Assembly: GCF_001310085.1 (NCBI RefSeq)
Contig: NZ_CP012643.1
Span: forward strand, 1,891,001-1,955,000
Source of the DNA: Rufibacter tibetensis
Lineage (GTDB): Bacteria; Bacteroidota; Bacteroidia; Cytophagales; Hymenobacteraceae
DNA length: 64,000 bases
Direction of reading: 5' to 3'
The notes under the pieces are model-generated. The model searched no databases, was not told the DNA's origin, and saw only the letters and a list, made by a program, of their open reading frames with translations. Positions 1 to 64,000 of this stretch are shown piece by piece (position 1 is the first letter of the stretch; every line of letters starts with the position of its first letter). A program made the position numbers and the translations under genes.

Positions 1-2
1 TC

Positions 3-1457
3 GGGAACGTGTACAGCCTCAACCGTTTTGAAGACATTGAGAAAGCGCACGGTGTGTTGGCCGCGTATCAGGAGAATGCCTTAACCCAAGACGTAGCCGC
101 CCAGATCATTTTTGGCGGTGTGGGTGCCAAAGGTAAGCTGCCGGTGAACGTATCTAACTACTTCCGGATGACCAATGGCCTGAAAACCGATGGCGGATTA
201 CGTCTGGCGTACACGCAACCAGAGGCTTTGGGCCTGAAATCACAAGATTTTGCCCAAATCGACACCCTGGTGAACCAGGCCATTCGGGCGAAAGCCACGC
301 CGGGCGCCCAGGTGTTGGTCGCCAAGAACGGGAAAGTGATTTACGCCAAGTCCTTCGGATATCATACCTATGAAAACCAGACGCCGGTGAAGAACACTGA
401 TTTATACGATCTGGCTTCTGTCACCAAAATCACGACTGCGCTGGCCGCCTACATGAAGCTGAACGGAGAAGGCAAGTTTGATGTGGACAAAACCTTGGGT
501 GAGTACCTGCCCATGATGCAAAAGTCAAACAAAGAAAGCCTGAAGTACCGCGACATTCTCACGCACCAGGCCCGCTTGAAATCCTGGATTCCGTTCTGGA
601 AGGAAGAACTTAAGAAGAACGGTGAGTTAAAAAGCAGTGTCTTCAGTCCAGATTCATCGGCCAAGTTCCCGATCAGGGTAGCCAAGAATCTGTACATCCA
701 TAAAGACCACGCGGAGGAAATCTATGAGCAAATTAAAGAATCGCCGCTGAACGAGAAACCAGGCTACGTGTACAGTGATTTGTCTTTCATTCTGGCGCCG
801 TTGGTGGTGAAGAACATTACCGGACAAGACTTTGAAACCTACCTGAAGAAGAATATTTACGAGCCGTTGGGCGCTCACACTCTTACCTTCAACCCATATA
901 AGCAGTACCCGCTGTCCCGCATTGTGCCCACCGAGGTAGACACCCTGTTCCGGAAACAGCTGTTGCACGGAACGGTTCACGACGAAGGAGCCGCCATGCT
1001 GGGAGGTGTGAGTGGCCACGCAGGATTATTCGGAAACGCGAACGACTTAGCCAAGGTGATGCAGATGTACCTCAATGATGGTATTTATGCCGGCAAACGT
1101 TACATCGCGAACAAAACGGTGAGCACGTTCAGCAAATGCCAGTTCTGCCCAGACAACTACCGCGCCCTCGGTTTCGACCGTCCGTCCAAACCGGGCACCG
1201 TGAACGGAAATGCGGCCCAAAGCGCCCCGGCAGAAAGCTTCGGCCACACCGGCTTCACCGGTATTTATAGCTGGGTAGACCCCGTAAACCAGATTGTCTA
1301 CATCTTCATGTCTAACCGCGTGCACCCCACCCGCGAAAGCTCAGTATTAAGCCAGCTGAACACCCGTACCAAGGTGATGCAGGTGGTGTATGATGCTATG
1401 GCGAAAGCCAAGAATGGTACTGCTCCCGCCACCGCTACTTCGACGACGGGACGGTAA
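3..1457 (+). CDS. GH3 C-terminal domain fused to class C beta-lactamase-like serine hydrolase (5' truncated)
   Basis: The frame is open from the first base, so the N-terminal part lies outside the window. Residues 1-60 of the visible part match the C-terminal domain of glycoside hydrolase family 3 (IIFGGVGAKGKLPVNV). From about residue 80 a beta-lactamase/PBP4*-like serine hydrolase follows: SVTK (SxxK, nucleophile Ser near residue 137), a YSD tyrosine motif and HTG near the C-terminus in place of KTG. GH3-NagZ-like/serine hydrolase fusions are common in Bacteroidota and are thought to act on periplasmic glycans or muropeptides. The fusion is seen directly; the substrate is not. A strong terminator follows at once. 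Confidence 0.9.
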   Translation, partial: GNVYSLNRFEDIEKAHGVLAAYQENALTQDVAAQIIFGGVGAKGKLPVNVSNYFRMTNGLKTDGGLRLAYTQPEALGLKSQDFAQIDTLVNQAIRAKATPGAQVLVAKNGKVIYAKSFGYHTYENQTPVKNTDLYDLASVTKITTALAAYMKLNGEGKFDVDKTLGEYLPMMQKSNKESLKYRDILTHQARLKSWIPFWKEELKKNGELKSSVFSPDSSAKFPIRVAKNLYIHKDHAEEIYEQIKESPLNEKPGYVYSDLSFILAPLVVKNITGQDFETYLKKNIYEPLGAHTLTFNPYKQYPLSRIVPTEVDTLFRKQLLHGTVHDEGAAMLGGVSGHAGLFGNANDLAKVMQMYLNDGIYAGKRYIANKTVSTFSKCQFCPDNYRALGFDRPSKPGTVNGNAAQSAPAESFGHTGFTGIYSWVDPVNQIVYIFMSNRVHPTRESSVLSQLNTRTKVMQVVYDAMAKAKNGTAPATATSTTGR

Positions 1458-1471
1458 GATTTAGTTGAAGA

Positions 1472-1517
1472 AAAGCAAAAGGCCCACACTGGTAAACCAG
1501 TGTGGGCCTTTTGCTTT
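1472..1517 (+). terminator. Rho-independent terminator of the GH3/serine hydrolase gene
   Basis: Perfect 21-bp inverted repeat with a TAAA loop (arms centred on GGCCCACACTGG), 14 bp after the stop codon. The arms end in A-rich and T-rich tracts, so it could work in both directions. Confidence 0.9.
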
Positions 1518-1738
1518 AATAGAGGTTTTGGACTTATTTTTAGAAAAAGAGGCTTAAAACTAAAGCCTTAAAAGGAAGTATTCTTTGAGGCATCCTTTCA
1601 AGAGACGCACTCTCCCCAATTATCATCTTGGAAAGATCTTGTGGGCGAGTTAGAAAAGCCTTGTGGTAAGCGCTACTACTGTTCGCTCACAAGGTCCTTT
1701 CAGGATGACAATAGAATAAACAGAAGTGAAGTACCTTG

Positions 1739-2629
1739 TTAATTACTCAACGTAACCTGAAAGTGCGGCGTGGCCGAGGTGATGGCGTCTCCTTCGCGTT
1801 GGTTGGTGCTGACCCATTTGCCTTGGTGATAAATCCAACCGTTAGGGCTGCGGTTATCGGGGCCGTAGCTCCGGATGCTGGGTTCATAGGAAATTCTGGC
1901 GGGTACTTCTTTCGCGCCAGTCTCGGGGTTTACAGCCTCGTAGCGGTTCTGCTTGAGGATGAGCCATTCAAAGGCAACGAAAAGTCCCTGCTCCGGTATC
2001 TGCAAATCATGCTGGCTTACATCTATCTTCACCGTTTTAATACCTTTCTGCGCCACCCCAATCAGCGGCACCGACACCAGATCTTTGCCCGGCGCACCAT
2101 TCTCCCCCACCCGCAGCAGATGCAATTTAAAAGTGGCGTTCTTGATATTGCTTAAAGCCACCAAGGAAATCTCGTCCAGAAAAGGAGTGGCGGCATACCC
2201 AGGTTTGTACGGAATGTACTGCGCCACAATCCAAGGCGTGCCGTTACTCCCAAAGGAGTATTCTGTGTTCTCGTCCAACTTGTTGATGACGAATTTGCGG
2301 CGCTTGGTGCTTTTCTTAACAGTCACTACATCTAACGCTACGGCAGTAGGAATTAAGGACACCTGCAGCATTCCTTCAGAAATAGCGACTCTGGTTCGCT
2401 CGTAGCCCAGACAGGAAATGACCAGCGTCTTGCCTGATAGATTGACTTGGTTAAAACTGAATTCGCCTTTTTCAGAAGAGGTGGTGCCCAGGTTCTCGTC
2501 TTCCACCCAAATGTTGGCAAACGGCACCGGCTTGCCCGTGGCCTTGTCAGTAACCACTCCTTTAACCTGACCAAATCCTACGTCCACAGACACAAGGAAT
2601 ACAAAAAGCAGGAGGATTGCTGGTTTCAT
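1739..2629 (-). CDS. Exported carboxypeptidase-regulatory-like domain protein, unknown function
   Basis: 296 aa. A signal peptide (MKPAILLLFVFLVSVDVGFG) is followed at about residues 22-95 by a CarboxypepD_reg-like beta-sandwich (VKGVVTDKATGKPVPFANIWV, then SEKGEFSF), the fold found at the N-terminus of many Bacteroidota TonB-dependent receptors. Residues 110-296 are a second unrecognised region rich in Trp, Tyr and charged residues with no TonB plug or barrel. It is probably periplasmic or surface exposed. It lies downstream of the DUF3616 gene on the same strand, separated by 143 bp holding a palindrome, so it is probably its own transcript. Confidence 0.75.
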   Translation of the reverse strand: MKPAILLLFVFLVSVDVGFGQVKGVVTDKATGKPVPFANIWVEDENLGTTSSEKGEFSFNQVNLSGKTLVISCLGYERTRVAISEGMLQVSLIPTAVALDVVTVKKSTKRRKFVINKLDENTEYSFGSNGTPWIVAQYIPYKPGYAATPFLDEISLVALSNIKNATFKLHLLRVGENGAPGKDLVSVPLIGVAQKGIKTVKIDVSQHDLQIPEQGLFVAFEWLILKQNRYEAVNPETGAKEVPARISYEPSIRSYGPDNRSPNGWIYHQGKWVSTNQREGDAITSATPHFQVTLSN

Positions 2630-2655
2630 GCTGTATGAAAATGGAGAAGACAGAT

Positions 2656-2695
2656 TTGTTTTCAGGCCGCTTTTCTAAAGACGGCCCGAAAACAA
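2656..2695 (-). terminator. Palindromic 3'-end element (terminator-like) after the DUF3616 gene
   Basis: 40-nt inverted repeat with arms TTGTTTTCAGGCCG / CGGCCCGAAAACAA and a TTTTCTAAAGA centre. It lies 77 bp past the DUF3616 stop and belongs to the recurrent palindrome family described in the findings. Confidence 0.6.
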
Positions 2696-2772
2696 GAGTT
2701 GAAGAGAGGAATCATCTTTCCCAACGCGCACTCTCGCGGCTTATTTGATGCGCCCGTAACTTTCAGTTTACC

Positions 2773-3879
2773 CTAAATCTTATATATATCGGCTACCACG
2801 GTGTTTTCTTCTGGTTTGCGGGCATCAGCGGGGCTATCAAAGACGACTAACAAGTGCTCGTCATCGTAGACGGCCAGTCCTTCGGCTTTGTCCTGGCCCG
2901 AGGTAGGGCCACTGCCGTGGGGCACGTCAAACAAATGCTCCAGATCTTTGCGGTGTACCATCTGTTCGCCTTCCAGGGAACTGCTCATGGCATTGGGCCA
3001 ACGGTACACGGCAATGGTTCCGTCCAGATCCATGGACGGACCAGCCAGAATGTACAGGTCATCGCCTTTGGCGCGCAGTTCCCTGATTCCCTGTCCGGCC
3101 AGGTGCAGGAAGTGTTTTTTGTAGAGGGTGCCTTCTGCATTCTTCTTCAGCTGCAGGAAACCTTCTTTCTTAGCATCCTCCAGTTCCAGTTCCAGCACCA
3201 TGGCCCAGCCGCGCAGCACCGGTCCGCGCAGGCCCACAAAAATTCGTCCTTCGTGGATGGACAAACCTTCAATGTCAAATCCGTTGTCTTTTCCAGGAAT
3301 CGGGAGGAAATCAGCGAGATGGATGTCTTTTTTAATGGCGTCCATGAGCTGGTTCTTTTCACCGACGCTCACCAATTGTGCGGCCCGCAACGTTTTGGAT
3401 GGATCTTCGGGATCAGGAGATTCTTTGGACAAGGTGTACTCTCCGGTGTTCACATCTTGTACCAACGGAATACGGGCCAATACATACCGGTTGGGCTCTT
3501 CTTTCACCTTCGCCAGGCGCTCAATCTGTTTTTTCACCGAGTCTTCTTTGCGAGGCTTTTTTCGTTTAAGACTGTGGGAACCCACCAGCCATAGATATCC
3601 GCCGCTTAAAGCCAGTCCTTCAATGTCAATCTCGCATGAACTACCCTCAGGCAGGTCCAAGTATTGGGTGAGGTCAAAGTGCACGTGTTCCCCGAAGCTG
3701 TGTTCACCAGTCTTTTTCAGGCGCTCCAGCGTGGTCTGCTCGTCACAGCTGAGCCAGAGGTAATCACCAGTGCGCAACACGGTAGAAAGGCCGTCGCGCA
3801 CGTGCTTGCCGGTGGCGGTCATGCAATGGGTAGAATCAAAATGGAGCTCAAGCGGTATGGCAGGGTTTTTCATAGTCAT
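2773..3879 (-). CDS. DUF3616 domain-containing protein
   Basis: 368 aa with no signal peptide. The sequence matches the DUF3616 family: an N-terminal LSTVLRTGDYLWLSCDE segment, repeated ALSGGYLWLVGSH and GFDIEGLSIHEGRIFVGLRGP strand patterns typical of a beta-propeller-like fold, and a C-terminal DKAEGLAVYDDEHLLVVFDSP segment. The repeated D-x-EGL signature (DIEGLALSG, DIEGLSIHE, DKAEGLAVY) suggests propeller blades that may bind a metal. The function is unknown in the family. It is monocistronic by position. Confidence 0.85.
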   Translation of the reverse strand: MTMKNPAIPLELHFDSTHCMTATGKHVRDGLSTVLRTGDYLWLSCDEQTTLERLKKTGEHSFGEHVHFDLTQYLDLPEGSSCEIDIEGLALSGGYLWLVGSHSLKRKKPRKEDSVKKQIERLAKVKEEPNRYVLARIPLVQDVNTGEYTLSKESPDPEDPSKTLRAAQLVSVGEKNQLMDAIKKDIHLADFLPIPGKDNGFDIEGLSIHEGRIFVGLRGPVLRGWAMVLELELEDAKKEGFLQLKKNAEGTLYKKHFLHLAGQGIRELRAKGDDLYILAGPSMDLDGTIAVYRWPNAMSSSLEGEQMVHRKDLEHLFDVPHGSGPTSGQDKAEGLAVYDDEHLLVVFDSPADARKPEENTVVADIYKI

Positions 3880-4044
3880 GTGGTAAGTACGGTATCTGCA
3901 CAGAAATAAGTTAGCGTTTTTTGCTCCATATTCAGAAATGAGGCTAAAACAAAATCTGAACTTCAGACTAACTTTTCATTTTTCCCGCAATATAGAAGGC
4001 AGATGTTTTTTGATGGGCCACCTTCCTTCTTCTATAGTTACGAA

Positions 4045-4074
4045 GAAAGCCGCCCCTGTTTAGGAGCGGCTTTC
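4045..4074 (-). terminator. Hairpin terminator after the small lipoprotein gene
   Basis: GAAAGCCGC / GCGGCTTTC 9-bp stem extended by CCT/AGG, 20 bp downstream of the stop of the minus-strand lipoprotein gene. Confidence 0.75.
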
Positions 4075-4094
4075 ATGAAATTGGTCGAAAACGA

Positions 4095-4964
4095 TTATTG
4101 TGCCAGCGTTACTTTACGCTCTACGGTGTTGAAAGGACCAGGAATCACCTTGCCTTGATTGTCAATCAGCTCCAGCTTGAAGGTGTTCTCGCCCATTGGC
4201 AAACCTTCAACCAGGTATGGCAACCACTGGTCTAAGATGAATTCATTGCCATTGATGGTGGCGCGTACCTTGTTTCCGTCTTTCGCTAATTTGGTGTTCA
4301 CCAGGTAGAAATCCAGCATCACTTTGCGGGTGTCAGCGCCTTTGTACTCGCCTTTGGGGCGGCTATAGAACAGGTGCTGGCCACTTTCGTCAAACTTGGC
4401 GGCGTTGGCTGGGGCATTCCCTACGTTGATCACACGCAGGTCATACGCATCTTCGTGCTTGATGCTCTCGTGGTACGAACGCGAAAGGAACGACAACACC
4501 ACGTGCTGACCCGGCTTAATGGCTTTCTTGAAGGTAGGCTTATAATGCGCGGTGTAAGGCTCGTTGTCCACGATGTTGTGGATGTGCTGGCCTTCTTTGG
4601 AGTTAGCGTGCTCATGGGTGCCAGCGTCTGAAGTCTGCTGGCTCAGCTGATAGTTTTTCACCTCGTAGTTAAACTGCACCGAGTCTCCGGTTACCTTTGC
4701 GTTCTTCTCGGGTTGGTTCAGGTCCAGATCGGCATCCGGGAAATCAACGGAGTTGCTGTAAGAATATACCTTCAGGCCGCCTTTTTCCATGGGAGTGCCC
4801 ATGTCGCCCTGGTGCTGTACGCCTGCTGTGTCTTGGGTCATACCAGAATGATCAGCGGTAGCAGTGCTATCTGTTCCAGTTGCGGTGGTAGAACGTTTTC
4901 CGTCACAGGCAGTGGCCAGTAGCGTAGCGGCTATTGCCACAAATGATAGGTGTTTCTTTTTCAT
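4095..4964 (-). CDS. Lipoprotein of unknown function, His/Asp-rich linker
   Basis: 289 aa from the ATG at 4964; an upstream in-frame ATG at 5027 is rejected because signal peptide and lipobox begin at MKKKHLSFVAIAATLLATAC. After the lipid-modified Cys comes a low-complexity Thr/Ser/Asp/His linker (about residues 22-65), then a folded region of about 220 aa with HEHANSKEGQHIHNIVDN and GEYKGADTRKVMLDFYLV. His-rich stretches could bind metal, but this is inference. Related Bacteroidota proteins have been labelled phosphopeptide-binding; I cannot confirm that here. A -7 box TATCTTTG lies upstream at 4998-5005. Confidence 0.7.
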   Translation of the reverse strand: MKKKHLSFVAIAATLLATACDGKRSTTATGTDSTATADHSGMTQDTAGVQHQGDMGTPMEKGGLKVYSYSNSVDFPDADLDLNQPEKNAKVTGDSVQFNYEVKNYQLSQQTSDAGTHEHANSKEGQHIHNIVDNEPYTAHYKPTFKKAIKPGQHVVLSFLSRSYHESIKHEDAYDLRVINVGNAPANAAKFDESGQHLFYSRPKGEYKGADTRKVMLDFYLVNTKLAKDGNKVRATINGNEFILDQWLPYLVEGLPMGENTFKLELIDNQGKVIPGPFNTVERKVTLAQ

Positions 4965-4997
4965 AGTAGGGTTTTCGTATAAGTACGTAGAATGTTT

Positions 4998-5005
4998 CAA
5001 AGATA
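4998..5005 (-). promoter_or_regulatory. Bacteroidota -7 box (TATCTTTG) for the lipoprotein gene
   Basis: TAnnTTTG match on the minus strand, 34 bp before the ATG at 4964. No clear -33 TTG partner was found. Confidence 0.5.
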
Positions 5006-5065
5006 GAAATTTCGTAACTTGCTGCACATTTTAAAGGACTTTCAAAAACGCGTCAAGACAGGTTT

Positions 5066-6037
5066 ATGAATGATAAATTGTTAGAAGAAATACCTTCTTT
5101 AGACTTAGCCGATTTTACCTCCGGCGACCCGACACGCAAAGCCGCTTTTGTGCAGGCAATGGGCGATGCGCACCAAAACATTGGCTTTGTGGCGTTGAAA
5201 AACCATGGTCTGAGTGATGAATTGACCGATGAGCTGTACGCCGCCATCAAAAAGTTCTTCGCCTTACCCGATGACGTGAAGCAGAAATACGAGATCCCCG
5301 GCCTGGCCGGACAGCGTGGCTACGTAGGCAAAGGAAAAGAACACGCCAAAGGCCGCAACACCGGTGACCTGAAAGAGTTCTACCATGTGGGCCAGGAAGT
5401 AACCGACAACGACCCCATCAAAGACGAATACCCAGATAACGTTTGGCCAGAGGAGACTCCCGAGTTCCAGGGAGTGGCGCTAGAAGCGTACAAGCGTCTG
5501 GAGGCGGCCGGCAAACAAGTGCTGCGCGCCTTGGCCTTGTACTTAGGTTTGTCTGAAGATTACTTTGACGCCAAAGTGCACAACGGCAACAGCATCCTGC
5601 GCGCCATCCACTACTTCCCCATCGAGAACCCGGATGCCGTACCAGCCGATGCCGTTCGCGCTGCCGAGCACGGTGATATCAACCTGATTACCTTGTTGAT
5701 GGGTGCCTCCGCCGATGGCCTGCAAGTGCTTCGCCGCGACGGGAAATGGATTCCGATCACTGCCCTGCCAGAGCAAATTATCGTGAACGTTGGCGATATG
5801 CTGTCGCGCCATACCAACAACAAGCTGAAGTCTACCATCCACCGCGTAGTGAACCCACCGCGCGAGCTGATGCACACGTCCCGCTTCTCTATTCCGTTCT
5901 TCATGCACCCACGTTCTGAGATGGACCTAACTTGCTTGGAGGGTTGCATTGATGCCCAGAACCCAAAACAATTCCCTGATATCACGGCCGGCGAGTTCCT
6001 GAACGAGCGTCTGGTGGAGTTAGGATTAAAAAAATAA
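5066..6037 (+). CDS. Isopenicillin N synthase-like 2-oxoglutarate/Fe(II) dioxygenase
   Basis: 323 aa cytosolic oxidoreductase. The N-terminal DIOX_N domain spans about residues 10-120 (GFVALKNHGLS). The double-stranded beta-helix core carries the facial triad His202-x-Asp204 (EHGDINLITLL) and His259 (STIHRV), and the 2OG-binding Arg273-x-Ser275 (RFSIPFF). The family includes IPNS, ACC oxidase, flavonol synthases and bacterial homologues of unknown substrate; all catalytic residues are present, so it should be active. The substrate is not predictable from context. It is monocistronic with a terminator just after the stop. Confidence 0.88.
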   Translation: MNDKLLEEIPSLDLADFTSGDPTRKAAFVQAMGDAHQNIGFVALKNHGLSDELTDELYAAIKKFFALPDDVKQKYEIPGLAGQRGYVGKGKEHAKGRNTGDLKEFYHVGQEVTDNDPIKDEYPDNVWPEETPEFQGVALEAYKRLEAAGKQVLRALALYLGLSEDYFDAKVHNGNSILRAIHYFPIENPDAVPADAVRAAEHGDINLITLLMGASADGLQVLRRDGKWIPITALPEQIIVNVGDMLSRHTNNKLKSTIHRVVNPPRELMHTSRFSIPFFMHPRSEMDLTCLEGCIDAQNPKQFPDITAGEFLNERLVELGLKK

Positions 6038-6055
6038 TCTGTTTTCAGAAACATA

Positions 6056-6086
6056 GAAAGGGGCCTTTAGGGCTCCTTTCGTTTTT
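6056..6086 (+). terminator. Rho-independent terminator of the 2OG oxygenase
   Basis: GAAAGG-GGCC stem with TTTA loop and GGC-CCTTTC right arm, followed by GTTTTTA, 19 bp after the stop. Confidence 0.8.
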
Positions 6087-6137
6087 ATGCCTATTTTTAT
6101 AAAACTGGCTTAAACCGCTCATCAACGCTTCGGTCTA

Positions 6138-7313
6138 TTGCGCCCTCGTAACTATATTTTCCTGAAGGATGTGGCTTCGCTTTCGCTCACGGCGTTTGGC
6201 GGACCTCAGGCGCATATTGCCATGATGCTGCGCCTTATGGTGGAAAAACGGGGGTACATCACCGAGAAGGAACTGCTGGAACTGAACGCTCTGTGCCAGA
6301 TTCTGCCTGGTCCCTCCTCCACCCAAACCATCACGGCCATCGGGTTTAAAGTGGGTGGTCCTAACTTGGCTTACCTCACTCTTTTAGTCTGGATTGCCCC
6401 AGCTGCACTCATCATGATTGCGGCCGCCTTAATCATTTCCTTTCTGCAGGGACAAGGAGCTCCTCTGGGCTTCACTCGCTTCATCCAACCCATGGCGGTA
6501 GGCTTTGTGGCCTTTGCCGCCTGGCGGATCAGCTCAAAGGTAGTCTATACCAAAAGTGGCATCGTGATTATGGTGTTCTCCGCTATTCTGGCTTTCTTTT
6601 TCAGGTCGCCCTGGGTTTTCCCCCTGCTGCTTTTGCTGGGCGGCAGTTTGACGGCGCTCCGGTTTCAAAAGCAACCAGTGCTGGAGAAAAAGCCGATGAA
6701 AGTAGAATGGGCTAACTTCCTGCTTTTCTTGGGAGTTTTTATCGCGGCGGCAATTCTGGGTAGGTTCACACAACTACGGGCCGTCTTGCTGTTTGAGAAC
6801 TTCTACCGGAACGGCAGCCTCATCTTTGGCGGTGGGCAGGTCTTGATTCCGGTGATGTACACCGAGTTCGTGGAGTTCAAAGGTTACCTGAATCCCAAAG
6901 AGTTTCTATCCGGGTTTGCGTTGGTGCAGGCGTTGCCTGGTCCGGTTTTTTCCTTCTGCTCGTACATTGGCACCTTATCCATGCGCCCGTACGGCTGGGG
7001 AAGCCAGATCCTGGGCGGGGTGGTGACGACCATCGCCATCTTTCTGCCGGGCACCTTCCTAATCTTCTTTGTGATCCGTTTTTGGGAAGAGCTCCGGAAA
7101 TACCGCGTGATTCAGGCCTCTCTGGAAGGCATTAATGCCGTGGGCTGTGGTATGGTGTGCGCCGCTGCCATCATGCTGTATCACCCCATTGAGAATACCC
7201 CTTATAATTTTGGCCTGGTGGTGCTCACCTTTGGGCTGCTGCAATGGACGAAGATTCCGGCTCCTGCCCTGATTCTCACGGGGCTAGTAGTAGGCTTATT
7301 ATTCCCCGGGTAG
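6138..7313 (+). CDS. chrA: Chromate efflux transporter, CHR family (ChrA-like)
   Basis: 391 aa integral membrane protein with two homologous CHR halves: N-half FLKDVASLSLTAFGGPQAH and PGPSSTQTITAIG, C-half NGSLIFGGGQVLIP and ALVQALPGPVFSFCSYIG. This is the full-length two-domain architecture that exports chromate using the proton or sulfate gradient. The start is taken as the TTG at 6138: an in-frame stop at 6111 precedes it, no ATG lies between, and the first downstream Met would remove the first CHR signature. There is no chrB-type regulator beside it. Some CHR proteins have other substrates, so chromate is a family-level assignment. Confidence 0.87.
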   Translation: MRPRNYIFLKDVASLSLTAFGGPQAHIAMMLRLMVEKRGYITEKELLELNALCQILPGPSSTQTITAIGFKVGGPNLAYLTLLVWIAPAALIMIAAALIISFLQGQGAPLGFTRFIQPMAVGFVAFAAWRISSKVVYTKSGIVIMVFSAILAFFFRSPWVFPLLLLLGGSLTALRFQKQPVLEKKPMKVEWANFLLFLGVFIAAAILGRFTQLRAVLLFENFYRNGSLIFGGGQVLIPVMYTEFVEFKGYLNPKEFLSGFALVQALPGPVFSFCSYIGTLSMRPYGWGSQILGGVVTTIAIFLPGTFLIFFVIRFWEELRKYRVIQASLEGINAVGCGMVCAAAIMLYHPIENTPYNFGLVVLTFGLLQWTKIPAPALILTGLVVGLLFPG

Positions 7314-7351
7314 GATTTCAGGCATTTTTGAAAATAACCTGTAAAACAAGA

Positions 7352-7383
7352 AAGCCCTGAAAGAACAGATTCTTCCAAGGCTT
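7352..7383 (-). terminator. Terminator-like hairpin after rfbA
   Basis: AAGCC..GAA / TTC..GGCTT stem followed on the minus strand by TCTTGTTTTAC, 45 bp past the rfbA stop. Confidence 0.55.
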
Positions 7384-7428
7384 CCTTTTATTGGGTGTAG
7401 GAAGTTGTTACACCTCCTGCTTTTTGGC

Positions 7429-8313
7429 TTATAAGCTGCCTGACAAATTTTTCTCTTTCAGGATGTTCAACAAGTAATCGCCGTAGCCGCTTTTGCGCAA
7501 AGGCTCAGCCACCCGCTGCAGTTGCTCTGCGTTTATGTAACCCATCCGGTAAGCTACCTCTTCAATAGCCCCAATCTTCAAGCCTTGGCGTTCTTCAATG
7601 ACCTGAACAAACGTAGCAGCCTGCATTAAGGATTGAATGGTACCCGTATCTAACCAGGCCGTACCACGGTCCAGGATACCTACTTTCAGTTTGCCTTGGC
7701 GCAGGTATTCTTTGTTCACATCGGTGATCTCGTATTCGCCACGCGGGCTAGGCTCCAGATTTTTGGAGATCTCTACTACATCGTTGTCATAGAAGTACAG
7801 ACCAGGCACTGCGTAGCTTGATTTAGGCTGCTTCGGCTTTTCTTCAATAGAGACAGCCTTCATGCTTTCATCAAACTCCACCACACCGTAGCGCTCCGGG
7901 TCCTGTACGTGGTAGGCATACACTACCCCGCCTTCAGGGTCGTTGTTGGCTTGCAGGAGTTTGCTCATGCCTGATCCGTAAAAGATGTTATCTCCCAAGA
8001 TCAAAGCTGCCTTGTCATTCCCGATGAAGTCTGCACCTAAGACAAACGCCTGAGCTAGTCCGTTAGGAACTTCCTGTACCTGGTAGCTGAAGTTACACCC
8101 AATCTGGCTGCCGTCGCCCAGCAGGCGCTCAAACATAGGCAGGTCATGCGGAGTGGAGATAATCAGGATGTCTCTGATTCCGGCCAACATCAAGGTGGAC
8201 AACGGATAATAGATCATCGGTTTGTCATACACCGGCATCAACTGCTTACTAACGGCGAGCGTGAGCGGGTGTAACCTTGTTCCTGAGCCTCCGGCTAAAA
8301 CAATTCCTTTCAT
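7429..8313 (-). CDS. rfbA: Glucose-1-phosphate thymidylyltransferase
   Basis: 294 aa from the ATG at 8313; an in-frame ATG 39 bp upstream lies inside the preceding gene and would add a non-conserved tail. It makes dTDP-glucose from glucose-1-phosphate and dTTP, the first step of the dTDP-rhamnose route. The nucleotidyltransferase signature [10 protein letters not shown] and [17 protein letters not shown] is intact, and [10 protein letters not shown] carries the metal-binding Asp. It starts 4 bp after the stop of the upstream epimerase, so the two are cotranscribed and possibly translationally coupled. rfbC and rfbD are not in the window. Confidence 0.95.
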
Positions 8314-8317
8314 GGTC

Positions 8318-9325
8318 TTATTTCTGATTGTAGATGAAGTCTTGGTTATCACGGAACCAGGCTAGAGTCCTCTGCAGACCTTCCTGAATTCTGATTTGTG
8401 GGTTGTAGCCCAACAGGCGCTGCGCTTTGGAAATATCAGCTAAGCTGTCTCTGATATCGCCGGCACGTTCAGGACCATACTCTGCCTGCACGTCAACACC
8501 GGCTTCTGCTTTCAGAATGTTGAACAAATCATTCAAAGAAGTCCTGTCACCTACCGCTATGTTGTATACTTGATTGATTGCCTCAGGATTCTCCACCAAC
8601 GCTGCGCGGATGTTCGCTTCCACGCAGTTCTCCACGAAGGTGAAGTCACGGGTTTGCTCGCCATCGCCGTTCATTCTTGGTCCGCGGTTGTTCAGTACCG
8701 CATCAATGAACAACGGAATTACCGCCGCATACGCGCCATTCGGGTCCTGACGTGGTCCGAAGATGTTGAAGTACCGTAGCCCAATGATTTCCATGCCGTA
8801 GGTTTTGCCAAACACATCGGCATACAACTCATTAGCGTATTTGGTTACCGCGTAAGGTGAAAGCGGCTTGCCAATCTTATCTTCTACTTTGGGCAGCGAC
8901 TTGCTGTCGCCGTAGGTAGAGGAAGAGGCGGCGTAGACAAAGCGCTTTACGTTCTGCTCTTTGGCAGCCATAAGCATGTTCACGAAGCCACCCACGTTCA
9001 CTTCATTTGACGTTACAGGGTCTTTCACGCTTCTAGGCACAGAACCCAAGGCAGCCTGGTGCAAAACTACATCCATCCCCTCGCAGGCTTTCATGCAAGC
9101 TTCCAGATTGCGGATGTCGCCTTCCTGTACTTCCAACCTGTCGTTATCTTTAAAAGCTCTTAAGTTTTTGTGGAACCCATTAGAGTAATCATCAAATACC
9201 CGCACCTTTTTGGCGTTATACTTCAGAAGGTATTCTACTAAGTTGGAGCCAATGAAACCTGCTCCGCCGGTAATTAGAAAGGAAGTTTGCTCTAAAGAGC
9301 CGTTATGAAAAGGATGCTCGTACAC
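8318..9325 (-). CDS. UDP-N-acetylglucosamine 4-epimerase-like SDR (WbpP/VipB type)
   Basis: 335 aa extended short-chain dehydrogenase. The Rossmann motif TGGAGFIG is at residues 19-26, the catalytic Ser is in SSSTYGDS and the catalytic YxxxK is [27 protein letters not shown] and [15 protein letters not shown] are characteristic of the WbpP/VipB group, which interconverts UDP-GlcNAc(A) and UDP-GalNAc(A). Together with the nucleotide-sugar dehydrogenase in the same cluster it could supply UDP-GalNAcA. The exact sugar is inference. The 219-bp gap to rfbB upstream contains a terminator-like palindrome, so a separate promoter may serve this gene and rfbA. Confidence 0.85.
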
Positions 9326-9487
9326 TATTGAATAATTTTAATTGGAAATAAAGAGTACTGACTCATTTTGTGACTACTTTTTGCAAACTGGCGTTAAAAT
9401 GCAGTTCAGCTTTCTGTTACCTGAGCCGGTCCTCTTGTACTTTAGTTAAACCACCATCCTTTTTCAAAATGAAGGTGGTGCAAACAG

Positions 9488-9536
9488 AAAGTGCGTTTAA
9501 GACCTGTTTCTATAAAACTTCTCTCAAACGCACTTT
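9488..9536 (-). terminator. Palindromic element after rfbB
   Basis: Perfect 11-bp arms AAAGTGCGTTT / AAACGCACTTT around a 27-nt centre containing CCTGTTTCTATAAAAC, 9 bp past the rfbB stop. It divides the sugar cluster into two possible transcription units. Confidence 0.5.
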
Positions 9537-9544
9537 ACTTTTAT

Positions 9545-10591
9545 TTAGCGGGTGTACTGTTCATTGTAGTACTCCTGGTAACTACCGGAGGTCACATTTT
9601 GCAACCACTCCTCGTTTTGCAGGTACCAGTCAACCGTTTTCTCCAGACCTTCCTCAAACGTCACCGATGGTTTCCAGCCCAGTTCATTCATGATCTTGGA
9701 AGAGTCAATGGCATAGCGTAAGTCATGACCGGCTCTGTCGGTTACAAAGGTGATCAACTGTCTGGAAGCTCCTTTTTCACGACCCAGCTTCTGGTCCATA
9801 ATGTCACACAGCAGGTGAATGAGGTCAATGTTGCGCCACTCGTTTACACCGCCAATGTTGTAGGTATCGCCTTCTTTGCCTTTGTGGAACACATCATCAA
9901 TGGCGCGGGCGTGGTCAATCACGTACAGCCAGTCTCTGATGTTTTCGCCTTTGCCGTATACCGGCACCGGTTTGTTGTTCTTGATATTATTTAGTGCCAA
10001 TGGGATCAGCTTCTCAGGGAAGTGATTAGGCCCGTAATTATTGGAGCAGTTAGACACTTTTACTGGCAAACCATAGGTATGGTAATATGCCCGCACGAAG
10101 TGGTCTGAACTAGCCTTAGATGCCGAGTAAGGAGACCGCGGATCGTAAGAGGTTTCCTCGGTGAACATGCCTTCCTCGCCCAATGAGCCGTACACCTCAT
10201 CAGTAGAGATGTGGTAGAATATTTTGCCAGTGAAATCAGACTTCCAGAGTTCTTTGGCGGCGTGCAGAAGGTTGCAGGTTCCGTTCACGTTCGTGCGTAC
10301 AAACGCCATAGGATCTGTGATAGAGCGGTCCACGTGCGACTCGGCGGCTAGGTGCATCACGGCATCAAACTGAAGCTCCTGGAACAAGTTGTTGATGTAT
10401 TCCTGATCAGTGATGTCGCCTTTGATGAAGGTGTAATTAGGTGCGTCTTCAATATCTGTCAGGTTCTGAAGATTACCTGCGTACGTAAGCTTATCCAGGT
10501 TGAAGATTTGATAGTTAGGATATTTAGTGACAAATAACCGCACCACATGAGAGCCTATGAAACCGGCTCCTCCGGTAATTAATATTTTCAT
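9545..10591 (-). CDS. rfbB: dTDP-glucose 4,6-dehydratase
   Basis: 348 aa. It converts dTDP-glucose to dTDP-4-keto-6-deoxyglucose. The NAD-binding [13 protein letters not shown] is at the N-terminus, the catalytic Thr-Asp-Glu is in HISTDEVYGSL, and YSASK gives the YxxxK pair; SNNYGPNHFPEKLIPL is diagnostic for RmlB. It lies 18 bp after galE on the same strand. With rfbA in the same cluster it supplies dTDP-keto-deoxyhexose for rhamnose or another deoxy sugar; the later enzymes must be encoded elsewhere. Confidence 0.96.
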   Translation of the reverse strand: MKILITGGAGFIGSHVVRLFVTKYPNYQIFNLDKLTYAGNLQNLTDIEDAPNYTFIKGDITDQEYINNLFQELQFDAVMHLAAESHVDRSITDPMAFVRTNVNGTCNLLHAAKELWKSDFTGKIFYHISTDEVYGSLGEEGMFTEETSYDPRSPYSASKASSDHFVRAYYHTYGLPVKVSNCSNNYGPNHFPEKLIPLALNNIKNNKPVPVYGKGENIRDWLYVIDHARAIDDVFHKGKEGDTYNIGGVNEWRNIDLIHLLCDIMDQKLGREKGASRQLITFVTDRAGHDLRYAIDSSKIMNELGWKPSVTFEEGLEKTVDWYLQNEEWLQNVTSGSYQEYYNEQYTR

Positions 10592-10609
10592 TCCTATTGC
10601 TATTAACTT

Positions 10610-11629
10610 CTATTTCTTCACCAATTGTTGTTGCCAGGTCCATGAGCTTCCTAAGCTGTCTTCCAATGATAAGGAAGTTTTAAACCCAAGTTCCTGGGTA
10701 GCTTTGGTCACATCGGCGTAAATGGCGGGAACATCTCCAGCCCGACGTGGGCCTACTTTGTAGTTGAACTTCTGACCGGTGGCGTTTTCAAAAGCTTTGA
10801 TTACCTCTAAGACAGAGCTGCCTTGACCAGTGCCAATATTGAACACCTCAAAAGGCACAGCCTCCGGGTTCTCTAATCTTTTTAGAGCAGCCAAGTGGGC
10901 TTTCGCCAAATCTACCACGTGCACATAATCACGGATATTACTTCCATCAGGTGTATCGTAGTCGGTACCAAACACAGTTAAACTCTCCCGGATGCCGGCG
11001 GCAGTCTGGGTGATGAAGGGTACCAAGTTACTTGGAATCCCCAGCGGCAACTCTCCAATCAAAGCCGATTCATGAGCTCCAACAGGATTGAAGTAACGCA
11101 AGGCAATAGATCTTAAAGAGCTTCCGCTGGCAGCCACGTCCTGAAGAATTTCTTCATCAATCTTTTTAGTATTGCCGTAAGGGGAATTGGCTTTTTTAGT
11201 GGGTGTTTCCTCCGTTACCGGAAGCTGATCTGGCACACCATACACCGTGCAGGAGGAAGAGAAAACCAGCTTGGTTACGTTATTGGCTTCCATCACCTGC
11301 AGGAGGGTCACCAATCCTGTGACGTTATTATGGTAATATTTCAGCGGATTTTGTACTGATTCTCCTACTGCCTTGGCCGCCGCAAAGTGAATTACGCCGT
11401 CTATGTTTCCTTCTTTTGAAAACACTTCCTGTAACGCGGCGGCATCAGTACAGTCTACTTTATAGCAAGGTATTTCTTTACCCACTATCTGCGCTAGTCC
11501 CTCTAACACTCGTTCTTCAGAATTGCTGAAATTATCAACAATAATGGGCGTATAACCAGCCTGTGCCAGTTCTACTACAGTATGGGAGCCAATATAACCT
11601 GCTCCGCCCGTTACAAGAATTTTGTTCAT
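10610..11629 (-). CDS. galE: UDP-glucose 4-epimerase
   Basis: 339 aa, normal length. TGGAGYIGSHTVVEL binds NAD, SSSCTVYG holds the catalytic Ser/Thr region and YGNTK gives YxxxK; RYFNPVGAHESALIGE and DYVHVVDLAKAHLAAL are classic GalE segments. It interconverts UDP-glucose and UDP-galactose. The 10-bp gap to the upstream nucleotide-sugar dehydrogenase and 18-bp gap to rfbB indicate a polycistronic message, so here it probably serves polysaccharide precursor supply more than galactose catabolism, although a beta-galactosidase is also encoded at 42-45 kb. Confidence 0.95.
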   Translation of the reverse strand: MNKILVTGGAGYIGSHTVVELAQAGYTPIIVDNFSNSEERVLEGLAQIVGKEIPCYKVDCTDAAALQEVFSKEGNIDGVIHFAAAKAVGESVQNPLKYYHNNVTGLVTLLQVMEANNVTKLVFSSSCTVYGVPDQLPVTEETPTKKANSPYGNTKKIDEEILQDVAASGSSLRSIALRYFNPVGAHESALIGELPLGIPSNLVPFITQTAAGIRESLTVFGTDYDTPDGSNIRDYVHVVDLAKAHLAALKRLENPEAVPFEVFNIGTGQGSSVLEVIKAFENATGQKFNYKVGPRRAGDVPAIYADVTKATQELGFKTSLSLEDSLGSSWTWQQQLVKK

Positions 11630-11639
11630 AAAGTATTAA

Positions 11640-12929
11640 TTATAGACTCCAGTAAGGCAATGTATTGATTTTTCCGCGATAAATTCCTTTCAGATCAATC
11701 ACAATAGGATTATCGGCGGAGATACTCTTGAAGTAGTTCTCATCATGGCCCAAGTAGTCTTTATGATTCACGGCCACCACTACGGCATCATAATCATTGC
11801 TTGGATTTGCTGTCAAGGCAAAACCGTACTCGTGCTCCAGATCAGAAGAAGAGGCATATGGATCTACCACGTCTACCTGCACTCCAAAGCTTTTCAGCTC
11901 GTTGACTACATCGGCTACTTTGGAATTCCGGATATCCTCTACGTTCTCTTTGAAGGTAGCCCCCATTACCAACACCTTAGCTTTGGAGATAGCCTTTCCT
12001 TCTTTAATCATCATCTTGATGGCTTTGCTGGCCACATACGCGCCCATTCCGTCATTGATGGTACGGCCACTCAGGATGATTTTAGAATCGTACCCTAAAG
12101 CTTTCGCTTTGTAGGTCAGGTAATAAGGATCCACGCCAATGCAGTGACCACCTACTAAACCTGGGAAGAATTTAAGGAAATTCCACTTGGTTCCGGATGC
12201 CTCCAATACCTCATAGGTATTGATGTTCATCCGGTCAAAGATGATGGAAAGCTCATTCATCAAAGCGATGTTCACATCACGCTGCGTATTTTCTATGATT
12301 TTGGCAGCCTCCGCTACTTTGATAGAAGAAGCACGGTGCACACCCGCCTGAATCACCAGTTCATATACCTTGGCAATGATATCCAAGGACTCTTCATCGC
12401 AGCCAGACACCACCTTCACAATCTTGGTAAGGGTGTGCTCTTTATCACCTGGGTTGATGCGTTCTGGAGAATAACCTACTTTGAAATCTGTTGGGAACTT
12501 AAGGCCAGACTCTCTCTCCAGGACCGGAATACAGTCTTCCTCGGTGCAACCTGGATATACAGTTGATTCAAATACTACGTAATCACCTTCCTTCAGAACT
12601 TTTCCTACAGTAGTAGAAGCTCCGAGCAAAGGCTTCAGGTCTGGTAGCGCATAAGCGTCAATAGGCGTAGGCACCGCTACAATAAAGAAACGGGCTTCTC
12701 TAAGTTCTTCCAGGTCATGGGTGAAGGTAATGTCACATCCTTCAAACGCAGACGAGTCCAGTTCTCCGCTGGGATCTACGTTGTTCTTCATCAACTCTAC
12801 TCGCTTGGCATTGATGTCAAACCCAATCACACTTATCTTTTTGGCGAACTCCAGGGCAATGGGAAGTCCTACATATCCTAACCCGATGACTGCTAGCTTG
12901 GCTTCTTTATTGAGGAGTTGTTGGTACAC
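11640..12929 (-). CDS. Nucleotide-sugar (UDP-HexNAc) 6-dehydrogenase, WbpO/TviB-like
   Basis: 429 aa UDP-glucose/GDP-mannose dehydrogenase superfamily. N-terminal NAD domain (VIGLGYVGLPIALEFAK), GYSPERINPGD, the central helix, then the catalytic Cys in LVGGHCIGVDPYYL and the C-terminal UDP-binding domain. The sequence fits the WbpO/TviB group that oxidises UDP-GalNAc or UDP-GlcNAc to the uronic acid. A WbpP-like epimerase in the same cluster supports UDP-GalNAcA production. It begins 2 bp after the stop of the acetyltransferase gene upstream, a sign of translational coupling. Confidence 0.9.
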   Translation of the reverse strand: MYQQLLNKEAKLAVIGLGYVGLPIALEFAKKISVIGFDINAKRVELMKNNVDPSGELDSSAFEGCDITFTHDLEELREARFFIVAVPTPIDAYALPDLKPLLGASTTVGKVLKEGDYVVFESTVYPGCTEEDCIPVLERESGLKFPTDFKVGYSPERINPGDKEHTLTKIVKVVSGCDEESLDIIAKVYELVIQAGVHRASSIKVAEAAKIIENTQRDVNIALMNELSIIFDRMNINTYEVLEASGTKWNFLKFFPGLVGGHCIGVDPYYLTYKAKALGYDSKIILSGRTINDGMGAYVASKAIKMMIKEGKAISKAKVLVMGATFKENVEDIRNSKVADVVNELKSFGVQVDVVDPYASSSDLEHEYGFALTANPSNDYDAVVVAVNHKDYLGHDENYFKSISADNPIVIDLKGIYRGKINTLPYWSL

Positions 12930-12931
12930 AA

Positions 12932-13531
12932 TTAATCTATTTGAATGGATAATTTAGTTACTCTATTATTCTCTAACGTGTATTTCTCGCCTGTTTCGGG
13001 GCAGAGAGCTTCATTATGATTATCAAAGGCCAGTTTATGACCTGCTTCACTTACCCAGCCGTGCTGTTTAGAAGGGTTCCCGTACACCAGCGCGTAAGGA
13101 GGCACATCTTTGGTCACAACTGCTCCGGCACCAATAAGTGCATAGGCCCCAATGGTATGCCCACACACTACAGTGGCATTGGCTCCTATACTGGCACCTT
13201 TTTGTACTACTGTTATCAAATACTCTCCCCGGCGGTTAATGGCACTTCTGGGGTTAAGCACATTGGTAAACACCATAGAAGGACCTAAGAAGACATCATC
13301 TTCACAGACCACACCCGTGTAAATCGACACATTGTTTTGGATTTTGACGTTCTCCCCTAAGATGACTCCCGGGGAAATGACTACGTTCTGCCCGATGTTG
13401 CAGCGCTTTCCTATCACGCAATCAGACATAATATGCGAAAAATGCCATATTCTGGTACCTTCTCCAATCTGGCAACCCTCGTCAATAACGGCGGTTTCAT
13501 GGGCAGTGTACGGGGGAGCAGGTTGTGTCAT
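12932..13531 (-). CDS. Left-handed beta-helix N-acetyltransferase (WbpD-like)
   Basis: 199 aa hexapeptide-repeat protein with coils running from about residue 10 to 160 (IGEGTRIWHFSHI, IGKRCNIGQNVVISPG, IGANATVVCGHTIG). This matches WbpD/WlbB, which acetylates the 3-amino group of UDP-GlcNAc(3NH2)A using acetyl-CoA. The partner dehydrogenase, aminotransferase and 2-epimerase of that pathway (WbpB, WbpE, WbpI types) are not in the window. It is the first gene of the cluster, with a TACCTTTG -7 box 73 bp upstream. Confidence 0.87.
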   Translation of the reverse strand: MTQPAPPYTAHETAVIDEGCQIGEGTRIWHFSHIMSDCVIGKRCNIGQNVVISPGVILGENVKIQNNVSIYTGVVCEDDVFLGPSMVFTNVLNPRSAINRRGEYLITVVQKGASIGANATVVCGHTIGAYALIGAGAVVTKDVPPYALVYGNPSKQHGWVSEAGHKLAFDNHNEALCPETGEKYTLENNRVTKLSIQID

Positions 13532-13603
13532 GGTACTCTCTTGTTTGAAAGAGCCGAACTCTTTACGGATAGCCTATCTCTTTGGATATCATTTTTTGCT
13601 AGG

Positions 13604-13611
13604 CAAAGGTA
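13604..13611 (-). promoter_or_regulatory. -7 box (TACCTTTG) of the nucleotide-sugar operon
   Basis: Perfect TAnnTTTG on the minus strand in the only sizeable gap upstream of the wbpD-like gene; the likely promoter for wbpD, wbpO, galE and rfbB. Confidence 0.55.
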
Positions 13612-13670
13612 GGAGTTTTTATAATATTTTCAGGTAACAGGGTTGTTTCCATGCTCATAAGCAGAAAAAA

Positions 13671-14528
13671 TTATCTCCAGACAGCTTCCGTCATTCTTTC
13701 TTTTCCCCTCAGGTCTTCAAATACCTTCACCTCTTGGTAACCCAGCTGCCGAAGCATTTCAACGGCACTTTGGGAAAAACGCTCATTTATCTCAAAGAAC
13801 AGCTTTCCTCCTGGGGTAAGTAAGGTTTGTGCCACTGTAGCAATCCGTCGGTAGAAAAGCAGGGGGGCTTCATTCGGCACGAACAGGGCCAGGTGTGGCT
13901 CAAAGTCCAGCACGTTTTGGCGCATCAGGCTCTTTTCTTCCTCCAGCACGTACGGTGGATTACTGATGACCGCATCTAAGCTACCTGCCTCTACAGCCGG
14001 AAGCTCTTGCAAGATGTCCTGCTGTAGCCAAGTGACCTGCTGCTCCAGCTTTTGCGCGTTCATCTTGGCAACGACTAAGGCTTCAGGGGAAACGTCTAGT
14101 CCCCAAACCTGCGCAGTAGGCAGCTCGGCCGCCAAGGTGATAGGGATACACCCGCTTCCGGTTCCTATGTCCAGCAACTTCACTTGTGGGTGGTGCTGAT
14201 AGGTTTTAATTACCCGCTGCACCAGTTCCTCTGTTTCTGGCCGGGGAATAAGAACTGCGGGAGTTACATGGAAATCACGGCCATAAAAGAAAGCCTCTCC
14301 CAACACATATTGCAGAGGTTCATGTTGTAATAGCCGTCCCTGATACTTTTGAACTTGCACCTGAAGATCTTTAGGTACTTCTTCCTTTCGTCTTTGCAGC
14401 AGATCAAACCTACCTACCTCCAACACGTGCTGCAACACCCATTCCGCTATGGTGCGGGCTTCGGGTTTTTCGTACAGCGCCTCTAACTGGGAGGAAAGGT
14501 TTTCTAAGGAAGCTTCAACAGTAGGCAT
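13671..14528 (-). CDS. prmC: Peptide chain release factor N5-glutamine methyltransferase
   Basis: 285 aa from the ATG at 14528; the longer open frame reaching 15080 overlaps ribD antisense and is not conserved. PrmC methylates the GGQ glutamine of RF1/RF2 with SAM. The N-terminal helical domain (to about residue 90) contains QYVLGEAFFYGRDF, the SAM motif is LLDIGTGSGCIPI, and the substrate-binding NPPY is in ISNPPYVLEEE. Divergent from ribD with a 78-bp intergenic region. Confidence 0.94.
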   Translation of the reverse strand: MPTVEASLENLSSQLEALYEKPEARTIAEWVLQHVLEVGRFDLLQRRKEEVPKDLQVQVQKYQGRLLQHEPLQYVLGEAFFYGRDFHVTPAVLIPRPETEELVQRVIKTYQHHPQVKLLDIGTGSGCIPITLAAELPTAQVWGLDVSPEALVVAKMNAQKLEQQVTWLQQDILQELPAVEAGSLDAVISNPPYVLEEEKSLMRQNVLDFEPHLALFVPNEAPLLFYRRIATVAQTLLTPGGKLFFEINERFSQSAVEMLRQLGYQEVKVFEDLRGKERMTEAVWR

Positions 14529-14606
14529 AGGCTTAGTTTTAGGCAATTTCTGAAAAAACACCCGATATTCGGGCAAGAAAACCTGGCAGGCACGTAAATA
14601 CCAGAA

Positions 14607-15644
14607 ATGAATACCGACGAGAAATACATGCAGCGGGCTTTGGACTTGGCGGCCCTCGGCACTGGAGAGGCTCGGCCTAACCCTATTGTAGGGTGTGTGG
14701 TGGTGCATGACCATAAAATAATTGGCGAGGGATGGCACCAGAAATATGGCGGTCCGCACGCCGAAGTTAACGCCCTCAACAGCGTCCAAGACAAGAGCCT
14801 GCTCCCTCATAGCCGGGTGTATGTCACGCTGGAGCCCTGTTCTCATTTTGGCAAGACTCCGCCCTGCGCCGATTTCCTGATCCAGCACGGAGTACGCGAT
14901 GTGGTGATCTGCAACACAGACCCTAATCCGTTGGTGGCCGGCAGAGGAATCAGAAAGTTGATTGACGCAGGCTGCAAGGTACATATTGGCGTCTTGGAAG
15001 AGGAAGGCCTGGAGCTTAACCGTCGTTTTTTCACCTTTCAGACAAAGAAGCGGCCTTATTTGGTATTGAAGTGGGCCCAATCTGCAGACGGGTTTATTGC
15101 ATTGCCTAACTGCCAGCCTTACCAGATATCAGGCCCCTTGGCAAAGCAGCTAGTGCATAAATGGCGCACTGAGGAGCAGGGCATTTTAGTAGGTACCCGC
15201 ACTGCTCTTTTTGACAACCCTCAGCTAAATGTCCGGCACTGGCCGGGGCAGGCACCTTTGAGAATTGCCATAGACAAACAATTGCAAATTCCAGCCACGC
15301 ATCATTTATTAGACGACAGCCAGCCTACCCTACTTTACACCTTGAAAGAAAAGGAGAGCACAGGCCAAACTGAATATATTACCCTTTCCCCTGAGAACAC
15401 CTTTTTGGATCAACTACTAGCGGACTTGTACACCCGAAACATTCAATCTGTGTTAGTAGAAGGCGGAACAGCATTATTGGAAACGCTTCTGGAGAGAAAC
15501 CTATGGCATGAAATCAGGGTATTTCACAGTCCGGTTACCTTGACAGATGGCGTCAAAGCACCACAGTTACCAACAATGGGGTTTGCCTCCAGAAGAATAG
15601 TGGGAGACGATGAACTGATCACCTATCGAAATCACTTCTCCTGA
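14607..15644 (+). CDS. ribD: Bifunctional riboflavin biosynthesis deaminase/reductase
   Basis: 345 aa. Residues 1-145 are the pyrimidine deaminase: zinc ligands and catalytic Glu in PHAEVNAL, and PCSHFGKTPPC. Residues 150-345 are the RibD_C reductase (LKWAQSADGFIA, EGGTALLETLL). It carries out the second and third steps of riboflavin synthesis. No FMN riboswitch fits in the 78-bp gap to the divergent prmC. The other rib genes are elsewhere, as is usual for Bacteroidota. Confidence 0.95.
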   Translation: MNTDEKYMQRALDLAALGTGEARPNPIVGCVVVHDHKIIGEGWHQKYGGPHAEVNALNSVQDKSLLPHSRVYVTLEPCSHFGKTPPCADFLIQHGVRDVVICNTDPNPLVAGRGIRKLIDAGCKVHIGVLEEEGLELNRRFFTFQTKKRPYLVLKWAQSADGFIALPNCQPYQISGPLAKQLVHKWRTEEQGILVGTRTALFDNPQLNVRHWPGQAPLRIAIDKQLQIPATHHLLDDSQPTLLYTLKEKESTGQTEYITLSPENTFLDQLLADLYTRNIQSVLVEGGTALLETLLERNLWHEIRVFHSPVTLTDGVKAPQLPTMGFASRRIVGDDELITYRNHFS

Positions 15645-15730
15645 AGAAACTCTATTTTAATCTTATTTTAACAAAAGCAGCTTAAAACTGATTGCTTATT
15701 ACCCCATTGTAGGCAGTATACTTCAGGAAG

Positions 15731-15761
15731 TTGCTCCAGCAATGTGCATAGGCTACCTTTG
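15731..15761 (+). promoter_or_regulatory. Promoter of the free-Met sulfoxide reductase gene
   Basis: -33 TTG at 15731-15733 and -7 TACCTTTG at 15754-15761 with a 20-bp spacer, a good Bacteroidota sigma-A match; the ATG follows at 15837. Confidence 0.65.
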
Positions 15762-15836
15762 CAACGAAACTTAAAACTGGGCCAGGCTAGTTAGTTTAGC
15801 GCATCTGCCCTTTACTCAAAAAGTACTTTACATACC

Positions 15837-16319
15837 ATGGCTGAAGACTTATATATTGACAAGACTCTTTCCAAAGAAGAGAAATACAAAGCACTCCTGC
15901 CTCAGATAGAAGCACTAGTGGCTCCTGAAACTGATTTGATTGCAAATCTTTCAAACGTAATGGCAGCCCTGAAACAAAGCTTCAACTTTTTCTGGGTAGG
16001 CGCTTACCTGACCAAAGAGAACCAATTGGTGTTAGGCCCTTTCCAGGGACCTGTAGCTTGCACCCGAATCCCCTTCCACAAAGGCGTGTGCGGCGCTTGC
16101 TATACCCGCCGGGAAACAATCCTTGTTCCTGATGTAGAAGCTTTCCCGGGGCATATTGCCTGCAGCAGCGAATCTAAGTCTGAGATTGTGGTACCCGTGA
16201 TCAAAGATGGCGAAGTAAAAATGGTGCTTGATGTGGACAGCGACCGCCTCAATGACTTTGACGAAGTAGACCAAAAGTATCTGGAGCAGATCATGAAACT
16301 GGCTGAGAATTGGTTCTAA
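15837..16319 (+). CDS. msrC: GAF-domain free methionine-(R)-sulfoxide reductase (fRMsr)
   Basis: 160 aa single GAF domain. It reduces free L-methionine-(R)-S-oxide using thioredoxin. The three redox Cys of the family are present at residues 75 (ACTRIPF), 85 (GVCGAC) and 109 (HIACSS); their spacing of 10 and 24 residues is that of E. coli MsrC (Cys84, 94, 118). DVDSDRLNDFDEVDQ near the C-terminus is the other conserved segment. A signalling GAF domain would not keep these cysteines, so enzymatic function is well supported. It has its own promoter and ends at a very long convergent terminator. Confidence 0.9.
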   Translation: MAEDLYIDKTLSKEEKYKALLPQIEALVAPETDLIANLSNVMAALKQSFNFFWVGAYLTKENQLVLGPFQGPVACTRIPFHKGVCGACYTRRETILVPDVEAFPGHIACSSESKSEIVVPVIKDGEVKMVLDVDSDRLNDFDEVDQKYLEQIMKLAENWF

Positions 16320-16379
16320 GTCAAGTATCAGGAAGTGCGTATCACGTCGCACGACTTCCCTTTAAGCCTGATTTCTTGA

Positions 16380-16444
16380 AAAATCATATAAAACGAAGAA
16401 GCCTCATCTTATTCAGATGAGGCTTCTTCGTTTTATATGATTTT
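16380..16444. terminator. Bidirectional terminator, perfect 30-bp inverted repeat
   Basis: Arms at 16380-16409 and 16415-16444 are perfect reverse complements around a 5-nt loop (TATTC). It lies between the convergent fRMsr and psd genes, with A-tracts and T-tracts at both outer ends that serve each direction. Confidence 0.92.
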
Positions 16445-16470
16445 GAAAAGTTGTGCTAACTGATACTAAC

Positions 16471-17157
16471 TTATCCGAAGAAAGAACCGGAGTTGCTGGT
16501 TTTGAGCTGGGCAATCACGGTTTGGCCACCTTTGGTTTTCTGGCCTAGTTGCACCTTTACTTCTGTGTCAATTGGTACGAAGATATCTACCCGTGAGCCG
16601 AACTTGATGAAGCCAAATTCTTCACCTTGGTTTACTTCATCACCTTCGGTTACATACCACACAATACGGCGGGCCATGGCTCCGGCAATCTGCCGGAACA
16701 ACACCTGAGGTCCGGCCAAGGACTCTACCACTACTGTGGTGCGTTCGTTCTTTGTGCTGGACTTAGGGTGCCAGGCTACAAAGTAGTTTCCGGGGTGATA
16801 TTTGAAATACTTTACAATACCAGAAACAGGGTTACGGGTAATGTGCACGTTAATGGGTGACATGAAGATGGAAATCTGCTTCCGGACATCGTTGAAGTAT
16901 TCGGGCTCTTCCACGTTCTCAATCACCACCACTTTCCCATCGGCGGGAGCTACTACTAAATCTTCATGCAAAAGCAGGTTACGGTACGGGCTCCGGAAAA
17001 ACTGCAGAATAAGCAGGAAAACAATAAAGGAAACACCGGAGAAGATTCTGTTAAAGGTCAGGTGCTCGCTGTTGAAATAGTAAAGCAACATGTTCACCAC
17101 CAGCAATCCTAACAGGGTAAAAAACAGAATCTTTCTTCCTTCTTTATGAATTTTCAT
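16471..17157 (-). CDS. psd: Phosphatidylserine decarboxylase, short proenzyme form
   Basis: 228 aa. It makes phosphatidylethanolamine from phosphatidylserine at the inner membrane. Two N-terminal membrane segments (about 10-27 and 35-52) precede the catalytic domain; VVAPADGKVV, MSPINVHITRNPVSG and the C-terminal FIKFGSRVDIFVP are diagnostic. Self-cleavage to the pyruvoyl enzyme is expected at Gly-Ser in FGSR, the form found in short PSDs. cdsA lies 1.5 kb upstream on the same strand with gdh between them. A TATTTTTG -7 box sits at 17181-17188. Confidence 0.93.
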   Translation of the reverse strand: MKIHKEGRKILFFTLLGLLVVNMLLYYFNSEHLTFNRIFSGVSFIVFLLILQFFRSPYRNLLLHEDLVVAPADGKVVVIENVEEPEYFNDVRKQISIFMSPINVHITRNPVSGIVKYFKYHPGNYFVAWHPKSSTKNERTTVVVESLAGPQVLFRQIAGAMARRIVWYVTEGDEVNQGEEFGFIKFGSRVDIFVPIDTEVKVQLGQKTKGGQTVIAQLKTSNSGSFFG

Positions 17158-17180
17158 TAGATACTCTTTGGCTGATAAAG

Positions 17181-17188
17181 CAAAAATA
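17181..17188 (-). promoter_or_regulatory. -7 box (TATTTTTG) of psd
   Basis: TAnnTTTG match on the minus strand, 23 bp before the psd ATG and directly after the gdh terminator T-tract, so psd is probably transcribed separately from gdh. Confidence 0.45.
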
Positions 17189-17189
17189 T

Positions 17190-17230
17190 AAAAAAAACCG
17201 CCTCCAGTCTATAAAAAAGACAGGAGGCGG
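17190..17230 (-). terminator. Rho-independent terminator of gdh
   Basis: CCGCCTCC / GGAGGCGG stem (17198-17205 with 17223-17230) followed on the minus strand by seven or more T residues, 40 bp past the gdh stop. Confidence 0.9.
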
Positions 17231-17270
17231 CAAGAAAACATGTTTTTAAGCGTTTTCTAAGATGCCTTGC

Positions 17271-18566
17271 TTAGAAGCCACCCCGGAATTTATAGGTCTG
17301 CGCCACTTTGTCAATGGCAACAATGTAAGCGGCAATTCGCATAGGAACACCGTATTTCTGTGACGTAGCATATACTTTATTGAAGGCTTCTGTCATTATC
17401 CGGTCAGAGCGTTCGGTCACCATGTCAAGGCTCCATTTGTAGCCCAAGCGGTTCTGCACCCACTCAAAATAAGAGACAGTTACCCCACCAGAGTTGGCCA
17501 GAATGTCTGGCACTACCATGATACCCTTCTCGTTAATGATCCGGTCAGCGTTGGCCGAAGTAGGGCCGTTTGCACCTTCCACTATCAATTTGGCCTGAAT
17601 CTGGTCTGCGTTACGGGCAGTAATCACATCTTCTACGGCAGCGGGCACCAATAGATCAACGGCTGAGGTTAATAATTCATCATTACTAATCGGCTCTGCC
17701 CCGGCGTATCCTTCCAAACGGCCATGATGCGCGTTTTTGTAGGCGATCGCTTCGTCAATGTTAATTCCGTTCTCGTTCCAATAAGCACCGCTTACGTCAC
17801 TTACGCCCAGAATCCTCACACCTCGCTCAGACAGCAATTTCGCAGCCCAAGAGCCTACGTTCCCGAAGCCCTGCACAGCAGCAGTAGCTTCAGTGGGATC
17901 CATGCCCAATACTTCCATAGCCGCCATGGCAGACACCATCACACCGCGCCCGGTAGCCTCTACCCGACCTAAAGAACCACCCAGTACCAATGGTTTACCT
18001 GTTACTACAGAGTTCACGGTCATGCCTTTGGTTTTAGAGTACTCATCCATCAACCACGCCATTTCACGGGGACCAGTCCCCATATCAGGGGCTGGAATGT
18101 CTTGGTCAGGGCCGAAAGTATCAATCAGGGCCACGGTATAGGCGCGAGTTAGGCGCTCCAACTCACCAGCCGACATGGAAGAAGGATCACAGACAATGCC
18201 CCCTTTGGCTCCACCGTATGGAATATCAACAACAGCACATTTCCAGGTCATCCAGGCAGCCAACGCTTTCACCTCATCCAGGAACACTCCTTGGTCATAG
18301 CGGATACCTCCTTTTGACGGACCTAAAATGGTAGAGTGCACTACCCTGAACCCTTCAAACACCCGCACGCTGCCATCATCCATGGTCACAGGCAAATTCA
18401 CAATCACCTGACGAGCAGGCGATTTCAGAACTTCATAGGTATCATCATCCAAGCCCAGCACTTCCGCCGCAATGTTGAAACGGGACATCATGGACTCAAA
18501 AGGATTCTCTTTGTCCTTGATAGGAGCAGGCTCTTTATAAGCCATCTTGCTGTTGTATGCTGCCAT
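17271..18566 (-). CDS. gdhA: Glutamate dehydrogenase (Glu/Leu/Phe/Val family)
   Basis: 431 aa hexameric-type GDH. Dimerisation/catalytic domain: GPSKGGIRY, MTWKCAVVDIPYGGAKGGI (substrate-binding and catalytic Lys) and PAPDMGTGPREMAW (catalytic Asp). The Rossmann domain contains VQGFGNVGSWAAKLL. It interconverts glutamate with 2-oxoglutarate plus ammonia; the coenzyme cannot be fixed by eye. It is one of three GLFV dehydrogenases in the window. It sits between cdsA and psd but has its own -7 box and terminator. Confidence 0.92.
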   Translation of the reverse strand: MAAYNSKMAYKEPAPIKDKENPFESMMSRFNIAAEVLGLDDDTYEVLKSPARQVIVNLPVTMDDGSVRVFEGFRVVHSTILGPSKGGIRYDQGVFLDEVKALAAWMTWKCAVVDIPYGGAKGGIVCDPSSMSAGELERLTRAYTVALIDTFGPDQDIPAPDMGTGPREMAWLMDEYSKTKGMTVNSVVTGKPLVLGGSLGRVEATGRGVMVSAMAAMEVLGMDPTEATAAVQGFGNVGSWAAKLLSERGVRILGVSDVSGAYWNENGINIDEAIAYKNAHHGRLEGYAGAEPISNDELLTSAVDLLVPAAVEDVITARNADQIQAKLIVEGANGPTSANADRIINEKGIMVVPDILANSGGVTVSYFEWVQNRLGYKWSLDMVTERSDRIMTEAFNKVYATSQKYGVPMRIAAYIVAIDKVAQTYKFRGGF

Positions 18567-18604
18567 AAATTAATACTTTGATAATTTCGAGGTATAAAAG
18601 CTGC

Positions 18605-18612
18605 CCAAAATT
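18605..18612 (-). promoter_or_regulatory. -7 box (TAATTTTG) of gdh
   Basis: Minus-strand TAnnTTTG, 38 bp before the gdh start codon; the -33 element is not clear. Confidence 0.5.
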
Positions 18613-18663
18613 ACCATTTTTACAACATAAAACTAACGTTAGCGAATTTTCTCAGAAGGGATT

Positions 18664-19494
18664 TTAATGGACCAGTTCCAGAAAGGCCACCAGAAAAGGA
18701 ACTACCAGAATAAGGCTGTCAAAGCGGTCCAGAATGCCGCCGTGTCCAGGAATTAAGGTGCCAGAGTCTTTCACATCCAGACTTCGCTTCAGCATAGACT
18801 CTACCAAATCACCTAAAACCCCAAACACAGACACCAACACCGCCACGCCCAGCCAATGCCATAGGGCCAGATCATGGTAGAACATAGATAAAATCCAGGC
18901 TACGCCTAAAGAGAGGAGCACGCCGCCAACCCAGCCTTCCCAGGTTTTGCCGGGCGAAATACGTGGAAATAATTTATTCTTCCCAAAGGTTTTGCCGGCT
19001 GCATAGGCCCCGGTATCTGAAGCCCAAATCAGGAACATAACGCCTAAAATGATCTGCCAACTGTATCTACCAGGCAGAAAAGCCAGTACGTGCAGCAACG
19101 AAAACGGAGCCGCAATATAAAAAACCCCCACCAGCGTAAGGGCCACGTTGGTAAAGGGCTGTTCTTTTTTCCGGTAGAGTTCTGCAATAAGCGCCAGCAG
19201 CATGACAGGGGGAACCAGAAAAAGCCAGTCACTGGAAATATCGTCGTGTTTGATGGCAAAGCCCATCACATACAGCCCTACTCCTAAAAGGGCTCCAATA
19301 ACTCTGTTGGGTTGAAACCCTTTTGCCGAAAGCAGGCGGTAAAACTCCAGCAGCCCCAGTAGCGTGAGCACCAGAAACAGCAGGAAAAACGTCCACTCGC
19401 TTAGATAGATGCCCCCCACAAAGACAGCCCCACCCAGTACTCCGGCTAACAGGCGCAATTGAAGATTATTTAATGGTTTTCTGATTTCTTCCAT
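18664..19494 (-). CDS. cdsA: Phosphatidate cytidylyltransferase
   Basis: 276 aa polytopic membrane protein with about seven hydrophobic segments. It makes CDP-diacylglycerol from phosphatidic acid and CTP. The family signature is in the C-terminal third: SDTGAYAAGKTFGKN, SPGKTWEG and KDSGTLIPGHGGILDRFDS. It provides the precursor used by PS synthase and then psd nearby. The CPBP protease gene lies 78 bp upstream on the same strand, so the two may be cotranscribed. Confidence 0.95.
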   Translation of the reverse strand: MEEIRKPLNNLQLRLLAGVLGGAVFVGGIYLSEWTFFLLFLVLTLLGLLEFYRLLSAKGFQPNRVIGALLGVGLYVMGFAIKHDDISSDWLFLVPPVMLLALIAELYRKKEQPFTNVALTLVGVFYIAAPFSLLHVLAFLPGRYSWQIILGVMFLIWASDTGAYAAGKTFGKNKLFPRISPGKTWEGWVGGVLLSLGVAWILSMFYHDLALWHWLGVAVLVSVFGVLGDLVESMLKRSLDVKDSGTLIPGHGGILDRFDSLILVVPFLVAFLELVH

Positions 19495-19572
19495 TTATAA
19501 GGATAACTATACGCCGCAGCGAAGGAAAAGGCAACGCCGGCGCTTTTTAAGAGCTGATTTCAGGAAAAGAGG

Positions 19573-20520
19573 TTAAAAACGGGCTTCTTCCTCTACCCTA
19601 AGAGGAGGCAATCGGCGGAAGGCGTTGTACAAGCTAAATAGAAGAGCCACGCTTATAGCCAGGGAGATCAGTGACACGGTCCATGTTTCCGGCTCCGTTG
19701 ACTCCACGTTTACGCTCACCGCCTGGCGCTGCGCCAGGAACATCATCAGCACCATAAAGCCATTGTTGATAAAGTGCCCTACAATAGGCACCCAGATGTT
19801 GCCAGACCACCAGTACAGGTAGCCAAACAGCACCCCCAGCATGACACGCGGCACTACCCCATAAAACTGCATGTGGATAATCCCGAAGATGATGGCAGAC
19901 ACCCAGATAGCCAGGTGCGGGTTCCGCCACCAGCGGTACAGTTCCTGCTGAATAATTCCCCTAAATGCCAGTTCTTCGCCAATGGCTGGCAGCACCGCAA
20001 ATACCACCAAGCCTAATATTAATTGCGGAATGGTGTTAATTTTGGTCAGTTCCAGGGTTAATTCACGCAAAGTATCTTCCTTGGCTTTCGCCCACCGTTC
20101 AAAGGCATCTAACAAAGGCGGAAAATCTACATTCGCATTCCAGTGCACCAACCAGGAGGCGGCCGGCATAATGACCAGCATGAGCACCGCACTGCCCAAA
20201 AGCAAATAGAAGGGCACCGTCATGCGGGGCGAAAGAAAGGCTGCCGGTTTACTTGAATTCACCCGCAGGAAGGCCAGTGAGGCAATGGTGAACCCCACCA
20301 AATGCACCATTCCCTGAAACAACACCAAGGCACTGCGGCTCTCCGGGTACGCCGAAGGTTTAGCCAGCATGTTGGAGACTTCTACTAAGCCATAGCCCCA
20401 CACCACCTTGATCAAAACCATCGCCAGAAAATTTCCGATGAACAGTCCCGCTACCACAAACCCTGTAAACAACAGAAGCGACTTAAACGGATGCATACTA
20501 GGCGAGATGAAACCTTTCAT
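19573..20520 (-). CDS. CPBP family intramembrane glutamic protease
   Basis: 315 aa with about eight membrane segments. The C-terminal Abi/CPBP domain carries the paired EELAFRG motif, an HMQF motif (FGIIHMQF) and VGHFINNG; these Glu and His residues form the Rce1-type active site. Substrates in Bacteroidota are unknown. It precedes cdsA on the same strand. Its divergent neighbour is dusB, 56 bp away. Confidence 0.88.
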   Translation of the reverse strand: MKGFISPSMHPFKSLLLFTGFVVAGLFIGNFLAMVLIKVVWGYGLVEVSNMLAKPSAYPESRSALVLFQGMVHLVGFTIASLAFLRVNSSKPAAFLSPRMTVPFYLLLGSAVLMLVIMPAASWLVHWNANVDFPPLLDAFERWAKAKEDTLRELTLELTKINTIPQLILGLVVFAVLPAIGEELAFRGIIQQELYRWWRNPHLAIWVSAIIFGIIHMQFYGVVPRVMLGVLFGYLYWWSGNIWVPIVGHFINNGFMVLMMFLAQRQAVSVNVESTEPETWTVSLISLAISVALLFSLYNAFRRLPPLRVEEEARF

Positions 20521-20576
20521 ATAGGCGGTGTGGTTTTAATGAGGTAAATTTACGCGAAATATTTAAACTCAATCAC

Positions 20577-21575
20577 GTGGTAAAAATCGGCAAGATAGAG
20601 CTTCCGGACTTCCCGCTACTGCTGGCACCTATGGAAGACGTTAGCGATCCGCCATTTAGGGCAGTGTGCAAGGCCAACGGCGCCGACTTAATGTATACGG
20701 AGTTCATCTCCTCTGAAGGCCTCATCCGCGATGCCGCCAAGAGCCGTCAGAAACTAGACATCTTTGACTACGAGCAACCCATCGGCATCCAGATTTTCGG
20801 CTCTGATATTGATTCTATGCGGGAGTCTGCAGTAATCTCAGCGCAGGTAGGTCCGGATCTAATTGATATCAACTACGGTTGCCCGGTAAAGAATGTGGCC
20901 TGCAAAGGCGCAGGCGCGGCCTTGCTCCGCGATATTCCTAAAATGGTGGCCATGACCTCGGCCATTGTGCAGGCAGTAGAACCGTTTGGCTTGCCAGTAA
21001 CTGTAAAAACCCGTTTGGGCTGGGACGAGTCCACCAAGAACGTGGAAGAAGTGGCTGAACGTTTGCAGGACATCGGCATCAAGGCATTGACCGTGCACGG
21101 ACGCACCCGCGTGCAGATGTACAAAGGCGAAGCCGACTGGACCTTAATCCGGAAAATAAAAGAAAATCCCCGCATCCAGATCCCCATCTTCGGGAACGGA
21201 GACATTGACACGCCGGAGAAAGCCGTTGCCTACAAAGAGCAGTTCGGGGTAGATGGCATCATGATTGGTCGTGCTTCTATTGGCTATCCTTGGATATTCC
21301 GAGAGATCAAGCATTATGTGCAAACCGGTGGGTTGCTGGCGCCTCCTACCATTCAGGAGCGCATTGACATGTGCAAGATGCATTTTGACAAAGGTTTGGA
21401 GTGGAAAGGTCCGCGGCTGGGCATCTTTGAGATGCGCCGCCATTACGCTAATTACTTCAGGGGCCTGCCCAATGTGAAAGGGTATCGCACCCGCTTGGTG
21501 CAGACTGAGGACCCGCAGGAAATTTACGCCATCTTAGATGAGATTGCGAACTCTATGGAGTACGCGGAGGTGTAA
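20577..21575 (+). CDS. dusB: tRNA-dihydrouridine synthase
   Basis: 332 aa FMN enzyme that reduces uridine to dihydrouridine in the tRNA D-loop. TIM-barrel segments: LLLAPMEDVSDPPFR (FMN binding), INYGCPVKNVACKGAGAALL (catalytic Cys is that of GCP), TVKTRLGWD, TVHGRTR and GNGDI; the C-terminal helical domain binds tRNA. The start is GTG at 20577, which gives the conserved VKIGKIELPDFPLLLAPM N-terminus. It is close to the divergent CPBP gene. A 574-bp intergenic region with a mosaic repeat follows. Confidence 0.93.
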   Translation: MVKIGKIELPDFPLLLAPMEDVSDPPFRAVCKANGADLMYTEFISSEGLIRDAAKSRQKLDIFDYEQPIGIQIFGSDIDSMRESAVISAQVGPDLIDINYGCPVKNVACKGAGAALLRDIPKMVAMTSAIVQAVEPFGLPVTVKTRLGWDESTKNVEEVAERLQDIGIKALTVHGRTRVQMYKGEADWTLIRKIKENPRIQIPIFGNGDIDTPEKAVAYKEQFGVDGIMIGRASIGYPWIFREIKHYVQTGGLLAPPTIQERIDMCKMHFDKGLEWKGPRLGIFEMRRHYANYFRGLPNVKGYRTRLVQTEDPQEIYAILDEIANSMEYAEV

Positions 21576-21689
21576 GGCTTTTATAAATTAGATCATCAAT
21601 CCGTTTCTGAACTGGTTTCCACAAATCGGGAACTGCTAGGATATCTATCTTGGGCAGCTTTGTTGTGCATGCAGTTGGTTATTGCTGGC

Positions 21690-21869
21690 GTAGTGGCTGG
21701 TTGATGCGAGGCTCTTATGCTTGGTTGTTTCATTTTCTGCGATAAGCGCTCATGGCCGCGAGGCCGCGTCTTCCCCTCTCGCACTGCCCTTTCGGCCTGA
21801 GCTGTCCATCTCTCTTAGCAACTGCTTTTCTATGGCCAAAAGCGAGGCGCTCGATGGGAAGACTGGAAC
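21690..21869 (+). repeat. Mosaic intergenic repeat, module A, copy 1
   Basis: A GC-rich element of about 180 bp. The 5' part contains GTTGATGCGAGG, TTGTTTCAT and GCGATAAGCGCTCA, then GGCCGCGAGGCC (21754-21765: a 4-bp stem with a GCGA tetraloop); the 3' part ends AGCGAGGCGCTCGATGG, AAGACTGGAAC. It aligns over its whole length to 48065-48245 and at both ends to the complement of 33408-33558. The remaining gap (21576-21689, 21870-22117) holds module C and the eamA promoter but no gene I can support. Confidence 0.85.
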
Positions 21870-21954
21870 TAGGGAAAGAGACAGAAGTGGATGGAAGAAC
21901 CCGTAGAGACCAGGCACTGCCTTGTCTCTTACACGCATTGCTTTCTCCCTCTCA

Positions 21955-21991
21955 GGGTACTCCCCTCCTCGGAGGGGTAGGGGTGGGTTCC
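21955..21991 (+). repeat. Mosaic repeat, module C, copy 1
   Basis: Hairpin CCCCTCC-TC-GGAGGGG (21962-21977) followed by TAGGGGTGGGTT. It resembles the reverse complement of 33266-33297 and lies about 90 bp downstream of module A, as in that copy. Confidence 0.55.
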
Positions 21992-22117
21992 GCCTACCAT
22001 TGCAATACCCGCTCTTTCAAAAGACCTCGTAGTGTCCGAAGGTCCTACGAGTGTCTGTGCCATTACCGTTTGAAACCCGTTTTAGACAAAACAGCACAAA
22101 AACGATTAGACATCCGC

Positions 22118-22125
22118 TATCTTTG
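22118..22125 (+). promoter_or_regulatory. -7 box (TATCTTTG) of the EamA transporter gene
   Basis: TAnnTTTG 24 bp before the GTG at 22150. It lies inside the longer open frame that begins at 22051, which argues for the later start. Confidence 0.55.
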
Positions 22126-22149
22126 CGCCTTCATTTTCGAGCTACTTCT

Positions 22150-23064
22150 GTGTCTACTCATACTACTTCCCCTACTGTTAACAATCCTGCTGCCTCTACT
22201 CCTGCGCTCGCGTGGGTGATTCTGATTGGCTTGGCGCTTATTTGGGGTACCTCGTTTATTCTGATCAAGAAAGGGCTGGAAGTATTTTCATCTGATGAGT
22301 TAGGAGCTATCCGGATATCGATTGCCACTCTGGCGCTGCTGCCTTTTGCTCTGAAAGGGTTTAAAGCACCCAAACCAGGGCAATGGAAGTTTCTGCTCTT
22401 GAGCGGATTGATTGGCAATCTGATACCAGCGTTTCTTTTCGCGTACGCTGAGACGAAGCTGGCAAGTGGTTTGGCAGGTGTACTGAACTCGTTGACGGCG
22501 TTGTTCACGCTCATTATTGGCGCCATCTTTTTTCAGCAGAAAATTACCCTCCTGCGGGTATTGGGTATCTTGATTGGAATAAGTGGAACGGCCGTTTTGA
22601 TCTTCTCAGGCATTGCGCAGGAGACCTCGTCTAACTCTTTCTACGGCTTGTACGTGGTGTTAGCCACGGTGCTGTACGGCGGAAGTTTGAATATCATCAA
22701 ACATTGTTTGGCGGGCATCAAGCCTCTGACCATGGCTAGCCTGGCTTTATTGACAGTGGGCCCTATTGCTTTTGCGTATCTCTGCACCACTCCTGCGCTG
22801 GACAAGTTGGCTACGCAGCCTGCAGCCTGGGAGGCTTTAGGCTATATCACCTTACTGGCTGTGTTCAGCACAGCAATAGGGCTGGTATTCTACAACAAGC
22901 TCATCCATATGACCAATACGCTTTTCGCGAGTACTTCTACCTACTTGATGCCTATTGTGGCCTTAATTTGGGGCGTGGCCGATGGAGAAACCATCCATTT
23001 GACGCACTACATAGGCATGGCGATTATTCTGGGAGGAGTTTTGCTAGTGAACAGAGCCAAATAA
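22150..23064 (+). CDS. EamA/DMT superfamily drug/metabolite exporter
   Basis: 304 aa from GTG 22150; the in-frame ATG at 22051 lies upstream of the -7 box and adds a charged, non-hydrophobic tail. Ten membrane segments in two EamA repeats of about 145 aa each: LIGLALIWGTSFILIKKGLE opens repeat 1 and YGLYVVLATVLYGGSLNIIK opens repeat 2; the AYAETKLASGLAGVL segment is typical of RhaT/YdcZ-like DMT members. The substrate is unknown. It ends 11 bp from a convergent small gene. Confidence 0.88.
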   Translation: MSTHTTSPTVNNPAASTPALAWVILIGLALIWGTSFILIKKGLEVFSSDELGAIRISIATLALLPFALKGFKAPKPGQWKFLLLSGLIGNLIPAFLFAYAETKLASGLAGVLNSLTALFTLIIGAIFFQQKITLLRVLGILIGISGTAVLIFSGIAQETSSNSFYGLYVVLATVLYGGSLNIIKHCLAGIKPLTMASLALLTVGPIAFAYLCTTPALDKLATQPAAWEALGYITLLAVFSTAIGLVFYNKLIHMTNTLFASTSTYLMPIVALIWGVADGETIHLTHYIGMAIILGGVLLVNRAK

Positions 23065-23075
23065 CTACGGGAAGA

Positions 23076-23513
23076 TTACCGATCGGCGCGGCTTTTCAGA
23101 AGCCAGGCAACAGCGTCCTGCTCAGACACAAAAACGCCTAATTTACTTTGCTCACTGAAGTTTTGGAGATAGTCAATCCCTATGCACTCTTTGATGTAGG
23201 AATAGTGGGAAGGGGTAACCAGGTTCGAAAAGTAGTTTTTATGCCCTAGCTCTTCTTCTACTTTAGGGAAAAAAGTCTGCAGCATCCAAGCTTCATCTTC
23301 TGGAGATAACTGCCCCCGGCTTCGCAGGTCAAACAGCCAATAGGCACTCTTTACTTCTTTGGCTAACTCAAATGCTAAAAGATATCCTTGGCGTAGCTGC
23401 TCAGAATCTGGAACGCGAAACCAACGTAGATACAAAATATCCAGATCCTTACGGTACTTCAGCTGCAGATTGCTTTCCAGTACCTCTCTAACTTCTCTCT
23501 CCACCAAGACCAT
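23076..23513 (-). CDS. Conserved small cytosolic protein, unknown (possible STAS-like fold)
   Basis: 145 aa with no signal peptide or membrane segment. The alternation of predicted strands and helices (ILYLRWFRV, LAKEVKSAYWLFDLRSRG, KLGVFVSEQDAVAWLL) recalls the STAS/SpoIIAA-like proteins often annotated in Cytophagales, but I see no diagnostic motif. Codon use and the tight convergent position beside eamA support a real gene. The function is unknown. Confidence 0.7.
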   Translation of the reverse strand: MVLVEREVREVLESNLQLKYRKDLDILYLRWFRVPDSEQLRQGYLLAFELAKEVKSAYWLFDLRSRGQLSPEDEAWMLQTFFPKVEEELGHKNYFSNLVTPSHYSYIKECIGIDYLQNFSEQSKLGVFVSEQDAVAWLLKSRADR

Positions 23514-23673
23514 AGCTTACCAAATACTTATAAAGTTTACAGGCGCACTTCTGCCCGCCTGCCTTAAGTACAGGTAAGTTACTACCAAAAGAAGAAAAAG
23601 TAAAATAATTTAAACCTTTTTTAATATTTACCGTAGTTGCGTCTCTCCCAAGTACGTGTTAGCACTTCAAATC

Positions 23674-25410
23674 CTATCTTTTTAAAGCCAACTTACTATG
23701 TTTAAAGCTGTAACCAAAGTAGATAGCTAAACCAATCAGCAGCCAAACCGTGAAAAGCAGCCAGTTATTCACCCCTAATTGGGTCATGAGATACAGATTG
23801 GTTAACAGCCCTAAGACCGGCAGAAGAGACAAATTCTTTCTGAAGGAAACCCAGGCCATCAAAACACAGGAAATCAGGAACACCAACATAGGAATCTGAT
23901 GGCGGAACTCCTCATAGCCTCCGTTTCCGGCTACAGCACCCCAAAATTCATCTATGGCTACGCGGTTATAGAGCATCACCAAAACACCGGAAATAATTAA
24001 AATCAACGGCACCAGAAACTTCCCATTCAGATAAGGCACCTTAAAACGAGCATCGGAAGTACCATGCGGGTCAATGATCAGAATACCACCACATACAAGG
24101 GCGAACGCAAAGAGGGTTCCAATACTAGTCAGGTCAATTACCAGGTCCATGTTCAGGAGCAAGGCAGGCACACCTACAAAAAACCCGGTTACCAGCGTAG
24201 AGAAAGAAGGAGTCCTGAAACGCGGGTGTACTCTGGAGAAAATAGGAGGCAATAACCCATCACGCGACATGGTCATCCAGATACGGGGTTGCCCAATCTG
24301 GAATACCAATAGAACCGAAGCCATCGCGAAGATCGCGCTCACTGCTACAATGCCGGCCAGCCAGTCTACGCCTACTTTCGTGAAAACGTACGCTAAAGGG
24401 TCACCTACCGCCAGCTCCTTGTACGACACCATTCCGTTTAATACCAGCGTGATGATTACATATAGAATGGTACAGATGATGAGCGCGTAAATCATAGCCC
24501 GGGGCAAGTCACGCTGCGGGTTCTTACATTCCTCAGCGGTGGTGCTAATGGCATCAAACCCAATATAGGCGAAGAATACCGCTGACACCCCTTTCAACAC
24601 CCCGCCTATTCCATTTGGGGCGAAAGGGCTCCAGTTGGCTGGATTCACGTAAAAAGCACCCACGGCTATCACTACCAGTACCACAATCATCTTCAACACC
24701 ACCAGCAGGTTAGAGGCGTTTTTAGACTCTTTTATACCAATGTACACCAAAGCAGTAATGACGGCATTGATCATGAACGCCGGCAAATCCACCACTAGTT
24801 TCCCGCCCAGAAAATCTGGGGCCGAAAGCCAGGTATTGTAAGCCTCCAACTGCACTGGATCTGCCGCCGAAAGTGGTTTTCCGGCTTGCAGGAGCGCCAA
24901 CACTTCACCGTACCCTTTGTGCGCACTCTGGGTACCCATAGTGAGCCAGACCGGAATGTCAAACCCTATGCCGCTCATGAGCCCTGTAAAGTAATCGCTC
25001 CAGGAAATAGCCACCACAATGTTTCCTACGGTGTATTCCATGATCAAGGCCCAGCCAATGATCCAAGCGGCCAATTCTCCGAAAGAGGTATAGGCGTACG
25101 TATAAGCCGAGCCGCTTACCGGAATAGTGGCAGCAAACTGGGCGTAGCACAACGCCGAAAATGCACACGCTATGGCCGTGAACACAAACAGCATAGACAC
25201 TGCCGGCCCTCCCTCGTAACTTGCGTTCCCGATGGTACTGAAAATACCGGCTCCAATAATGGCGGCTATTCCTAAGGAAGTTAAATCTCTGACCGTTAAA
25301 TTACGCTCTAACCCCTCATCTACTGACCCAACGTGGGCAGCCACATCAGCGGGCGGGGTATGCAAAATGGTGGTTAAACTCTTGCGGCGAAAAAGACTTT
25401 TTAGACTCAC
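23674..25410 (-). CDS. Amino acid permease, APC superfamily (cationic amino-acid transporter-like)
   Basis: 578 aa using the GTG at 25410; the open frame continues upstream to 25704 but that part is antisense to the next gene and not hydrophobic. Twelve or more membrane segments. Signature segments: [16 protein letters not shown] (TM1, substrate-binding unwound region), [19 protein letters not shown] (TM3) and [20 protein letters not shown] (TM6). The long insert near residues 165-205 before a hydrophobic segment is typical of YfnA/CAT-type permeases. It is probably a cation-coupled amino-acid importer; the substrate is not predictable. Confidence 0.88.
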
Positions 25411-25503
25411 TTGTTCTGTTCTATATAGAAATTCAGGGTAAAAGTTAAGGAAAATATTCTGAATGCTCCGAGCCCTACGTATATTTAGACAAACCTCCGC
25501 CAC

Positions 25504-26250
25504 ATGCCTACCCGCCGCCTCACCGTTTCTGTGCCCCAGCCTTGCCCTGAAGACTGGACCGCCATGACGCCTCAGCATCAGGGCCGTTTCTGCCAAAACT
25601 GCTCTAAAACAGTGGTGGATTTTACAAGGATGTCTGGTGCAGAAGTAGTGGATTGGTTGACGAAACAAAAGGCCGGCACATGTGGTCGGTTTAGCCAAAA
25701 GCAATTAGGAAGAGAGTTTGTATCTGTCTCGGCCTCAAAGAGCCGGTGGACATGGAAGGCAGCTATTTTCGGATTAGCCGTTTTGTTAAGTCCAAAAAAT
25801 GCAGATGGAAGGTATAAGGTTGATTCTTTGGTTGAACAGCAAGTTAAACCTTGGGGAGAAGAACTGTCAATTTATGGCTTTGATTTAACTTCATTAAAAG
25901 ATAGTACTTTAACTATTACTGGTAAAGTACTAGATGGGAATACCAAAGCTCCTGTGAGTGGTGCTGCTGTGGTTCTTAAAGGCACCACTCTTGGCGCACC
26001 TGTTGACGCAAAAGGCACTTTCTCCTTACAAATTCCTAGCTCTATATCACTAGAAAGAGCAACCGTTGTCTTTTCTTACATTGGCTATGTAGCTCAGGAA
26101 ATACAGCTTAACCATTTTTTAAATAGCCCTAATGCAACTGTGCTCTTACCCATTGACAACACGCCTCTGATGGGAGAAGTACATATAATCAAAAGCAAAT
26201 GGTACTCTCCCCGAAGCTTTTACTACAAAGCACGAAACCTCTTCCGCTAA
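25504..26250 (+). CDS. Membrane protein with N-terminal Cys motif and carboxypeptidase-regulatory-like domain
   Basis: 248 aa. Residues 10-70 hold a conserved Cys-rich domain ([18 protein letters not shown], CxxC at [12 protein letters not shown], then AGTCGRF) seen at the N-terminus of a Bacteroidota family. One hydrophobic segment ([11 protein letters not shown], about 87-97) follows, then a CarboxypepD_reg-like domain ([45 protein letters not shown]). The predicted topology has the Cys domain inside and the beta-sandwich in the periplasm. The four Cys could bind zinc or act in redox; this is inference. Later codons are A/T richer than in neighbouring genes. Confidence 0.78.
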
Positions 26251-26292
26251 CTTCGTTTTAGCTTCTTTTCCAAGAATCAGCCTCTAAAAACC

Positions 26293-27480
26293 TTACCTGT
26301 TCAACACCACCCTAAACGTAGTACCCTTCCCTACCTCAGAGGATTTTACATAAAGCCGTCCCTGGTGGTAGTTCTCAATGATGCGTTTCGCCAATGCAAG
26401 CCCTAAACCCCAACCGCGTTTTTTGGTGGTATAACCGGGCACGAATACTTCTTCCTGCTTTGTTTTAGGAATACCTTTGCCTGTGTCCTGAATGTCCAGC
26501 GCAATGGCGCCTTTGGTATTGGACTTCACCAGCCGAAGCGTGATACTGCCCTTGCCTTCCATGGCGTCAACAGCGTTTTTACAGATGTTCTCAATCACCC
26601 ATTCAAAAAGCGGGATATTTACCTTGGCCGTGGTCTCTGGCGGAAATTCGGTTTCTATGTTAATGGCCACTTTGCTGGAAACCCGGTTGCGCAGGTACCC
26701 AATGGCATTGTCCACCACCTGTAGGAGTGGCTCATCCTTGAGCACCGGCACCGAGCCTATGTTGGAGAAACGCTCAGTGATAATTTCCAGCCGTTTTACG
26801 TCTTTGCCCAGCTCGTCAATAATGGGTTCGTTCTCAAACTTGGGGCTTCCCTTCAGGTACTCGTACCAGGCCATGAGCGAAGAGAGCGGCGTGCCTAACT
26901 GGTGCGCGGTTTCTTTGGCCAGACCTACCCACACGCGGTTCTGCTCGGCTTTGCGCGAGTAGCTGAAGGCATAATAGGCGATAACTGAAAGGCAGGCAAT
27001 AACCGTGAGTTGCACGTACGGGTAGTAGCGTAGTTGAGTAAGCAGCTCAGAATCTTTGTAGAAAATATAGTTTTTGAACTCCTGCTGGTAAGACACCTCA
27101 ATGGGTTTGTGCTGGGCTTTCATCTTGGCTATTTCCCGCTGTAAAAGCCTTTTTTTGCGCTTTTCTGAAATCTTTTCGGGTATATCAAGGTTCTTATAAG
27201 CGATGACGTTCTCGTTTTCGTCGGTCTGTATCACCGGTACTGAGCGGTTCGCGTCAATGATTTCTTCCTGAATAAACACCAGGTTGTCTGAGTCAATTTC
27301 AGCATTGATCATATAGCGTAAGCCTTTGGCGTACAGGTCAATCAGTTGTTGCTCGCGCTCAGACAGCTTAGCCACTAACACGTTTGTGTAAATCACAGTA
27401 GCTGCCCCAATGAACAAGGCAACCGCAATGATCAAGAGCTTTAACCTGGATTTCTTAGAATAAATGGAGGTTGGGATCAT
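26293..27480 (-). CDS. Membrane sensor histidine kinase
   Basis: 395 aa from the ATG at 27480 (a TTG 12 bp upstream is the alternative). Two membrane segments (about 11-34 and 160-178) enclose a periplasmic region of about 125 aa without a recognised sensor domain. HisKA H-box: AKETAHQLGTPLSSLMAW with the phosphorylated His; then the N box ENICKNAVDAM, G1 DTGKGIPK, and G2 GWGLGLALAKRII. No response regulator lies beside it, so it is an orphan kinase in this window. AHQLGTPLS in place of the usual HELRTPL marks a group common in Bacteroidota. Confidence 0.88.
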   Translation of the reverse strand: MIPTSIYSKKSRLKLLIIAVALFIGAATVIYTNVLVAKLSEREQQLIDLYAKGLRYMINAEIDSDNLVFIQEEIIDANRSVPVIQTDENENVIAYKNLDIPEKISEKRKKRLLQREIAKMKAQHKPIEVSYQQEFKNYIFYKDSELLTQLRYYPYVQLTVIACLSVIAYYAFSYSRKAEQNRVWVGLAKETAHQLGTPLSSLMAWYEYLKGSPKFENEPIIDELGKDVKRLEIITERFSNIGSVPVLKDEPLLQVVDNAIGYLRNRVSSKVAINIETEFPPETTAKVNIPLFEWVIENICKNAVDAMEGKGSITLRLVKSNTKGAIALDIQDTGKGIPKTKQEEVFVPGYTTKKRGWGLGLALAKRIIENYHQGRLYVKSSEVGKGTTFRVVLNR

Positions 27481-27632
27481 GTACAAAGGCAACGCTAGAA
27501 CAGATACGCCCGTCTTGGGATTGTGTTCTCCCTAAACGAAGATAGCAGAAGAAGCGTCTGTTCGCCGCAATTTGTAATGAGTATAAATAAAAGAAAGATA
27601 CGAAAGTAATTCATTCTTAAAAGATCGCGCCG

Positions 27633-27640
27633 TAATTTTG
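27633..27640 (+). promoter_or_regulatory. -7 box (TAATTTTG) of hemA
   Basis: It directly abuts the first in-frame ATG at 27642, so that codon would lie upstream of or at the transcript start; it therefore supports the ATG at 27663. Confidence 0.55.
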
Positions 27641-27662
27641 CATGCTATTTCAAAACTGCCGT

Positions 27663-28937
27663 ATGCTTCACAACTTTAGAGCCGTCAGTCTTTCATATAA
27701 AAAAGCTCCCTTAGACATAAGAGAGCTTATCGCCTTGGATGAGGGGTCGTGCCGACAGTTCCTGCAAACGCTCAAAAATTTCATTCAGGCAACTGACATT
27801 TTAGTGCTTTCCACGTGCAACCGCACGGAGGTTTATTATACTTCTGATGATGACTACAGCCACGAAATCGTGAAACTGTTGGGCATCAGCAAAGGCATTT
27901 CCAATATTTCCCAGTATCTGGACTATTTCACCATTGTGAACGAGCATTCAGATGCTGTTCAGCACCTGTTCAACGTGGCCATGGGCCTTGATGCGCAGGT
28001 GGTGGGTGACATGCAGATCTCCAACCAGGTAAAACAAGCCTACCAGTGGAGTGTGGACAACGAGGCTGCCGGACCGTTCCTGCACCGCCTGCTGCACACC
28101 ATTTTCTTTACTAATAAGCGCGTAGTACAGGAGACCTCGTTCCGTGACGGAGCTGCCTCTACGTCTTATGCCGCGTTGGAACTAGTAGAAAGCTTAACTG
28201 CTGACATCACTAACCCTAAAGTATTGGTGGTGGGCTTGGGCGAGATTGGTGCCGATGTGTGCCGTCATCTGTCTGACTCAGATTTCCAGAACGTAAAGAT
28301 TTCTAACCGCACCAAAGCCAAAGCCGAAATTCTGGCAGAGGAGTGTGGCCTGGAAGTAGTTCCGTTTGAGAACCTAGTAGAAGCCATGAAGGAGGCCGAT
28401 GTGATTATCTCCTCCGTGGCCCGCGACGAGCCGTTCTTCACCAAAGAAATGGTGAGTCGCCTGAACGTGCTTACGTATAAATTCTTCATTGACCTGAGCG
28501 TGCCGCGCAGCGTTGAGCCGCAGGTAGAGCAGATTCCGGGAGTGTTGGTGTACAACATTGATACCATCCAGAACAAAGCCTCTGAAGCCCTGCAGCGCCG
28601 CTTAGATGCCGTGCCGCAGGTAAAGCAGATCATCAAGGAATCCATTGCCGGATTTGAGGACTGGAGCAAGGAGATGAACGTGTCGCCTACCATCCAGAAA
28701 CTGAAAAACGCGCTGGAAACCATCCGTCAGGAAGAGATGGCCCGTTATATGAAGAAGCTCACCCCAGAGGAAGCCAAACACATGGATGACGTGACCAAGT
28801 CCATGATGCAGAAGATCATCAAGCTTCCGGTACTGCAACTCAAGGCCGCCTGTAAACGCGGTGAAGCCGAAACCCTGATTGACGTACTTACTGATTTGTT
28901 CGATCTTGAGAAGCAGTCTTCTGAGGCGCACGCCTAA
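27663..28937 (+). CDS. hemA: Glutamyl-tRNA reductase
   Basis: 424 aa from the ATG at 27663, chosen over 27642 because of the -7 box position and the conserved start LHNFRAVSLSYKKAP. It reduces glutamyl-tRNA(Glu) to glutamate-1-semialdehyde with NADPH, the first committed step of C5 tetrapyrrole synthesis. The catalytic Cys is in LSTCNRTEVYY; the NADPH domain has VVGLGEIGADVCRHL; the C-terminal dimerisation helices are complete. hemL, hemB and hemC are not nearby. Confidence 0.95.
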   Translation: MLHNFRAVSLSYKKAPLDIRELIALDEGSCRQFLQTLKNFIQATDILVLSTCNRTEVYYTSDDDYSHEIVKLLGISKGISNISQYLDYFTIVNEHSDAVQHLFNVAMGLDAQVVGDMQISNQVKQAYQWSVDNEAAGPFLHRLLHTIFFTNKRVVQETSFRDGAASTSYAALELVESLTADITNPKVLVVGLGEIGADVCRHLSDSDFQNVKISNRTKAKAEILAEECGLEVVPFENLVEAMKEADVIISSVARDEPFFTKEMVSRLNVLTYKFFIDLSVPRSVEPQVEQIPGVLVYNIDTIQNKASEALQRRLDAVPQVKQIIKESIAGFEDWSKEMNVSPTIQKLKNALETIRQEEMARYMKKLTPEEAKHMDDVTKSMMQKIIKLPVLQLKAACKRGEAETLIDVLTDLFDLEKQSSEAHA

Positions 28938-28965
28938 TTAAGTTTTTATTATTTCACCCATATTG

Positions 28966-28995
28966 AGCGGGGCATTCTTTATAGAGTGTCCCGCT
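28966..28995 (+). terminator. Terminator of hemA
   Basis: AGCGGG / CCCGCT stem followed by TTTCGTTT, 29 bp past the hemA stop and just upstream of the next start at 29014. Confidence 0.7.
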
Positions 28996-29013
28996 TTCGT
29001 TTATATTGGCTTT

Positions 29014-29967
29014 ATGAAAAAGCTGCTTTTCTCCCTCACTGCTGCCCTTCTCTCCTTCTCCGGTTTTGCCCAGGTAAATTGGGTCCCATCTGCGCAACAC
29101 CAGGAAGGGCTACCCACCTCTGTCAAAGTGTTCATTACCTCAGACTCTCTGGACGGGAAACCGGTTAGAGCCTATTATCTGGAAGCTGACCTAAAAGACC
29201 TCAAACTAGAGGTGCTCACCAGAGTAGGCAACGGCAAGCGCTACACCCCGCAGCAATATTATGAGAAAGAAGCAGGCAACGTACTGGCGGTGGTCAACAC
29301 CACATTCTTTTCCTTCGCTGACAACAGCAATTTGAATTTGATCATCAATGACGGTAAAGTGCTGGCGCCGCAAGCTTCTGTGAAACGCAAGAACCCAAAA
29401 GGAACAGATACGCTCACCTATCATCCTACCACCGGCGCCATCGGGTTCTTCCGCAACCGCACCGTAGATGTGGCTTGGGCCTACAACGTGGGCAAAAGGA
29501 AGAAGACCATGGAACTGGCGGCACCCTATGACTCTGATATGAATGGCCAACCTGCTCCTGAGCCTTCCAAACGCACGGTTAAAAGGATCAAACGCTGGAA
29601 GCCAGAAGTTGCAGTGGGCGGCGGCCCGGTATTGGTGCAAGATGGCAAGGTACACATCACCGCTGAGGAAGAAATGCGTGGCGGTGCCGGATTCAGAGGT
29701 CCGCACCCACGTACGGCGATGGGCTACAAGCCAAATAACAAATTCATCATCCTGATGGTGGAAGGCCGCAACAAAGGCATCGCCGAAGGTGCCAGCTTAG
29801 ATCAGTTGGCAAAGCTGATGGTAGAGTTAGGCTGCAAAGAAGCCCTAAACCTGGATGGTGGCGGATCCAGTGCGCTTTACGTGAAAGGCAAAGACACTAT
29901 TAAGCCCTCTGACAAGGAAGGTCAACGCCCAGTGCCTGCGGTGTTAGTGTTGAAGTATAAAGAGTAA
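29014..29967 (+). CDS. Exported phosphodiester glycosidase family protein (NAGPA/DUF2233)
   Basis: 317 aa from the ATG at 29014, which begins a clear signal peptide (MKKLLFSLTAALLSFSGFAQ); an earlier frame start at 28963 lies inside the hemA terminator. The NAGPA-like catalytic fold shows NTTFFSF, GGGPVLVQDGKVH, RTAMGYKPNNKFIILMVEGR and LDGGGSSALYVKG, including the conserved Asp in LDGG. Mammalian NAGPA removes GlcNAc from phosphodiesters; bacterial members may trim cell-wall or exopolysaccharide phosphodiesters. It is periplasmic. Confidence 0.88.
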   Translation: MKKLLFSLTAALLSFSGFAQVNWVPSAQHQEGLPTSVKVFITSDSLDGKPVRAYYLEADLKDLKLEVLTRVGNGKRYTPQQYYEKEAGNVLAVVNTTFFSFADNSNLNLIINDGKVLAPQASVKRKNPKGTDTLTYHPTTGAIGFFRNRTVDVAWAYNVGKRKKTMELAAPYDSDMNGQPAPEPSKRTVKRIKRWKPEVAVGGGPVLVQDGKVHITAEEEMRGGAGFRGPHPRTAMGYKPNNKFIILMVEGRNKGIAEGASLDQLAKLMVELGCKEALNLDGGGSSALYVKGKDTIKPSDKEGQRPVPAVLVLKYKE

Positions 29968-30027
29968 TTTACGTTCCGTTTCTAGACGTTTTAAGAGAAA
30001 ACAAGTTAGAAGCAGAGCTTTGTTTTT

Positions 30028-30705
30028 CTAGAGTAATCGTTGTAGCAGATTATCCCGGAAGGCAGATGAAACAGGGATAGCTTTGCCACCTAGGGTTACT
30101 TGATGCCGCTCTATTTTCTCAATTTTATCCATGGCTACTAAATAAGAACGATGCACTTTTACAAAGCGATTGCCGGGAAGTTTCTCTTGGGCTTCAGACA
30201 GGGTCATGCGGGATAAGATACGTCGCTGAGGTTCATGGAACGTGAGGTAATTATCATCAGCTTCTATGTAAAGTAGTTGCCTTAGATTAACTCGTTCCCA
30301 GTCATAGCTCACCTTAACAAATAAGAATTCAGGAGCCTCATTCTCTACTCCTTTTTGCTTCCATTCCTGGGCTCGGGTACACGCTTGCAGGAAGCGCGGA
30401 AAAGTTATAGGCTTCAGTAGATAATCAGTAACTGCCAGCTCAAAGCCCTGCAAGGCGTACTCAGAAAAAGCAGTGGTAGAAATGATGCTGGCCTGCTTGC
30501 CTATGAGCTTTGCCACTTCCACTCCGGTTATATCTGGCATTTTGATATCCAGGAAAACCAAATCTATAGGCCGCTGTTGCAGGTACGCCAAGGCCTCTGT
30601 TGCGCTAACATATGTTGCTTCCAGTTTTAGAAACGGCACTTTTTGAGCATGAGCTTTGATTACGCTCAAGGCAATGGGCTCATCATCTATGGCAATACAC
30701 CGCAT
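30028..30705 (-). CDS. LytTR-type response regulator
   Basis: 225 aa. REC domain residues 1-120 with IDDEP (acidic pocket), phospho-acceptor Asp in LVFLDIKMPDITG, STTAFSEYA (Thr) and YLLKPI (Lys). LytTR DNA-binding domain residues 130-225: YIEADDNYLTFHE, FVKVHRSYLVAMDKIEKIE. The partner is almost certainly the LytS-like kinase at 30939-32006 on the same strand. The 233-bp spacer between them is long for such a pair and suggests a separate promoter for the regulator. Confidence 0.92.
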   Translation of the reverse strand: MRCIAIDDEPIALSVIKAHAQKVPFLKLEATYVSATEALAYLQQRPIDLVFLDIKMPDITGVEVAKLIGKQASIISTTAFSEYALQGFELAVTDYLLKPITFPRFLQACTRAQEWKQKGVENEAPEFLFVKVSYDWERVNLRQLLYIEADDNYLTFHEPQRRILSRMTLSEAQEKLPGNRFVKVHRSYLVAMDKIEKIERHQVTLGGKAIPVSSAFRDNLLQRLL

Positions 30706-30938
30706 GAGGTTAGTATAAGGTAAAGGCTAAAACGGCTTTTCTATCTGTTTGTGAAAGATTACCTTGCAGGAAGGTCGCGCACCATGGGTGGTGATCAACT
30801 CTTGGCAATAACTTACCCAACTGTTCACCAAAAAGCGCTTGACTGTTAACTCATAAAATGGAAAGGTTTCTTACTAGATTTGCTCTGAGTTGTCACTATG
30901 TTCAAAAGCATAGTTCAAAAATAAGTAGGAAAGACAAC

Positions 30939-32006
30939 TTAGTTCAAGGTCAGCTGCAGTTTAACTTTATACTGTCCGTTTTGGATGATTTCTAACTGAT
31001 GCTGCTGTGGATAAAGCAACTCCAGCCTTTTGCGTACGTGCGCAATACCGGTACCCGCTCCTTGATCCAATTGCCTGTCTGAGAACACAAGATTTTCGAC
31101 TGATAGGGTTAATTGTTGGTTTTTAACTTCAAGCATTAGTCTAATATAGCAATCTCGGTCTACACTAATGCCATATTTAAAGGCATTTTCCACAAAAGGA
31201 ATGAGCAGAAGCGGTACAATGAGCGCAAGTTTTCCATCAAAGTCCAGATTTGCCTGTATCCTGATATTCTCCCGCTCTGGTAGTCTAATCTGTTGTAACT
31301 GTAAATAATCTTCTAAGAAACGAATCTCATTAGATATGTCAGTTATTTTTTGCTGGGCTTCTGTGAGCACATAACGCATAATGCCGGACAATTGCTCCAC
31401 GCTTTGGGCAGTTACTACGGCATTTTCCTGCAAAGCAGTTCCGTAGAGGTTGTTGAGCGTGTTGAAGAAGAAGTGTGGGTTCAGTTGGGCTTTGAGGGCA
31501 TCTAGTTCGGCTTGGGTGTGTTGCCCCCTGCTTTCTACTTGCCTCACTTTTTGGAGGAAAGCATAACGAACCAAGGCGTAAAAGAAAGAATAAGCCAGCA
31601 GCAGCAGAAAAGGCGCAATGAAATTCATTGCATTCAACCGTAAGCTAAAAGAAGCTGGCCCTTGCCAATAGACAAAAATCAAAGCCATAACCAATCCCAA
31701 AGCCAGCAGCATAGAAGCTACTACATATGCCAGTACACCTTTCTTTTTGAATCTCAGATGGTAATTTACCTCTACCAGAAATGGCATCAAGACCAAAACA
31801 AATCCCCCAACATCGAAATTGGCATGTAAAAACCTGCTCCAGGTCGTTAACGGAACCCCATTCTCCATAAAAAGAAAATGGCCTTCTGTAGCTACCCGGT
31901 ACGCGTAAGTTCCAGTATCATACAAATTGAAAAAGAACCACACCAGAAAGGCATGAAGGAGTGCTTGTTGCCATACTTTTAGACGAGGGAGATTCTTAAG
32001 GTTCAT
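30939..32006 (-). CDS. LytS/YehU-type sensor histidine kinase
   Basis: 355 aa from the ATG at 32006 (a TTG at 32030 is less likely). Four hydrophobic segments (about 10-30, 60-80, 90-110, 125-150) are followed by the His_kinase domain PF06580: LNPHFFFNTLNNLYG holds the phosphorylated His, and LLLIPFVENAFKYGIS plus GAGTGIAHVRKRLELLYP form the ATPase core. It pairs with the LytTR regulator downstream. No ligand-binding extracytoplasmic domain is visible. Confidence 0.9.
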   Translation of the reverse strand: MNLKNLPRLKVWQQALLHAFLVWFFFNLYDTGTYAYRVATEGHFLFMENGVPLTTWSRFLHANFDVGGFVLVLMPFLVEVNYHLRFKKKGVLAYVVASMLLALGLVMALIFVYWQGPASFSLRLNAMNFIAPFLLLLAYSFFYALVRYAFLQKVRQVESRGQHTQAELDALKAQLNPHFFFNTLNNLYGTALQENAVVTAQSVEQLSGIMRYVLTEAQQKITDISNEIRFLEDYLQLQQIRLPERENIRIQANLDFDGKLALIVPLLLIPFVENAFKYGISVDRDCYIRLMLEVKNQQLTLSVENLVFSDRQLDQGAGTGIAHVRKRLELLYPQQHQLEIIQNGQYKVKLQLTLN

Positions 32007-32126
32007 TGCTAATTGCGTTATTTGAACCAAAGCAAGAAAACTTCTCTAACCACTGCAACTAAATGGGGTGAAGCTCAGGGGGAAAGTGGTGAAACAATCA
32101 AAAAGGTGACCAAAGGGCAAAATAAA

Positions 32127-32170
32127 AACCGTTTCTGGCCTACTTTCGGAAAAACAGGCTAGAAACGGTT
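32127..32170 (-). terminator. Palindromic terminator after the arsR-like gene
   Basis: 44-nt inverted repeat (AACCGTTTCTGGCCT / AGGCTAGAAACGGTT, one mismatch) followed on the minus strand by TTTATTTTG; 44 bp past the regulator stop. Member of the recurrent palindrome family. Confidence 0.75.
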
Positions 32171-32214
32171 CCGGGGAGTACTTACTTGATGGGGGAACTA
32201 GGCAAGCAGGAATG

Positions 32215-32523
32215 TTACAGGTCTCCGCAACACTCCTCCAGGCAGTCTATCACATCAATCAGCTTTGGGATAGAAAGGGAATAATAGATTTTGGTGCCCA
32301 CCTTGAAAGACGAGAGAACGCCCTTGTCTTTCAGCGTGATCAAATGCTGTGAGGCAATCGCCTGCGGAAGATCTAGATAATTGTAAATCTCCGTCACCGT
32401 CATTTTATCTTCCTTACCCAGAAGATCCACAATGGCCAACCTTTTTGGATGCGCCAGCACCTTAAGCATAGACGCCGCCTTATCTATCTTCTTAGATTCT
32501 ACTCTGGATAATAAACTTTTCAT
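32215..32523 (-). CDS. ArsR-family winged-helix regulator
   Basis: 102 aa. HTH_5 domain residues 20-85: MLKVLAHPKRLAIVDLLG (helix 1-2), TVTEIYNYLDLPQAIASQHLITLKDKGVLSS (recognition helix and wing start), GTKIYYSLS (wing). The C-terminus CLEECCGDL has three Cys that could bind a soft metal or sense redox state, but this placement is not a canonical ArsR/SmtB site. No metal-resistance gene is beside it; upstream is a long 1.2-kb non-coding region. Confidence 0.88.
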   Translation of the reverse strand: MKSLLSRVESKKIDKAASMLKVLAHPKRLAIVDLLGKEDKMTVTEIYNYLDLPQAIASQHLITLKDKGVLSSFKVGTKIYYSLSIPKLIDVIDCLEECCGDL

Positions 32524-33260
32524 AAGGACACACTAAAATCAGTACTACAATAGACGCTCCGACCGCGCCTTTAAACCCGCCCTTCAACTCGCTTCACTTC
32601 ATACATGAACATTACGTTACTTAAACGCATGGCGACTTACCATGTTATAGGTATTATGTCTGGCACTCCGTTAGGCTAAGCTTTCTTGGCTTATTGCAGA
32701 TTTACGTATAAAGAACATAATTGGATATATAAAATACTTAATACTGAAACAGTTCCATATACAGATATATAAGAACAGCCGCTGAGAGCATTTAAAAGGG
32801 CAAAAAGGCCAAAAAAAATCTTACCTACGTAGCTCAAAAAGCAGCTATTCTACTAAGCAGCAACTAGTTTATGGGAGGTTTTACTTATAGGAGAATTTCA
32901 TGGCATTGAACATCCACATAGAATTTCAACTGCCACAATCATGCTCAATGAGCTAAGCAAAAAAAGGCACCGCCTAAACCGCAGTCCTTCTGTCTTCCCA
33001 CCTCCCCTAATTACTTTTTGGTTTCCTGCTGCCACAAACAGCCATTTACCATTTGCACATAGTCTGAAGAAACTGTAAGAAAGGAACGTTCTAGTATAGA
33101 ACAAATTGTCTCTCAACTATCTATAAATTCACCTATTAGCATCATACATACTTAATAGAAGGTGCCATTTTGGGTAACAGAGAAAGTTGTTTGACGAAGA
33201 AGAAGCCGACACTTCTAAAGTGTGATCTTCCAATGTGTGGATGTGTGGATCTGCAGGTGT
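32524..33260. other. Long A/T-rich intergenic region without a supported gene
   Basis: First 740 bp of the 1.18-kb gap between the divergent arsR-like gene and the GLFV dehydrogenase. Frames here are short and low complexity. The A/T-rich part (32690-32800) has several ATATA-type partial palindromes that could be regulator sites, but none is strong. The rest of the gap (33266-33558) holds repeat modules C, B and A. Confidence 0.5.
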
Positions 33261-33265
33261 AAACA

Positions 33266-33297
33266 TCCACCTACGCTCCCTTCAAAGGGAGAATACC
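33266..33297 (-). repeat. Mosaic repeat, module C, copy in the 33-kb element
   Basis: Hairpin CTCCCTTCAAAGGGAG at 33276-33291, followed on the minus strand by GTAGGTGGATGTT; the counterpart of 21955-21991. Confidence 0.5.
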
Positions 33298-33324
33298 AGC
33301 TATCGTGTTTGAGGTTATTACCTC

Positions 33325-33377
33325 ACTGCAGTTGCAAACTGCAGTCATTGTGAGTCCAAGTCGCAGACTTGAACCAT
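33325..33377 (-). repeat. Mosaic repeat, module B (twin hairpins), copy 1
   Basis: On the minus strand: ATGGTTCAAGTC, loop TGC, GACTTGG, then CTGCAGTT, loop TGC, AACTGCAG. Hairpins at 33357-33371 and 33326-33344. It matches 48288-48341 with compensated differences in the stem. Confidence 0.85.
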
Positions 33378-33407
33378 ATATTCTTTCAGAAAGCAAAGCC
33401 TACGCCT

Positions 33408-33558
33408 ATCCGTTTCCAGCCTTTCGTCTGAGCGCCTAGGACTCGACCCGGTGCCGCGTTAGCGGCAGCCCTAAGGGGCAGGCGAGAGGCCACAGCGCGA
33501 GGGCGGAAGGCGGGGCCTCGCGGCCGTGAGCGCTTATCGCCAAAGATGAAACAATCAA
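33408..33558 (-). repeat. Mosaic intergenic repeat, module A, copy 3 (diverged middle)
   Basis: On the minus strand it begins TTGTTTCATC then GGCGATAAGCGCTCACGG, with GGCCGCGAGGCC (33514-33525), and ends GGCGCTC and GCTGGAAACGG. Both ends match the copies at 21690 and 48065, while the middle (about 33430-33490) is unrelated and GC-rich with several small hairpins. Confidence 0.75.
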
Positions 33559-33662
33559 GCTCTTGAGTTTACGCAGAAAGCAGACTATCTAAAGGACCAG
33601 CAATCTTATACAGAAGAAGCTTAAAATCCGTTCTCCCCTAACAACTAACAACCGTTATCCTA

Positions 33663-33670
33663 TACCTTTG
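33663..33670 (+). promoter_or_regulatory. -7 box (TACCTTTG) of the second GLFV dehydrogenase
   Basis: TAnnTTTG 31 bp before the ATG at 33702; no clear -33 TTG. Confidence 0.55.
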
Positions 33671-33701
33671 CGCCTAAACATCAAGACAACTGCACCCCAC
33701 T

Positions 33702-34928
33702 ATGAAAGACCTCCTCGCCAAATTTGAGAACAAACGTCCTGAAATTGTTTTTGAGTGGAAAGATTCTGAAACGGAGGCTGAGGGCTGGGTAGTAATTAAT
33801 TCCTTGCGGGGTGGGGCAGCCGGGGGCGGAACGCGCATGCGCAAAGGTTTAGACAAACGGGAGGTTGAATCTTTGGCCAAAACCATGGAAGTGAAGTTCA
33901 CCGTGTCTGGCCCAGCCATTGGCGGCGCGAAATCTGGGATCAACTTTGACCCGGCAGACCCCAGAAAGCAAGGTGTGCTGGAACGGTGGTACCGTGTGGT
34001 GTTCCCGCTACTCAAGAACTATTATGGCACTGGCGGCGACCTAAACATAGACGAAATTCATGAGGTAATTCCTATTACTGAGGAATACGGGCTGTGGCAT
34101 CCGCAGGAAGGCATCGTGAATGGGCACTTTAAAGCTACCGAGCCGCAGAAAATTAATAAACTGGGCCAGCTGCGCCAAGGTGTGAGCAAAGTACTGGAAG
34201 ACGTGAATTATTCTCCTTCCCTACCGCGGAAATACACCGTAGCCGACATGATCACGGGCTATGGCGTGGCCAAGGCAGTGGCACATTATTATGAGCTGTG
34301 GGCCGGTGAGCTGCAGGGCAAACGGGCTATCATCCAAGGTTGGGGAAACGTAGGCGCAGCGGCAGCTTATTACCTGGCTTCTGAAGGGGTGAAGATTGTG
34401 GGCATCATTGACCGGGCCGGTGGATTGATTCAGGAAGAAGGCTTCTCCTTTGAAGAAATCACTCAGCTTTTCTTAAACCGGGTAGGAAACACCTTGTTGG
34501 CCGACAACCTGCTTTCTTTTGAAGAGGTGGATAACCGCATCTGGGACCTGCCTTCTGAAATTTTCATTCCGGCGGCGGCTTCAAGGCTGGTGTCTACAGA
34601 GCAGGTAGTGCGCATGCAGCGCCAAGGTTTAGAAGTGATTTCCAGCGGGGCCAACGTGCCCTTCAAAGATCCGGAAATCTTCTTTGGCGCAACGGGTGAG
34701 TTTGCGGACCAGCAGGTTTCTGTGATTCCAGACTTTGTGGCCAACTGCGGCATGGCGCGGGTATTTGCCTATCTCATGGAGCAGGATGTGGAAATCACTG
34801 ATGAAGCCATCTTCTCTGATATTTCCCGGACTATCCGGCAGGCGCTGGAGAAAGCCCATGAGCGGCATCCGCAGAAAACCGAAATCGCCAAAACATGCTT
34901 TGAGATAGCCTTAAGCCAATTGCTATAA
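33702..34928 (+). CDS. Divergent Glu/Leu/Phe/Val dehydrogenase family protein
   Basis: 408 aa. Dimerisation domain: MEVKFTVSGPAIGGAKSGINF keeps both active-site Lys, and GTGGDLNIDE keeps the catalytic Asp although the usual APDMGT context is replaced. The Rossmann domain shows IIQGWGNVGAAAAYYLAS. It is clearly unlike the GDH at 17271 and the LeuDH at 53999, so its substrate may differ; annotation should stop at amino-acid dehydrogenase. It has its own promoter and a long convergent terminator. Confidence 0.85.
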   Translation: MKDLLAKFENKRPEIVFEWKDSETEAEGWVVINSLRGGAAGGGTRMRKGLDKREVESLAKTMEVKFTVSGPAIGGAKSGINFDPADPRKQGVLERWYRVVFPLLKNYYGTGGDLNIDEIHEVIPITEEYGLWHPQEGIVNGHFKATEPQKINKLGQLRQGVSKVLEDVNYSPSLPRKYTVADMITGYGVAKAVAHYYELWAGELQGKRAIIQGWGNVGAAAAYYLASEGVKIVGIIDRAGGLIQEEGFSFEEITQLFLNRVGNTLLADNLLSFEEVDNRIWDLPSEIFIPAAASRLVSTEQVVRMQRQGLEVISSGANVPFKDPEIFFGATGEFADQQVSVIPDFVANCGMARVFAYLMEQDVEITDEAIFSDISRTIRQALEKAHERHPQKTEIAKTCFEIALSQLL

Positions 34929-34984
34929 TCTAAAAGAACCCAGCTCCTGTTTCTTAACAGAAATAAAGCTTGACATATACATTG

Positions 34985-35046
34985 AAACGCCTTTGCCGTT
35001 TTGCCCTTGGTTTATAGAAAGCAAGAGTAAAACGGCAAAGGCGTTT
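34985..35046. terminator. Bidirectional palindromic terminator between convergent genes
   Basis: Perfect 18-bp arms AAACGCCTTTGCCGTTTT / AAAACGGCAAAGGCGTTT around CTTGGTTTATAGAAAGCAAG, followed by ATTTTTTAG; it serves both the dehydrogenase and the small lipoprotein gene. Confidence 0.88.
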
Positions 35047-35113
35047 ATTTTTTAGAATGAGAAGCCTGCCAGTCAAAAGACTAAGCCTGCTATAGTTTCT
35101 CTGCTGCCAAAAC

Positions 35114-35485
35114 TTATTGCTTCTTGAAGCCCACAGCCTCTAATTTTGCCACATCAGCCTCATTCACTCTTACCTTGAAGACCCGGCCGGTGGGGCATTG
35201 GCAAGCGGCGCAGGTAATTAGATCATTAGGTGCCGGAATCATGGTGACTTCCAGCACAGTGTATCCTTGGTCCTGTACATACTTTTTCACGCAGACCTTG
35301 GTGTCTGGATTGGTGTTGCAGTAGCCCCACGGATTGCTGTTGCACTGGAGTTCGCTGTAGGCTAACCATTGTCCGCCAGAGAGATTTTCCTCCAATTCCT
35401 CGGCTTCAGAGCTGGGAATCTGACAGGCACCGAAGGTGAGGAACAGCCCAAGGGCAAAAAGCTGGAATAAGATTTTTCGTTTCAT
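35114..35485 (-). CDS. Small Cys-rich lipoprotein, unknown function
   Basis: 123 aa. The signal peptide and lipobox MKRKILFQLFALGLFLTFGAC give a lipidated Cys21. The mature part has six further Cys (LQCNSNPWGYC, KVCVKKY, ITCAACQC), which suggests disulfides or metal binding in the periplasm or on the outer membrane. I do not recognise the family. It lies 72 bp from the divergent mscS gene. Confidence 0.72.
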   Translation of the reverse strand: MKRKILFQLFALGLFLTFGACQIPSSEAEELEENLSGGQWLAYSELQCNSNPWGYCNTNPDTKVCVKKYVQDQGYTVLEVTMIPAPNDLITCAACQCPTGRVFKVRVNEADVAKLEAVGFKKQ

Positions 35486-35557
35486 AGATTTGCCTTTTCA
35501 TTTACTTTAAGACCCTCTGCCCAAGCCATTGGTTGCAAGCGGTCAATTCTATTAACG

Positions 35558-36682
35558 ATGCAGAACCAAGTTTCAGATATCTTACGCTTTGTCTTTCTGG
35601 GGAATACGGTGCAGCAATACCTCATTTTTGTAGGTATCATGCTGTGCGGCTTCCTGTTTAAAACTGTGGTGTCGGGGCTATTTTCCACCATTCTGTTCCG
35701 CGGAATCATCAAGCGCATCAACAAAGATGTGACCATGGATGAATTCAAGCGCCTGCTGGTGACGCCGCTGGGGGTCATAACATTCCTGGTGTTTCTCTAC
35801 ATCGCCTTCGAACAGCTGAACTATCCGCCGGAATTAGGGTTGCCCGGGAAAGGGGAACTGGGCCTGAAACGCATCCTTCAACGCATCTACAGCATTATCC
35901 TCATCTGCTCGCTTACGTGGGTGACCATGCGTTTGGTGGACTTCTTCGGGATGATGTTTTCCAAAAGAGCTGCCAGAACACTCTCTAAGCTGGATGATCA
36001 GTTGGTGCCGTTCTTTGTGGATTTCACCAAGGTGATCATTGTCATCATCGGGTTCTTCGTGATTCTGGGCACCGTGTTCAAGGTAAACGTGGCAGGCTTG
36101 GTAGCCGGTTTGGGAGTAGGTGGTTTGGCCATCGCCTTTGCCGCGAAGGAAAGCCTGGAAAACTTATTGGCTTCGTTCACCATCTTCCTGGACCACCCGT
36201 TTGTGGTAGGCGATTTAGTGCAGGTGGGGGAGATCACCGGCACTATTGAGAAGATAGGGTTTAGGAGTACGCGTATCAGGACGCTGGAGAAAAGCTACGT
36301 GACGCTGCCCAACAAGAGCATGATTGACAAACCGCTGGACAACCTTACACTGCGCACCTTCCGGCGGGTAAAGTTTGATTTGACCTTAACGTATAACACC
36401 ACCTCAGAGCAACTGAAAGCCATTGTCGCCGATATTCAGGCCCTGATAGATGCTTATCCGCGCACGAACCAGGACGGGCGTGTGCGGTTCTTCAATTTGG
36501 GCTCGCACTCCAAAGACATCATGGTGCTGTACTTCATTGACACCATTGATTATGACCAGTACATAGACGTGAAAGAGGAAATCAACTACCAGATTGTAGA
36601 GATTGTGGAAAAGCACGGCGCTGAGTTCGCCTTCCCAACCCAGACCTTGTACTTGAAACGGGAGGAGGAACAACTTTCCTAA
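35558..36682 (+). CDS. Mechanosensitive ion channel, MscS family
   Basis: 374 aa. Four hydrophobic segments in the N-terminal 200 aa, then the MscS pore helix and beta domain: VAGLVAGLGVGGLAIAFAAKE (Gly/Ala-packed TM3), SLENLLASFTIFLDHPFVVGD, and GTIEKIGFRSTRIRTLEKSYVTLPN. The C-terminal alpha/beta domain is complete. It releases solutes on hypo-osmotic shock. It extends MscS by about one extra TM pair and ends at a convergent palindromic terminator. Confidence 0.92.
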   Translation: MQNQVSDILRFVFLGNTVQQYLIFVGIMLCGFLFKTVVSGLFSTILFRGIIKRINKDVTMDEFKRLLVTPLGVITFLVFLYIAFEQLNYPPELGLPGKGELGLKRILQRIYSIILICSLTWVTMRLVDFFGMMFSKRAARTLSKLDDQLVPFFVDFTKVIIVIIGFFVILGTVFKVNVAGLVAGLGVGGLAIAFAAKESLENLLASFTIFLDHPFVVGDLVQVGEITGTIEKIGFRSTRIRTLEKSYVTLPNKSMIDKPLDNLTLRTFRRVKFDLTLTYNTTSEQLKAIVADIQALIDAYPRTNQDGRVRFFNLGSHSKDIMVLYFIDTIDYDQYIDVKEEINYQIVEIVEKHGAEFAFPTQTLYLKREEEQLS

Positions 36683-36704
36683 CGGGGCACCCAACTTAGA
36701 ATTT

Positions 36705-36754
36705 AACCCCTGTTTCAAGGCCGTTTCTACTAAACCAGCCTTGAAACAGGGGTT
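36705..36754. terminator. Bidirectional palindromic terminator, mscS / TerB-like
   Basis: 17-bp perfect arms AACCCCTGTTTCAAGGC / GCCTTGAAACAGGGGTT between convergent genes, centre CGTTTCTACTAAACCA. Strongest member of the palindrome family. Confidence 0.85.
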
Positions 36755-36759
36755 GTTTA

Positions 36760-37602
36760 TTACCAGCCTGAGCCGCCTCTGCGGCCACCGCCCAAAATAC
36801 CGCCTAGCAAACCACCTAAGCCCCCGCCGCCCATTCCGGAACCGTAGCCCCTTCGGCCACCTAAGCCGCCCAGAATAGAGGCCATAGAACCTAAGCCGCC
36901 CATTCGGCCACCGCCGTACATGCCTCTTCGGCTCATTCCGCCTCCCGTCATTCCGCCGCCTAACAGACCACCCAGCAATCCGCCTAGGCCGCCTCCCATC
37001 ATTCCACCGCCCATCATGCCGCCGTGTCCGTACCCGCCACGCCGACGGCTCATCATACTGCTGATTACAATAGGAGCTAAAACGCCCAGCATACCGGTTA
37101 CCATGCCCGGCGAGATACCAGATTTCTTGAACATATCACCAAACCCGCTTTTGTTCAGGAACGATTGGGAGGTAGGGTCCTCGCCTTGCTCTTGGGCTTG
37201 GTTGGCTTTGTCTACAAACTGATCCAGGATGCTGAACTGCTTTTGGTCAATGCCCAGGTATTTGCTTACCTCGGCAATGCGCTGCTGTTCATCTTGGGTA
37301 TACTGCCCGTCAGACTTCGCGAAGCTGATGATGTCGGTGACAAAAGAGAAGCGCAGGGGGCTGCCTTTGAGCACGTCAAGGCACCGTTGCAAGCTTATCT
37401 GTGATGGATTTTTCGCGATGGAGATAATTTCCTGCTGGAGGTTCTCGGGCAGTTCTGCCGCTTCGCTGGTGAGTTGCAGAAACTGTAGTTCTTCTTCAGA
37501 CACATGCCCATCTGCCGAGGCAATGGTGGCCAATGCGCCCAGGTAAGCTCCCTTTTCCTGATCTGAGTAATCTTTCAAAAGGGTGGTGTTTTCTTCAGCC
37601 AT
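36760..37602 (-). CDS. TerB-like domain protein with Gly/Met/Arg-rich C-terminal tail
   Basis: 280 aa. Residues 15-140 form a TerB-like all-helical domain (AYLGALATIASADGHVSEEE and FAKSDGQYTQDEQQRIAEV, the two acidic D-G-x-x-x-x-E metal-binding loops). A short linker and hydrophobic segment (MVTGMLGVLAPIVISSMM, about 165-182) lead into a tail of about 95 residues dominated by Gly, Met, Arg and Leu with GGLLGG repeats. TerB domains are linked to tellurite and stress resistance but occur widely; no other ter gene is present. The tail could drive phase separation or membrane association; this is inference. Confidence 0.82.
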   Translation of the reverse strand: MAEENTTLLKDYSDQEKGAYLGALATIASADGHVSEEELQFLQLTSEAAELPENLQQEIISIAKNPSQISLQRCLDVLKGSPLRFSFVTDIISFAKSDGQYTQDEQQRIAEVSKYLGIDQKQFSILDQFVDKANQAQEQGEDPTSQSFLNKSGFGDMFKKSGISPGMVTGMLGVLAPIVISSMMSRRRGGYGHGGMMGGGMMGGGLGGLLGGLLGGGMTGGGMSRRGMYGGGRMGGLGSMASILGGLGGRRGYGSGMGGGGLGGLLGGILGGGRRGGSGW

Positions 37603-37654
37603 AGTTTCAGTGTGTTGGTGTAGAATTACACAAACGACGCGGCTAAAAACGAGT

Positions 37655-37698
37655 TGGCGTTTAGGGCCGGTTTTTCTGAAAACCGGTCCTAAACGCCA
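37655..37698 (-). terminator. Palindromic 3'-end element after the serine hydrolase gene
   Basis: 44 nt: TGGCGTTTAGGGCCGGTTTT, loop TCTG, right arm AAAACCGGTCCTAAACGCCA; a 20-bp stem with one G/T mismatch, 18 bp past the stop. Confidence 0.8.
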
Positions 37699-37716
37699 CT
37701 AGAAATTATGCTCTTC

Positions 37717-38892
37717 TTACTTCTTTACTGAAGCCAGAATGCGCTTGAAGAATTCGTCTCCGTTTGTGCCGTGCCAGCGCCACACCACCACTATATCATG
37801 CTCAGGGTCTACCCAGATAGTGTTGGAACCGGCTCCTAATGCCGCAAAACTAGTAGCCGGGGCGCTAGGCCATTGTTTTTTCTGCGTGTTCAGCCACCAC
37901 AGGTACCCATAGTCTGGTCCGTGCGGACCAGGCGTAGTCGCTTTCTTCACCCATTCTTTGGACACGATCTGCTTGTTTTTCCACTTGCCCTCCCGCAGGA
38001 ACAAATACCCGAAGCGAGCCTCATCACGGGTGTTGATCCAGAGGCCGCCGCCCCAACGGGTACCGCCGCTCACGCTGGGCAGCTGTTTGCCGTTCACGTC
38101 TACGTAGGAGTTCTTGTAAGGCAGGTACTGCCACGTATCAGAAGCGCCAATGGGGTTCATGATCTGCTCTTTCAGAACCTCGGGCAGGGGCTTTTTCCAG
38201 AGGCGCAGCAGTGATAAAGAAAAGCGGTTGATACGCACATCATTGTACTCATAGAAAGTACCCGGTTCTTTGAGTTCGCGAGGCTTGCGTTCACCGTTGC
38301 CAAATTCCTCTTTACCCACAAAGGTGTGCGACTTCCCGAAAAGTTCGCCTTCCCACTCGCTTGTTTGCTGAGCGTGGTGGTGCCAGGTCACTTTGCGGTT
38401 GTGCTCTGAGTCATAGCCGCCGTCTTTGATGTAGTTAGCTACCGGATCATGCACATCCTTAATCAGGTCTTTGTCCACCGTTACACCTAAAATGGTAGAC
38501 AGAAAACTCTTCGCAATGCTGTAGGTAGGATCTGCACGTTTGGTATCGCCCCACTCGGCCACAATGTAGCCGTGCCGCAGGATGATGCCGTTGGTGCCCG
38601 CCCGGTCTTTAGGAATTGGTCCCAGCAACTTCCCAAAGATTTCTTCCTGGGTGGAGAAATCCTTCGGCATTTTGGTTTCCTGACCTTGGGCGTAGAGAAC
38701 CGCCTGTGACAGCAGTTCGGGGTCCATGCCTACCTGCTCGGGGGTTCTCTGCTCCCATTTATCGCCTTTCTCGGGGTAATAAACTTTGGCGTTCGCCGAG
38801 GTGTTTTGGGAAGTGTTGGTATTGGAATTAGTCTGGCAGGCGAAAAGCCCGAGCCACAGAAACGGCAAAAGCCGATGGTGTATCTTTCTCAT
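37717..38892 (-). CDS. Serine hydrolase lipoprotein, beta-lactamase class C-like
   Basis: 391 aa. Lipobox in MRKIHHRLLPFLWLGLFAC, then a Asn/Thr-rich linker. The beta-lactamase-like domain has SIAKSF (SxxK nucleophile), YEYNDVR (YxN-like) and GAGSNTIWV near the C-terminus in the KTG region. Family members include esterases, D-amino-acid peptidases and PBP-like carboxypeptidases; a true beta-lactamase is unlikely. It is anchored to a membrane facing the periplasm. Confidence 0.86.
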   Translation of the reverse strand: MRKIHHRLLPFLWLGLFACQTNSNTNTSQNTSANAKVYYPEKGDKWEQRTPEQVGMDPELLSQAVLYAQGQETKMPKDFSTQEEIFGKLLGPIPKDRAGTNGIILRHGYIVAEWGDTKRADPTYSIAKSFLSTILGVTVDKDLIKDVHDPVANYIKDGGYDSEHNRKVTWHHHAQQTSEWEGELFGKSHTFVGKEEFGNGERKPRELKEPGTFYEYNDVRINRFSLSLLRLWKKPLPEVLKEQIMNPIGASDTWQYLPYKNSYVDVNGKQLPSVSGGTRWGGGLWINTRDEARFGYLFLREGKWKNKQIVSKEWVKKATTPGPHGPDYGYLWWLNTQKKQWPSAPATSFAALGAGSNTIWVDPEHDIVVVWRWHGTNGDEFFKRILASVKK

Positions 38893-39299
38893 AGTTTATT
38901 GAGGTACTGGGAAAGAGCAAGATAAAAAGACTTGCCAGATAGATAACGGTTCCTGACAGAATTAAAGTTGTTATGTCTTTTAACGCCCTTATCTGGTGAT
39001 GGAGAACCTGTGCTCGTTCCAAATTCGGTCGTTTTTGTAGACAGCCTTCCGGAAGATGCCGTCTTTAGAATACCCATTTTGGTTAAGATGTGCATAGACG
39101 CCGGATTGTACTAAAATATGCCCGCGTGGATGCGCACAAAGCCTAACTCCTCAAGACCATAAGCCGTGATAAGCCCCACGGCAATAGCACCATATGATTG
39201 TCTGATTTAGTTTTTTCCTAAATTTAACCGAATCTTGGAAGAGTCAGTCTCCAACAGGTTTTCTGGAAAGCACCAAAGTTTAACTTCTACAACGAAGGT
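38893..39299. other. Intergenic region, no supported gene
   Basis: 407 bp between the serine hydrolase start and the AsmA-like 3' end. The frames are short with no ribosome-binding context, and no structured element beyond A/T-rich tracts is visible. Confidence 0.5.
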
Positions 39300-39341
39300 G
39301 GTGTTCTAAGTCCATTTTCAAGAAACCAGCTCTAAAACACC
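39300..39341 (-). terminator. Degenerate palindromic element after the AsmA-like gene
   Basis: GGTGTT..TAAG / CT..AACACC arms with a TTTTCAAGAAACCAG centre, 17 bp past the stop; a weak member of the palindrome family. Confidence 0.4.
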
Positions 39342-39357
39342 AAACCCGTTCTCAACC

Positions 39358-41868
39358 TTAAAAATCAAAAAATACAGTAGAGGGCTTTACGGTTTTCGCT
39401 TCTTTTTTTTCTGGGCTCTTGCCCTGGAAGATTTCTTTGATGACTTTCTTCTCTCGCCTTAGGTCAGCGGCAACTTTCTGCCTTACCCTCTGCTGGTCAT
39501 ACGCCACTTTGAAGTTACCCTCCTTGCCTTTGATGGTGAGGAAAAGGTTTGGATTGCCCGTAGAACTGGTGGCGATTACCCCAAAGCGCGCGTCTTTGTC
39601 AGGGCGCTGGCTTTTGAGGGGAAGGCGCACGTGGTAGTCCATTACCTGGTCAAATGTGTGCGTGCCTGAGACTGTAATAGAAGACAGGCGGGTGGCACTG
39701 GACCTGATCTCCATCTCGGGAATGTAGACAATGCGGTTCCGGATGTAGAAGTTGTTTCTGATCTCAGAAAACCGAAGGTTAGACAACTCATTGCGTTTCA
39801 CGAACAGGCTGAGTTTCTGCATAGGGGCAAAGTCCAGGAGTTGTCCGTTCCGGAGGATGGTTTTGATCTCGGCCCGCACCAGATCAGTACGTGGCGACAG
39901 GTTATGATCCAGATAGGTATCTGAATTAATCTGGGCGGTTAGCTCTCCGCGCAGGTGACGCTGCATGATAAAGGTCTGCCCAAAATCCTCAAACACATAG
40001 AAAAGGCTGTCTACGTTGATGTTGTCCAAATTAGCGATGGAGGTTACCTTGATCAAGGGCCTGCGGGCATCCATGCTGCCCCTTATTCTGAAACTTCCAC
40101 CAGCGGCTTGCAAGGCCATTCCGGATGTGGAAAGCACCTTGTCTTTAAGTTGGATGCGCCCATGCAACTGCCTGCCTTTAAACCGCCGGAACTTCAGCCT
40201 GTTTAAGGAGGTATTGAGCTCCAGCTCCAGCTGTGCCGGCATGTTGAAAGCGTATGAACCAGCACTTCCTTTCTTGCCGGGAGTTCTTGCTGCTTTGCCT
40301 GAAGAGGCGGCCAACACCTGGTCAATATTCAGGAAACGGGAAGAAACATCGGCCTCTATTCTGAGTTTCTGCCCTCTAAATAATATCCAGGCCAAGGCAT
40401 TCTTAAACTGCCCGCTTACCAGAATGTCAGTGTCTCCCATCTGTCCCTTAAAATTAGAAACTGAAACATTGTTTTTGTTGAGCAGAAGGGTGCCATTGAG
40501 GCCAGTGAACGTCATAGGGTGCTGCCGAAAGAGCAAACTCACTTGCCGCAGGGTAGCGTCTCCGTGGGCTTGAATGGCAGGACTGTTAGGGTTTGTCTTG
40601 AAAGTGTGCAGATTCCCGGAGAAGGCAAACCTTACCTGGGCCTGCCCGCTTCCCTTTTTAAGGTCTTTTGAAGGAAACAGCCCTAAAACATGGGCCAGGT
40701 CTACCTGGGCATTGAGCTGGAGCTGCAAATTAGGATTAGAGAAGTTCTTATAAACTACCTCTCCGTTAAAAGGTTTCCCGTGCAAAGTGCCTTTAATGTT
40801 GCGCAACTCCAGCAGCGACGTCTGGCTGTTCCGCTGCGCCCCGTTAGTAAAGCGCCCCACCAAAGTTACTTTCTCTACTTTCCCTTTATAGTCTGGGTGG
40901 TACAACGATGCTCCCCGGGCCCCGAACTCAACATCCAGGAACGGGTTCTTTGAAGAGGACATTTCCCCTTTTACCTTGCCTTTGAAATAGATGTCCCCAT
41001 TGCTCCGGTATTGGCCCAACCGATCAGAATAGCGCGGGGGAAGCAAAGCCAGAATAGACTGCACGTCGGTGTTTTTGCCGTTTACGGTAAGGTCCAGCTG
41101 CATTTTATTTGTATACCCAATCTCGCCACCCAGCTGGTACACCGCCTTTCCAATCTGAACCTCAGAAGGCTGTAAGGCGATGAGATGCTGCCCGGTATGT
41201 ATGCTTAGTTTACTGGCTACCGTTATAGCTTTCTCACGCAGGAATTCATTCTCCCCTATTCTGATGGTTTTGATGTGGGTGTTTCCGTTGGCTTTGAGTT
41301 GCAGCACCTGCCCTTCCATTTCCAGGGCCGCAGTAAACTCGTGCGCCTGTACGTCATATTTCTGCCGCCTGGGTGCGTCCTGGTACACAACGTGCACATT
41401 CTTGAGGCTGATGTGCTGCAGGTCAAACCCCATGGTCTCGTTCTGGATTGTGTCTGCGCTTTGGTAAAAACGGTAGTTGACTTTCCCGTTGGGCAACACC
41501 CTGGCCTGCACTTCCCCATCTTCTAAATGGATTTCCCTGATGCGGTAGGTGCTGCGCCATAGATCCCAAGGATGGAAGGTGGCATAAACCTTTTTCAGTT
41601 TTGCCAGTGGCGCCTTGCTGCCAGGCACCGCTTCGGTTACCTCTACATTCTGCAACCTAATGGCCACCTCCGGAAATTGCTCCCACCACGTCACTTCTAT
41701 CTTCTCTACCGCTACCTTGGTTTTGATGTGCTGATTGGCTTCAGCCACAAAAAGCCCGATGATTTTATCTTGATAAACGTACAGCAACCCTCCGGCCAAG
41801 GCCATGATCAAAAAAATTCCGGCTACCGCGAAAAAAAAATATTTTACCAACTTTTTCTTACTTCCCAC
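39358..41868 (-). CDS. AsmA-like outer-membrane biogenesis protein
   Basis: 836 aa. One N-terminal membrane anchor (FFFAVAGIFLIMALAGGLLYVY, about residues 11-32) followed by a very long periplasmic beta-rich part: AsmA N-terminal segment (VAVEKIEVTWWEQFPEVAIRLQNVEV, IREIHLEDGEVQ) and an AsmA-like C-terminal region (SNLRFSEIRNNFYIRNRIVYIPEMEIRSSA). Proteins of this class (AsmA, TamB, YhdP) are bridge-like lipid transporters between inner and outer membrane. A lipid-transport role is family knowledge. Confidence 0.86.
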   Translation of the reverse strand: MGSKKKLVKYFFFAVAGIFLIMALAGGLLYVYQDKIIGLFVAEANQHIKTKVAVEKIEVTWWEQFPEVAIRLQNVEVTEAVPGSKAPLAKLKKVYATFHPWDLWRSTYRIREIHLEDGEVQARVLPNGKVNYRFYQSADTIQNETMGFDLQHISLKNVHVVYQDAPRRQKYDVQAHEFTAALEMEGQVLQLKANGNTHIKTIRIGENEFLREKAITVASKLSIHTGQHLIALQPSEVQIGKAVYQLGGEIGYTNKMQLDLTVNGKNTDVQSILALLPPRYSDRLGQYRSNGDIYFKGKVKGEMSSSKNPFLDVEFGARGASLYHPDYKGKVEKVTLVGRFTNGAQRNSQTSLLELRNIKGTLHGKPFNGEVVYKNFSNPNLQLQLNAQVDLAHVLGLFPSKDLKKGSGQAQVRFAFSGNLHTFKTNPNSPAIQAHGDATLRQVSLLFRQHPMTFTGLNGTLLLNKNNVSVSNFKGQMGDTDILVSGQFKNALAWILFRGQKLRIEADVSSRFLNIDQVLAASSGKAARTPGKKGSAGSYAFNMPAQLELELNTSLNRLKFRRFKGRQLHGRIQLKDKVLSTSGMALQAAGGSFRIRGSMDARRPLIKVTSIANLDNINVDSLFYVFEDFGQTFIMQRHLRGELTAQINSDTYLDHNLSPRTDLVRAEIKTILRNGQLLDFAPMQKLSLFVKRNELSNLRFSEIRNNFYIRNRIVYIPEMEIRSSATRLSSITVSGTHTFDQVMDYHVRLPLKSQRPDKDARFGVIATSSTGNPNLFLTIKGKEGNFKVAYDQQRVRQKVAADLRREKKVIKEIFQGKSPEKKEAKTVKPSTVFFDF

Positions 41869-41967
41869 AAACTTTCTGATTTCCAGGCTTTAAATATACA
41901 GCTCTCCCGGAAGGCCTCCAATGATTAAACGGTTTTGCATAAATTTTAAATATTTTTCGAAAATGCA

Positions 41968-41999
41968 TTTGGTAGATAAAAAAACATCCCCCATATTTG
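41968..41999 (+). promoter_or_regulatory. Promoter of tRNA-Val
   Basis: -33 TTTG at 41968-41971 and -7 CATATTTG at 41992-41999 with a 20-bp spacer, 40 bp before the tRNA. Confidence 0.6.
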
Positions 42000-42039
42000 C
42001 ATCATCAAACGGGGACAAAAGGTCAACGGAAAACAAAAA

Positions 42040-42114
42040 GGGATGTTAGCTCAGCTGGTTCAGAGCATCTGCCTTACAAGCAGAGGGTCGCTGGTTCGAA
42101 TCCAGCACGTCCCA
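42040..42114 (+). tRNA. tRNA-Val (anticodon UAC)
   Basis: 75-nt cloverleaf. The acceptor stem GGGATGT pairs with ACGTCCC (one G-T pair), then discriminator A. The D arm is in TTAGCTCAGCTGGTTCAGAGC, the anticodon stem TCTGC/GCAGA encloses loop CTTACAA (anticodon TAC), the variable loop is GGGTC-like, and the T loop is GGTTCGAATCC. The 3' CCA is not encoded; the genomic sequence after the discriminator is CTTCTT. Confidence 0.97.
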
Positions 42115-42121
42115 CTTCTTA

Positions 42122-42150
42122 AAAGCCTCACTTCACAGTGAGGCTTTTTT
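42122..42150 (+). terminator. Terminator of tRNA-Val
   Basis: AAAGCCTCACT / AGTGAGGCTTT stem ending in TTTTTT, 8 bp after the tRNA. Confidence 0.9.
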
Positions 42151-42396
42151 GTTTTACAGGCACTTTGCAAATAATGGGCTTTTCATCCTTGAACCTGTTA
42201 CCCTTGTTCCTTAGGGATACTACTTCTCTTCAGTACTAAGTTTCTAAAGTCCTTCAGGAGCCAAGTATTAAAAGATTTCTTTTATGCTCTGATATGTATT
42301 AACACTTCTAGTTCTTTTCCTTTCTAGCTGCTCCTTTGTAGCTGGATTAAGCGAAACCGTAGAATCAAGACTTGAAGAGTCATCTTCTAAAAGAAA

Positions 42397-42432
42397 CCGC
42401 CCCAGACTTTCAACAAGCGGAATCTGGGGCGG
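42397..42432 (-). terminator. Rho-independent terminator of the GH2 beta-galactosidase
   Basis: 10-bp stem CCGCCCCAGA / TCTGGGGCGG followed on the minus strand by TTTCTTTT, 6 bp past the stop. The rest of the gap (42151-42396) shows no gene. Confidence 0.9.
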
Positions 42433-42437
42433 CTTGC

Positions 42438-45629
<3,192 letters not shown>

Positions 45630-45764
45630 TCAATATCCTGTTGCTCTCTATTAAAGAGCCTCTTGTGGTGCAAAATGGACAGAATCTACCTAAATTACTT
45701 TAACCGGGCTCAGCAAGCATTTACCCAAAGAAGAGATGATTACCTCTAACACTCTGTTTTAAGC

Positions 45765-46061
45765 CTATTTTACCAAAAGATCCAGTGTTTGGGGAGTTAA
45801 CCCGGGAGACAGGATGGTTTCCTTAACTTTGCCGGGTTCCTGGGTGGCCTGGAGGTAGGCTAGCGGTTTCCCATGCAGCACTTTCCGTTTCTCAGATTTA
45901 TAGTTCTCATGACTGGTATGGCTTCCGTTCTCCATCCCAATCAGCTGGGCAGGTCCTTCTACGGTAACCGTCATTTCATTATCAGCGCCGTACACCAGGT
46001 TGCCGTTTTTGTCTACCACGTTTATCTCCACATGGGCTACTCCTTTTCTGAGAGTAGCTCC
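45765..46061 (-). pseudogene. Remnant of a second GH2 glycosidase (C-terminal domain only)
   Basis: The readable frame (HVEINVVDKNGNLVYGADNE, TVTVEGPAQLIGMENGS, ENYKSEKRKVLHGK, then EPGKVKETILSPGL) is the C-terminal beta-sandwich (Glyco_hydro2_C5-like) of DUF4982-type GH2 enzymes. The homologous frame can be followed upstream only to about 46061, where the conserved sequence stops. There is no proper start, signal peptide or catalytic barrel. I read it as the decayed 3' end of a second GH2 gene, of a different subtype from the intact beta-galactosidase 170 bp downstream. Confidence 0.72.
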
Positions 46062-46227
46062 TAAAGATAGAAAGATGCATAAATTGTTTGCGGCTTCTTT
46101 TCAGAAACCAGTCCCTAAACACGTCTGCAAAGGACTTGCCCTACCTTGCTCCGGTATGGGCAAGTATTCTCTTCTGCATCACGGTTTTCTATCGTACTTA
46201 GTACTCGCAATTACTTCTTGTGATATC

Positions 46228-46266
46228 CAGTTTGTAAGGTGTTTTCTAAAAACAACTTACAAACTG
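46228..46266. repeat. 39-nt near-perfect palindrome in the decayed region
   Basis: CAGTTTGTAAG-G-TGTTTT, loop CTA, AAAACA-A-CTTACAAACTG: an 18-bp stem with one mismatch, and the same TTTTCT/AAAA centre as the 3'-end palindromes. No gene ends beside it; the surrounding 46062-46524 holds no supported gene. Confidence 0.75.
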
Positions 46267-46524
46267 TTGCTACCCTAGGGTTCTTTGCCGTTACACTCTC
46301 AGCTTCTCTGGACAGGGTAGCTTTCTTCTATTCTTGTGTCAGCCTTACTTGTTTCAGCCTTAGTTCCCACCTTATCTCTCACCCCCTAAGGATCCATTTA
46401 GACAGTGGTAAATCCATGTTTTGGTACAAACCTGAATCTGCTTTTTGCGTTGTACCTCATACTCGTTGCCTTACTAAGCCGGCAGGGAGTATTCACTTGC
46501 ATTGAAAAACCGAGGACTACTACC

Positions 46525-46722
46525 GTGAAAGAAGACACTTACCTTTTGTTGAACCAAGGCTGGCAATCTAGCTTTAAACCCATCTACTTCCTGGGCTTTG
46601 ATATATCCTGGCTGGTCATGGAAGAAGCATTCATCAGCCCGTTTGATCATAGAAAGTACTCTTTCAATGAGGCCATGCGCATAGCTCTCAACTCACAGGC
46701 AAATCACGAATGGGCCGCTTAG
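46525..46722 (+). CDS. Possible small protein, unknown
   Basis: 65 aa from GTG 46525 (the frame is open upstream to 46405). The sequence has globular-looking segments (GWQSSFKPIYFLGFDISWLVMEE written as overlapping Trp/Phe-rich helices, then FNEAMRIALNSQA). I see no strong ribosome-binding site and no known family; it may be a real small gene or a remnant in the same decayed region as the GH2 fragment. Confidence 0.35.
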   Translation: MKEDTYLLLNQGWQSSFKPIYFLGFDISWLVMEEAFISPFDHRKYSFNEAMRIALNSQANHEWAA

Positions 46723-46766
46723 GCTAACAGAAATGGGCGTCGCTATGGTGCTTCAAGGCATTTGCG

Positions 46767-46774
46767 TAGTTTTG
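46767..46774 (+). promoter_or_regulatory. -7 box (TAGTTTTG) of the acyltransferase-like gene
   Basis: TAnnTTTG 22 bp before the ATG at 46797. Confidence 0.45.
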
Positions 46775-46796
46775 CCTTTCTAAGCTCTATCCTTTT

Positions 46797-47963
46797 ATGC
46801 ACTTACTTGAAGTTAAAGACGCGGCTACAGTCAAAGCTTTTCTAGATCTTCCGTCCACTATCTACCAAGACCATCCCAACTGGATCCGTCCACTTGATAA
46901 GGACATTGAGCAGGTTTTTAATCCGAAGCAGAACCCTAACTTCAGAAATGGCGCGGTCATCCGGTGGATTCTGCAGGACCACAAAGGAAAAACTATCGGT
47001 CGGGTAGCTGCTTTTGTGAACAACAAGACTAAGAATGCTTCTGAATATGTGACTGGCGGCATGGGCTTCTTTGAATGCACCAATGACCAGGCTGCTGCCA
47101 ATACTTTGTTTGATGCCTGCAAGAACTGGCTTTATGCTCAAGGCATGGAAGCCATGGATGGGCCTATCAATTTTGGGGAGCGGGACAAGTGGTGGGGACT
47201 GTTGGTGCAGGGCTTCACAGAACCCAATTACGGTATGTTCTACCATGCTCCGTATTACCAGAAGCTGTTTGAAAACTATGGCTTTCAGGTGTATTTCAAG
47301 CAGTACACGTTCTACCAGGATACCCACGTACAATTCAGCCAAAAGATCATACAGCGCTCCAAAGCCTTGGAGGAGACCCCGGGTTACAGTTTTGGGCATC
47401 CTTCTAAAAACAACCTCGAAAAACTGGCGCAAGACTTTCTGGAGGTATACAACAAAGCATGGGCCGGGCACTCGGGCATTAATGAGATGACCTTTGAGAA
47501 GGCCTTGAAGATGGTGAAGAGCATGAAGCCTGTCATGGTGGAAGAGTTGATCAGCTTTGTGTACTTTGAAGGCAAACCCATTGCCTTTTTCATCATGCTG
47601 CCAGAACTGAACCAGATTTTCAAGCACCTCAACGGCAAGTTTGACCTTCCTGCTAAGTTGAAGTTTCTTTATCACCGCTGGCGGTACAACCAACGCACAG
47701 ATAAGAAGGTGTTCGGGGTAATTTTTGGTGTGGTTCCGGAATTCCAGTCCAAAGGGGTGGACTCTTATATGATCGTGCATGCCCAAGGTCCGTTGAATGC
47801 TTATGGAGCGAGAGAGATAGAGATGAACTGGGTGGGGGATTTTAACCCGAAGATGATGTTAGTGACGCGGGGCTTGGAGGCGCGTATCTACAAAACGCAC
47901 ATCACTTATCGGAAGATCTTTGATCCTTCAAAGCCTTTTACCCGCTACCCTATAATTAAGTAG
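46797..47963 (+). CDS. GNAT-fold acyltransferase-like protein, unknown substrate
   Basis: 388 aa cytosolic. N-terminal half: FRNGAVIRWILQDHKGKTIGR and GGMGFFECTNDQAAANTLFDA match the first strands and acyl-CoA region of GNAT proteins; the segment YAQGMEAMDGPINFG and YHAPYYQKLFENYGF are characteristic of a conserved Bacteroidota/Proteobacteria family of about 380 aa. C-terminal half: VVPEFQSKGVDSYMIVHA and EMNWVGDFNPKMMLVTRGLEARIYKTHITYRK resemble a second GNAT fold. The donor and acceptor are unknown. Confidence 0.8.
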   Translation: MHLLEVKDAATVKAFLDLPSTIYQDHPNWIRPLDKDIEQVFNPKQNPNFRNGAVIRWILQDHKGKTIGRVAAFVNNKTKNASEYVTGGMGFFECTNDQAAANTLFDACKNWLYAQGMEAMDGPINFGERDKWWGLLVQGFTEPNYGMFYHAPYYQKLFENYGFQVYFKQYTFYQDTHVQFSQKIIQRSKALEETPGYSFGHPSKNNLEKLAQDFLEVYNKAWAGHSGINEMTFEKALKMVKSMKPVMVEELISFVYFEGKPIAFFIMLPELNQIFKHLNGKFDLPAKLKFLYHRWRYNQRTDKKVFGVIFGVVPEFQSKGVDSYMIVHAQGPLNAYGAREIEMNWVGDFNPKMMLVTRGLEARIYKTHITYRKIFDPSKPFTRYPIIK

Positions 47964-47971
47964 AGATCATG

Positions 47972-48006
47972 GTTTAAGGCTGCTTTTTGTAAAACAGCCT
48001 TAAAAC
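47972..48006 (+). terminator. Palindromic 3'-end element after the acyltransferase-like gene
   Basis: GTTTAAGGCTG / CAGCCTTAAAAC arms with CTTTTTGTAAAA centre, 8 bp past the stop; member of the palindrome family. Confidence 0.7.
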
Positions 48007-48064
48007 TTATTAGCTTCTGTTAGTAGAGGCTGGCGTGGTTGTGCACGTCTTTTGCCGTGGCTGG

Positions 48065-48245
48065 CGAGGTTGGCGGTTGATGCGAGGCCCTTATGCTGGG
48101 TTGTTTCATCTCCGGTGATATGCGCTCACGTCCGCGAGGCCTCGTCTTCCCCTCTCGCACTGCCCTTTCGGCCTGAGCTGCCTGTTCCTTTTAGCTTCTA
48201 CCTATCTATGGCCAAAAGCGAGGCGCTCGATGGAAAGACTGGAAC
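48065..48245 (+). repeat. Mosaic intergenic repeat, module A, copy 2
   Basis: Aligns from end to end with 21690-21869: GTTGATGCGAGG, TTGTTTCAT, GCGCTCA, CCGCGAGGCC, then a stretch CTCTCGCACTGCCCTTTCGG that is identical in both, and the shared end AGCGAGGCGCTCGATGG, AAGACTGGAAC. It lies between convergent genes in a 486-bp gap that otherwise holds module B and a 3'-end palindrome. Confidence 0.88.
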
Positions 48246-48287
48246 AGGGGAATGTAACAAAGGCTGTTTTCCTCTTAACCCTTTTAC

Positions 48288-48341
48288 ATGGTTCAAGTCT
48301 GTGACTTGGACCTACCATGACCTGAAGTTTGCAACTTCAGT
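48288..48341 (+). repeat. Mosaic repeat, module B (twin hairpins), copy 2
   Basis: CAAGTC-TGT-GACTTG at 48294-48308 and CTGAAGTT-TGC-AACTTCAG at 48322-48340. The spacing and the linking sequence match the minus-strand copy at 33325-33377. Confidence 0.85.
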
Positions 48342-48449
48342 GCGGCGACAGCCCCAAAAGGAATATAGGATTGAAAATTCTACGCTTATGTTGTAAGTAA
48401 GCCTCTTATTTTAAGAATTGGAATTCACTAGAACCTGTACTCCAAGAAG

Positions 48450-49058
48450 TTATATACCCTTTCTCCCAGCGGCTAACTTTAAGAAGTCCTCATGCAGTTG
48501 CACTACCTGCGGAAGTACCAGTTGGGTATCGTCGTTGTAGAGCACAAATTGAGCACGGGTCACCCGTTCTTCTTCTGACAGTTGCTTGCTGATGATCGCT
48601 TCTACTTCGGTGGTGGTGCGGTGCGGGTCGCGTTGGAGGGTGCGGGCTAACCGGAGGGGCAAAGGCGCTGAGATTGTAAGCACGTGGTCTACCTGCGTGT
48701 AGGCATTAGACTCAAACATGAGGGCCGCCTCTTTTAAGATATAAGGTGCCTGTTGCTGCTCCATCCAGCGGTAAAAGTCTTTCCGGACTTGCGGGTGCAC
48801 CAAGCCATTCAATTTTGCCAATTCTGTGGCATTATGAAATACTTTTTGGCTTAAGTATGACCGGTTCAGGTTTTGATTGGCATCAAAAGTATCAGGACCG
48901 AAGACAGAGATGAGTTGTTCGCGCAGTTCGGGGTCATGGTTCATCACCCATTTGGCGCGGGTGTCAGAATCATAAACAGGCACCCCCAGTAGCTGGAAAC
49001 ATTTACACACGATGCTTTTCCCAGACCCTATTCCGCCGGTAATGCCAATTTTCAACAT
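48450..49058 (-). CDS. coaE: Dephospho-CoA kinase
   Basis: 202 aa, normal length. P-loop GITGGIGSGKSIVC at residues 5-18; DSDTRAKWVM and the lid region RLARTLQRDPHRTTTEVEAII are CoaE features. It catalyses the last step of coenzyme A synthesis. It is the last gene of the nusB operon, 3 bp after ybbR. The convergent partner is the acyltransferase-like gene with a repeat-rich gap between. Confidence 0.95.
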   Translation of the reverse strand: MLKIGITGGIGSGKSIVCKCFQLLGVPVYDSDTRAKWVMNHDPELREQLISVFGPDTFDANQNLNRSYLSQKVFHNATELAKLNGLVHPQVRKDFYRWMEQQQAPYILKEAALMFESNAYTQVDHVLTISAPLPLRLARTLQRDPHRTTTEVEAIISKQLSEEERVTRAQFVLYNDDTQLVLPQVVQLHEDFLKLAAGRKGI

Positions 49059-49061
49059 GGG

Positions 49062-50042
49062 CTACTGCGGCGTTAAAGAGATCTTCACTTTACCAGGCAC
49101 CACTGCTACTTGTTTCAAATGGGGAGGCCTCTGCAGGACAGTAGGCACAATGGTAGAATCTGCAGGGTTGAACTTCTGAAAGTCTAGCGCTACCTGAAAA
49201 AGCTCGGGCTGAATCAGATCCCGGTTTTGGGGTAGGTAAGCGTATTGCACCACTACCGGGCCGTTCACTAGAAGTAACCTATAGCCAACCGGAAAGTTCT
49301 GCAAAACTGGTTGTACAAGAAGCTCTTTCTTTTCAAAGGCAATGACTCCAAACTGAACCTCGGCCTCGCTCACATCTGCTTTCACCAGAGATGTAAAATC
49401 ATAGGCAAGAGGCACTTCTGCTTTGAAAGGACCGGTTAAGCTTTGGGAAGGCAGCGCTAAAAGAAAAGGATTTGGAAACTGGTTCAGGATGAGTTCTGGC
49501 CCGGTGAAGGTCACCGAATCTGGTCGTACTTTGACGGGGCCTTTGAACACATAGCCGGGCGCTACTTTCACCTGAGTAGTGTCAATGGCCAGTTGAAATT
49601 TGCGGGTTACTAAACGGTCAAAATCAAAGCTGATGGTGTCTGTAACCACAAAGTTCAGGTTCAGGCCATCCAGCACATTAGAGATTGCGGGCCGCAGGGC
49701 TTGCCCGGGCAGTTGCTTCACTGCAGATAAGTTCCGGATGGTTAATTCGGCCGGCTTTACGTTGAAGAGAAGGTTTTTGCGGAGCAGTTTCCAGCCTTTG
49801 CCGGTAACATTGATCACTACTTCCTCAGGCAGGGGCTTTACCGGCACCAGAGCAGCAGGATCATACTTGAATTCAATGGGGTAAGAGACCTGAGCCGTAT
49901 AACTCTTGTTTAGGGCATTCAGGAGCCAGAAGGTACCCGCCGTTAAAAAACAAAGCAACACCACCCTCCAGTACTGTTTCTGCTTGGGCGAAAAAGGCCT
50001 CAGTAACCAGAGGAGGGCGTGCTTTGTTCTGTTAAATGGCAA
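49062..50042 (-). CDS. YbbR-like domain protein (CdaR-like)
   Basis: 326 aa. One membrane anchor at about residues 27-45 (VVLLCFLTAGTFWLLNALN), then YbbR repeats on the periplasmic side (YPIEFKYDPAALVPVKPLPEEVVINVTG, PVKVRPDSVTFTGPELILNQF). In Firmicutes YbbR/CdaR controls the diadenylate cyclase CdaA; no cdaA gene lies nearby, so only the domain is assigned. It sits 3 bp from coaE and 8 bp after yajC in the operon. Confidence 0.85.
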   Translation of the reverse strand: MPFNRTKHALLWLLRPFSPKQKQYWRVVLLCFLTAGTFWLLNALNKSYTAQVSYPIEFKYDPAALVPVKPLPEEVVINVTGKGWKLLRKNLLFNVKPAELTIRNLSAVKQLPGQALRPAISNVLDGLNLNFVVTDTISFDFDRLVTRKFQLAIDTTQVKVAPGYVFKGPVKVRPDSVTFTGPELILNQFPNPFLLALPSQSLTGPFKAEVPLAYDFTSLVKADVSEAEVQFGVIAFEKKELLVQPVLQNFPVGYRLLLVNGPVVVQYAYLPQNRDLIQPELFQVALDFQKFNPADSTIVPTVLQRPPHLKQVAVVPGKVKISLTPQ

Positions 50043-50050
50043 GGTGAGGG

Positions 50051-50398
50051 TTACGCGTTTGTAGTGGATTCTGTATTGGCATTCACCCGACTAGTGGCTT
50101 CTACCGCAATCGCTACTTTGTCAAACTTAAGCTTGATGCCCTTGTCTACTTCAATCCAGACGGTATCATCATCTATGCTTAATAAGCGGCCGTGGAGCCC
50201 ACCAATGGTCACCACGTTCATGCCGCGTTTTAATTCTTCCCTGAACTTCTTCTGGTCTTTTGCTTTCTTCTGCTGCGGACGCACCATGAAGAAGTAAAAT
50301 ACCAGAATGATCAAGCCAATGAACAGGAAATTGGAATACAGGTTAGCCCCTCCTGGGGTAGCTTGCAATAAGATAGTTAACATAGGTTGCTCTAACAT
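50051..50398 (-). CDS. yajC: Preprotein translocase subunit YajC
   Basis: 115 aa. One N-terminal membrane helix (FLFIGLIILVFYFFMVRPQQKK) and the YajC core KRGMNVVTIGGLHGRLLSIDDDTVWIEVDKG. It is the accessory subunit of SecDF-YajC. The ATG at 50398 shares its A with the TAA of the DUF1573 gene (TAATG), which favours this start through translational coupling; Met6 at 50383 is the alternative. Confidence 0.93.
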   Translation of the reverse strand: MLEQPMLTILLQATPGGANLYSNFLFIGLIILVFYFFMVRPQQKKAKDQKKFREELKRGMNVVTIGGLHGRLLSIDDDTVWIEVDKGIKLKFDKVAIAVEATSRVNANTESTTNA

Positions 50399-50946
50399 TA
50401 CATCCGAACAGGTCCATCTGCTCCTGCCTGTGGCACAGTACCCGTAATGTTGGTTTTGATCACCACCTGGTTTATCTGCGGATCAGTGTTGGCGGTGATG
50501 GTGATTTGTTTTGACTGCTGACCAGTTTTGCCGGTTGGGTCAAAAACTACTTTGATTTTACCAGTCTCACCTGGAGCTACTGGCTCATGAGGCCATTCCG
50601 GAACCGTACAGCCGCACGTAGCAGAAGCGTTCTCAATGATCAAAGGAGCTTTACCGGTGTTGGTGAACGTGAAGGTGTGCTCTACTTTTTTATCTGCCTT
50701 GATGTTCCCAAAGTCAAATTCAGTTTCCTTGAACGTCATCACCGGCTTAGGAGCATTTGGGTTTACTGCTTCCTGGCCTGCTACGTTAGGGTTAGTAGCG
50801 GGGTCATTGGCGGCAACAGGAGCGCTGCCTTCAGACGCGTTCTGCTCAGTGGCAGTAGCAGTCTCTTCTGTGGTTGCTTTTTTCTCGCAGCTAGAGGTCC
50901 AAAGGCCGCCAGCTAAAAGTAACGCGATTATAAATTGCTTTTTCAT
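50398..50946 (-). CDS. DUF1573 lipoprotein
   Basis: 182 aa. Signal peptide and lipobox LLAGGLWTSSC, an Ala/Asn/Pro-rich linker (about 22-65), then one DUF1573 immunoglobulin-like domain (FDFGNIKADKKVEHTFTFTN, IENASATCGCTVPEWP, ITANTDPQ). The CGC motif is typical. The function is unknown; the domain is common in Bacteroidota and next to yajC and nusB in many of their genomes. Confidence 0.9.
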   Translation of the reverse strand: MKKQFIIALLLAGGLWTSSCEKKATTEETATATEQNASEGSAPVAANDPATNPNVAGQEAVNPNAPKPVMTFKETEFDFGNIKADKKVEHTFTFTNTGKAPLIIENASATCGCTVPEWPHEPVAPGETGKIKVVFDPTGKTGQQSKQITITANTDPQINQVVIKTNITGTVPQAGADGPVRM

Positions 50947-50979
50947 AAAAATTAAAGCCTATTAAAAGAATAGGACAAG

Positions 50980-51978
50980 TTACAAATTAGAAATGATATG
51001 CTGCGCAAATTCTGACGTAGAGGCAGTTCCGCCTAAGTCACGGGTGCACTGCTCTTTGTTTAGCAACGTTTTCTCCAAAGCACTCTCAATTTGTCTTGCA
51101 TTCTCATGCAAGCCCATGTGCTCCAGCATCATGAGGGCAGAACGCAACAACGCCGTAGGGTTAGCCAGGCCTTGACCGGCAATATCAGGGGCAGAGCCGT
51201 GCACGGCTTCAAAGATGGCCATGTCATCACCAATGTTGGCACCAGACACCACGCCTAAACCGCCCACCAGACCAGCACACAAGTCAGAAAGAATATCCCC
51301 GAACAGGTTTGTCGTTACAATTACTTCAAACTGCTCTGGCTTGCTTACCAGCTGCATGCACATGTTGTCAATAATCTTCTCATCCCACTGCACCTGCGGA
51401 AACTCCTTAGACACATTAGCGGCAGCCTCTAAAATGAGTCTTCCCGCCGATTTCAGGATATTGGCTTTGTGGGCCACGGTTACCCTAGGACGATTGTGCT
51501 TGGCAGCATACTGGAACGCGGCACGCACAATTTTATGGCAACCCTCTACAGTTACCCGGGCAATGGAATCAGAGATACCCAGGCGCTCATCATACGTCTC
51601 CAAACCAGAGTACAAACCTTCAGTGTTCTCACGGAACAGCACCAAGTCTACGTTGTCAAAGCGGGTTTTCACGCCAGCCGTGGTTTTGGCTGGGCGCACG
51701 TTAGAATATAAATCGAATTTCTGGCGCAGCTGCACGTTAATGCTCTTGAAGCCTTTGCCCACCGGTGTGGTGATGGGTCCTTTCAGAGCGATTCTGTTGC
51801 GCTCCAAAGAGGTAATCAAGGATTGCGGAATGAGCTCCCCTATGGAATCAAAGGTAGTTTGACCGGCATTTTCTTCTTCCCAGGTAATGGGCACTTGTGC
51901 GGCTGCAAAGATCGCCTTCACGGCTTCAGTGATCTCAGGACCTATCCCGTCGCCGGGAATAAGGGTAACGGTTGTCAT
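50980..51978 (-). CDS. NAD-type isocitrate dehydrogenase (short IDH/IPMDH family)
   Basis: 332 aa. Beta-decarboxylating dehydrogenase fold: [39 protein letters not shown] (catalytic Lys), ENIIDNMCM-type segment with Asp ([13 protein letters not shown]), and [19 protein letters not shown]. The sequence between [22 protein letters not shown] binds the substrate; the pattern suits isocitrate rather than 3-isopropylmalate because no leu genes are near. It produces 2-oxoglutarate. It lies inside the nusB operon, which is unusual for IDH. Confidence 0.85.
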
Positions 51979-51988
51979 GGGCAGGGGC

Positions 51989-52294
51989 TTATATTTCCTT
52001 TTTGCTGTTTATTTCATTAATAAGAGAGTCTACGTCCAGCAGAAGGCGCTCCGCTTTGTCGCGGGCGTCTTTGATCACGCGCTGTCCTTCTGTTTTGGCA
52101 GCAGAACCTTGCTCTTCTCTTCCGGCAATCAGGTCATTAGAAAGTTCTAACAGCCTGGCGCGGTATTTCTCTAATTGAAAACTCAGTTTATCACGGGTTT
52201 CCCGGCCTTTTTCTGGTGCAAACAGAATTCCTAATACCGCACCTGTGGCGATACCGCTGGAAAAGGCAAGGATAGCATTGGTTTTTTTGCCCAT
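51989..52294 (-). CDS. YtxH domain-containing protein
   Basis: 101 aa from the ATG at 52294; the frame is open further upstream but MGKKTNAILAFSSGIATGAVLGILFAPEKG is the standard YtxH start. One N-terminal membrane segment with the GIxxGAxxGxLFAPxxG signature, then an amphipathic, partly coiled-coil tail (RDKLSFQLEKYRARLLELSNDLI). Small YtxH proteins are linked to envelope stress in Firmicutes; the role here is unknown. It is 10 bp upstream of the idh gene. Confidence 0.88.
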   Translation of the reverse strand: MGKKTNAILAFSSGIATGAVLGILFAPEKGRETRDKLSFQLEKYRARLLELSNDLIAGREEQGSAAKTEGQRVIKDARDKAERLLLDVDSLINEINSKKEI

Positions 52295-52524
52295 AGTGTA
52301 TAGGTAGTGTTTAGTATTTATAAGACACAAGTAGTAAGATGCCAGCCTCAAGACATTCTCCCAAGTCTTTGGCATCGGGTACTCCAAGAAAGCTTTCCAG
52401 GTGCAACGGCACTTGACCAGCTTCACTTGTCAGTTTCTGCTTTACGCCCATTTTCATGAAAATAGAGGTAAAACAAAGGCCCTGCAAGCCTTCCTTATTC
52501 TTTACGAACGAAAACCCTCCGGGA

Positions 52525-53697
52525 TTATTTGTTATCCAGCAACCCTCTCCCCGATTTCCGGATGGCCCCGCTGGCGATCAGGTCCTGAGAAAGTTTATCA
52601 AGCACACCGTTGATGAACTGCTTGCTTTTAGGCGTGCTGTACACTTTGGAAATATCAATATATTCATTGATAGACACTTTCACGGGAATGCTTCTGAAAA
52701 TATGCATCTCACAAAGCGCCATCTTCAGGATGATTTTGTCCATGAGAGCTACGCGCTCCACATCCCAGTTTTGCACGCTTTCAGAGATCATTTTCTCATA
52801 CTTTTCGTCATCCTTCAGGGTCTCGTAATACAATTCCTCAAAGAAAGCCTTATCGTCTTCCCAGCTGGCCGACAAATCTAACAGGGCGAGGTACTCATCG
52901 GTGTTCTCCTCCAGCATTTTGATGGATTTATTCACTAGGTTCTTCACCACAGACTTATTCTCTACCCAGTTCAGGTCTTTCTCTTCAAACAAGGTTTGCA
53001 GGTTCTCGTCCTTAAAGATAACGTTTTTGAAGATATGTTTGAGCAAATCATGGTCTTGCTCATAGGTAGGATCCACAATTTCCAAATAAGCCAGCACTTC
53101 CTCGTCTTTCTTGAGGTTGTTGCGGTAGATTTTCTGAATAACTTCTATCTCACCAGCCCAGCTCAGGTTTCTCCGGATCACACGCTGCTCCAGGAACTTG
53201 TTGCCCAGCAGTTTCTGCAGCGCTTTGTTTTCTAAAAGCTTGCGCAGGTTTACGTCTTTCCGTTCGGTAAACCGGGTGGCGGCTTTCTGTTCTTCGCTTT
53301 CTATCTGGTGAACCAATTCCTGAGCCACTAACAGCGTAAGCAAATACCGGTCGTAGATTTCCTCAGCGGCCGTCAACATCTGATTGCCGAAGTACTTTAG
53401 GTCTTTGCGTAAGGAGTTCTGGTAAAAGTTAACGGCTGCCTGGGTGGCATCTAAGATTTCACGGTCTTTTTCTTCGGTATCAAACTTGCGGGTTTCATAC
53501 CACTCTTTGAACAGCAAACTGGCAATCTGCTTCTGCCCTTCCAGTTTTCTCCTGTCTTGAGGCTCAATGGCCATTAAATCTGGGGCGAACCTATCCGAAA
53601 TCAAGTCCAGGGCCAGTTGGTAATTTGACCCTTCTGCCTGCACGTAGGCATAAATAGCTTGCATCGCTTTGATTCGGAGTATTCTGCGGTTGAGCAT
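52525..53697 (-). CDS. nusB: Transcription antitermination factor NusB, long Bacteroidota form
   Basis: 390 aa, more than twice the usual length of about 140. The C-terminal 140 residues carry the NusB core (DVERVALMDKIILKMALCEM, IPVKVSINEYIDISKVYSTPKSKQFINGVLDKL). The first 230 residues are an all-helical extension beginning LNRRILRIKAMQAIYAY, which itself resembles a diverged NusB half. Long NusB proteins are characteristic of Bacteroidota. It binds boxA RNA with NusE to promote rRNA transcription. It is the first gene of the seven-gene operon. Confidence 0.92.
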   Translation of the reverse strand: MLNRRILRIKAMQAIYAYVQAEGSNYQLALDLISDRFAPDLMAIEPQDRRKLEGQKQIASLLFKEWYETRKFDTEEKDREILDATQAAVNFYQNSLRKDLKYFGNQMLTAAEEIYDRYLLTLLVAQELVHQIESEEQKAATRFTERKDVNLRKLLENKALQKLLGNKFLEQRVIRRNLSWAGEIEVIQKIYRNNLKKDEEVLAYLEIVDPTYEQDHDLLKHIFKNVIFKDENLQTLFEEKDLNWVENKSVVKNLVNKSIKMLEENTDEYLALLDLSASWEDDKAFFEELYYETLKDDEKYEKMISESVQNWDVERVALMDKIILKMALCEMHIFRSIPVKVSINEYIDISKVYSTPKSKQFINGVLDKLSQDLIASGAIRKSGRGLLDNK

Positions 53698-53918
53698 GAT
53701 AATAAGGAAAGAACGTGGTGAACGTGAAAATTACGGTGAAAGTTGGGTTTGAACAGACGGCCTGAAAGCCTTATACGCCCCTGCCCCCAATTCAGCCGCA
53801 AAGGTCCGAAGGAAAGGGGCAAGAAGCAAACCGGAGTTATGTAAATTTGGTTTCCCCAGGAAGCCCTATCACCATATGAGCGGCTACCTATGTACCGCCT
53901 TCTACAGACACAAAAGCA

Positions 53919-53966
53919 GAATGCGTTTCCGGCCCGGTTTTTCCAAACCAGTCCGAAAACGCATTC
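53919..53966 (-). terminator. Palindromic terminator of leucine dehydrogenase
   Basis: 48 nt: GAATGCGTTTCCGG / CCGAAAACGCATTC arms with a CCGGTTTTTCCAAACCAG centre, 32 bp past the stop. Member of the palindrome family. Confidence 0.8.
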
Positions 53967-53998
53967 ACTATCTTTAGCTCTCTCCAGCGAGAGGTCAA

Positions 53999-55099
53999 TT
54001 AGTAGGTCTGCTTGATTTTGGCCATGTCATCAATGCGCTTCTGCGCAATCTCAGTGGCTGCTCTTTGTGTGTGCGTTCCATCGGCCTCCGCCTTGGCGAA
54101 GATGTTCAACGTGGTGTTGTAGATCTGCTCGGTTTGCTGCATGGCCCACTCGCGGTTCAGTCTCTTCACTTCTGAATACACGTTGATAATACCACCGGCG
54201 TTGATGAGAAAGTCTGGCGCATACACAATGCCCATGTCTACCAAAGCGGCCCCGTGGATGTCTTCGTTTTTCAATTGGTTGTTCGCACAACCGGCAATCA
54301 CCTGGCATTTCAGGCGGGACAGCGTATTGTCGTTGATGGTGGCTCCCATAGCGCAAGGCGAGTAGATATCCACATCCACGTCATAGATCTCGTCTAGTCC
54401 TACCACGGTAGCACCAGTGGCAGCAGAAATGCGTCTCAAACGCTCCTGATCAATGTCTGTGATGAACAATTGGGCGTTTTCTTTCACCAGATAGTCAATC
54501 AGGTAACCGCCTACGTGGCCAGTCCCCTGCACTGATATCTTTTTACCGGCCAGGCTGTCATTGCCCCACGCTCTTTTAGCGGCGGCTTTCATGCCCATGT
54601 AAGTTCCATACGCAGTTACCGGCGATGGGTCCCCGCTACCACCTTGTGATTCTGGTAAGCCAGCTACGTACTTTGTTTCCATGCCAATGTACGCCATATC
54701 CTGGGTAGTCATACCCATATCTTCTGCGGTGATGTACTTCCCGTTCAGGTTGTTCACAAACCGCCCGAACTTGCGCATCATAGCCTCTGTCTTATCTTTC
54801 TTGGAGTCACCTATAATCACGGCTTTACCACCCCCCAGATTCAGGCCTGAGATAGCTGACTTGAATGTCATGCCTCGTGATAAACGCAGCACATCGCGCA
54901 GCGCTTCTGCCTCACTTGCGTATGTCCACATACGGGTACCACCCAAAGCAGGCCCCAAAACGGTATTATGCACGCCAATGATTGCTTTTAAGCCGGTATC
55001 ATGGTCGTGGCAGAAAACCACTTGCTCATGGTTGTACTCACTTATTTGGCTGAAAACAGATGTTTCCTGTTGGGCAGTTAGTTCTTTAACTTCTATCAT
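53999..55099 (-). CDS. ldh: Leucine dehydrogenase (branched-chain GLFV family)
   Basis: 366 aa, the octameric-type length. Substrate and catalytic residues: GPALGGTRMW, MTFKSAISGLNLGGGKAVI (both Lys), AEDMGMTTQDM (Asp). The NAD domain is VQGTGHVGGYLIDYL. NAINAGG-type segment (PDFLINAGGIINVYSE) is typical of LeuDH. It deaminates Leu, Val and Ile to 2-oxo acids, which feed branched-chain fatty-acid synthesis common in Bacteroidota. The promoter is clear at 55170-55199 and is divergent to the ABC exporter. Confidence 0.9.
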   Translation of the reverse strand: MIEVKELTAQQETSVFSQISEYNHEQVVFCHDHDTGLKAIIGVHNTVLGPALGGTRMWTYASEAEALRDVLRLSRGMTFKSAISGLNLGGGKAVIIGDSKKDKTEAMMRKFGRFVNNLNGKYITAEDMGMTTQDMAYIGMETKYVAGLPESQGGSGDPSPVTAYGTYMGMKAAAKRAWGNDSLAGKKISVQGTGHVGGYLIDYLVKENAQLFITDIDQERLRRISAATGATVVGLDEIYDVDVDIYSPCAMGATINDNTLSRLKCQVIAGCANNQLKNEDIHGAALVDMGIVYAPDFLINAGGIINVYSEVKRLNREWAMQQTEQIYNTTLNIFAKAEADGTHTQRAATEIAQKRIDDMAKIKQTY

Positions 55100-55158
55100 G
55101 TTTCGTTTTACCTTGAAATACCAGTTGGTCTTTGTTAGATAATGGGGAAGCTAATCGG

Positions 55159-55166
55159 TAATTTTG
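55159..55166 (+). promoter_or_regulatory. -7 box (TAATTTTG) of the ABC exporter gene
   Basis: Plus-strand TAnnTTTG; a TTTG 24 bp upstream (55131-55134) may be its -33. It interleaves with the minus-strand leucine dehydrogenase promoter. Confidence 0.5.
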
Positions 55167-55169
55167 ATG

Positions 55170-55199
55170 CAAAATTAATTTTATATTCTTGAAGACCAA
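55170..55199 (-). promoter_or_regulatory. Promoter of leucine dehydrogenase
   Basis: -33 TTG (complement of 55197-55199) and -7 TAATTTTG (complement of 55170-55177) with a 19-bp spacer, 71 bp before the ATG. Confidence 0.7.
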
Positions 55200-55246
55200 G
55201 AAAATTCCTAACAAGTGTTAGTACGTATTTTCTTTAACCATAGCTT

Positions 55247-57034
55247 GTGAAATCGCTCAAATACCTCAATAAATATTTGCTCAAATACAAGTTCCGCTTC
55301 TTCTGGGGGATTGTGTTTGTGATTGTCTCCAACATCTTCGCTATTATCCCGGCACAGGTGGTGCGCCACGCTTTTGACCTGGTGCGCGAGGGCATTACCA
55401 TGTACCAACTGCATGAAGGCTTTGACCAGCAGGAGCAGGTATACGATTCCTTTGCCCGCAGCACCTTGTTTTATGGCGCCGTGATTGTGCTCATGGCCTT
55501 GCTGCGCGGTATTTTCCTGTTTTTCATGCGGCAGACGATTATAGTAATGAGCCGGTTAATTGAAAACGACCTTAAAAACGAGATTTACGCCCACTACCAG
55601 ACGCTGCCCCTCTCCTTCTACCGCAAGAACAATACCGGTGACTTAATGGCGCGTATTTCTGAAGACGTGAGCCGCGTTCGGATGTACCTGGGGCCGGCCA
55701 TCATGTATGGCATTAACCTGCTGGTACTGTTCCTGATGGTGATTCCGTACATGCTCTCAGTGAACGTGGAGCTCACCATTTACACACTGCTGCCACTGCC
55801 TATTCTGAGTGTGAGCATCTACTACGTGAACAACATCATTGAGCGCAAGTCAGACGAAATCCAGAAAAGCCTTTCGGGCATTACCACGTTTGTGCAGGAG
55901 GCGTTCTCGGGCATTAGGGTACTAAAATCGTTTGTGCGGGAGCAGGATTCGCACGCCAACTTCACCACGGCTAGCAACACCTATAAAGACAAATCACTGG
56001 AGCTGAACTTCGTAAACTCGCTGTTCTTCCCACTTATTCTGTTTCTGATTGGCTTGAGCACGATTATTACGGTGTGGTACGGCGGAAAGGAAGTGATCAA
56101 CGGCAGCATTACGCCGGGGGTGATTGCCGAATTCCTGATTTACGTGAACATGCTCACTTGGCCGGTAACTGCCCTGGGTTGGACCACTAGTTTGGTGCAA
56201 CGGGCCGCCGCCTCCCAGCAACGCATCAACGAGTTCCTGAACACCAAAACCGATATCATCTCACAGAAGAACCTGGAGAAAGACATTCAAGGCTCCATTG
56301 TCTTTGACGAGGTGGATTTTGTGTACCCAGACACTGGCATCCACGCCCTAAAGAAGTTGTCGTTCCAGATTAATCCTGGCGACACGCTGGCGGTGATTGG
56401 CAACACCGGCTCAGGCAAAAGCACCATCGCGGCCTTGGTTTGCCGCTTGTATGACGCTACCGGCGGACGAATCCTCATTGACGGCGAAGACATCCGGAAC
56501 TACAACATTTCTAACCTGCGCAGCCAGATTGGCTACGTGCCGCAGGACGTATTCCTGTTCTCAGATTCTATCAGAAACAACATCGGGTTTGGGGTAGACG
56601 CCTTGCCTGAAGAGAAGATGCTGCAAGCCGCCAAAGACGCTGATGTCTACGAAAACATCATGCACTTCCCGGCGCAGTTTGACACTGTGCTGGGCGAGCG
56701 TGGCATCACGCTCTCCGGCGGACAGAAACAACGTGTTTCCATTGCCCGTGCCCTGGCGCGTGAGCCTAAAATCCTGATTCTGGATGACTCCCTTTCGGCG
56801 GTAGACACCAAGACCGAGAACGCTATTCTCAACAGCCTGCAGCGCGTGATGGCCAACCGTACGTCTATCATCATCTCGCACCGCGTAAGCTCCGTCAAAC
56901 TGGCCAACCGCATTCTGGTGCTGGACGATGGCATAGTGGTGCAAAACGGCACCCACGAGGAACTGATGCTGGAACCTGAGGGCTTGTACCGCGCCTTGTA
57001 TGAACGTCAGTTACAGACAGAAGAGTTAGAATAA
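55247..57034 (+). CDS. ABC exporter, fused permease-ATPase (MsbA-like)
   Basis: 595 aa half-transporter that forms a homo- or heterodimer. GTG start. Six membrane segments in residues 1-330 and coupling-helix sequence; ATPase domain 350-595 with Walker A VIGNTGSGKSTIAALV, Q-loop GYVPQDVFLFSDSIRNN, signature LSGGQKQRVSIARAL, Walker B ILILDDSLSAVD and switch His in IISHRVSS. This resembles multidrug or lipid exporters of the MsbA/LmrA group. The substrate is unknown. Confidence 0.92.
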   Translation: MKSLKYLNKYLLKYKFRFFWGIVFVIVSNIFAIIPAQVVRHAFDLVREGITMYQLHEGFDQQEQVYDSFARSTLFYGAVIVLMALLRGIFLFFMRQTIIVMSRLIENDLKNEIYAHYQTLPLSFYRKNNTGDLMARISEDVSRVRMYLGPAIMYGINLLVLFLMVIPYMLSVNVELTIYTLLPLPILSVSIYYVNNIIERKSDEIQKSLSGITTFVQEAFSGIRVLKSFVREQDSHANFTTASNTYKDKSLELNFVNSLFFPLILFLIGLSTIITVWYGGKEVINGSITPGVIAEFLIYVNMLTWPVTALGWTTSLVQRAAASQQRINEFLNTKTDIISQKNLEKDIQGSIVFDEVDFVYPDTGIHALKKLSFQINPGDTLAVIGNTGSGKSTIAALVCRLYDATGGRILIDGEDIRNYNISNLRSQIGYVPQDVFLFSDSIRNNIGFGVDALPEEKMLQAAKDADVYENIMHFPAQFDTVLGERGITLSGGQKQRVSIARALAREPKILILDDSLSAVDTKTENAILNSLQRVMANRTSIIISHRVSSVKLANRILVLDDGIVVQNGTHEELMLEPEGLYRALYERQLQTEELE

Positions 57035-57089
57035 CCTTGTTTTTAGCTTGATTTAATAGAAACAGATCAGAAACGCGTTTACAGGAAGG

Positions 57090-57114
57090 GAGGCAGTAAC
57101 AAGCCTCTTTTTCT
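57090..57114 (+). terminator. Rho-independent terminator of the ABC exporter
   Basis: GAGGC / GCCTC stem with AGTAACAA loop followed by TTTTTCTTTT, 56 bp past the stop. Confidence 0.8.
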
Positions 57115-57119
57115 TTTGG

Positions 57120-57746
57120 CTAATTAGCTGCTTGCAAACAAAAGGCAATTACAAAAGCAATAACTGAAATGATCAAGCCAAACATAAAGACATCATAGGC
57201 TATTTTCAGGAGCTTGTATTTTTTCCCTAACACTCCGCCTTGGCTAAAAACATCCTTGATAAGGCTTAGGTACAGAAAGTCTTTATCTTCCATCAACTGG
57301 AGCATATCTTGGGCATAGATATCAAAAGGCATGCTGTAGAAGTTACCAAAAAACAACAGATTGGCCTTTTTCTCGTTGATTTCACGTTGGGTGTAGGTGC
57401 CTTGGGGAACATGCGGCCGGGTAGACAGAATAGAGAAGACGATGGTAATAAGACAAACCACCAGCAGCATGAGCGAGGGAACGGTTAGGTAGTTATTGCT
57501 TTCAATGCCTTTGATAATAGCACCCAGCAGCACGGAGATAATGATGGAATTTACTGTGATTAATATATTGGCCTTCGCATCTGCCTGATTACTTAGTTGC
57601 TGACTGTTGTTAGAGGTAACCCTGAACAAGGTTTCAATGCCTTTGGTAGGTTTGTCGACTTTCTCCTTTTTCTTTTTCCCTGCTTTTACAGGCTGCTCTG
57701 CTTCCAACTCTTGCAGAATGTCAATTGCTGTGCTGTTCGTTTTCAT
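57120..57746 (-). CDS. DUF5706 / Pycsar-effector-family membrane protein
   Basis: 208 aa. A Lys-rich cytosolic N-terminus (about 1-45) is followed by the DUF5706 signature SNQADAKANILITVNSIIIS, two close membrane segments (about 62-82 and 88-108), a soluble loop, and a C-terminal membrane segment (VFMFGLIISVIAFVIAFCL). The same domain is the PycTM effector of Pycsar anti-phage systems, where a cUMP/cCMP signal triggers membrane damage. No pyrimidine cyclase gene is adjacent. It is 61 bp downstream of the BamA-like gene on the same strand, so an operon is likely. Confidence 0.82.
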   Translation of the reverse strand: MKTNSTAIDILQELEAEQPVKAGKKKKEKVDKPTKGIETLFRVTSNNSQQLSNQADAKANILITVNSIIISVLLGAIIKGIESNNYLTVPSLMLLVVCLITIVFSILSTRPHVPQGTYTQREINEKKANLLFFGNFYSMPFDIYAQDMLQLMEDKDFLYLSLIKDVFSQGGVLGKKYKLLKIAYDVFMFGLIISVIAFVIAFCLQAAN

Positions 57747-57807
57747 AATGGATAAGTTTTGGGGTTACTGGTTATTGTTTTAGCTAGGTTGTTCTTAAAT
57801 GGAAGGC

Positions 57808-60441
57808 TTAGAATCTGAATCCAAGAGCCACGTAAGGTGTGGTGCTTTCTACTGACATACCTACTCCCGCTTGTATCAGGAACATCTGGGCGGGCACCAG
57901 GTAGAAGCCACCGCCGTAGCCATGGTGCCATTGCTTGGAGGATTCACCCTCGGCCCAAACCCGGCCCATGTCGTTGAAGCCTACCAAGCCAAAGGTGCCC
58001 GGCAAGAGGTAAGAAGAAAAGTCAAACAGTTTCAGACGGAGTTCCAGGTTGTGGTAGGCCATATGCTCTCCGGCAAACCGGTAGTTCCTGAATCCGCGCA
58101 GGTTGGTGTTTCCGCCTAAATATAGCAACTGGAAAAAGGCTGGGTCACCCACGGTTGTTCCACCTCCTATGCGGTTGGCAAGCGTAAGCCGTGCTTCCCT
58201 ACCCAGACTGTGGTAGAAGCTCAGTTCAGAAGCTACTAGTCCCAAAGCGTCCTGCTGGTTATTGAGTTGCCTTAAGCCCGTGAAAGTAGTTTTCCAGTGC
58301 AGGCCTTTGGTGGGTAACCAGGTGTTGTCGCGGGTATCTAATGTCAGGCCTGCCACCAGTCCCGCGTAGACTTTCGTGGAAAATACTTGTTCCTCTGGGT
58401 GCACTGCGTTGTATTGCTGCATGATGCGACTGGTTTGCTCAGAGGCTTTGTTTGAATAAAACTGCCCTTGCAAGCCAGCAGAGGCACGCCAGTGCTGCCC
58501 CAGAGAACGGTTCAGGGCTACTTGTGCCGAGACAAAATCATAGCGGGTGCGGTAGTCTTTGATGGAGCTTCCTTCATTTTTCAGAAAGCGGGTTTCATTG
58601 CCTATCCCGAAGAAGTTACTGGCGTTGGTAGGTGCTTTGGCATCAACGTCTACGTGCAGGTCATACTGCCCAATGGCTTTGGTAAAATCACCGGTGTAAC
58701 GGGCAAAGAGGGCTTTGGTAGTGACCGCATGCCCCACCATGAGCCTGTGCCGGGCGGCAAAGGGCTCTTTCTGGAATCCGTGGCGGGTGTACAGCAAGCC
58801 TGCTCCCAGAAAAGGGCCTTCATCCACATTGTAGCCTCCTGATACCAAAGGCATCACCCTGTCATATTGGAAGCTTCTGGGATTATAGTGATTTACCAAA
58901 GAGTCTTTGGAAGTCTTCAGCCTGGCGACAGCACCAGTTGGTAACACATTTTCCTCGTCTGCTCTGTCATACACCAGCAGTTGGCCCGCTTTTCCGGTAC
59001 TCTGTACCTGATAGGTGTCCTCTCCGTCGCCGCCTATGAGGCGTACTTTGATGGGAGAGGGAGAATTGCCGGTTACCAGAAATTCATCTTTGCCTCCCCT
59101 GCCGTACAACCGCACCTCCTGGGTTACTTTCGGCAGGAACACGCGCTGGTAAAGCACCGGCCCATTGCTTCCATCTTTTGCTTTTTTGAAAAGCTTCACC
59201 TCAACCGCCCCACCCTGCGCATAGTGCACCTGCAGCACTTCTCCTTTATCAGATGCCGGCACGTCTACTTCCTTTGACAGGAACCTATAATATTTCAGGG
59301 CCTCCTGCTCTAGCAGGTTCCTGCGGGAAAGCAGTTTCTGCATGATTTCCTCGCCTGACAAGGCATAGATAACGGCAGGCATCTGTCTCACGGCAGTTTC
59401 TATCACCTGATCTGTTAAAGCCGCTTGCACAGACTCAATCTCAGCTTTCCAATCCTGGTCATTCAGCTCATGCAGAAACAGTCTGTCAAAATAGCGGGCG
59501 TTGAAATTGAACCCGTTGATGTCGCGTACTTCTTCATGAAAGCCCTGGAACCTGGGCATAAGCCACTTGCACGACGCCACTTTTGGCACAATGCCCGAGG
59601 TGAGGGTGAATACCTGATCACGGTCGCGGGGAACGGGCACAAACGCGGTGCCTTGCGCTCCTTTCTCTTCCTGCCAGTGCCACTGGTCTTCGTGCCGGTC
59701 CCAGTCGCCCAGCACCATGTCCAGCAGACGTGCCCGCAACACCCTACGCTGGTTCACAGTAGTTTTGGGGCTTTCCTGTACTTTCTTCAGTACTTTACCA
59801 GTATTGTCACTCCCGTTGGGGCCAGACGGCTCCCGTTCCTCAAACAAGAAAACCTGGCCTGCAAAATCTTTCCGATACTCTCCTAAAGCAGGATCATCTT
59901 GCACATATACTATTTCTGGTTTAGCATGCAGGACGCCCAGTGCCGCGGCAAGAGGCGGCACGGTAAGCGCCGCGTACGGGTGTGAGGTAGAGATCTGGTC
60001 CTGGAGAACGTCTTTAGCAAAGGTTCCTCTTAAATTTTCGGGTAACACCCGCTGAGGGTCTTTCTGAATACTCCTGAGCACCCATTCTTTCCCAGTGGCA
60101 TCCTGAAGGCGTAAGGATTTGGTCTGCATACCGCCGCCTCTTTTGATGATGATCAGGCCACCTTTCTCCTGGTTCAGGCGCCATACCCGCATTTTCACGG
60201 GCGTTGCCCAGACTTTGCGGTAGTTGGTTCCCAGGAACATGCGGTGCACGTTGCCCGCCTCTTCATACTCCGGGGCAACAGCCACCGTCACACTGTCCTG
60301 CGCGTTGGCCATTTGAACCAGCCCACTAAAGACAATCATGACAATGCCACACAAAAGGTGCACTAATAAACGAGAAGCGCGTTTGCCGAAAGTTGTTTGC
60401 TTTAGAGCGACGGCAAGATTGAAATGGGAGGTAGCTTTCAT
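57808..60441 (-). CDS. BamA/TamA-family outer-membrane protein with kinase-like N-terminal domain
   Basis: 877 aa from the ATG at 60441; an ATG 66 bp upstream is less likely because the signal peptide (HLLCGIVMIVFSGLVQMANA) is already far from the start. Residues 60-480 form a soluble domain containing LLDMVLGDWDRHEDQWHWQ and VPRDRDQVF, which recall the HxD catalytic and DxD metal loops of atypical kinases (HipA/FAM20C-like). Residues 560-877 are a BamA/TamA C-terminal beta-barrel (LYLGGNTNLRGFRNYRFAG, FDMGRVW-like turn). The substrate is unknown; periplasmic kinase activity is inference. Confidence 0.82.
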   Translation of the reverse strand: MKATSHFNLAVALKQTTFGKRASRLLVHLLCGIVMIVFSGLVQMANAQDSVTVAVAPEYEEAGNVHRMFLGTNYRKVWATPVKMRVWRLNQEKGGLIIIKRGGGMQTKSLRLQDATGKEWVLRSIQKDPQRVLPENLRGTFAKDVLQDQISTSHPYAALTVPPLAAALGVLHAKPEIVYVQDDPALGEYRKDFAGQVFLFEEREPSGPNGSDNTGKVLKKVQESPKTTVNQRRVLRARLLDMVLGDWDRHEDQWHWQEEKGAQGTAFVPVPRDRDQVFTLTSGIVPKVASCKWLMPRFQGFHEEVRDINGFNFNARYFDRLFLHELNDQDWKAEIESVQAALTDQVIETAVRQMPAVIYALSGEEIMQKLLSRRNLLEQEALKYYRFLSKEVDVPASDKGEVLQVHYAQGGAVEVKLFKKAKDGSNGPVLYQRVFLPKVTQEVRLYGRGGKDEFLVTGNSPSPIKVRLIGGDGEDTYQVQSTGKAGQLLVYDRADEENVLPTGAVARLKTSKDSLVNHYNPRSFQYDRVMPLVSGGYNVDEGPFLGAGLLYTRHGFQKEPFAARHRLMVGHAVTTKALFARYTGDFTKAIGQYDLHVDVDAKAPTNASNFFGIGNETRFLKNEGSSIKDYRTRYDFVSAQVALNRSLGQHWRASAGLQGQFYSNKASEQTSRIMQQYNAVHPEEQVFSTKVYAGLVAGLTLDTRDNTWLPTKGLHWKTTFTGLRQLNNQQDALGLVASELSFYHSLGREARLTLANRIGGGTTVGDPAFFQLLYLGGNTNLRGFRNYRFAGEHMAYHNLELRLKLFDFSSYLLPGTFGLVGFNDMGRVWAEGESSKQWHHGYGGGFYLVPAQMFLIQAGVGMSVESTTPYVALGFRF

Positions 60442-60531
60442 GAGGATAGTTTTAAGAAGTTGAGTAGATAAGAGTTTAGAAGAAGGCAGTTGTAGGGTGA
60501 TGTTCACCAGGTTCCTTTGAAAAGAGGAAGA

Positions 60532-61410
60532 TCAGGAGGCGACCAGGTAGGGAATCTGCCCATACTTTTGGTCAAAAAAATCGCGGTAGGCTTCTGCTAT
60601 TTCGGCTTTGGTGTTCATCACGAAGGGGCCTTCGCTGACTACCTGCTCTCTATAAGCCTCACTCCCGAAGAGGAAAACATCTACCGCGGCAATGTTCCCG
60701 TTCTTAATTTCTACTGCCGTCGTGTTTTGGCCGAAAAGAATGAGTTCACTGTTTTTGATAGCTTCTCCGTTTACCTCCACCTCCCCGGCCGGAGCAAAGG
60801 CAGCGCATTCCTGTTTGGCCTTTAGCGTTAACACATAGCTGGACTTAGGGTTGAGTCTGATGTGGTAGATGAACTCCTTGTTGAAAGTCTCCAATACAGC
60901 AGCGCTACAGCCAAAACCGCCTAATAAAAGCCGCATTTTACCGGCGTAAGCAGGCAGTTCCAGCTCTGGCACTTCTTGGGCCTGAATACTTCTATGCGTT
61001 GCCTCTTCTTTTTTATGAGTGGCTGGCAGGTTGATCCAGAATTGGAGCGCATGGAACAGTTCTGCCGGATGCCCGGAGCTAGATGGGGTTTCCTCGTGCA
61101 GAATTCCATTGCCCGCTTTGAGCCACTGCACGCCTCCCGCTTGTATCGTGGCATGGTTGCCCTGGCTGTCTGAGTGCGCAAGGCTGCCACTCAGCACATA
61201 GTTCAATGTCACCATGCCGCGGTGCGGATGGGCTGTCTCACCCTTTACAACAGAGGTATTCTCCTCTCCTATAGTAACCGGATATACATGTTCTAAGAGC
61301 ACAAATGCGCCTATAGATGGAGTAGAAGTATTGGGGAGAAGCCGGTTCACCAGCAAGCCGCCGGCCAGGGTGTTGGTTCCTTTATAGATAGTGTAAGTGC
61401 TTGTTGCCAT
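60532..61410 (-). CDS. Pirin family protein
   Basis: 292 aa from the ATG at 61410. Pirin N-terminal cupin: metal ligands in TAHPHRGMVTLNYVLSGS and WLKAGNGILHEE; C-terminal cupin from about residue 180. Bacterial pirins often act as quercetin dioxygenases or redox sensors. It is divergent from the redox cluster at 61587, with a perfect FNR-type box between, and 90 bp upstream of the BamA-like gene on the same strand. Confidence 0.9.
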   Translation of the reverse strand: MATSTYTIYKGTNTLAGGLLVNRLLPNTSTPSIGAFVLLEHVYPVTIGEENTSVVKGETAHPHRGMVTLNYVLSGSLAHSDSQGNHATIQAGGVQWLKAGNGILHEETPSSSGHPAELFHALQFWINLPATHKKEEATHRSIQAQEVPELELPAYAGKMRLLLGGFGCSAAVLETFNKEFIYHIRLNPKSSYVLTLKAKQECAAFAPAGEVEVNGEAIKNSELILFGQNTTAVEIKNGNIAAVDVFLFGSEAYREQVVSEGPFVMNTKAEIAEAYRDFFDQKYGQIPYLVAS

Positions 61411-61436
61411 GTCTGATGAGTGGAGAAGTAACACTG

Positions 61437-61444
61437 CAAATCTC
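61437..61444 (-). promoter_or_regulatory. Near-consensus -7 element (GAGATTTG) of the pirin gene
   Basis: One mismatch to TAnnTTTG, 26 bp before the ATG. It is as far from the FNR box as the plus-strand -7 element, which supports it. Confidence 0.35.
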
Positions 61445-61466
61445 TCTCAATCAGGCCCCTTTTCTC

Positions 61467-61483
61467 TTGACTGATATCATCAA
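61467..61483. promoter_or_regulatory. Second partial palindrome beside the FNR box
   Basis: TTGACTGATATCATCAA: TTGA / TCAA ends around TGATATCA; possibly a weaker regulator half-site next to the perfect box. Confidence 0.35.
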
Positions 61484-61488
61484 TTTCG

Positions 61489-61504
61489 CTTGATCTAGAT
61501 CAAG
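61489..61504. promoter_or_regulatory. Perfect FNR/CRP-family operator (TTGAT-N4-ATCAA)
   Basis: CTTGATCTAGATCAAG is a 16-bp perfect palindrome and contains the textbook FNR half-sites. It is centred 86 bp before the pirin ATG and 90 bp before the divergent ATG, and about 53 bp from each candidate -7 element. Confidence 0.72.
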
Positions 61505-61549
61505 TCAATTCCATGATTTACCTCAATGCACCGGGGCTCCCCGCTCCTC

Positions 61550-61557
61550 TACCTTTG
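61550..61557 (+). promoter_or_regulatory. -7 box (TACCTTTG) of the redox cluster
   Basis: TAnnTTTG 29 bp before the ATG at 61587; no -33 TTG, consistent with activator dependence. Confidence 0.6.
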
Positions 61558-61586
61558 TCCTGTTATCAATTCAAAAACAAAACATC

Positions 61587-62189
61587 ATGAAAACATCCAT
61601 CGGAATTATTGGGGCAGGCAACATAGGGAAAACCGCCGCCCGTCATTTTGTAAAAGCTGGTTATCAGGTGATCCTGAGTAACAGCCACGGTCCTGAATCG
61701 CTACAGGAAACCATTCTTTCTTTAGGAGGCAACAGCAAGGCCGGTACCCGTGAGGAAGCAGCCCAAGCCGATATCGTTTTGCTAGCCCTGCCCTGGTCGC
61801 AACTGGAGAGCCTGACTACGCTTACGGACTGGACAGACCGCATTGTCATTGACGCCACCAACCACTTCATCACCTACGCCCCTGACTTTCAGGTAGCCGA
61901 CCTGGGAGGCCGCGCCTCCAGCGAAGTAGTGCAGGAGCTACTGCCCGGCGCCCGGGTGGTGAAGGCGTTTAACACGCTATATTTTAAAGTTCTGCAGGCT
62001 GACCCGGCGGTAGGAAACGGGCACCGCGTGCTTTTCCTGTCCGGAGACGATGCATCTGCCAAAGCCGTGGTGAGAGAGGTGATCAGCAGCATCGGGTTTG
62101 CCCCGGTAGACCTGGGCACCCTGGACGGAGGAGGTAAACTTCAGCAGGCCAAAGGGCAACTGGCCACCCTTAATTTCATTCAACTGTAA
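61587..62189 (+). CDS. NADPH-dependent F420-reductase-like oxidoreductase
   Basis: 200 aa. Rossmann start IGIIGAGNIGKTAARHFVKAG, ALPWSQLESL, DATNHFI and KAFNTLYFKVLQADP are the motifs of the NADP_oxidored (F420:NADP) family, also found in organisms that lack F420. It is probably a quinone or flavin reductase. It is the first gene of a co-directional cluster with DoxX and two SDRs, led by the FNR-type box. Confidence 0.86.
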   Translation: MKTSIGIIGAGNIGKTAARHFVKAGYQVILSNSHGPESLQETILSLGGNSKAGTREEAAQADIVLLALPWSQLESLTTLTDWTDRIVIDATNHFITYAPDFQVADLGGRASSEVVQELLPGARVVKAFNTLYFKVLQADPAVGNGHRVLFLSGDDASAKAVVREVISSIGFAPVDLGTLDGGGKLQQAKGQLATLNFIQL

Positions 62190-62240
62190 TTAAACCAATC
62201 TTTTTCAACCACATACATCCACCTCTAATTTTTTAAAACC

Positions 62241-62684
62241 ATGAAAACTATCACATCATTAACCAGCCGTATCCTTTTCTCTTTGTTGTTTCTTGTGTCT
62301 GGGGTATCTCACTTCTCGGCACCTACCATTGCCTATGCTTCTTCGCAGGGAGTGCCTTTGGCGGAGCTCATGGTTCCGTTCTCCGGGGCCATGGCCCTTG
62401 CCGGGGCGCTAAGTATTATTCTGGGCTATAAAGCTAGGTTAGGGGCCTTGCTCATCATTATGTTCCTGGTGCCTATCACCTTCACCATGCACCAGTTCTG
62501 GGTTGAAACAGACCCTATGGCTTACCAGATGCAGTTTATCATGTTCCTCAAGAACCTGTCTATTCTGGGAGGTGCCATACAGATTGTGCTCACCGGCATA
62601 AAGGAAAGCAGCCTGGATCAGGTGCTGGCCAGAAGAAAACATGGTCTAGACAAAAACCGGGTATTCACGCCTGCGCAATCCTGA
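62241..62684 (+). CDS. DoxX family membrane protein
   Basis: 147 aa with four membrane segments (TSRILFSLLFLVSGVSHF, LMVPFSGAMALAGALSIILG, LLIIMFLVPITFTMHQFW, and a C-terminal helix). DoxX proteins are linked to thiosulfate:quinone oxidoreductase or to oxidative-stress membrane complexes. It is 51 bp after the F420-reductase-like gene, and a hairpin follows it before the SDR genes. Confidence 0.88.
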   Translation: MKTITSLTSRILFSLLFLVSGVSHFSAPTIAYASSQGVPLAELMVPFSGAMALAGALSIILGYKARLGALLIIMFLVPITFTMHQFWVETDPMAYQMQFIMFLKNLSILGGAIQIVLTGIKESSLDQVLARRKHGLDKNRVFTPAQS

Positions 62685-62695
62685 ATCACTTCTCT

Positions 62696-62739
62696 TTTCA
62701 GTTGATAGGAGCAACTGGTACTGCTCTTGTCAACTGAAA
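62696..62739 (+). terminator. Hairpin in the gap between doxX and the first SDR
   Basis: TTTCAGTTGA / TCAACTGAAA arms with an inner AGCA/TGCT-like stem; no T-run follows, so it may be an RNA-stability or attenuating structure rather than a full terminator. Confidence 0.5.
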
Positions 62740-62808
62740 TCACCCTTGAAACCTTTTTCAATTGGTGGCTGAACGGCCATCTGCTTAAACCAACCTATAG
62801 ATTTTGCT

Positions 62809-63567
62809 GTGAAACGATTAGAAAATAAAGTAGTCCTTATTACCGGCGCTGCCGGAGGCATGGGTGCCGCCGAGGCTATCCTTTTTGCCAAAGAAGGCGC
62901 CAGAGTCTTCCTGACGGATGTGCAGGAAGAGAAACTGAAAACCGTGGTTCAGGAAATCACGCAGGCCGGAGGCAAGGCCCAGTACGGCCTGCAGGATGTG
63001 AGTTCTGAGCAAAGCTGGCGCGAGACGGTAGAACAGGTCATTGCTGCTTATGGCAAGATAGATATTCTGGTAAACAACGCCGGCATCACAGGCAACTTGG
63101 TAACCCCGCTGGAAGAGCGCACCGTGGAGGAATTCAACCGAGTCATTTCCGTGAACCTGCTCAGCCAGTTTCTGGGCCTGAAGGCGGTGGTGCCCTACAT
63201 GCGGCAGAACAAAGGCGGGTCTGTTGTGAACATTTCCTCTATTGGCGGCATCATCGGCTCTGCGAACGCTACGGCCTACACCGCCTCTAAGGGCGGCTCT
63301 AGGAGCTTCACCAAAGGAGCGGCCGGCGAATTTGCCAAAGACAACATCCGGGTCAACTCGGTGCATCCGGGGTACGTGGCCACTCCCATGACCAAAGAAA
63401 TGGCCGGAGCCGCCGATTTTCAGACCATGGCCGTGGGCGCCACCCCGCTCAACCGCGAAGCAAACCCAGACGAGGTAGCCTACGGGGTATTGTTCCTGGC
63501 TTCAGACGAGTCTTCGTTTATGACCGGCTCAGAGATGGTGATTGACGGCGGAGCCACCGCACTTTAA
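62809..63567 (+). CDS. SDR family NAD(P)-dependent oxidoreductase
   Basis: 252 aa classical SDR from GTG 62809. ITGAAGGMGAAEA (cofactor), NNAGITG, catalytic Ser in VNISSIGG, YTASK (YxxxK), and the C-terminal VHPGYVATPMTKEM. The final segment SSFMTGSEMVIDGG is typical. It probably reduces a carbonyl or alcohol; the substrate is not predictable. It precedes a second SDR by 31 bp. Confidence 0.92.
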   Translation: MKRLENKVVLITGAAGGMGAAEAILFAKEGARVFLTDVQEEKLKTVVQEITQAGGKAQYGLQDVSSEQSWRETVEQVIAAYGKIDILVNNAGITGNLVTPLEERTVEEFNRVISVNLLSQFLGLKAVVPYMRQNKGGSVVNISSIGGIIGSANATAYTASKGGSRSFTKGAAGEFAKDNIRVNSVHPGYVATPMTKEMAGAADFQTMAVGATPLNREANPDEVAYGVLFLASDESSFMTGSEMVIDGGATAL

Positions 63568-63598
63568 GGTAGTTACACAACAGTTTTAAGAAAACGGA

Positions 63599-64000
63599 AT
63601 GAAACCGCTTGAAAACAAAGTAGCCCTAGTAACCGGTGCCGCCGGTGGTATTGGAAAGGCAACGGCCAACCGTCTCCTGCAGGAAGGAGCTTCTGTCTTG
63701 CTGGTCGATCTAAATGAAGCCTCCCTCAAAGAAACCTTTTCTGAGTTAAATAGCGATCAGGCCGCCTATTTCGCCGCCGATGTGTCTAAGGAAGAAGATG
63801 CCATTGCCTACGTACAAGTTGCCTTGGAAAGGTTCGGGAAACTGGACATCTTCTTTGCCAATGCGGGCATTGAGGGAGTGATGAAGCCTATCCAGGAGTA
63901 CCCCACCGAAGTGTTTGACAAAGTGTACAACGTCAATGTAAAAGGCACTTTTCTGGGGCTGAAGTATGCCATTCCGGTAATCAGTGACGGCGGAAGCATC
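63599..64000 (+). CDS. Second SDR oxidoreductase (3' end outside the window)
   Basis: 134 codons to the window edge, without a stop. MKPLENKVALVTGAAGGIGKA gives the cofactor motif and FFANAGIEG the NAG motif; the active-site Ser and YxxxK would lie downstream. It begins 31 bp after the first SDR and resembles it at the N-terminus, suggesting a tandem duplication. AACGGA lies 5 bp before the ATG. Confidence 0.88.
   Translation, partial: MKPLENKVALVTGAAGGIGKATANRLLQEGASVLLVDLNEASLKETFSELNSDQAAYFAADVSKEEDAIAYVQVALERFGKLDIFFANAGIEGVMKPIQEYPTEVFDKVYNVNVKGTFLGLKYAIPVISDGGSI

Follow-up and report, generated by a model that had tools for sequence, protein, structure and literature searches.

The window, a 64,000-nt stretch of the Rufibacter tibetensis genome, carries three related intergenic elements at about 21.7, 33.5 and 48.1 kb, which simple ORF calling places in tandem, divergent and convergent gene contexts, respectively, bearing out the variety of gaps in the original prediction. 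The elements had been described there as a mosaic of three shared modules, A, B and C, and for A and B this holds: positions 21657-21883 share 81% identity with 48033-48259 across 227 nt, a 68-nt arm of the 33.5 kb copy is, in inverted orientation, 85% and 82% identical to the 21.7 and 48 kb copies, and a 37-nt arm of module B is 86% identical between the 33.5 and 48 kb copies. The module A of the 33.5 kb copy was correctly seen to retain both ends around a different middle, and genome-wide comparison assigns this copy to a second subfamily (A2). Module C as a shared unit was not confirmed, and the elements are better read as one putative RNA element (module A) accompanied by neighbouring palindromic repeats of several families. 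Their parts are the following:

21665..21735, minus strand: leader of copy 1, on the RNA 3' side, starting GTGCATGC on the plus strand (alignment; left limit by eye)
21736..21871, minus strand: predicted structured RNA core of copy 1, subfamily A1, with P1 hairpin and GGCC pseudoknot (match search, alignment, folding)
21903..21929, plus strand: palindrome of GTAG type, GTAGAGACCAGGC..GCCTTGTCTCT, lying 5' of copy 1 in the sense of the RNA (read in the sequence; GTAG REP class following PMC3733652)
21958..21989, plus strand: CCCCTCCTCGGAGGGG palindrome, the supposed module C of copy 1 (read in the sequence; no match elsewhere in the genome)
22022..22056, plus strand: palindrome GACCTCGTAG..CTACGAGTGTC, occurring repeatedly in the genome (genome matches)
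33261..33293, minus strand: CCCTTTGAAGGG palindrome, the supposed module C of copy 2 (read in the sequence)
33300..33382, minus strand: module B of copy 2, REP-type double hairpin by resemblance (B matches; RAYT-locus comparison)
33411..33543, plus strand: predicted structured RNA core of copy 2, subfamily A2, with branched tip (116.6 bits)
48041..48111, minus strand: leader of copy 3, on the RNA 3' side (alignment; left limit by eye)
48112..48247, minus strand: predicted structured RNA core of copy 3, subfamily A1 (113.8 bits)
48285..48358, plus strand: module B of copy 3, REP-type double hairpin by resemblance (B matches; RAYT-locus comparison)

A 136-nt query from the right of the first copy, standing for module C, matched itself and nine other places, and the nine only through its positions 67-136, which are mostly another palindrome. 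Three palindromes follow on the right of the first copy: one of GTAG type, one of the form CCTCC/GGAGG and the one just mentioned. The CCTTTGAAGG stretch at 33.3 kb is of a comparable kind, though not evidently the same repeat. Across the family, REP-type or other palindrome motifs occur within 260 nt on the right of 107 of 121 copies and on the left of 12 of 121. The small palindromes beside module A are separate repeats, at least one of them of a known kind.

The repeats are not confined to the window, so the original prediction escapes refutation by a lack of further copies. Taken together, the searches with both subfamilies give at least 43 module A copies in the genome of 5.41 Mb (at least 38 matches to an A1-type query, 40 of 42 candidates being scored, and at least 40 to an A2-type query, 40 of 50 being scored), and module B has 35 matches, 30 of which lie within 500 nt of a module A copy. 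Module A is present in Rufibacter, Pontibacter and Sabulibacter, and a few other families of the order hold one to three copies among the matches listed. Five matches of 22-26 bits that come from further families of the class (G291, G380, G560, G605 and G610) are doubtful members, since their alignments comprise mainly the arms or pair poorly. Coding sequence was rejected for module A on account of single-base indels between copies and of called open frames that cover only 14 of the 43 copies. Plasmid or phage cargo was likewise rejected, the A1 query having no match in the plasmid and phage collections; one viral contig contains a module A 20-mer, inside a frame that by eye resembles a DNA methyltransferase. 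A known Rfam family was rejected as well, no covariance model of release 15 matching module A at its thresholds: over the window only a tRNA attains its gathering score, 11 representative loci gave no match at E up to 0.5, and one stray match, to BSnc120, had 26 bits against a gathering score of 114. Within Rfam and the open literature searched, the claim that the repeat had not been described is upheld.

That module A is a single structured RNA is strongly supported by comparison of the copies, with the RNA on the other strand from the one first described; the earlier suggestion of an RNA-structured repeat was thus right in kind and wrong in strand, and the pseudoknot comes in addition to it. 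In the comparative model the P1 hairpin rises from a CAG base with a bulged A through 10-11 pairs and a second block of four pairs to a tip that is specific to the subfamily, and branched in A2. On the 3' side of P1 follows a GGCC-loop-GGCC hairpin, the loop of which pairs with the succeeding GAGxGC tail to form the pseudoknot. Columns of P1 switch between C-G and G-C from one subfamily to another (40 CG/11 GC, 27 CG/21 GC and 22 CG/15 GC; n=53), and on the reverse strand 96.9% of 646 cells are paired, against 40-57% in the slid control. In a wide set of 38 sequences, changes on both sides were found in 19 of 26 pairs, with 121 both-side-change cells as compared with 39.2 in shuffles (0/500 as high), and the middle pair of the pseudoknot is GC in 24, CG in 5, UA in 4, unpaired in 1 and gapped in 4. 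Compensatory changes in the helices stand out from both shuffled and slid controls. In the two analyses that gave the P1 switches and the slid comparison, the number of both-side-change pairs did not exceed shuffles (295/500 and 323/500), while the both-side-change cells and the score did (0/500). Within the genome alone covariation is weak, with 1 of 26 pairs for A1 and 6 of 44 for A2, the fold of which is partly different.

The choice of strand is supported by folding, the reverse strand being the more stable in 112 of 116 copies, with a mean z of -2.34 versus -0.84 for the other strand in the 29 copies sampled. When wobbles are counted without choosing pairs by strand, the reverse strand is ahead by only 89 to 57, and 48 of those 57 fall in one helix-end pair. 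Inspection by eye revealed no conserved promoter or terminator at the copies.

In the genome at large, 20 copies lie between convergent genes, 20 between tandem genes and 3 between divergent genes. The left gene starts towards module A in 12 of these 43, and in 14 the gene lying 5' of the RNA runs against it, so that a 3'-UTR role is not possible for every copy. Such an RNA could instead be a cis-acting leader or attenuator, riboswitch-like or protein-binding, which controls the adjacent gene and has been copied to many genes. The conservation of the pseudoknot would suit a leader, as would three genomes of another family (G046, G198 and G206), each with a single copy among the matches listed, directly 5' of the same Gfo/Idh-type gene (class by eye) and on its strand. 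Against this, the scarcity of copies between divergent genes, the differing neighbours of the three window copies and the different genes that adjoin the three copies of G054 make a leader very unlikely.

The copies were also compared between species. At shared sites, pairs of one own and one foreign copy have the same orientation in all 24 cases and the opposite in none, and pairs drawn from all species do so in 33 cases versus 2; the two sets overlap, 22 of the 33 pairs including the own genome. The shared intergenic positions are mostly behind gene ends. By eye over 560 nt, one orthologous site carries module A in 10 of 16 genomes of the genus and site 1 in only 3 of 16, which indicates frequent gain or loss of copies. 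Paralogs are nevertheless closer than orthologs at these conserved positions: in none of the 24 pairs is the ortholog nearer than the best own paralog, and among the 33 there is none in which it is nearer than the best paralog in each of the two species, and 2 in which it is nearer than that of at least one. Measured against the median own paralog, the ortholog is nearer in 11 of the 24 pairs, mainly A2 copies; the copies in question sit in a genome dominated by A1. Judged from these alignments, module A cores undergo concerted evolution. Between the 21.7 kb copy and another, sharing falls from 96% in the core to 58% in the leader and 49% on the right side, and the core of about 130 nt looks like the unit that is exchanged.

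The family had also been taken for a non-autonomous mobile element. While plausible, this did not find backing, as there is neither a clean empty site nor a linked transposase, sites and orientation are common across species and the cores are homogenised; orthologous sites lacking module A are too diverged for a junction or target duplication to be read by eye. A more specific form would be REPIN- or MITE-like DNA, moved by a RAYT or other transposase that recognises the folded single strand; the species-specific versions would then result from new rounds of insertion at favoured intergenic sites, with one orientation preferred. Module B lends it some weight, since its resemblance to repeats near RAYT genes supports a RAYT-type REP doublet. 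Of 41 RAYT loci, 3 (L168, L196 and L191) resemble one B query more than any of its 492 dinucleotide shuffles, and 2 (L201 and L168) do so for the other query, with alignments that take in the spacer, though most RAYT loci are without this likeness. In the module's own genome no cognate RAYT was found; the sole Y1 transposase found there is flanked by another palindrome, and for that reason module A was also rejected as the REP of the resident RAYT. The exact module A motif GCGCTCACGGCCGC occurs in none of the 41 loci, and neither A1 nor A2 exceeds the 492 dinucleotide shuffles in any. An earlier control with 60 mononucleotide shuffles was exceeded by A2 in 7 of 41 loci and by A1 in 1 of 41; it was too weak, as the passes of A2 indicate, hence the dinucleotide control. 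Nor does module A have the form of an inverted pair of short REPs, that is, 20-40 nt palindromes around a spacer, given its long P1, branched or long tip and pseudoknot.

The palindrome-rich surroundings, the P1 arms that are fully paired in some copies and the modest cross-species correlations of distance (0.32 for the distance to the left gene; p 0.08, not significant) are likewise in keeping with mobile DNA, as is a weak lagging-strand bias (29 of 43 copies by hand count, two copies lying inside the uncertain switch interval). The model NF001154, presumably for dnaA, gave one match, below its cut-off, which was left aside. Set against the differing palindrome at the Y1 transposase, the absence of module A from RAYT loci, the common orientation at shared sites and the wobbles and folding that favour one strand, as in RNA, these features leave mobile DNA an unlikely explanation.

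We consider it probable that module A is a dispersed structured RNA at shared sites, the cores of which are homogenised within each genome and which acts in cis. Gene conversion may replace the cores, or else a template exchange mediated by hairpins, with the conserved arms offering the route; the RNA could act in transcribed 3' regions of neighbouring genes, possibly on 3'-end formation or RNA stability. Palindromes of the GTAG and similar types could also be REP-type elements, gathered on the RNA 5' side.

Short repeats interspersed in bacterial genomes are generally put down to REP/RAYT elements or to insertion sequences in decay. The BOX elements (boxA-boxB-boxC) offer a parallel to module A as modular repeats of intergenic DNA in which the ends are conserved and the middle varies, whereas the middle of module A consists of alternative hairpin tips on one stem. 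As portrayed in PMC3116915, PMC8049555 and PMC3733652, REPs, REPINs and BIMEs with their RAYTs are similarly intergenic, palindromic, present in tens of copies or more and vertically persistent, and module B shares their double-hairpin form. Module A differs in its length of about 130 nt, long P1, variable tip and pseudoknot, in not being found beside RAYT genes, in strand-specific wobbles that point to RNA and in orthologous sites that carry species-specific versions. Analogous to the homogenised cores are rRNA operons, which evolve in concert by gene conversion according to PMC6002687 and PMC8022953 and in which paralogs of one genome are more similar than orthologs at the same place; those are kilobase units, however, and module A cores are dispersed intergenic hairpins. 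Structured bacterial RNAs in Rfam share the conserved secondary structure, compensatory changes and loop-tail pseudoknot, yet none of their families matched at its thresholds. Module A adds a pseudoknotted RNA family unmatched by release 15, a dispersed repeat apparently selected as RNA at positions common across species and still homogenised per genome. This pattern makes an old question testable in cultivable bacteria, namely whether dispersed intergenic repeats evolve in concert, and by what mechanism.

Homogenisation could also proceed through the RNA itself, which would be reverse-transcribed and its cDNA used to overwrite existing copies (retro-conversion), a bacterial analogue of SINEs. 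The signs of selection at the RNA level, the core-limited transfer and the pseudoknot on the 3' side fit an RNA template, but DNA gene conversion explains the same data, and we regard retro-conversion as improbable. A broader and quite speculative SINE-like scheme, to which we give rather little credence, is that a structured RNA turned into an interspersed family in Hymenobacteraceae whose dispersed copies are overwritten where they stand, by an RNA-templated reaction or one of hairpin exchange, with the conserved arms giving the address and the tips acting as exchangeable cassettes. The RNA itself is also seen in some other families of the order, in one to three copies among the matches listed.

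Sequence comparison establishes module A, a repeated hairpin element, as a family with a conserved structure, a strand preference, shared genomic sites and homogenised cores. Within the window, the copies at 21.7 kb and 48.1 kb are related as originally predicted, aligning with 81% identity over 227 nt, and the one at 33.5 kb has a 68-nt arm in common with each of them and, with that at 48.1 kb, also the hairpins of module B, a REP-like double hairpin. A search of the organism's own genome (5,408,451 bases in 3 contigs, the window being C1:1891001-1955000) returned at least 38 matches to module A (best 40 of 42 candidates scored) and at least 40 to the type found at 33.5 kb (best 40 of 50 candidates scored), both counts being lower bounds because only part of the candidates was scored. 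Merging by position, with one partial match of 45 nt left out, gave a working set of 43 copies: 32 of subfamily A1, 10 of subfamily A2 and one divergent. Module B had 35 matches, 30 of them no more than 500 nt from a copy of A. A third shared module, C, had also been proposed; the sequence flanking copy 1 on its right had nine further genomic matches, all confined to query positions 67-136, and a common module C is therefore not demonstrated. The element also occurs in named species of Rufibacter, Pontibacter and Sabulibacter, which makes a Rufibacter-like member of the Hymenobacteraceae the probable host.

The structured part of module A is a core of about 130 nt, comprising a P1 hairpin and a GGCC hairpin with a loop-tail pseudoknot. 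The contig search of other genomes gave at least 120 stretches and, after selection, at least 80 loci, from which 78 copies were taken; the 75 with a readable right arm, together with 41 of the 43 own copies, form a core set of 116. The outer arms align nearly gap-free (53 of 74 non-redundant cores), and among these 53 cores three adjacent P1 pairs swap between C-G and G-C, with changes on both sides of a pair in 58 cells against 22.6 in shuffles (none of 500 as high). When 38 members were aligned to the first covariance model, an alignment biased toward that model with outer arms nearly without gaps, both-side changes occurred in 19 of 26 pairs and in 121 cells, compared with 39.2 in shuffles (again 0/500 as high). 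By eye, the loop of the GGCC hairpin pairs with the tail as CGC/GCG, CCC/GGG, CUC/GAG, GCC/GGC or GCCC/GGGC, with exceptions that include loci L407 and L403; across the 38 members the middle pair is GC in 24, CG in 5, UA in 4, unpaired in 1 and gapped in 4, and the outer pair is unformed in 7.

The reverse complement folds more stably in 112 of the 116 copies, with a mean folding z of -2.34 as opposed to -0.84 for the forward strand in 29 sampled copies. Read on the reverse strand, P1's conserved mismatch turns into a G-U pair; in 34 copies selected for diversity the paired fraction is 96.9% (646 cells), versus 40-57% with slid partners. Wobbles at selected pairs of the 38-member set are 57 G-U to 3 A-C; over opposing columns without a choice of strand they number 89 versus 57, 48 of the latter coming from one helix-end pair. 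One hairpin type has 11 tip loops of four bases, of which four are GNRA on the reverse strand and none on the forward. Taken together, the stability, G-U pairing, wobbles and loops indicate that the selected molecule is most likely an RNA from the strand opposite to that originally described. The prediction of an RNA-structured repeat thus holds for structure, given the covariation and the pairing relative to shuffled and slid controls, and is reversed for strand. Eleven representative loci had no Rfam match at E up to 0.5, and no description of the family was found in Rfam or in the library of open papers searched.

Copies occupy common sites across species. Among 16 genomes of the genus, A is present at the 48.1 kb site in 10, one with an internal deletion and with types varying between species, and at the 21.7 kb site in 3; both surveys covered 560 nt past the left gene by eye, the next gene being farther off or different in some genomes. 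Own and foreign copies with common flanking genes form 24 pairs, none of them opposed in orientation, and four further pairs have one gene on an inconsistent side; 18 of the 43 own copies are involved in shared-flank pairs. When all species are compared, same-orientation pairs outnumber opposite ones 33 to 2, with 22 of the 33 including the own genome and largely repeating the 24. Spacing to the neighbouring genes appears somewhat better preserved than by chance, with median differences of 37 versus 61 nt on the left (Spearman 0.32, p 0.08) and 110 versus 183 nt on the right (Spearman 0.39, p 0.04).

The cores themselves are homogenised within genomes. The ortholog is nearer than the best own paralog in 0 of the 24 pairs and nearer than the median own paralog in 11; among the 33 pairs it is never nearer than both species' best paralogs and in 2 is nearer than that of one species, mean identity being 69.5% for the orthologous copy versus 91.3% for the best paralog. 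In the 14 most similar own-genome pairs the cores are 95-98% identical but the adjoining leaders (the RNA 3' side) only 58-79% and the right sides 49-81%, and the exchanged unit therefore looks like the structured core. Homogenisation probably proceeds by DNA gene conversion or by hairpin exchange via the conserved arms; Higgins and co-workers reportedly raised gene conversion of REPs in 1988. In the alignment, the left arm of copy 14 reads along 16 nt as the complement of the right arm, and copy 32 partly shows the same, which points to hairpin-templated copying.

We propose that the A RNA acts in cis in 3' regions. Simple ORF calling places the own copies in convergent (20/43), tandem (20/43) and divergent (3/43) contexts. 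Against a cis 3' role, 14 of the 43 copies lack a co-directional gene on the RNA's 5' side, and three genomes of another family each have one listed copy placed as a 5' leader, directly 5' of the same Gfo/Idh-type gene (L388, L389 and L391); these copies are possibly a cis-regulatory ancestor.

Run on 213 genomes drawn from the order, the first covariance model identified members in 11, among them the own genome. Five other genomes of the own family have at least 10-15 matches each among the matches listed (best 15 or fewer candidates scored per genome), and genomes G046, G198, G206, G054 and G088, from other families, one copy each among the matches listed. A second model, applied to 395 genomes drawn from the class, gave at least three copies in G054 and at least one in G046 (best 8 or fewer candidates scored per genome). 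The three RNA copies of G054, which belongs to a third family, have differing P1 stems (L387, L419, L421). Five weak second-model matches in class genomes were doubted as family members. Locus L414 (genome G380) has short hairpins at 859-922 and 1501-1562, each followed by GGCC-loop-GGCC, the second with a tail able to pair with the loop; they are possibly a miniature relative.

REP and REPIN sequences are short palindromes, many of them linked to RAYT genes (PMC3116915, PMC8049555, PMC3733652). Module B resembles, spacer included, a double hairpin near some RAYT (Y1-type transposase) genes of the genus and of family relatives: against 492 dinucleotide shuffles, one B query scored above all at 3 of 41 RAYT loci and the other at 2, and module A at 0 of 41. 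The 40 RAYT stretches used come from a larger set of matches. The own genome has a single RAYT-like Y1 transposase match (L091 1255-1800, C1:187026 region), flanked by different palindromes, GCTGGCGCGAGC..GCTCGTGTCCGCACG, which also lie behind A copies 15 and 19.

Of 121 copies, 107 have motifs of other palindromes, some loose, within 260 nt on their right and 12 have them on their left, an asymmetry due in part to the left neighbour gene usually being near. The palindrome CTCGTAGTGTCC..CTACGAGTGTC at window 22022-22056 recurs, with matches also near RAYT loci L177, L187 and L193. Perfect or near-perfect inverted repeats at window 16380-16444, 1472-1517 and 34985-35046 are probably terminators. 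The sampled GC skew of C1 changes sign in the interval 2.06-2.16 Mb and again near 4.6 Mb; by hand count, 29 of the 43 copies have the plus strand of A on the lagging side.
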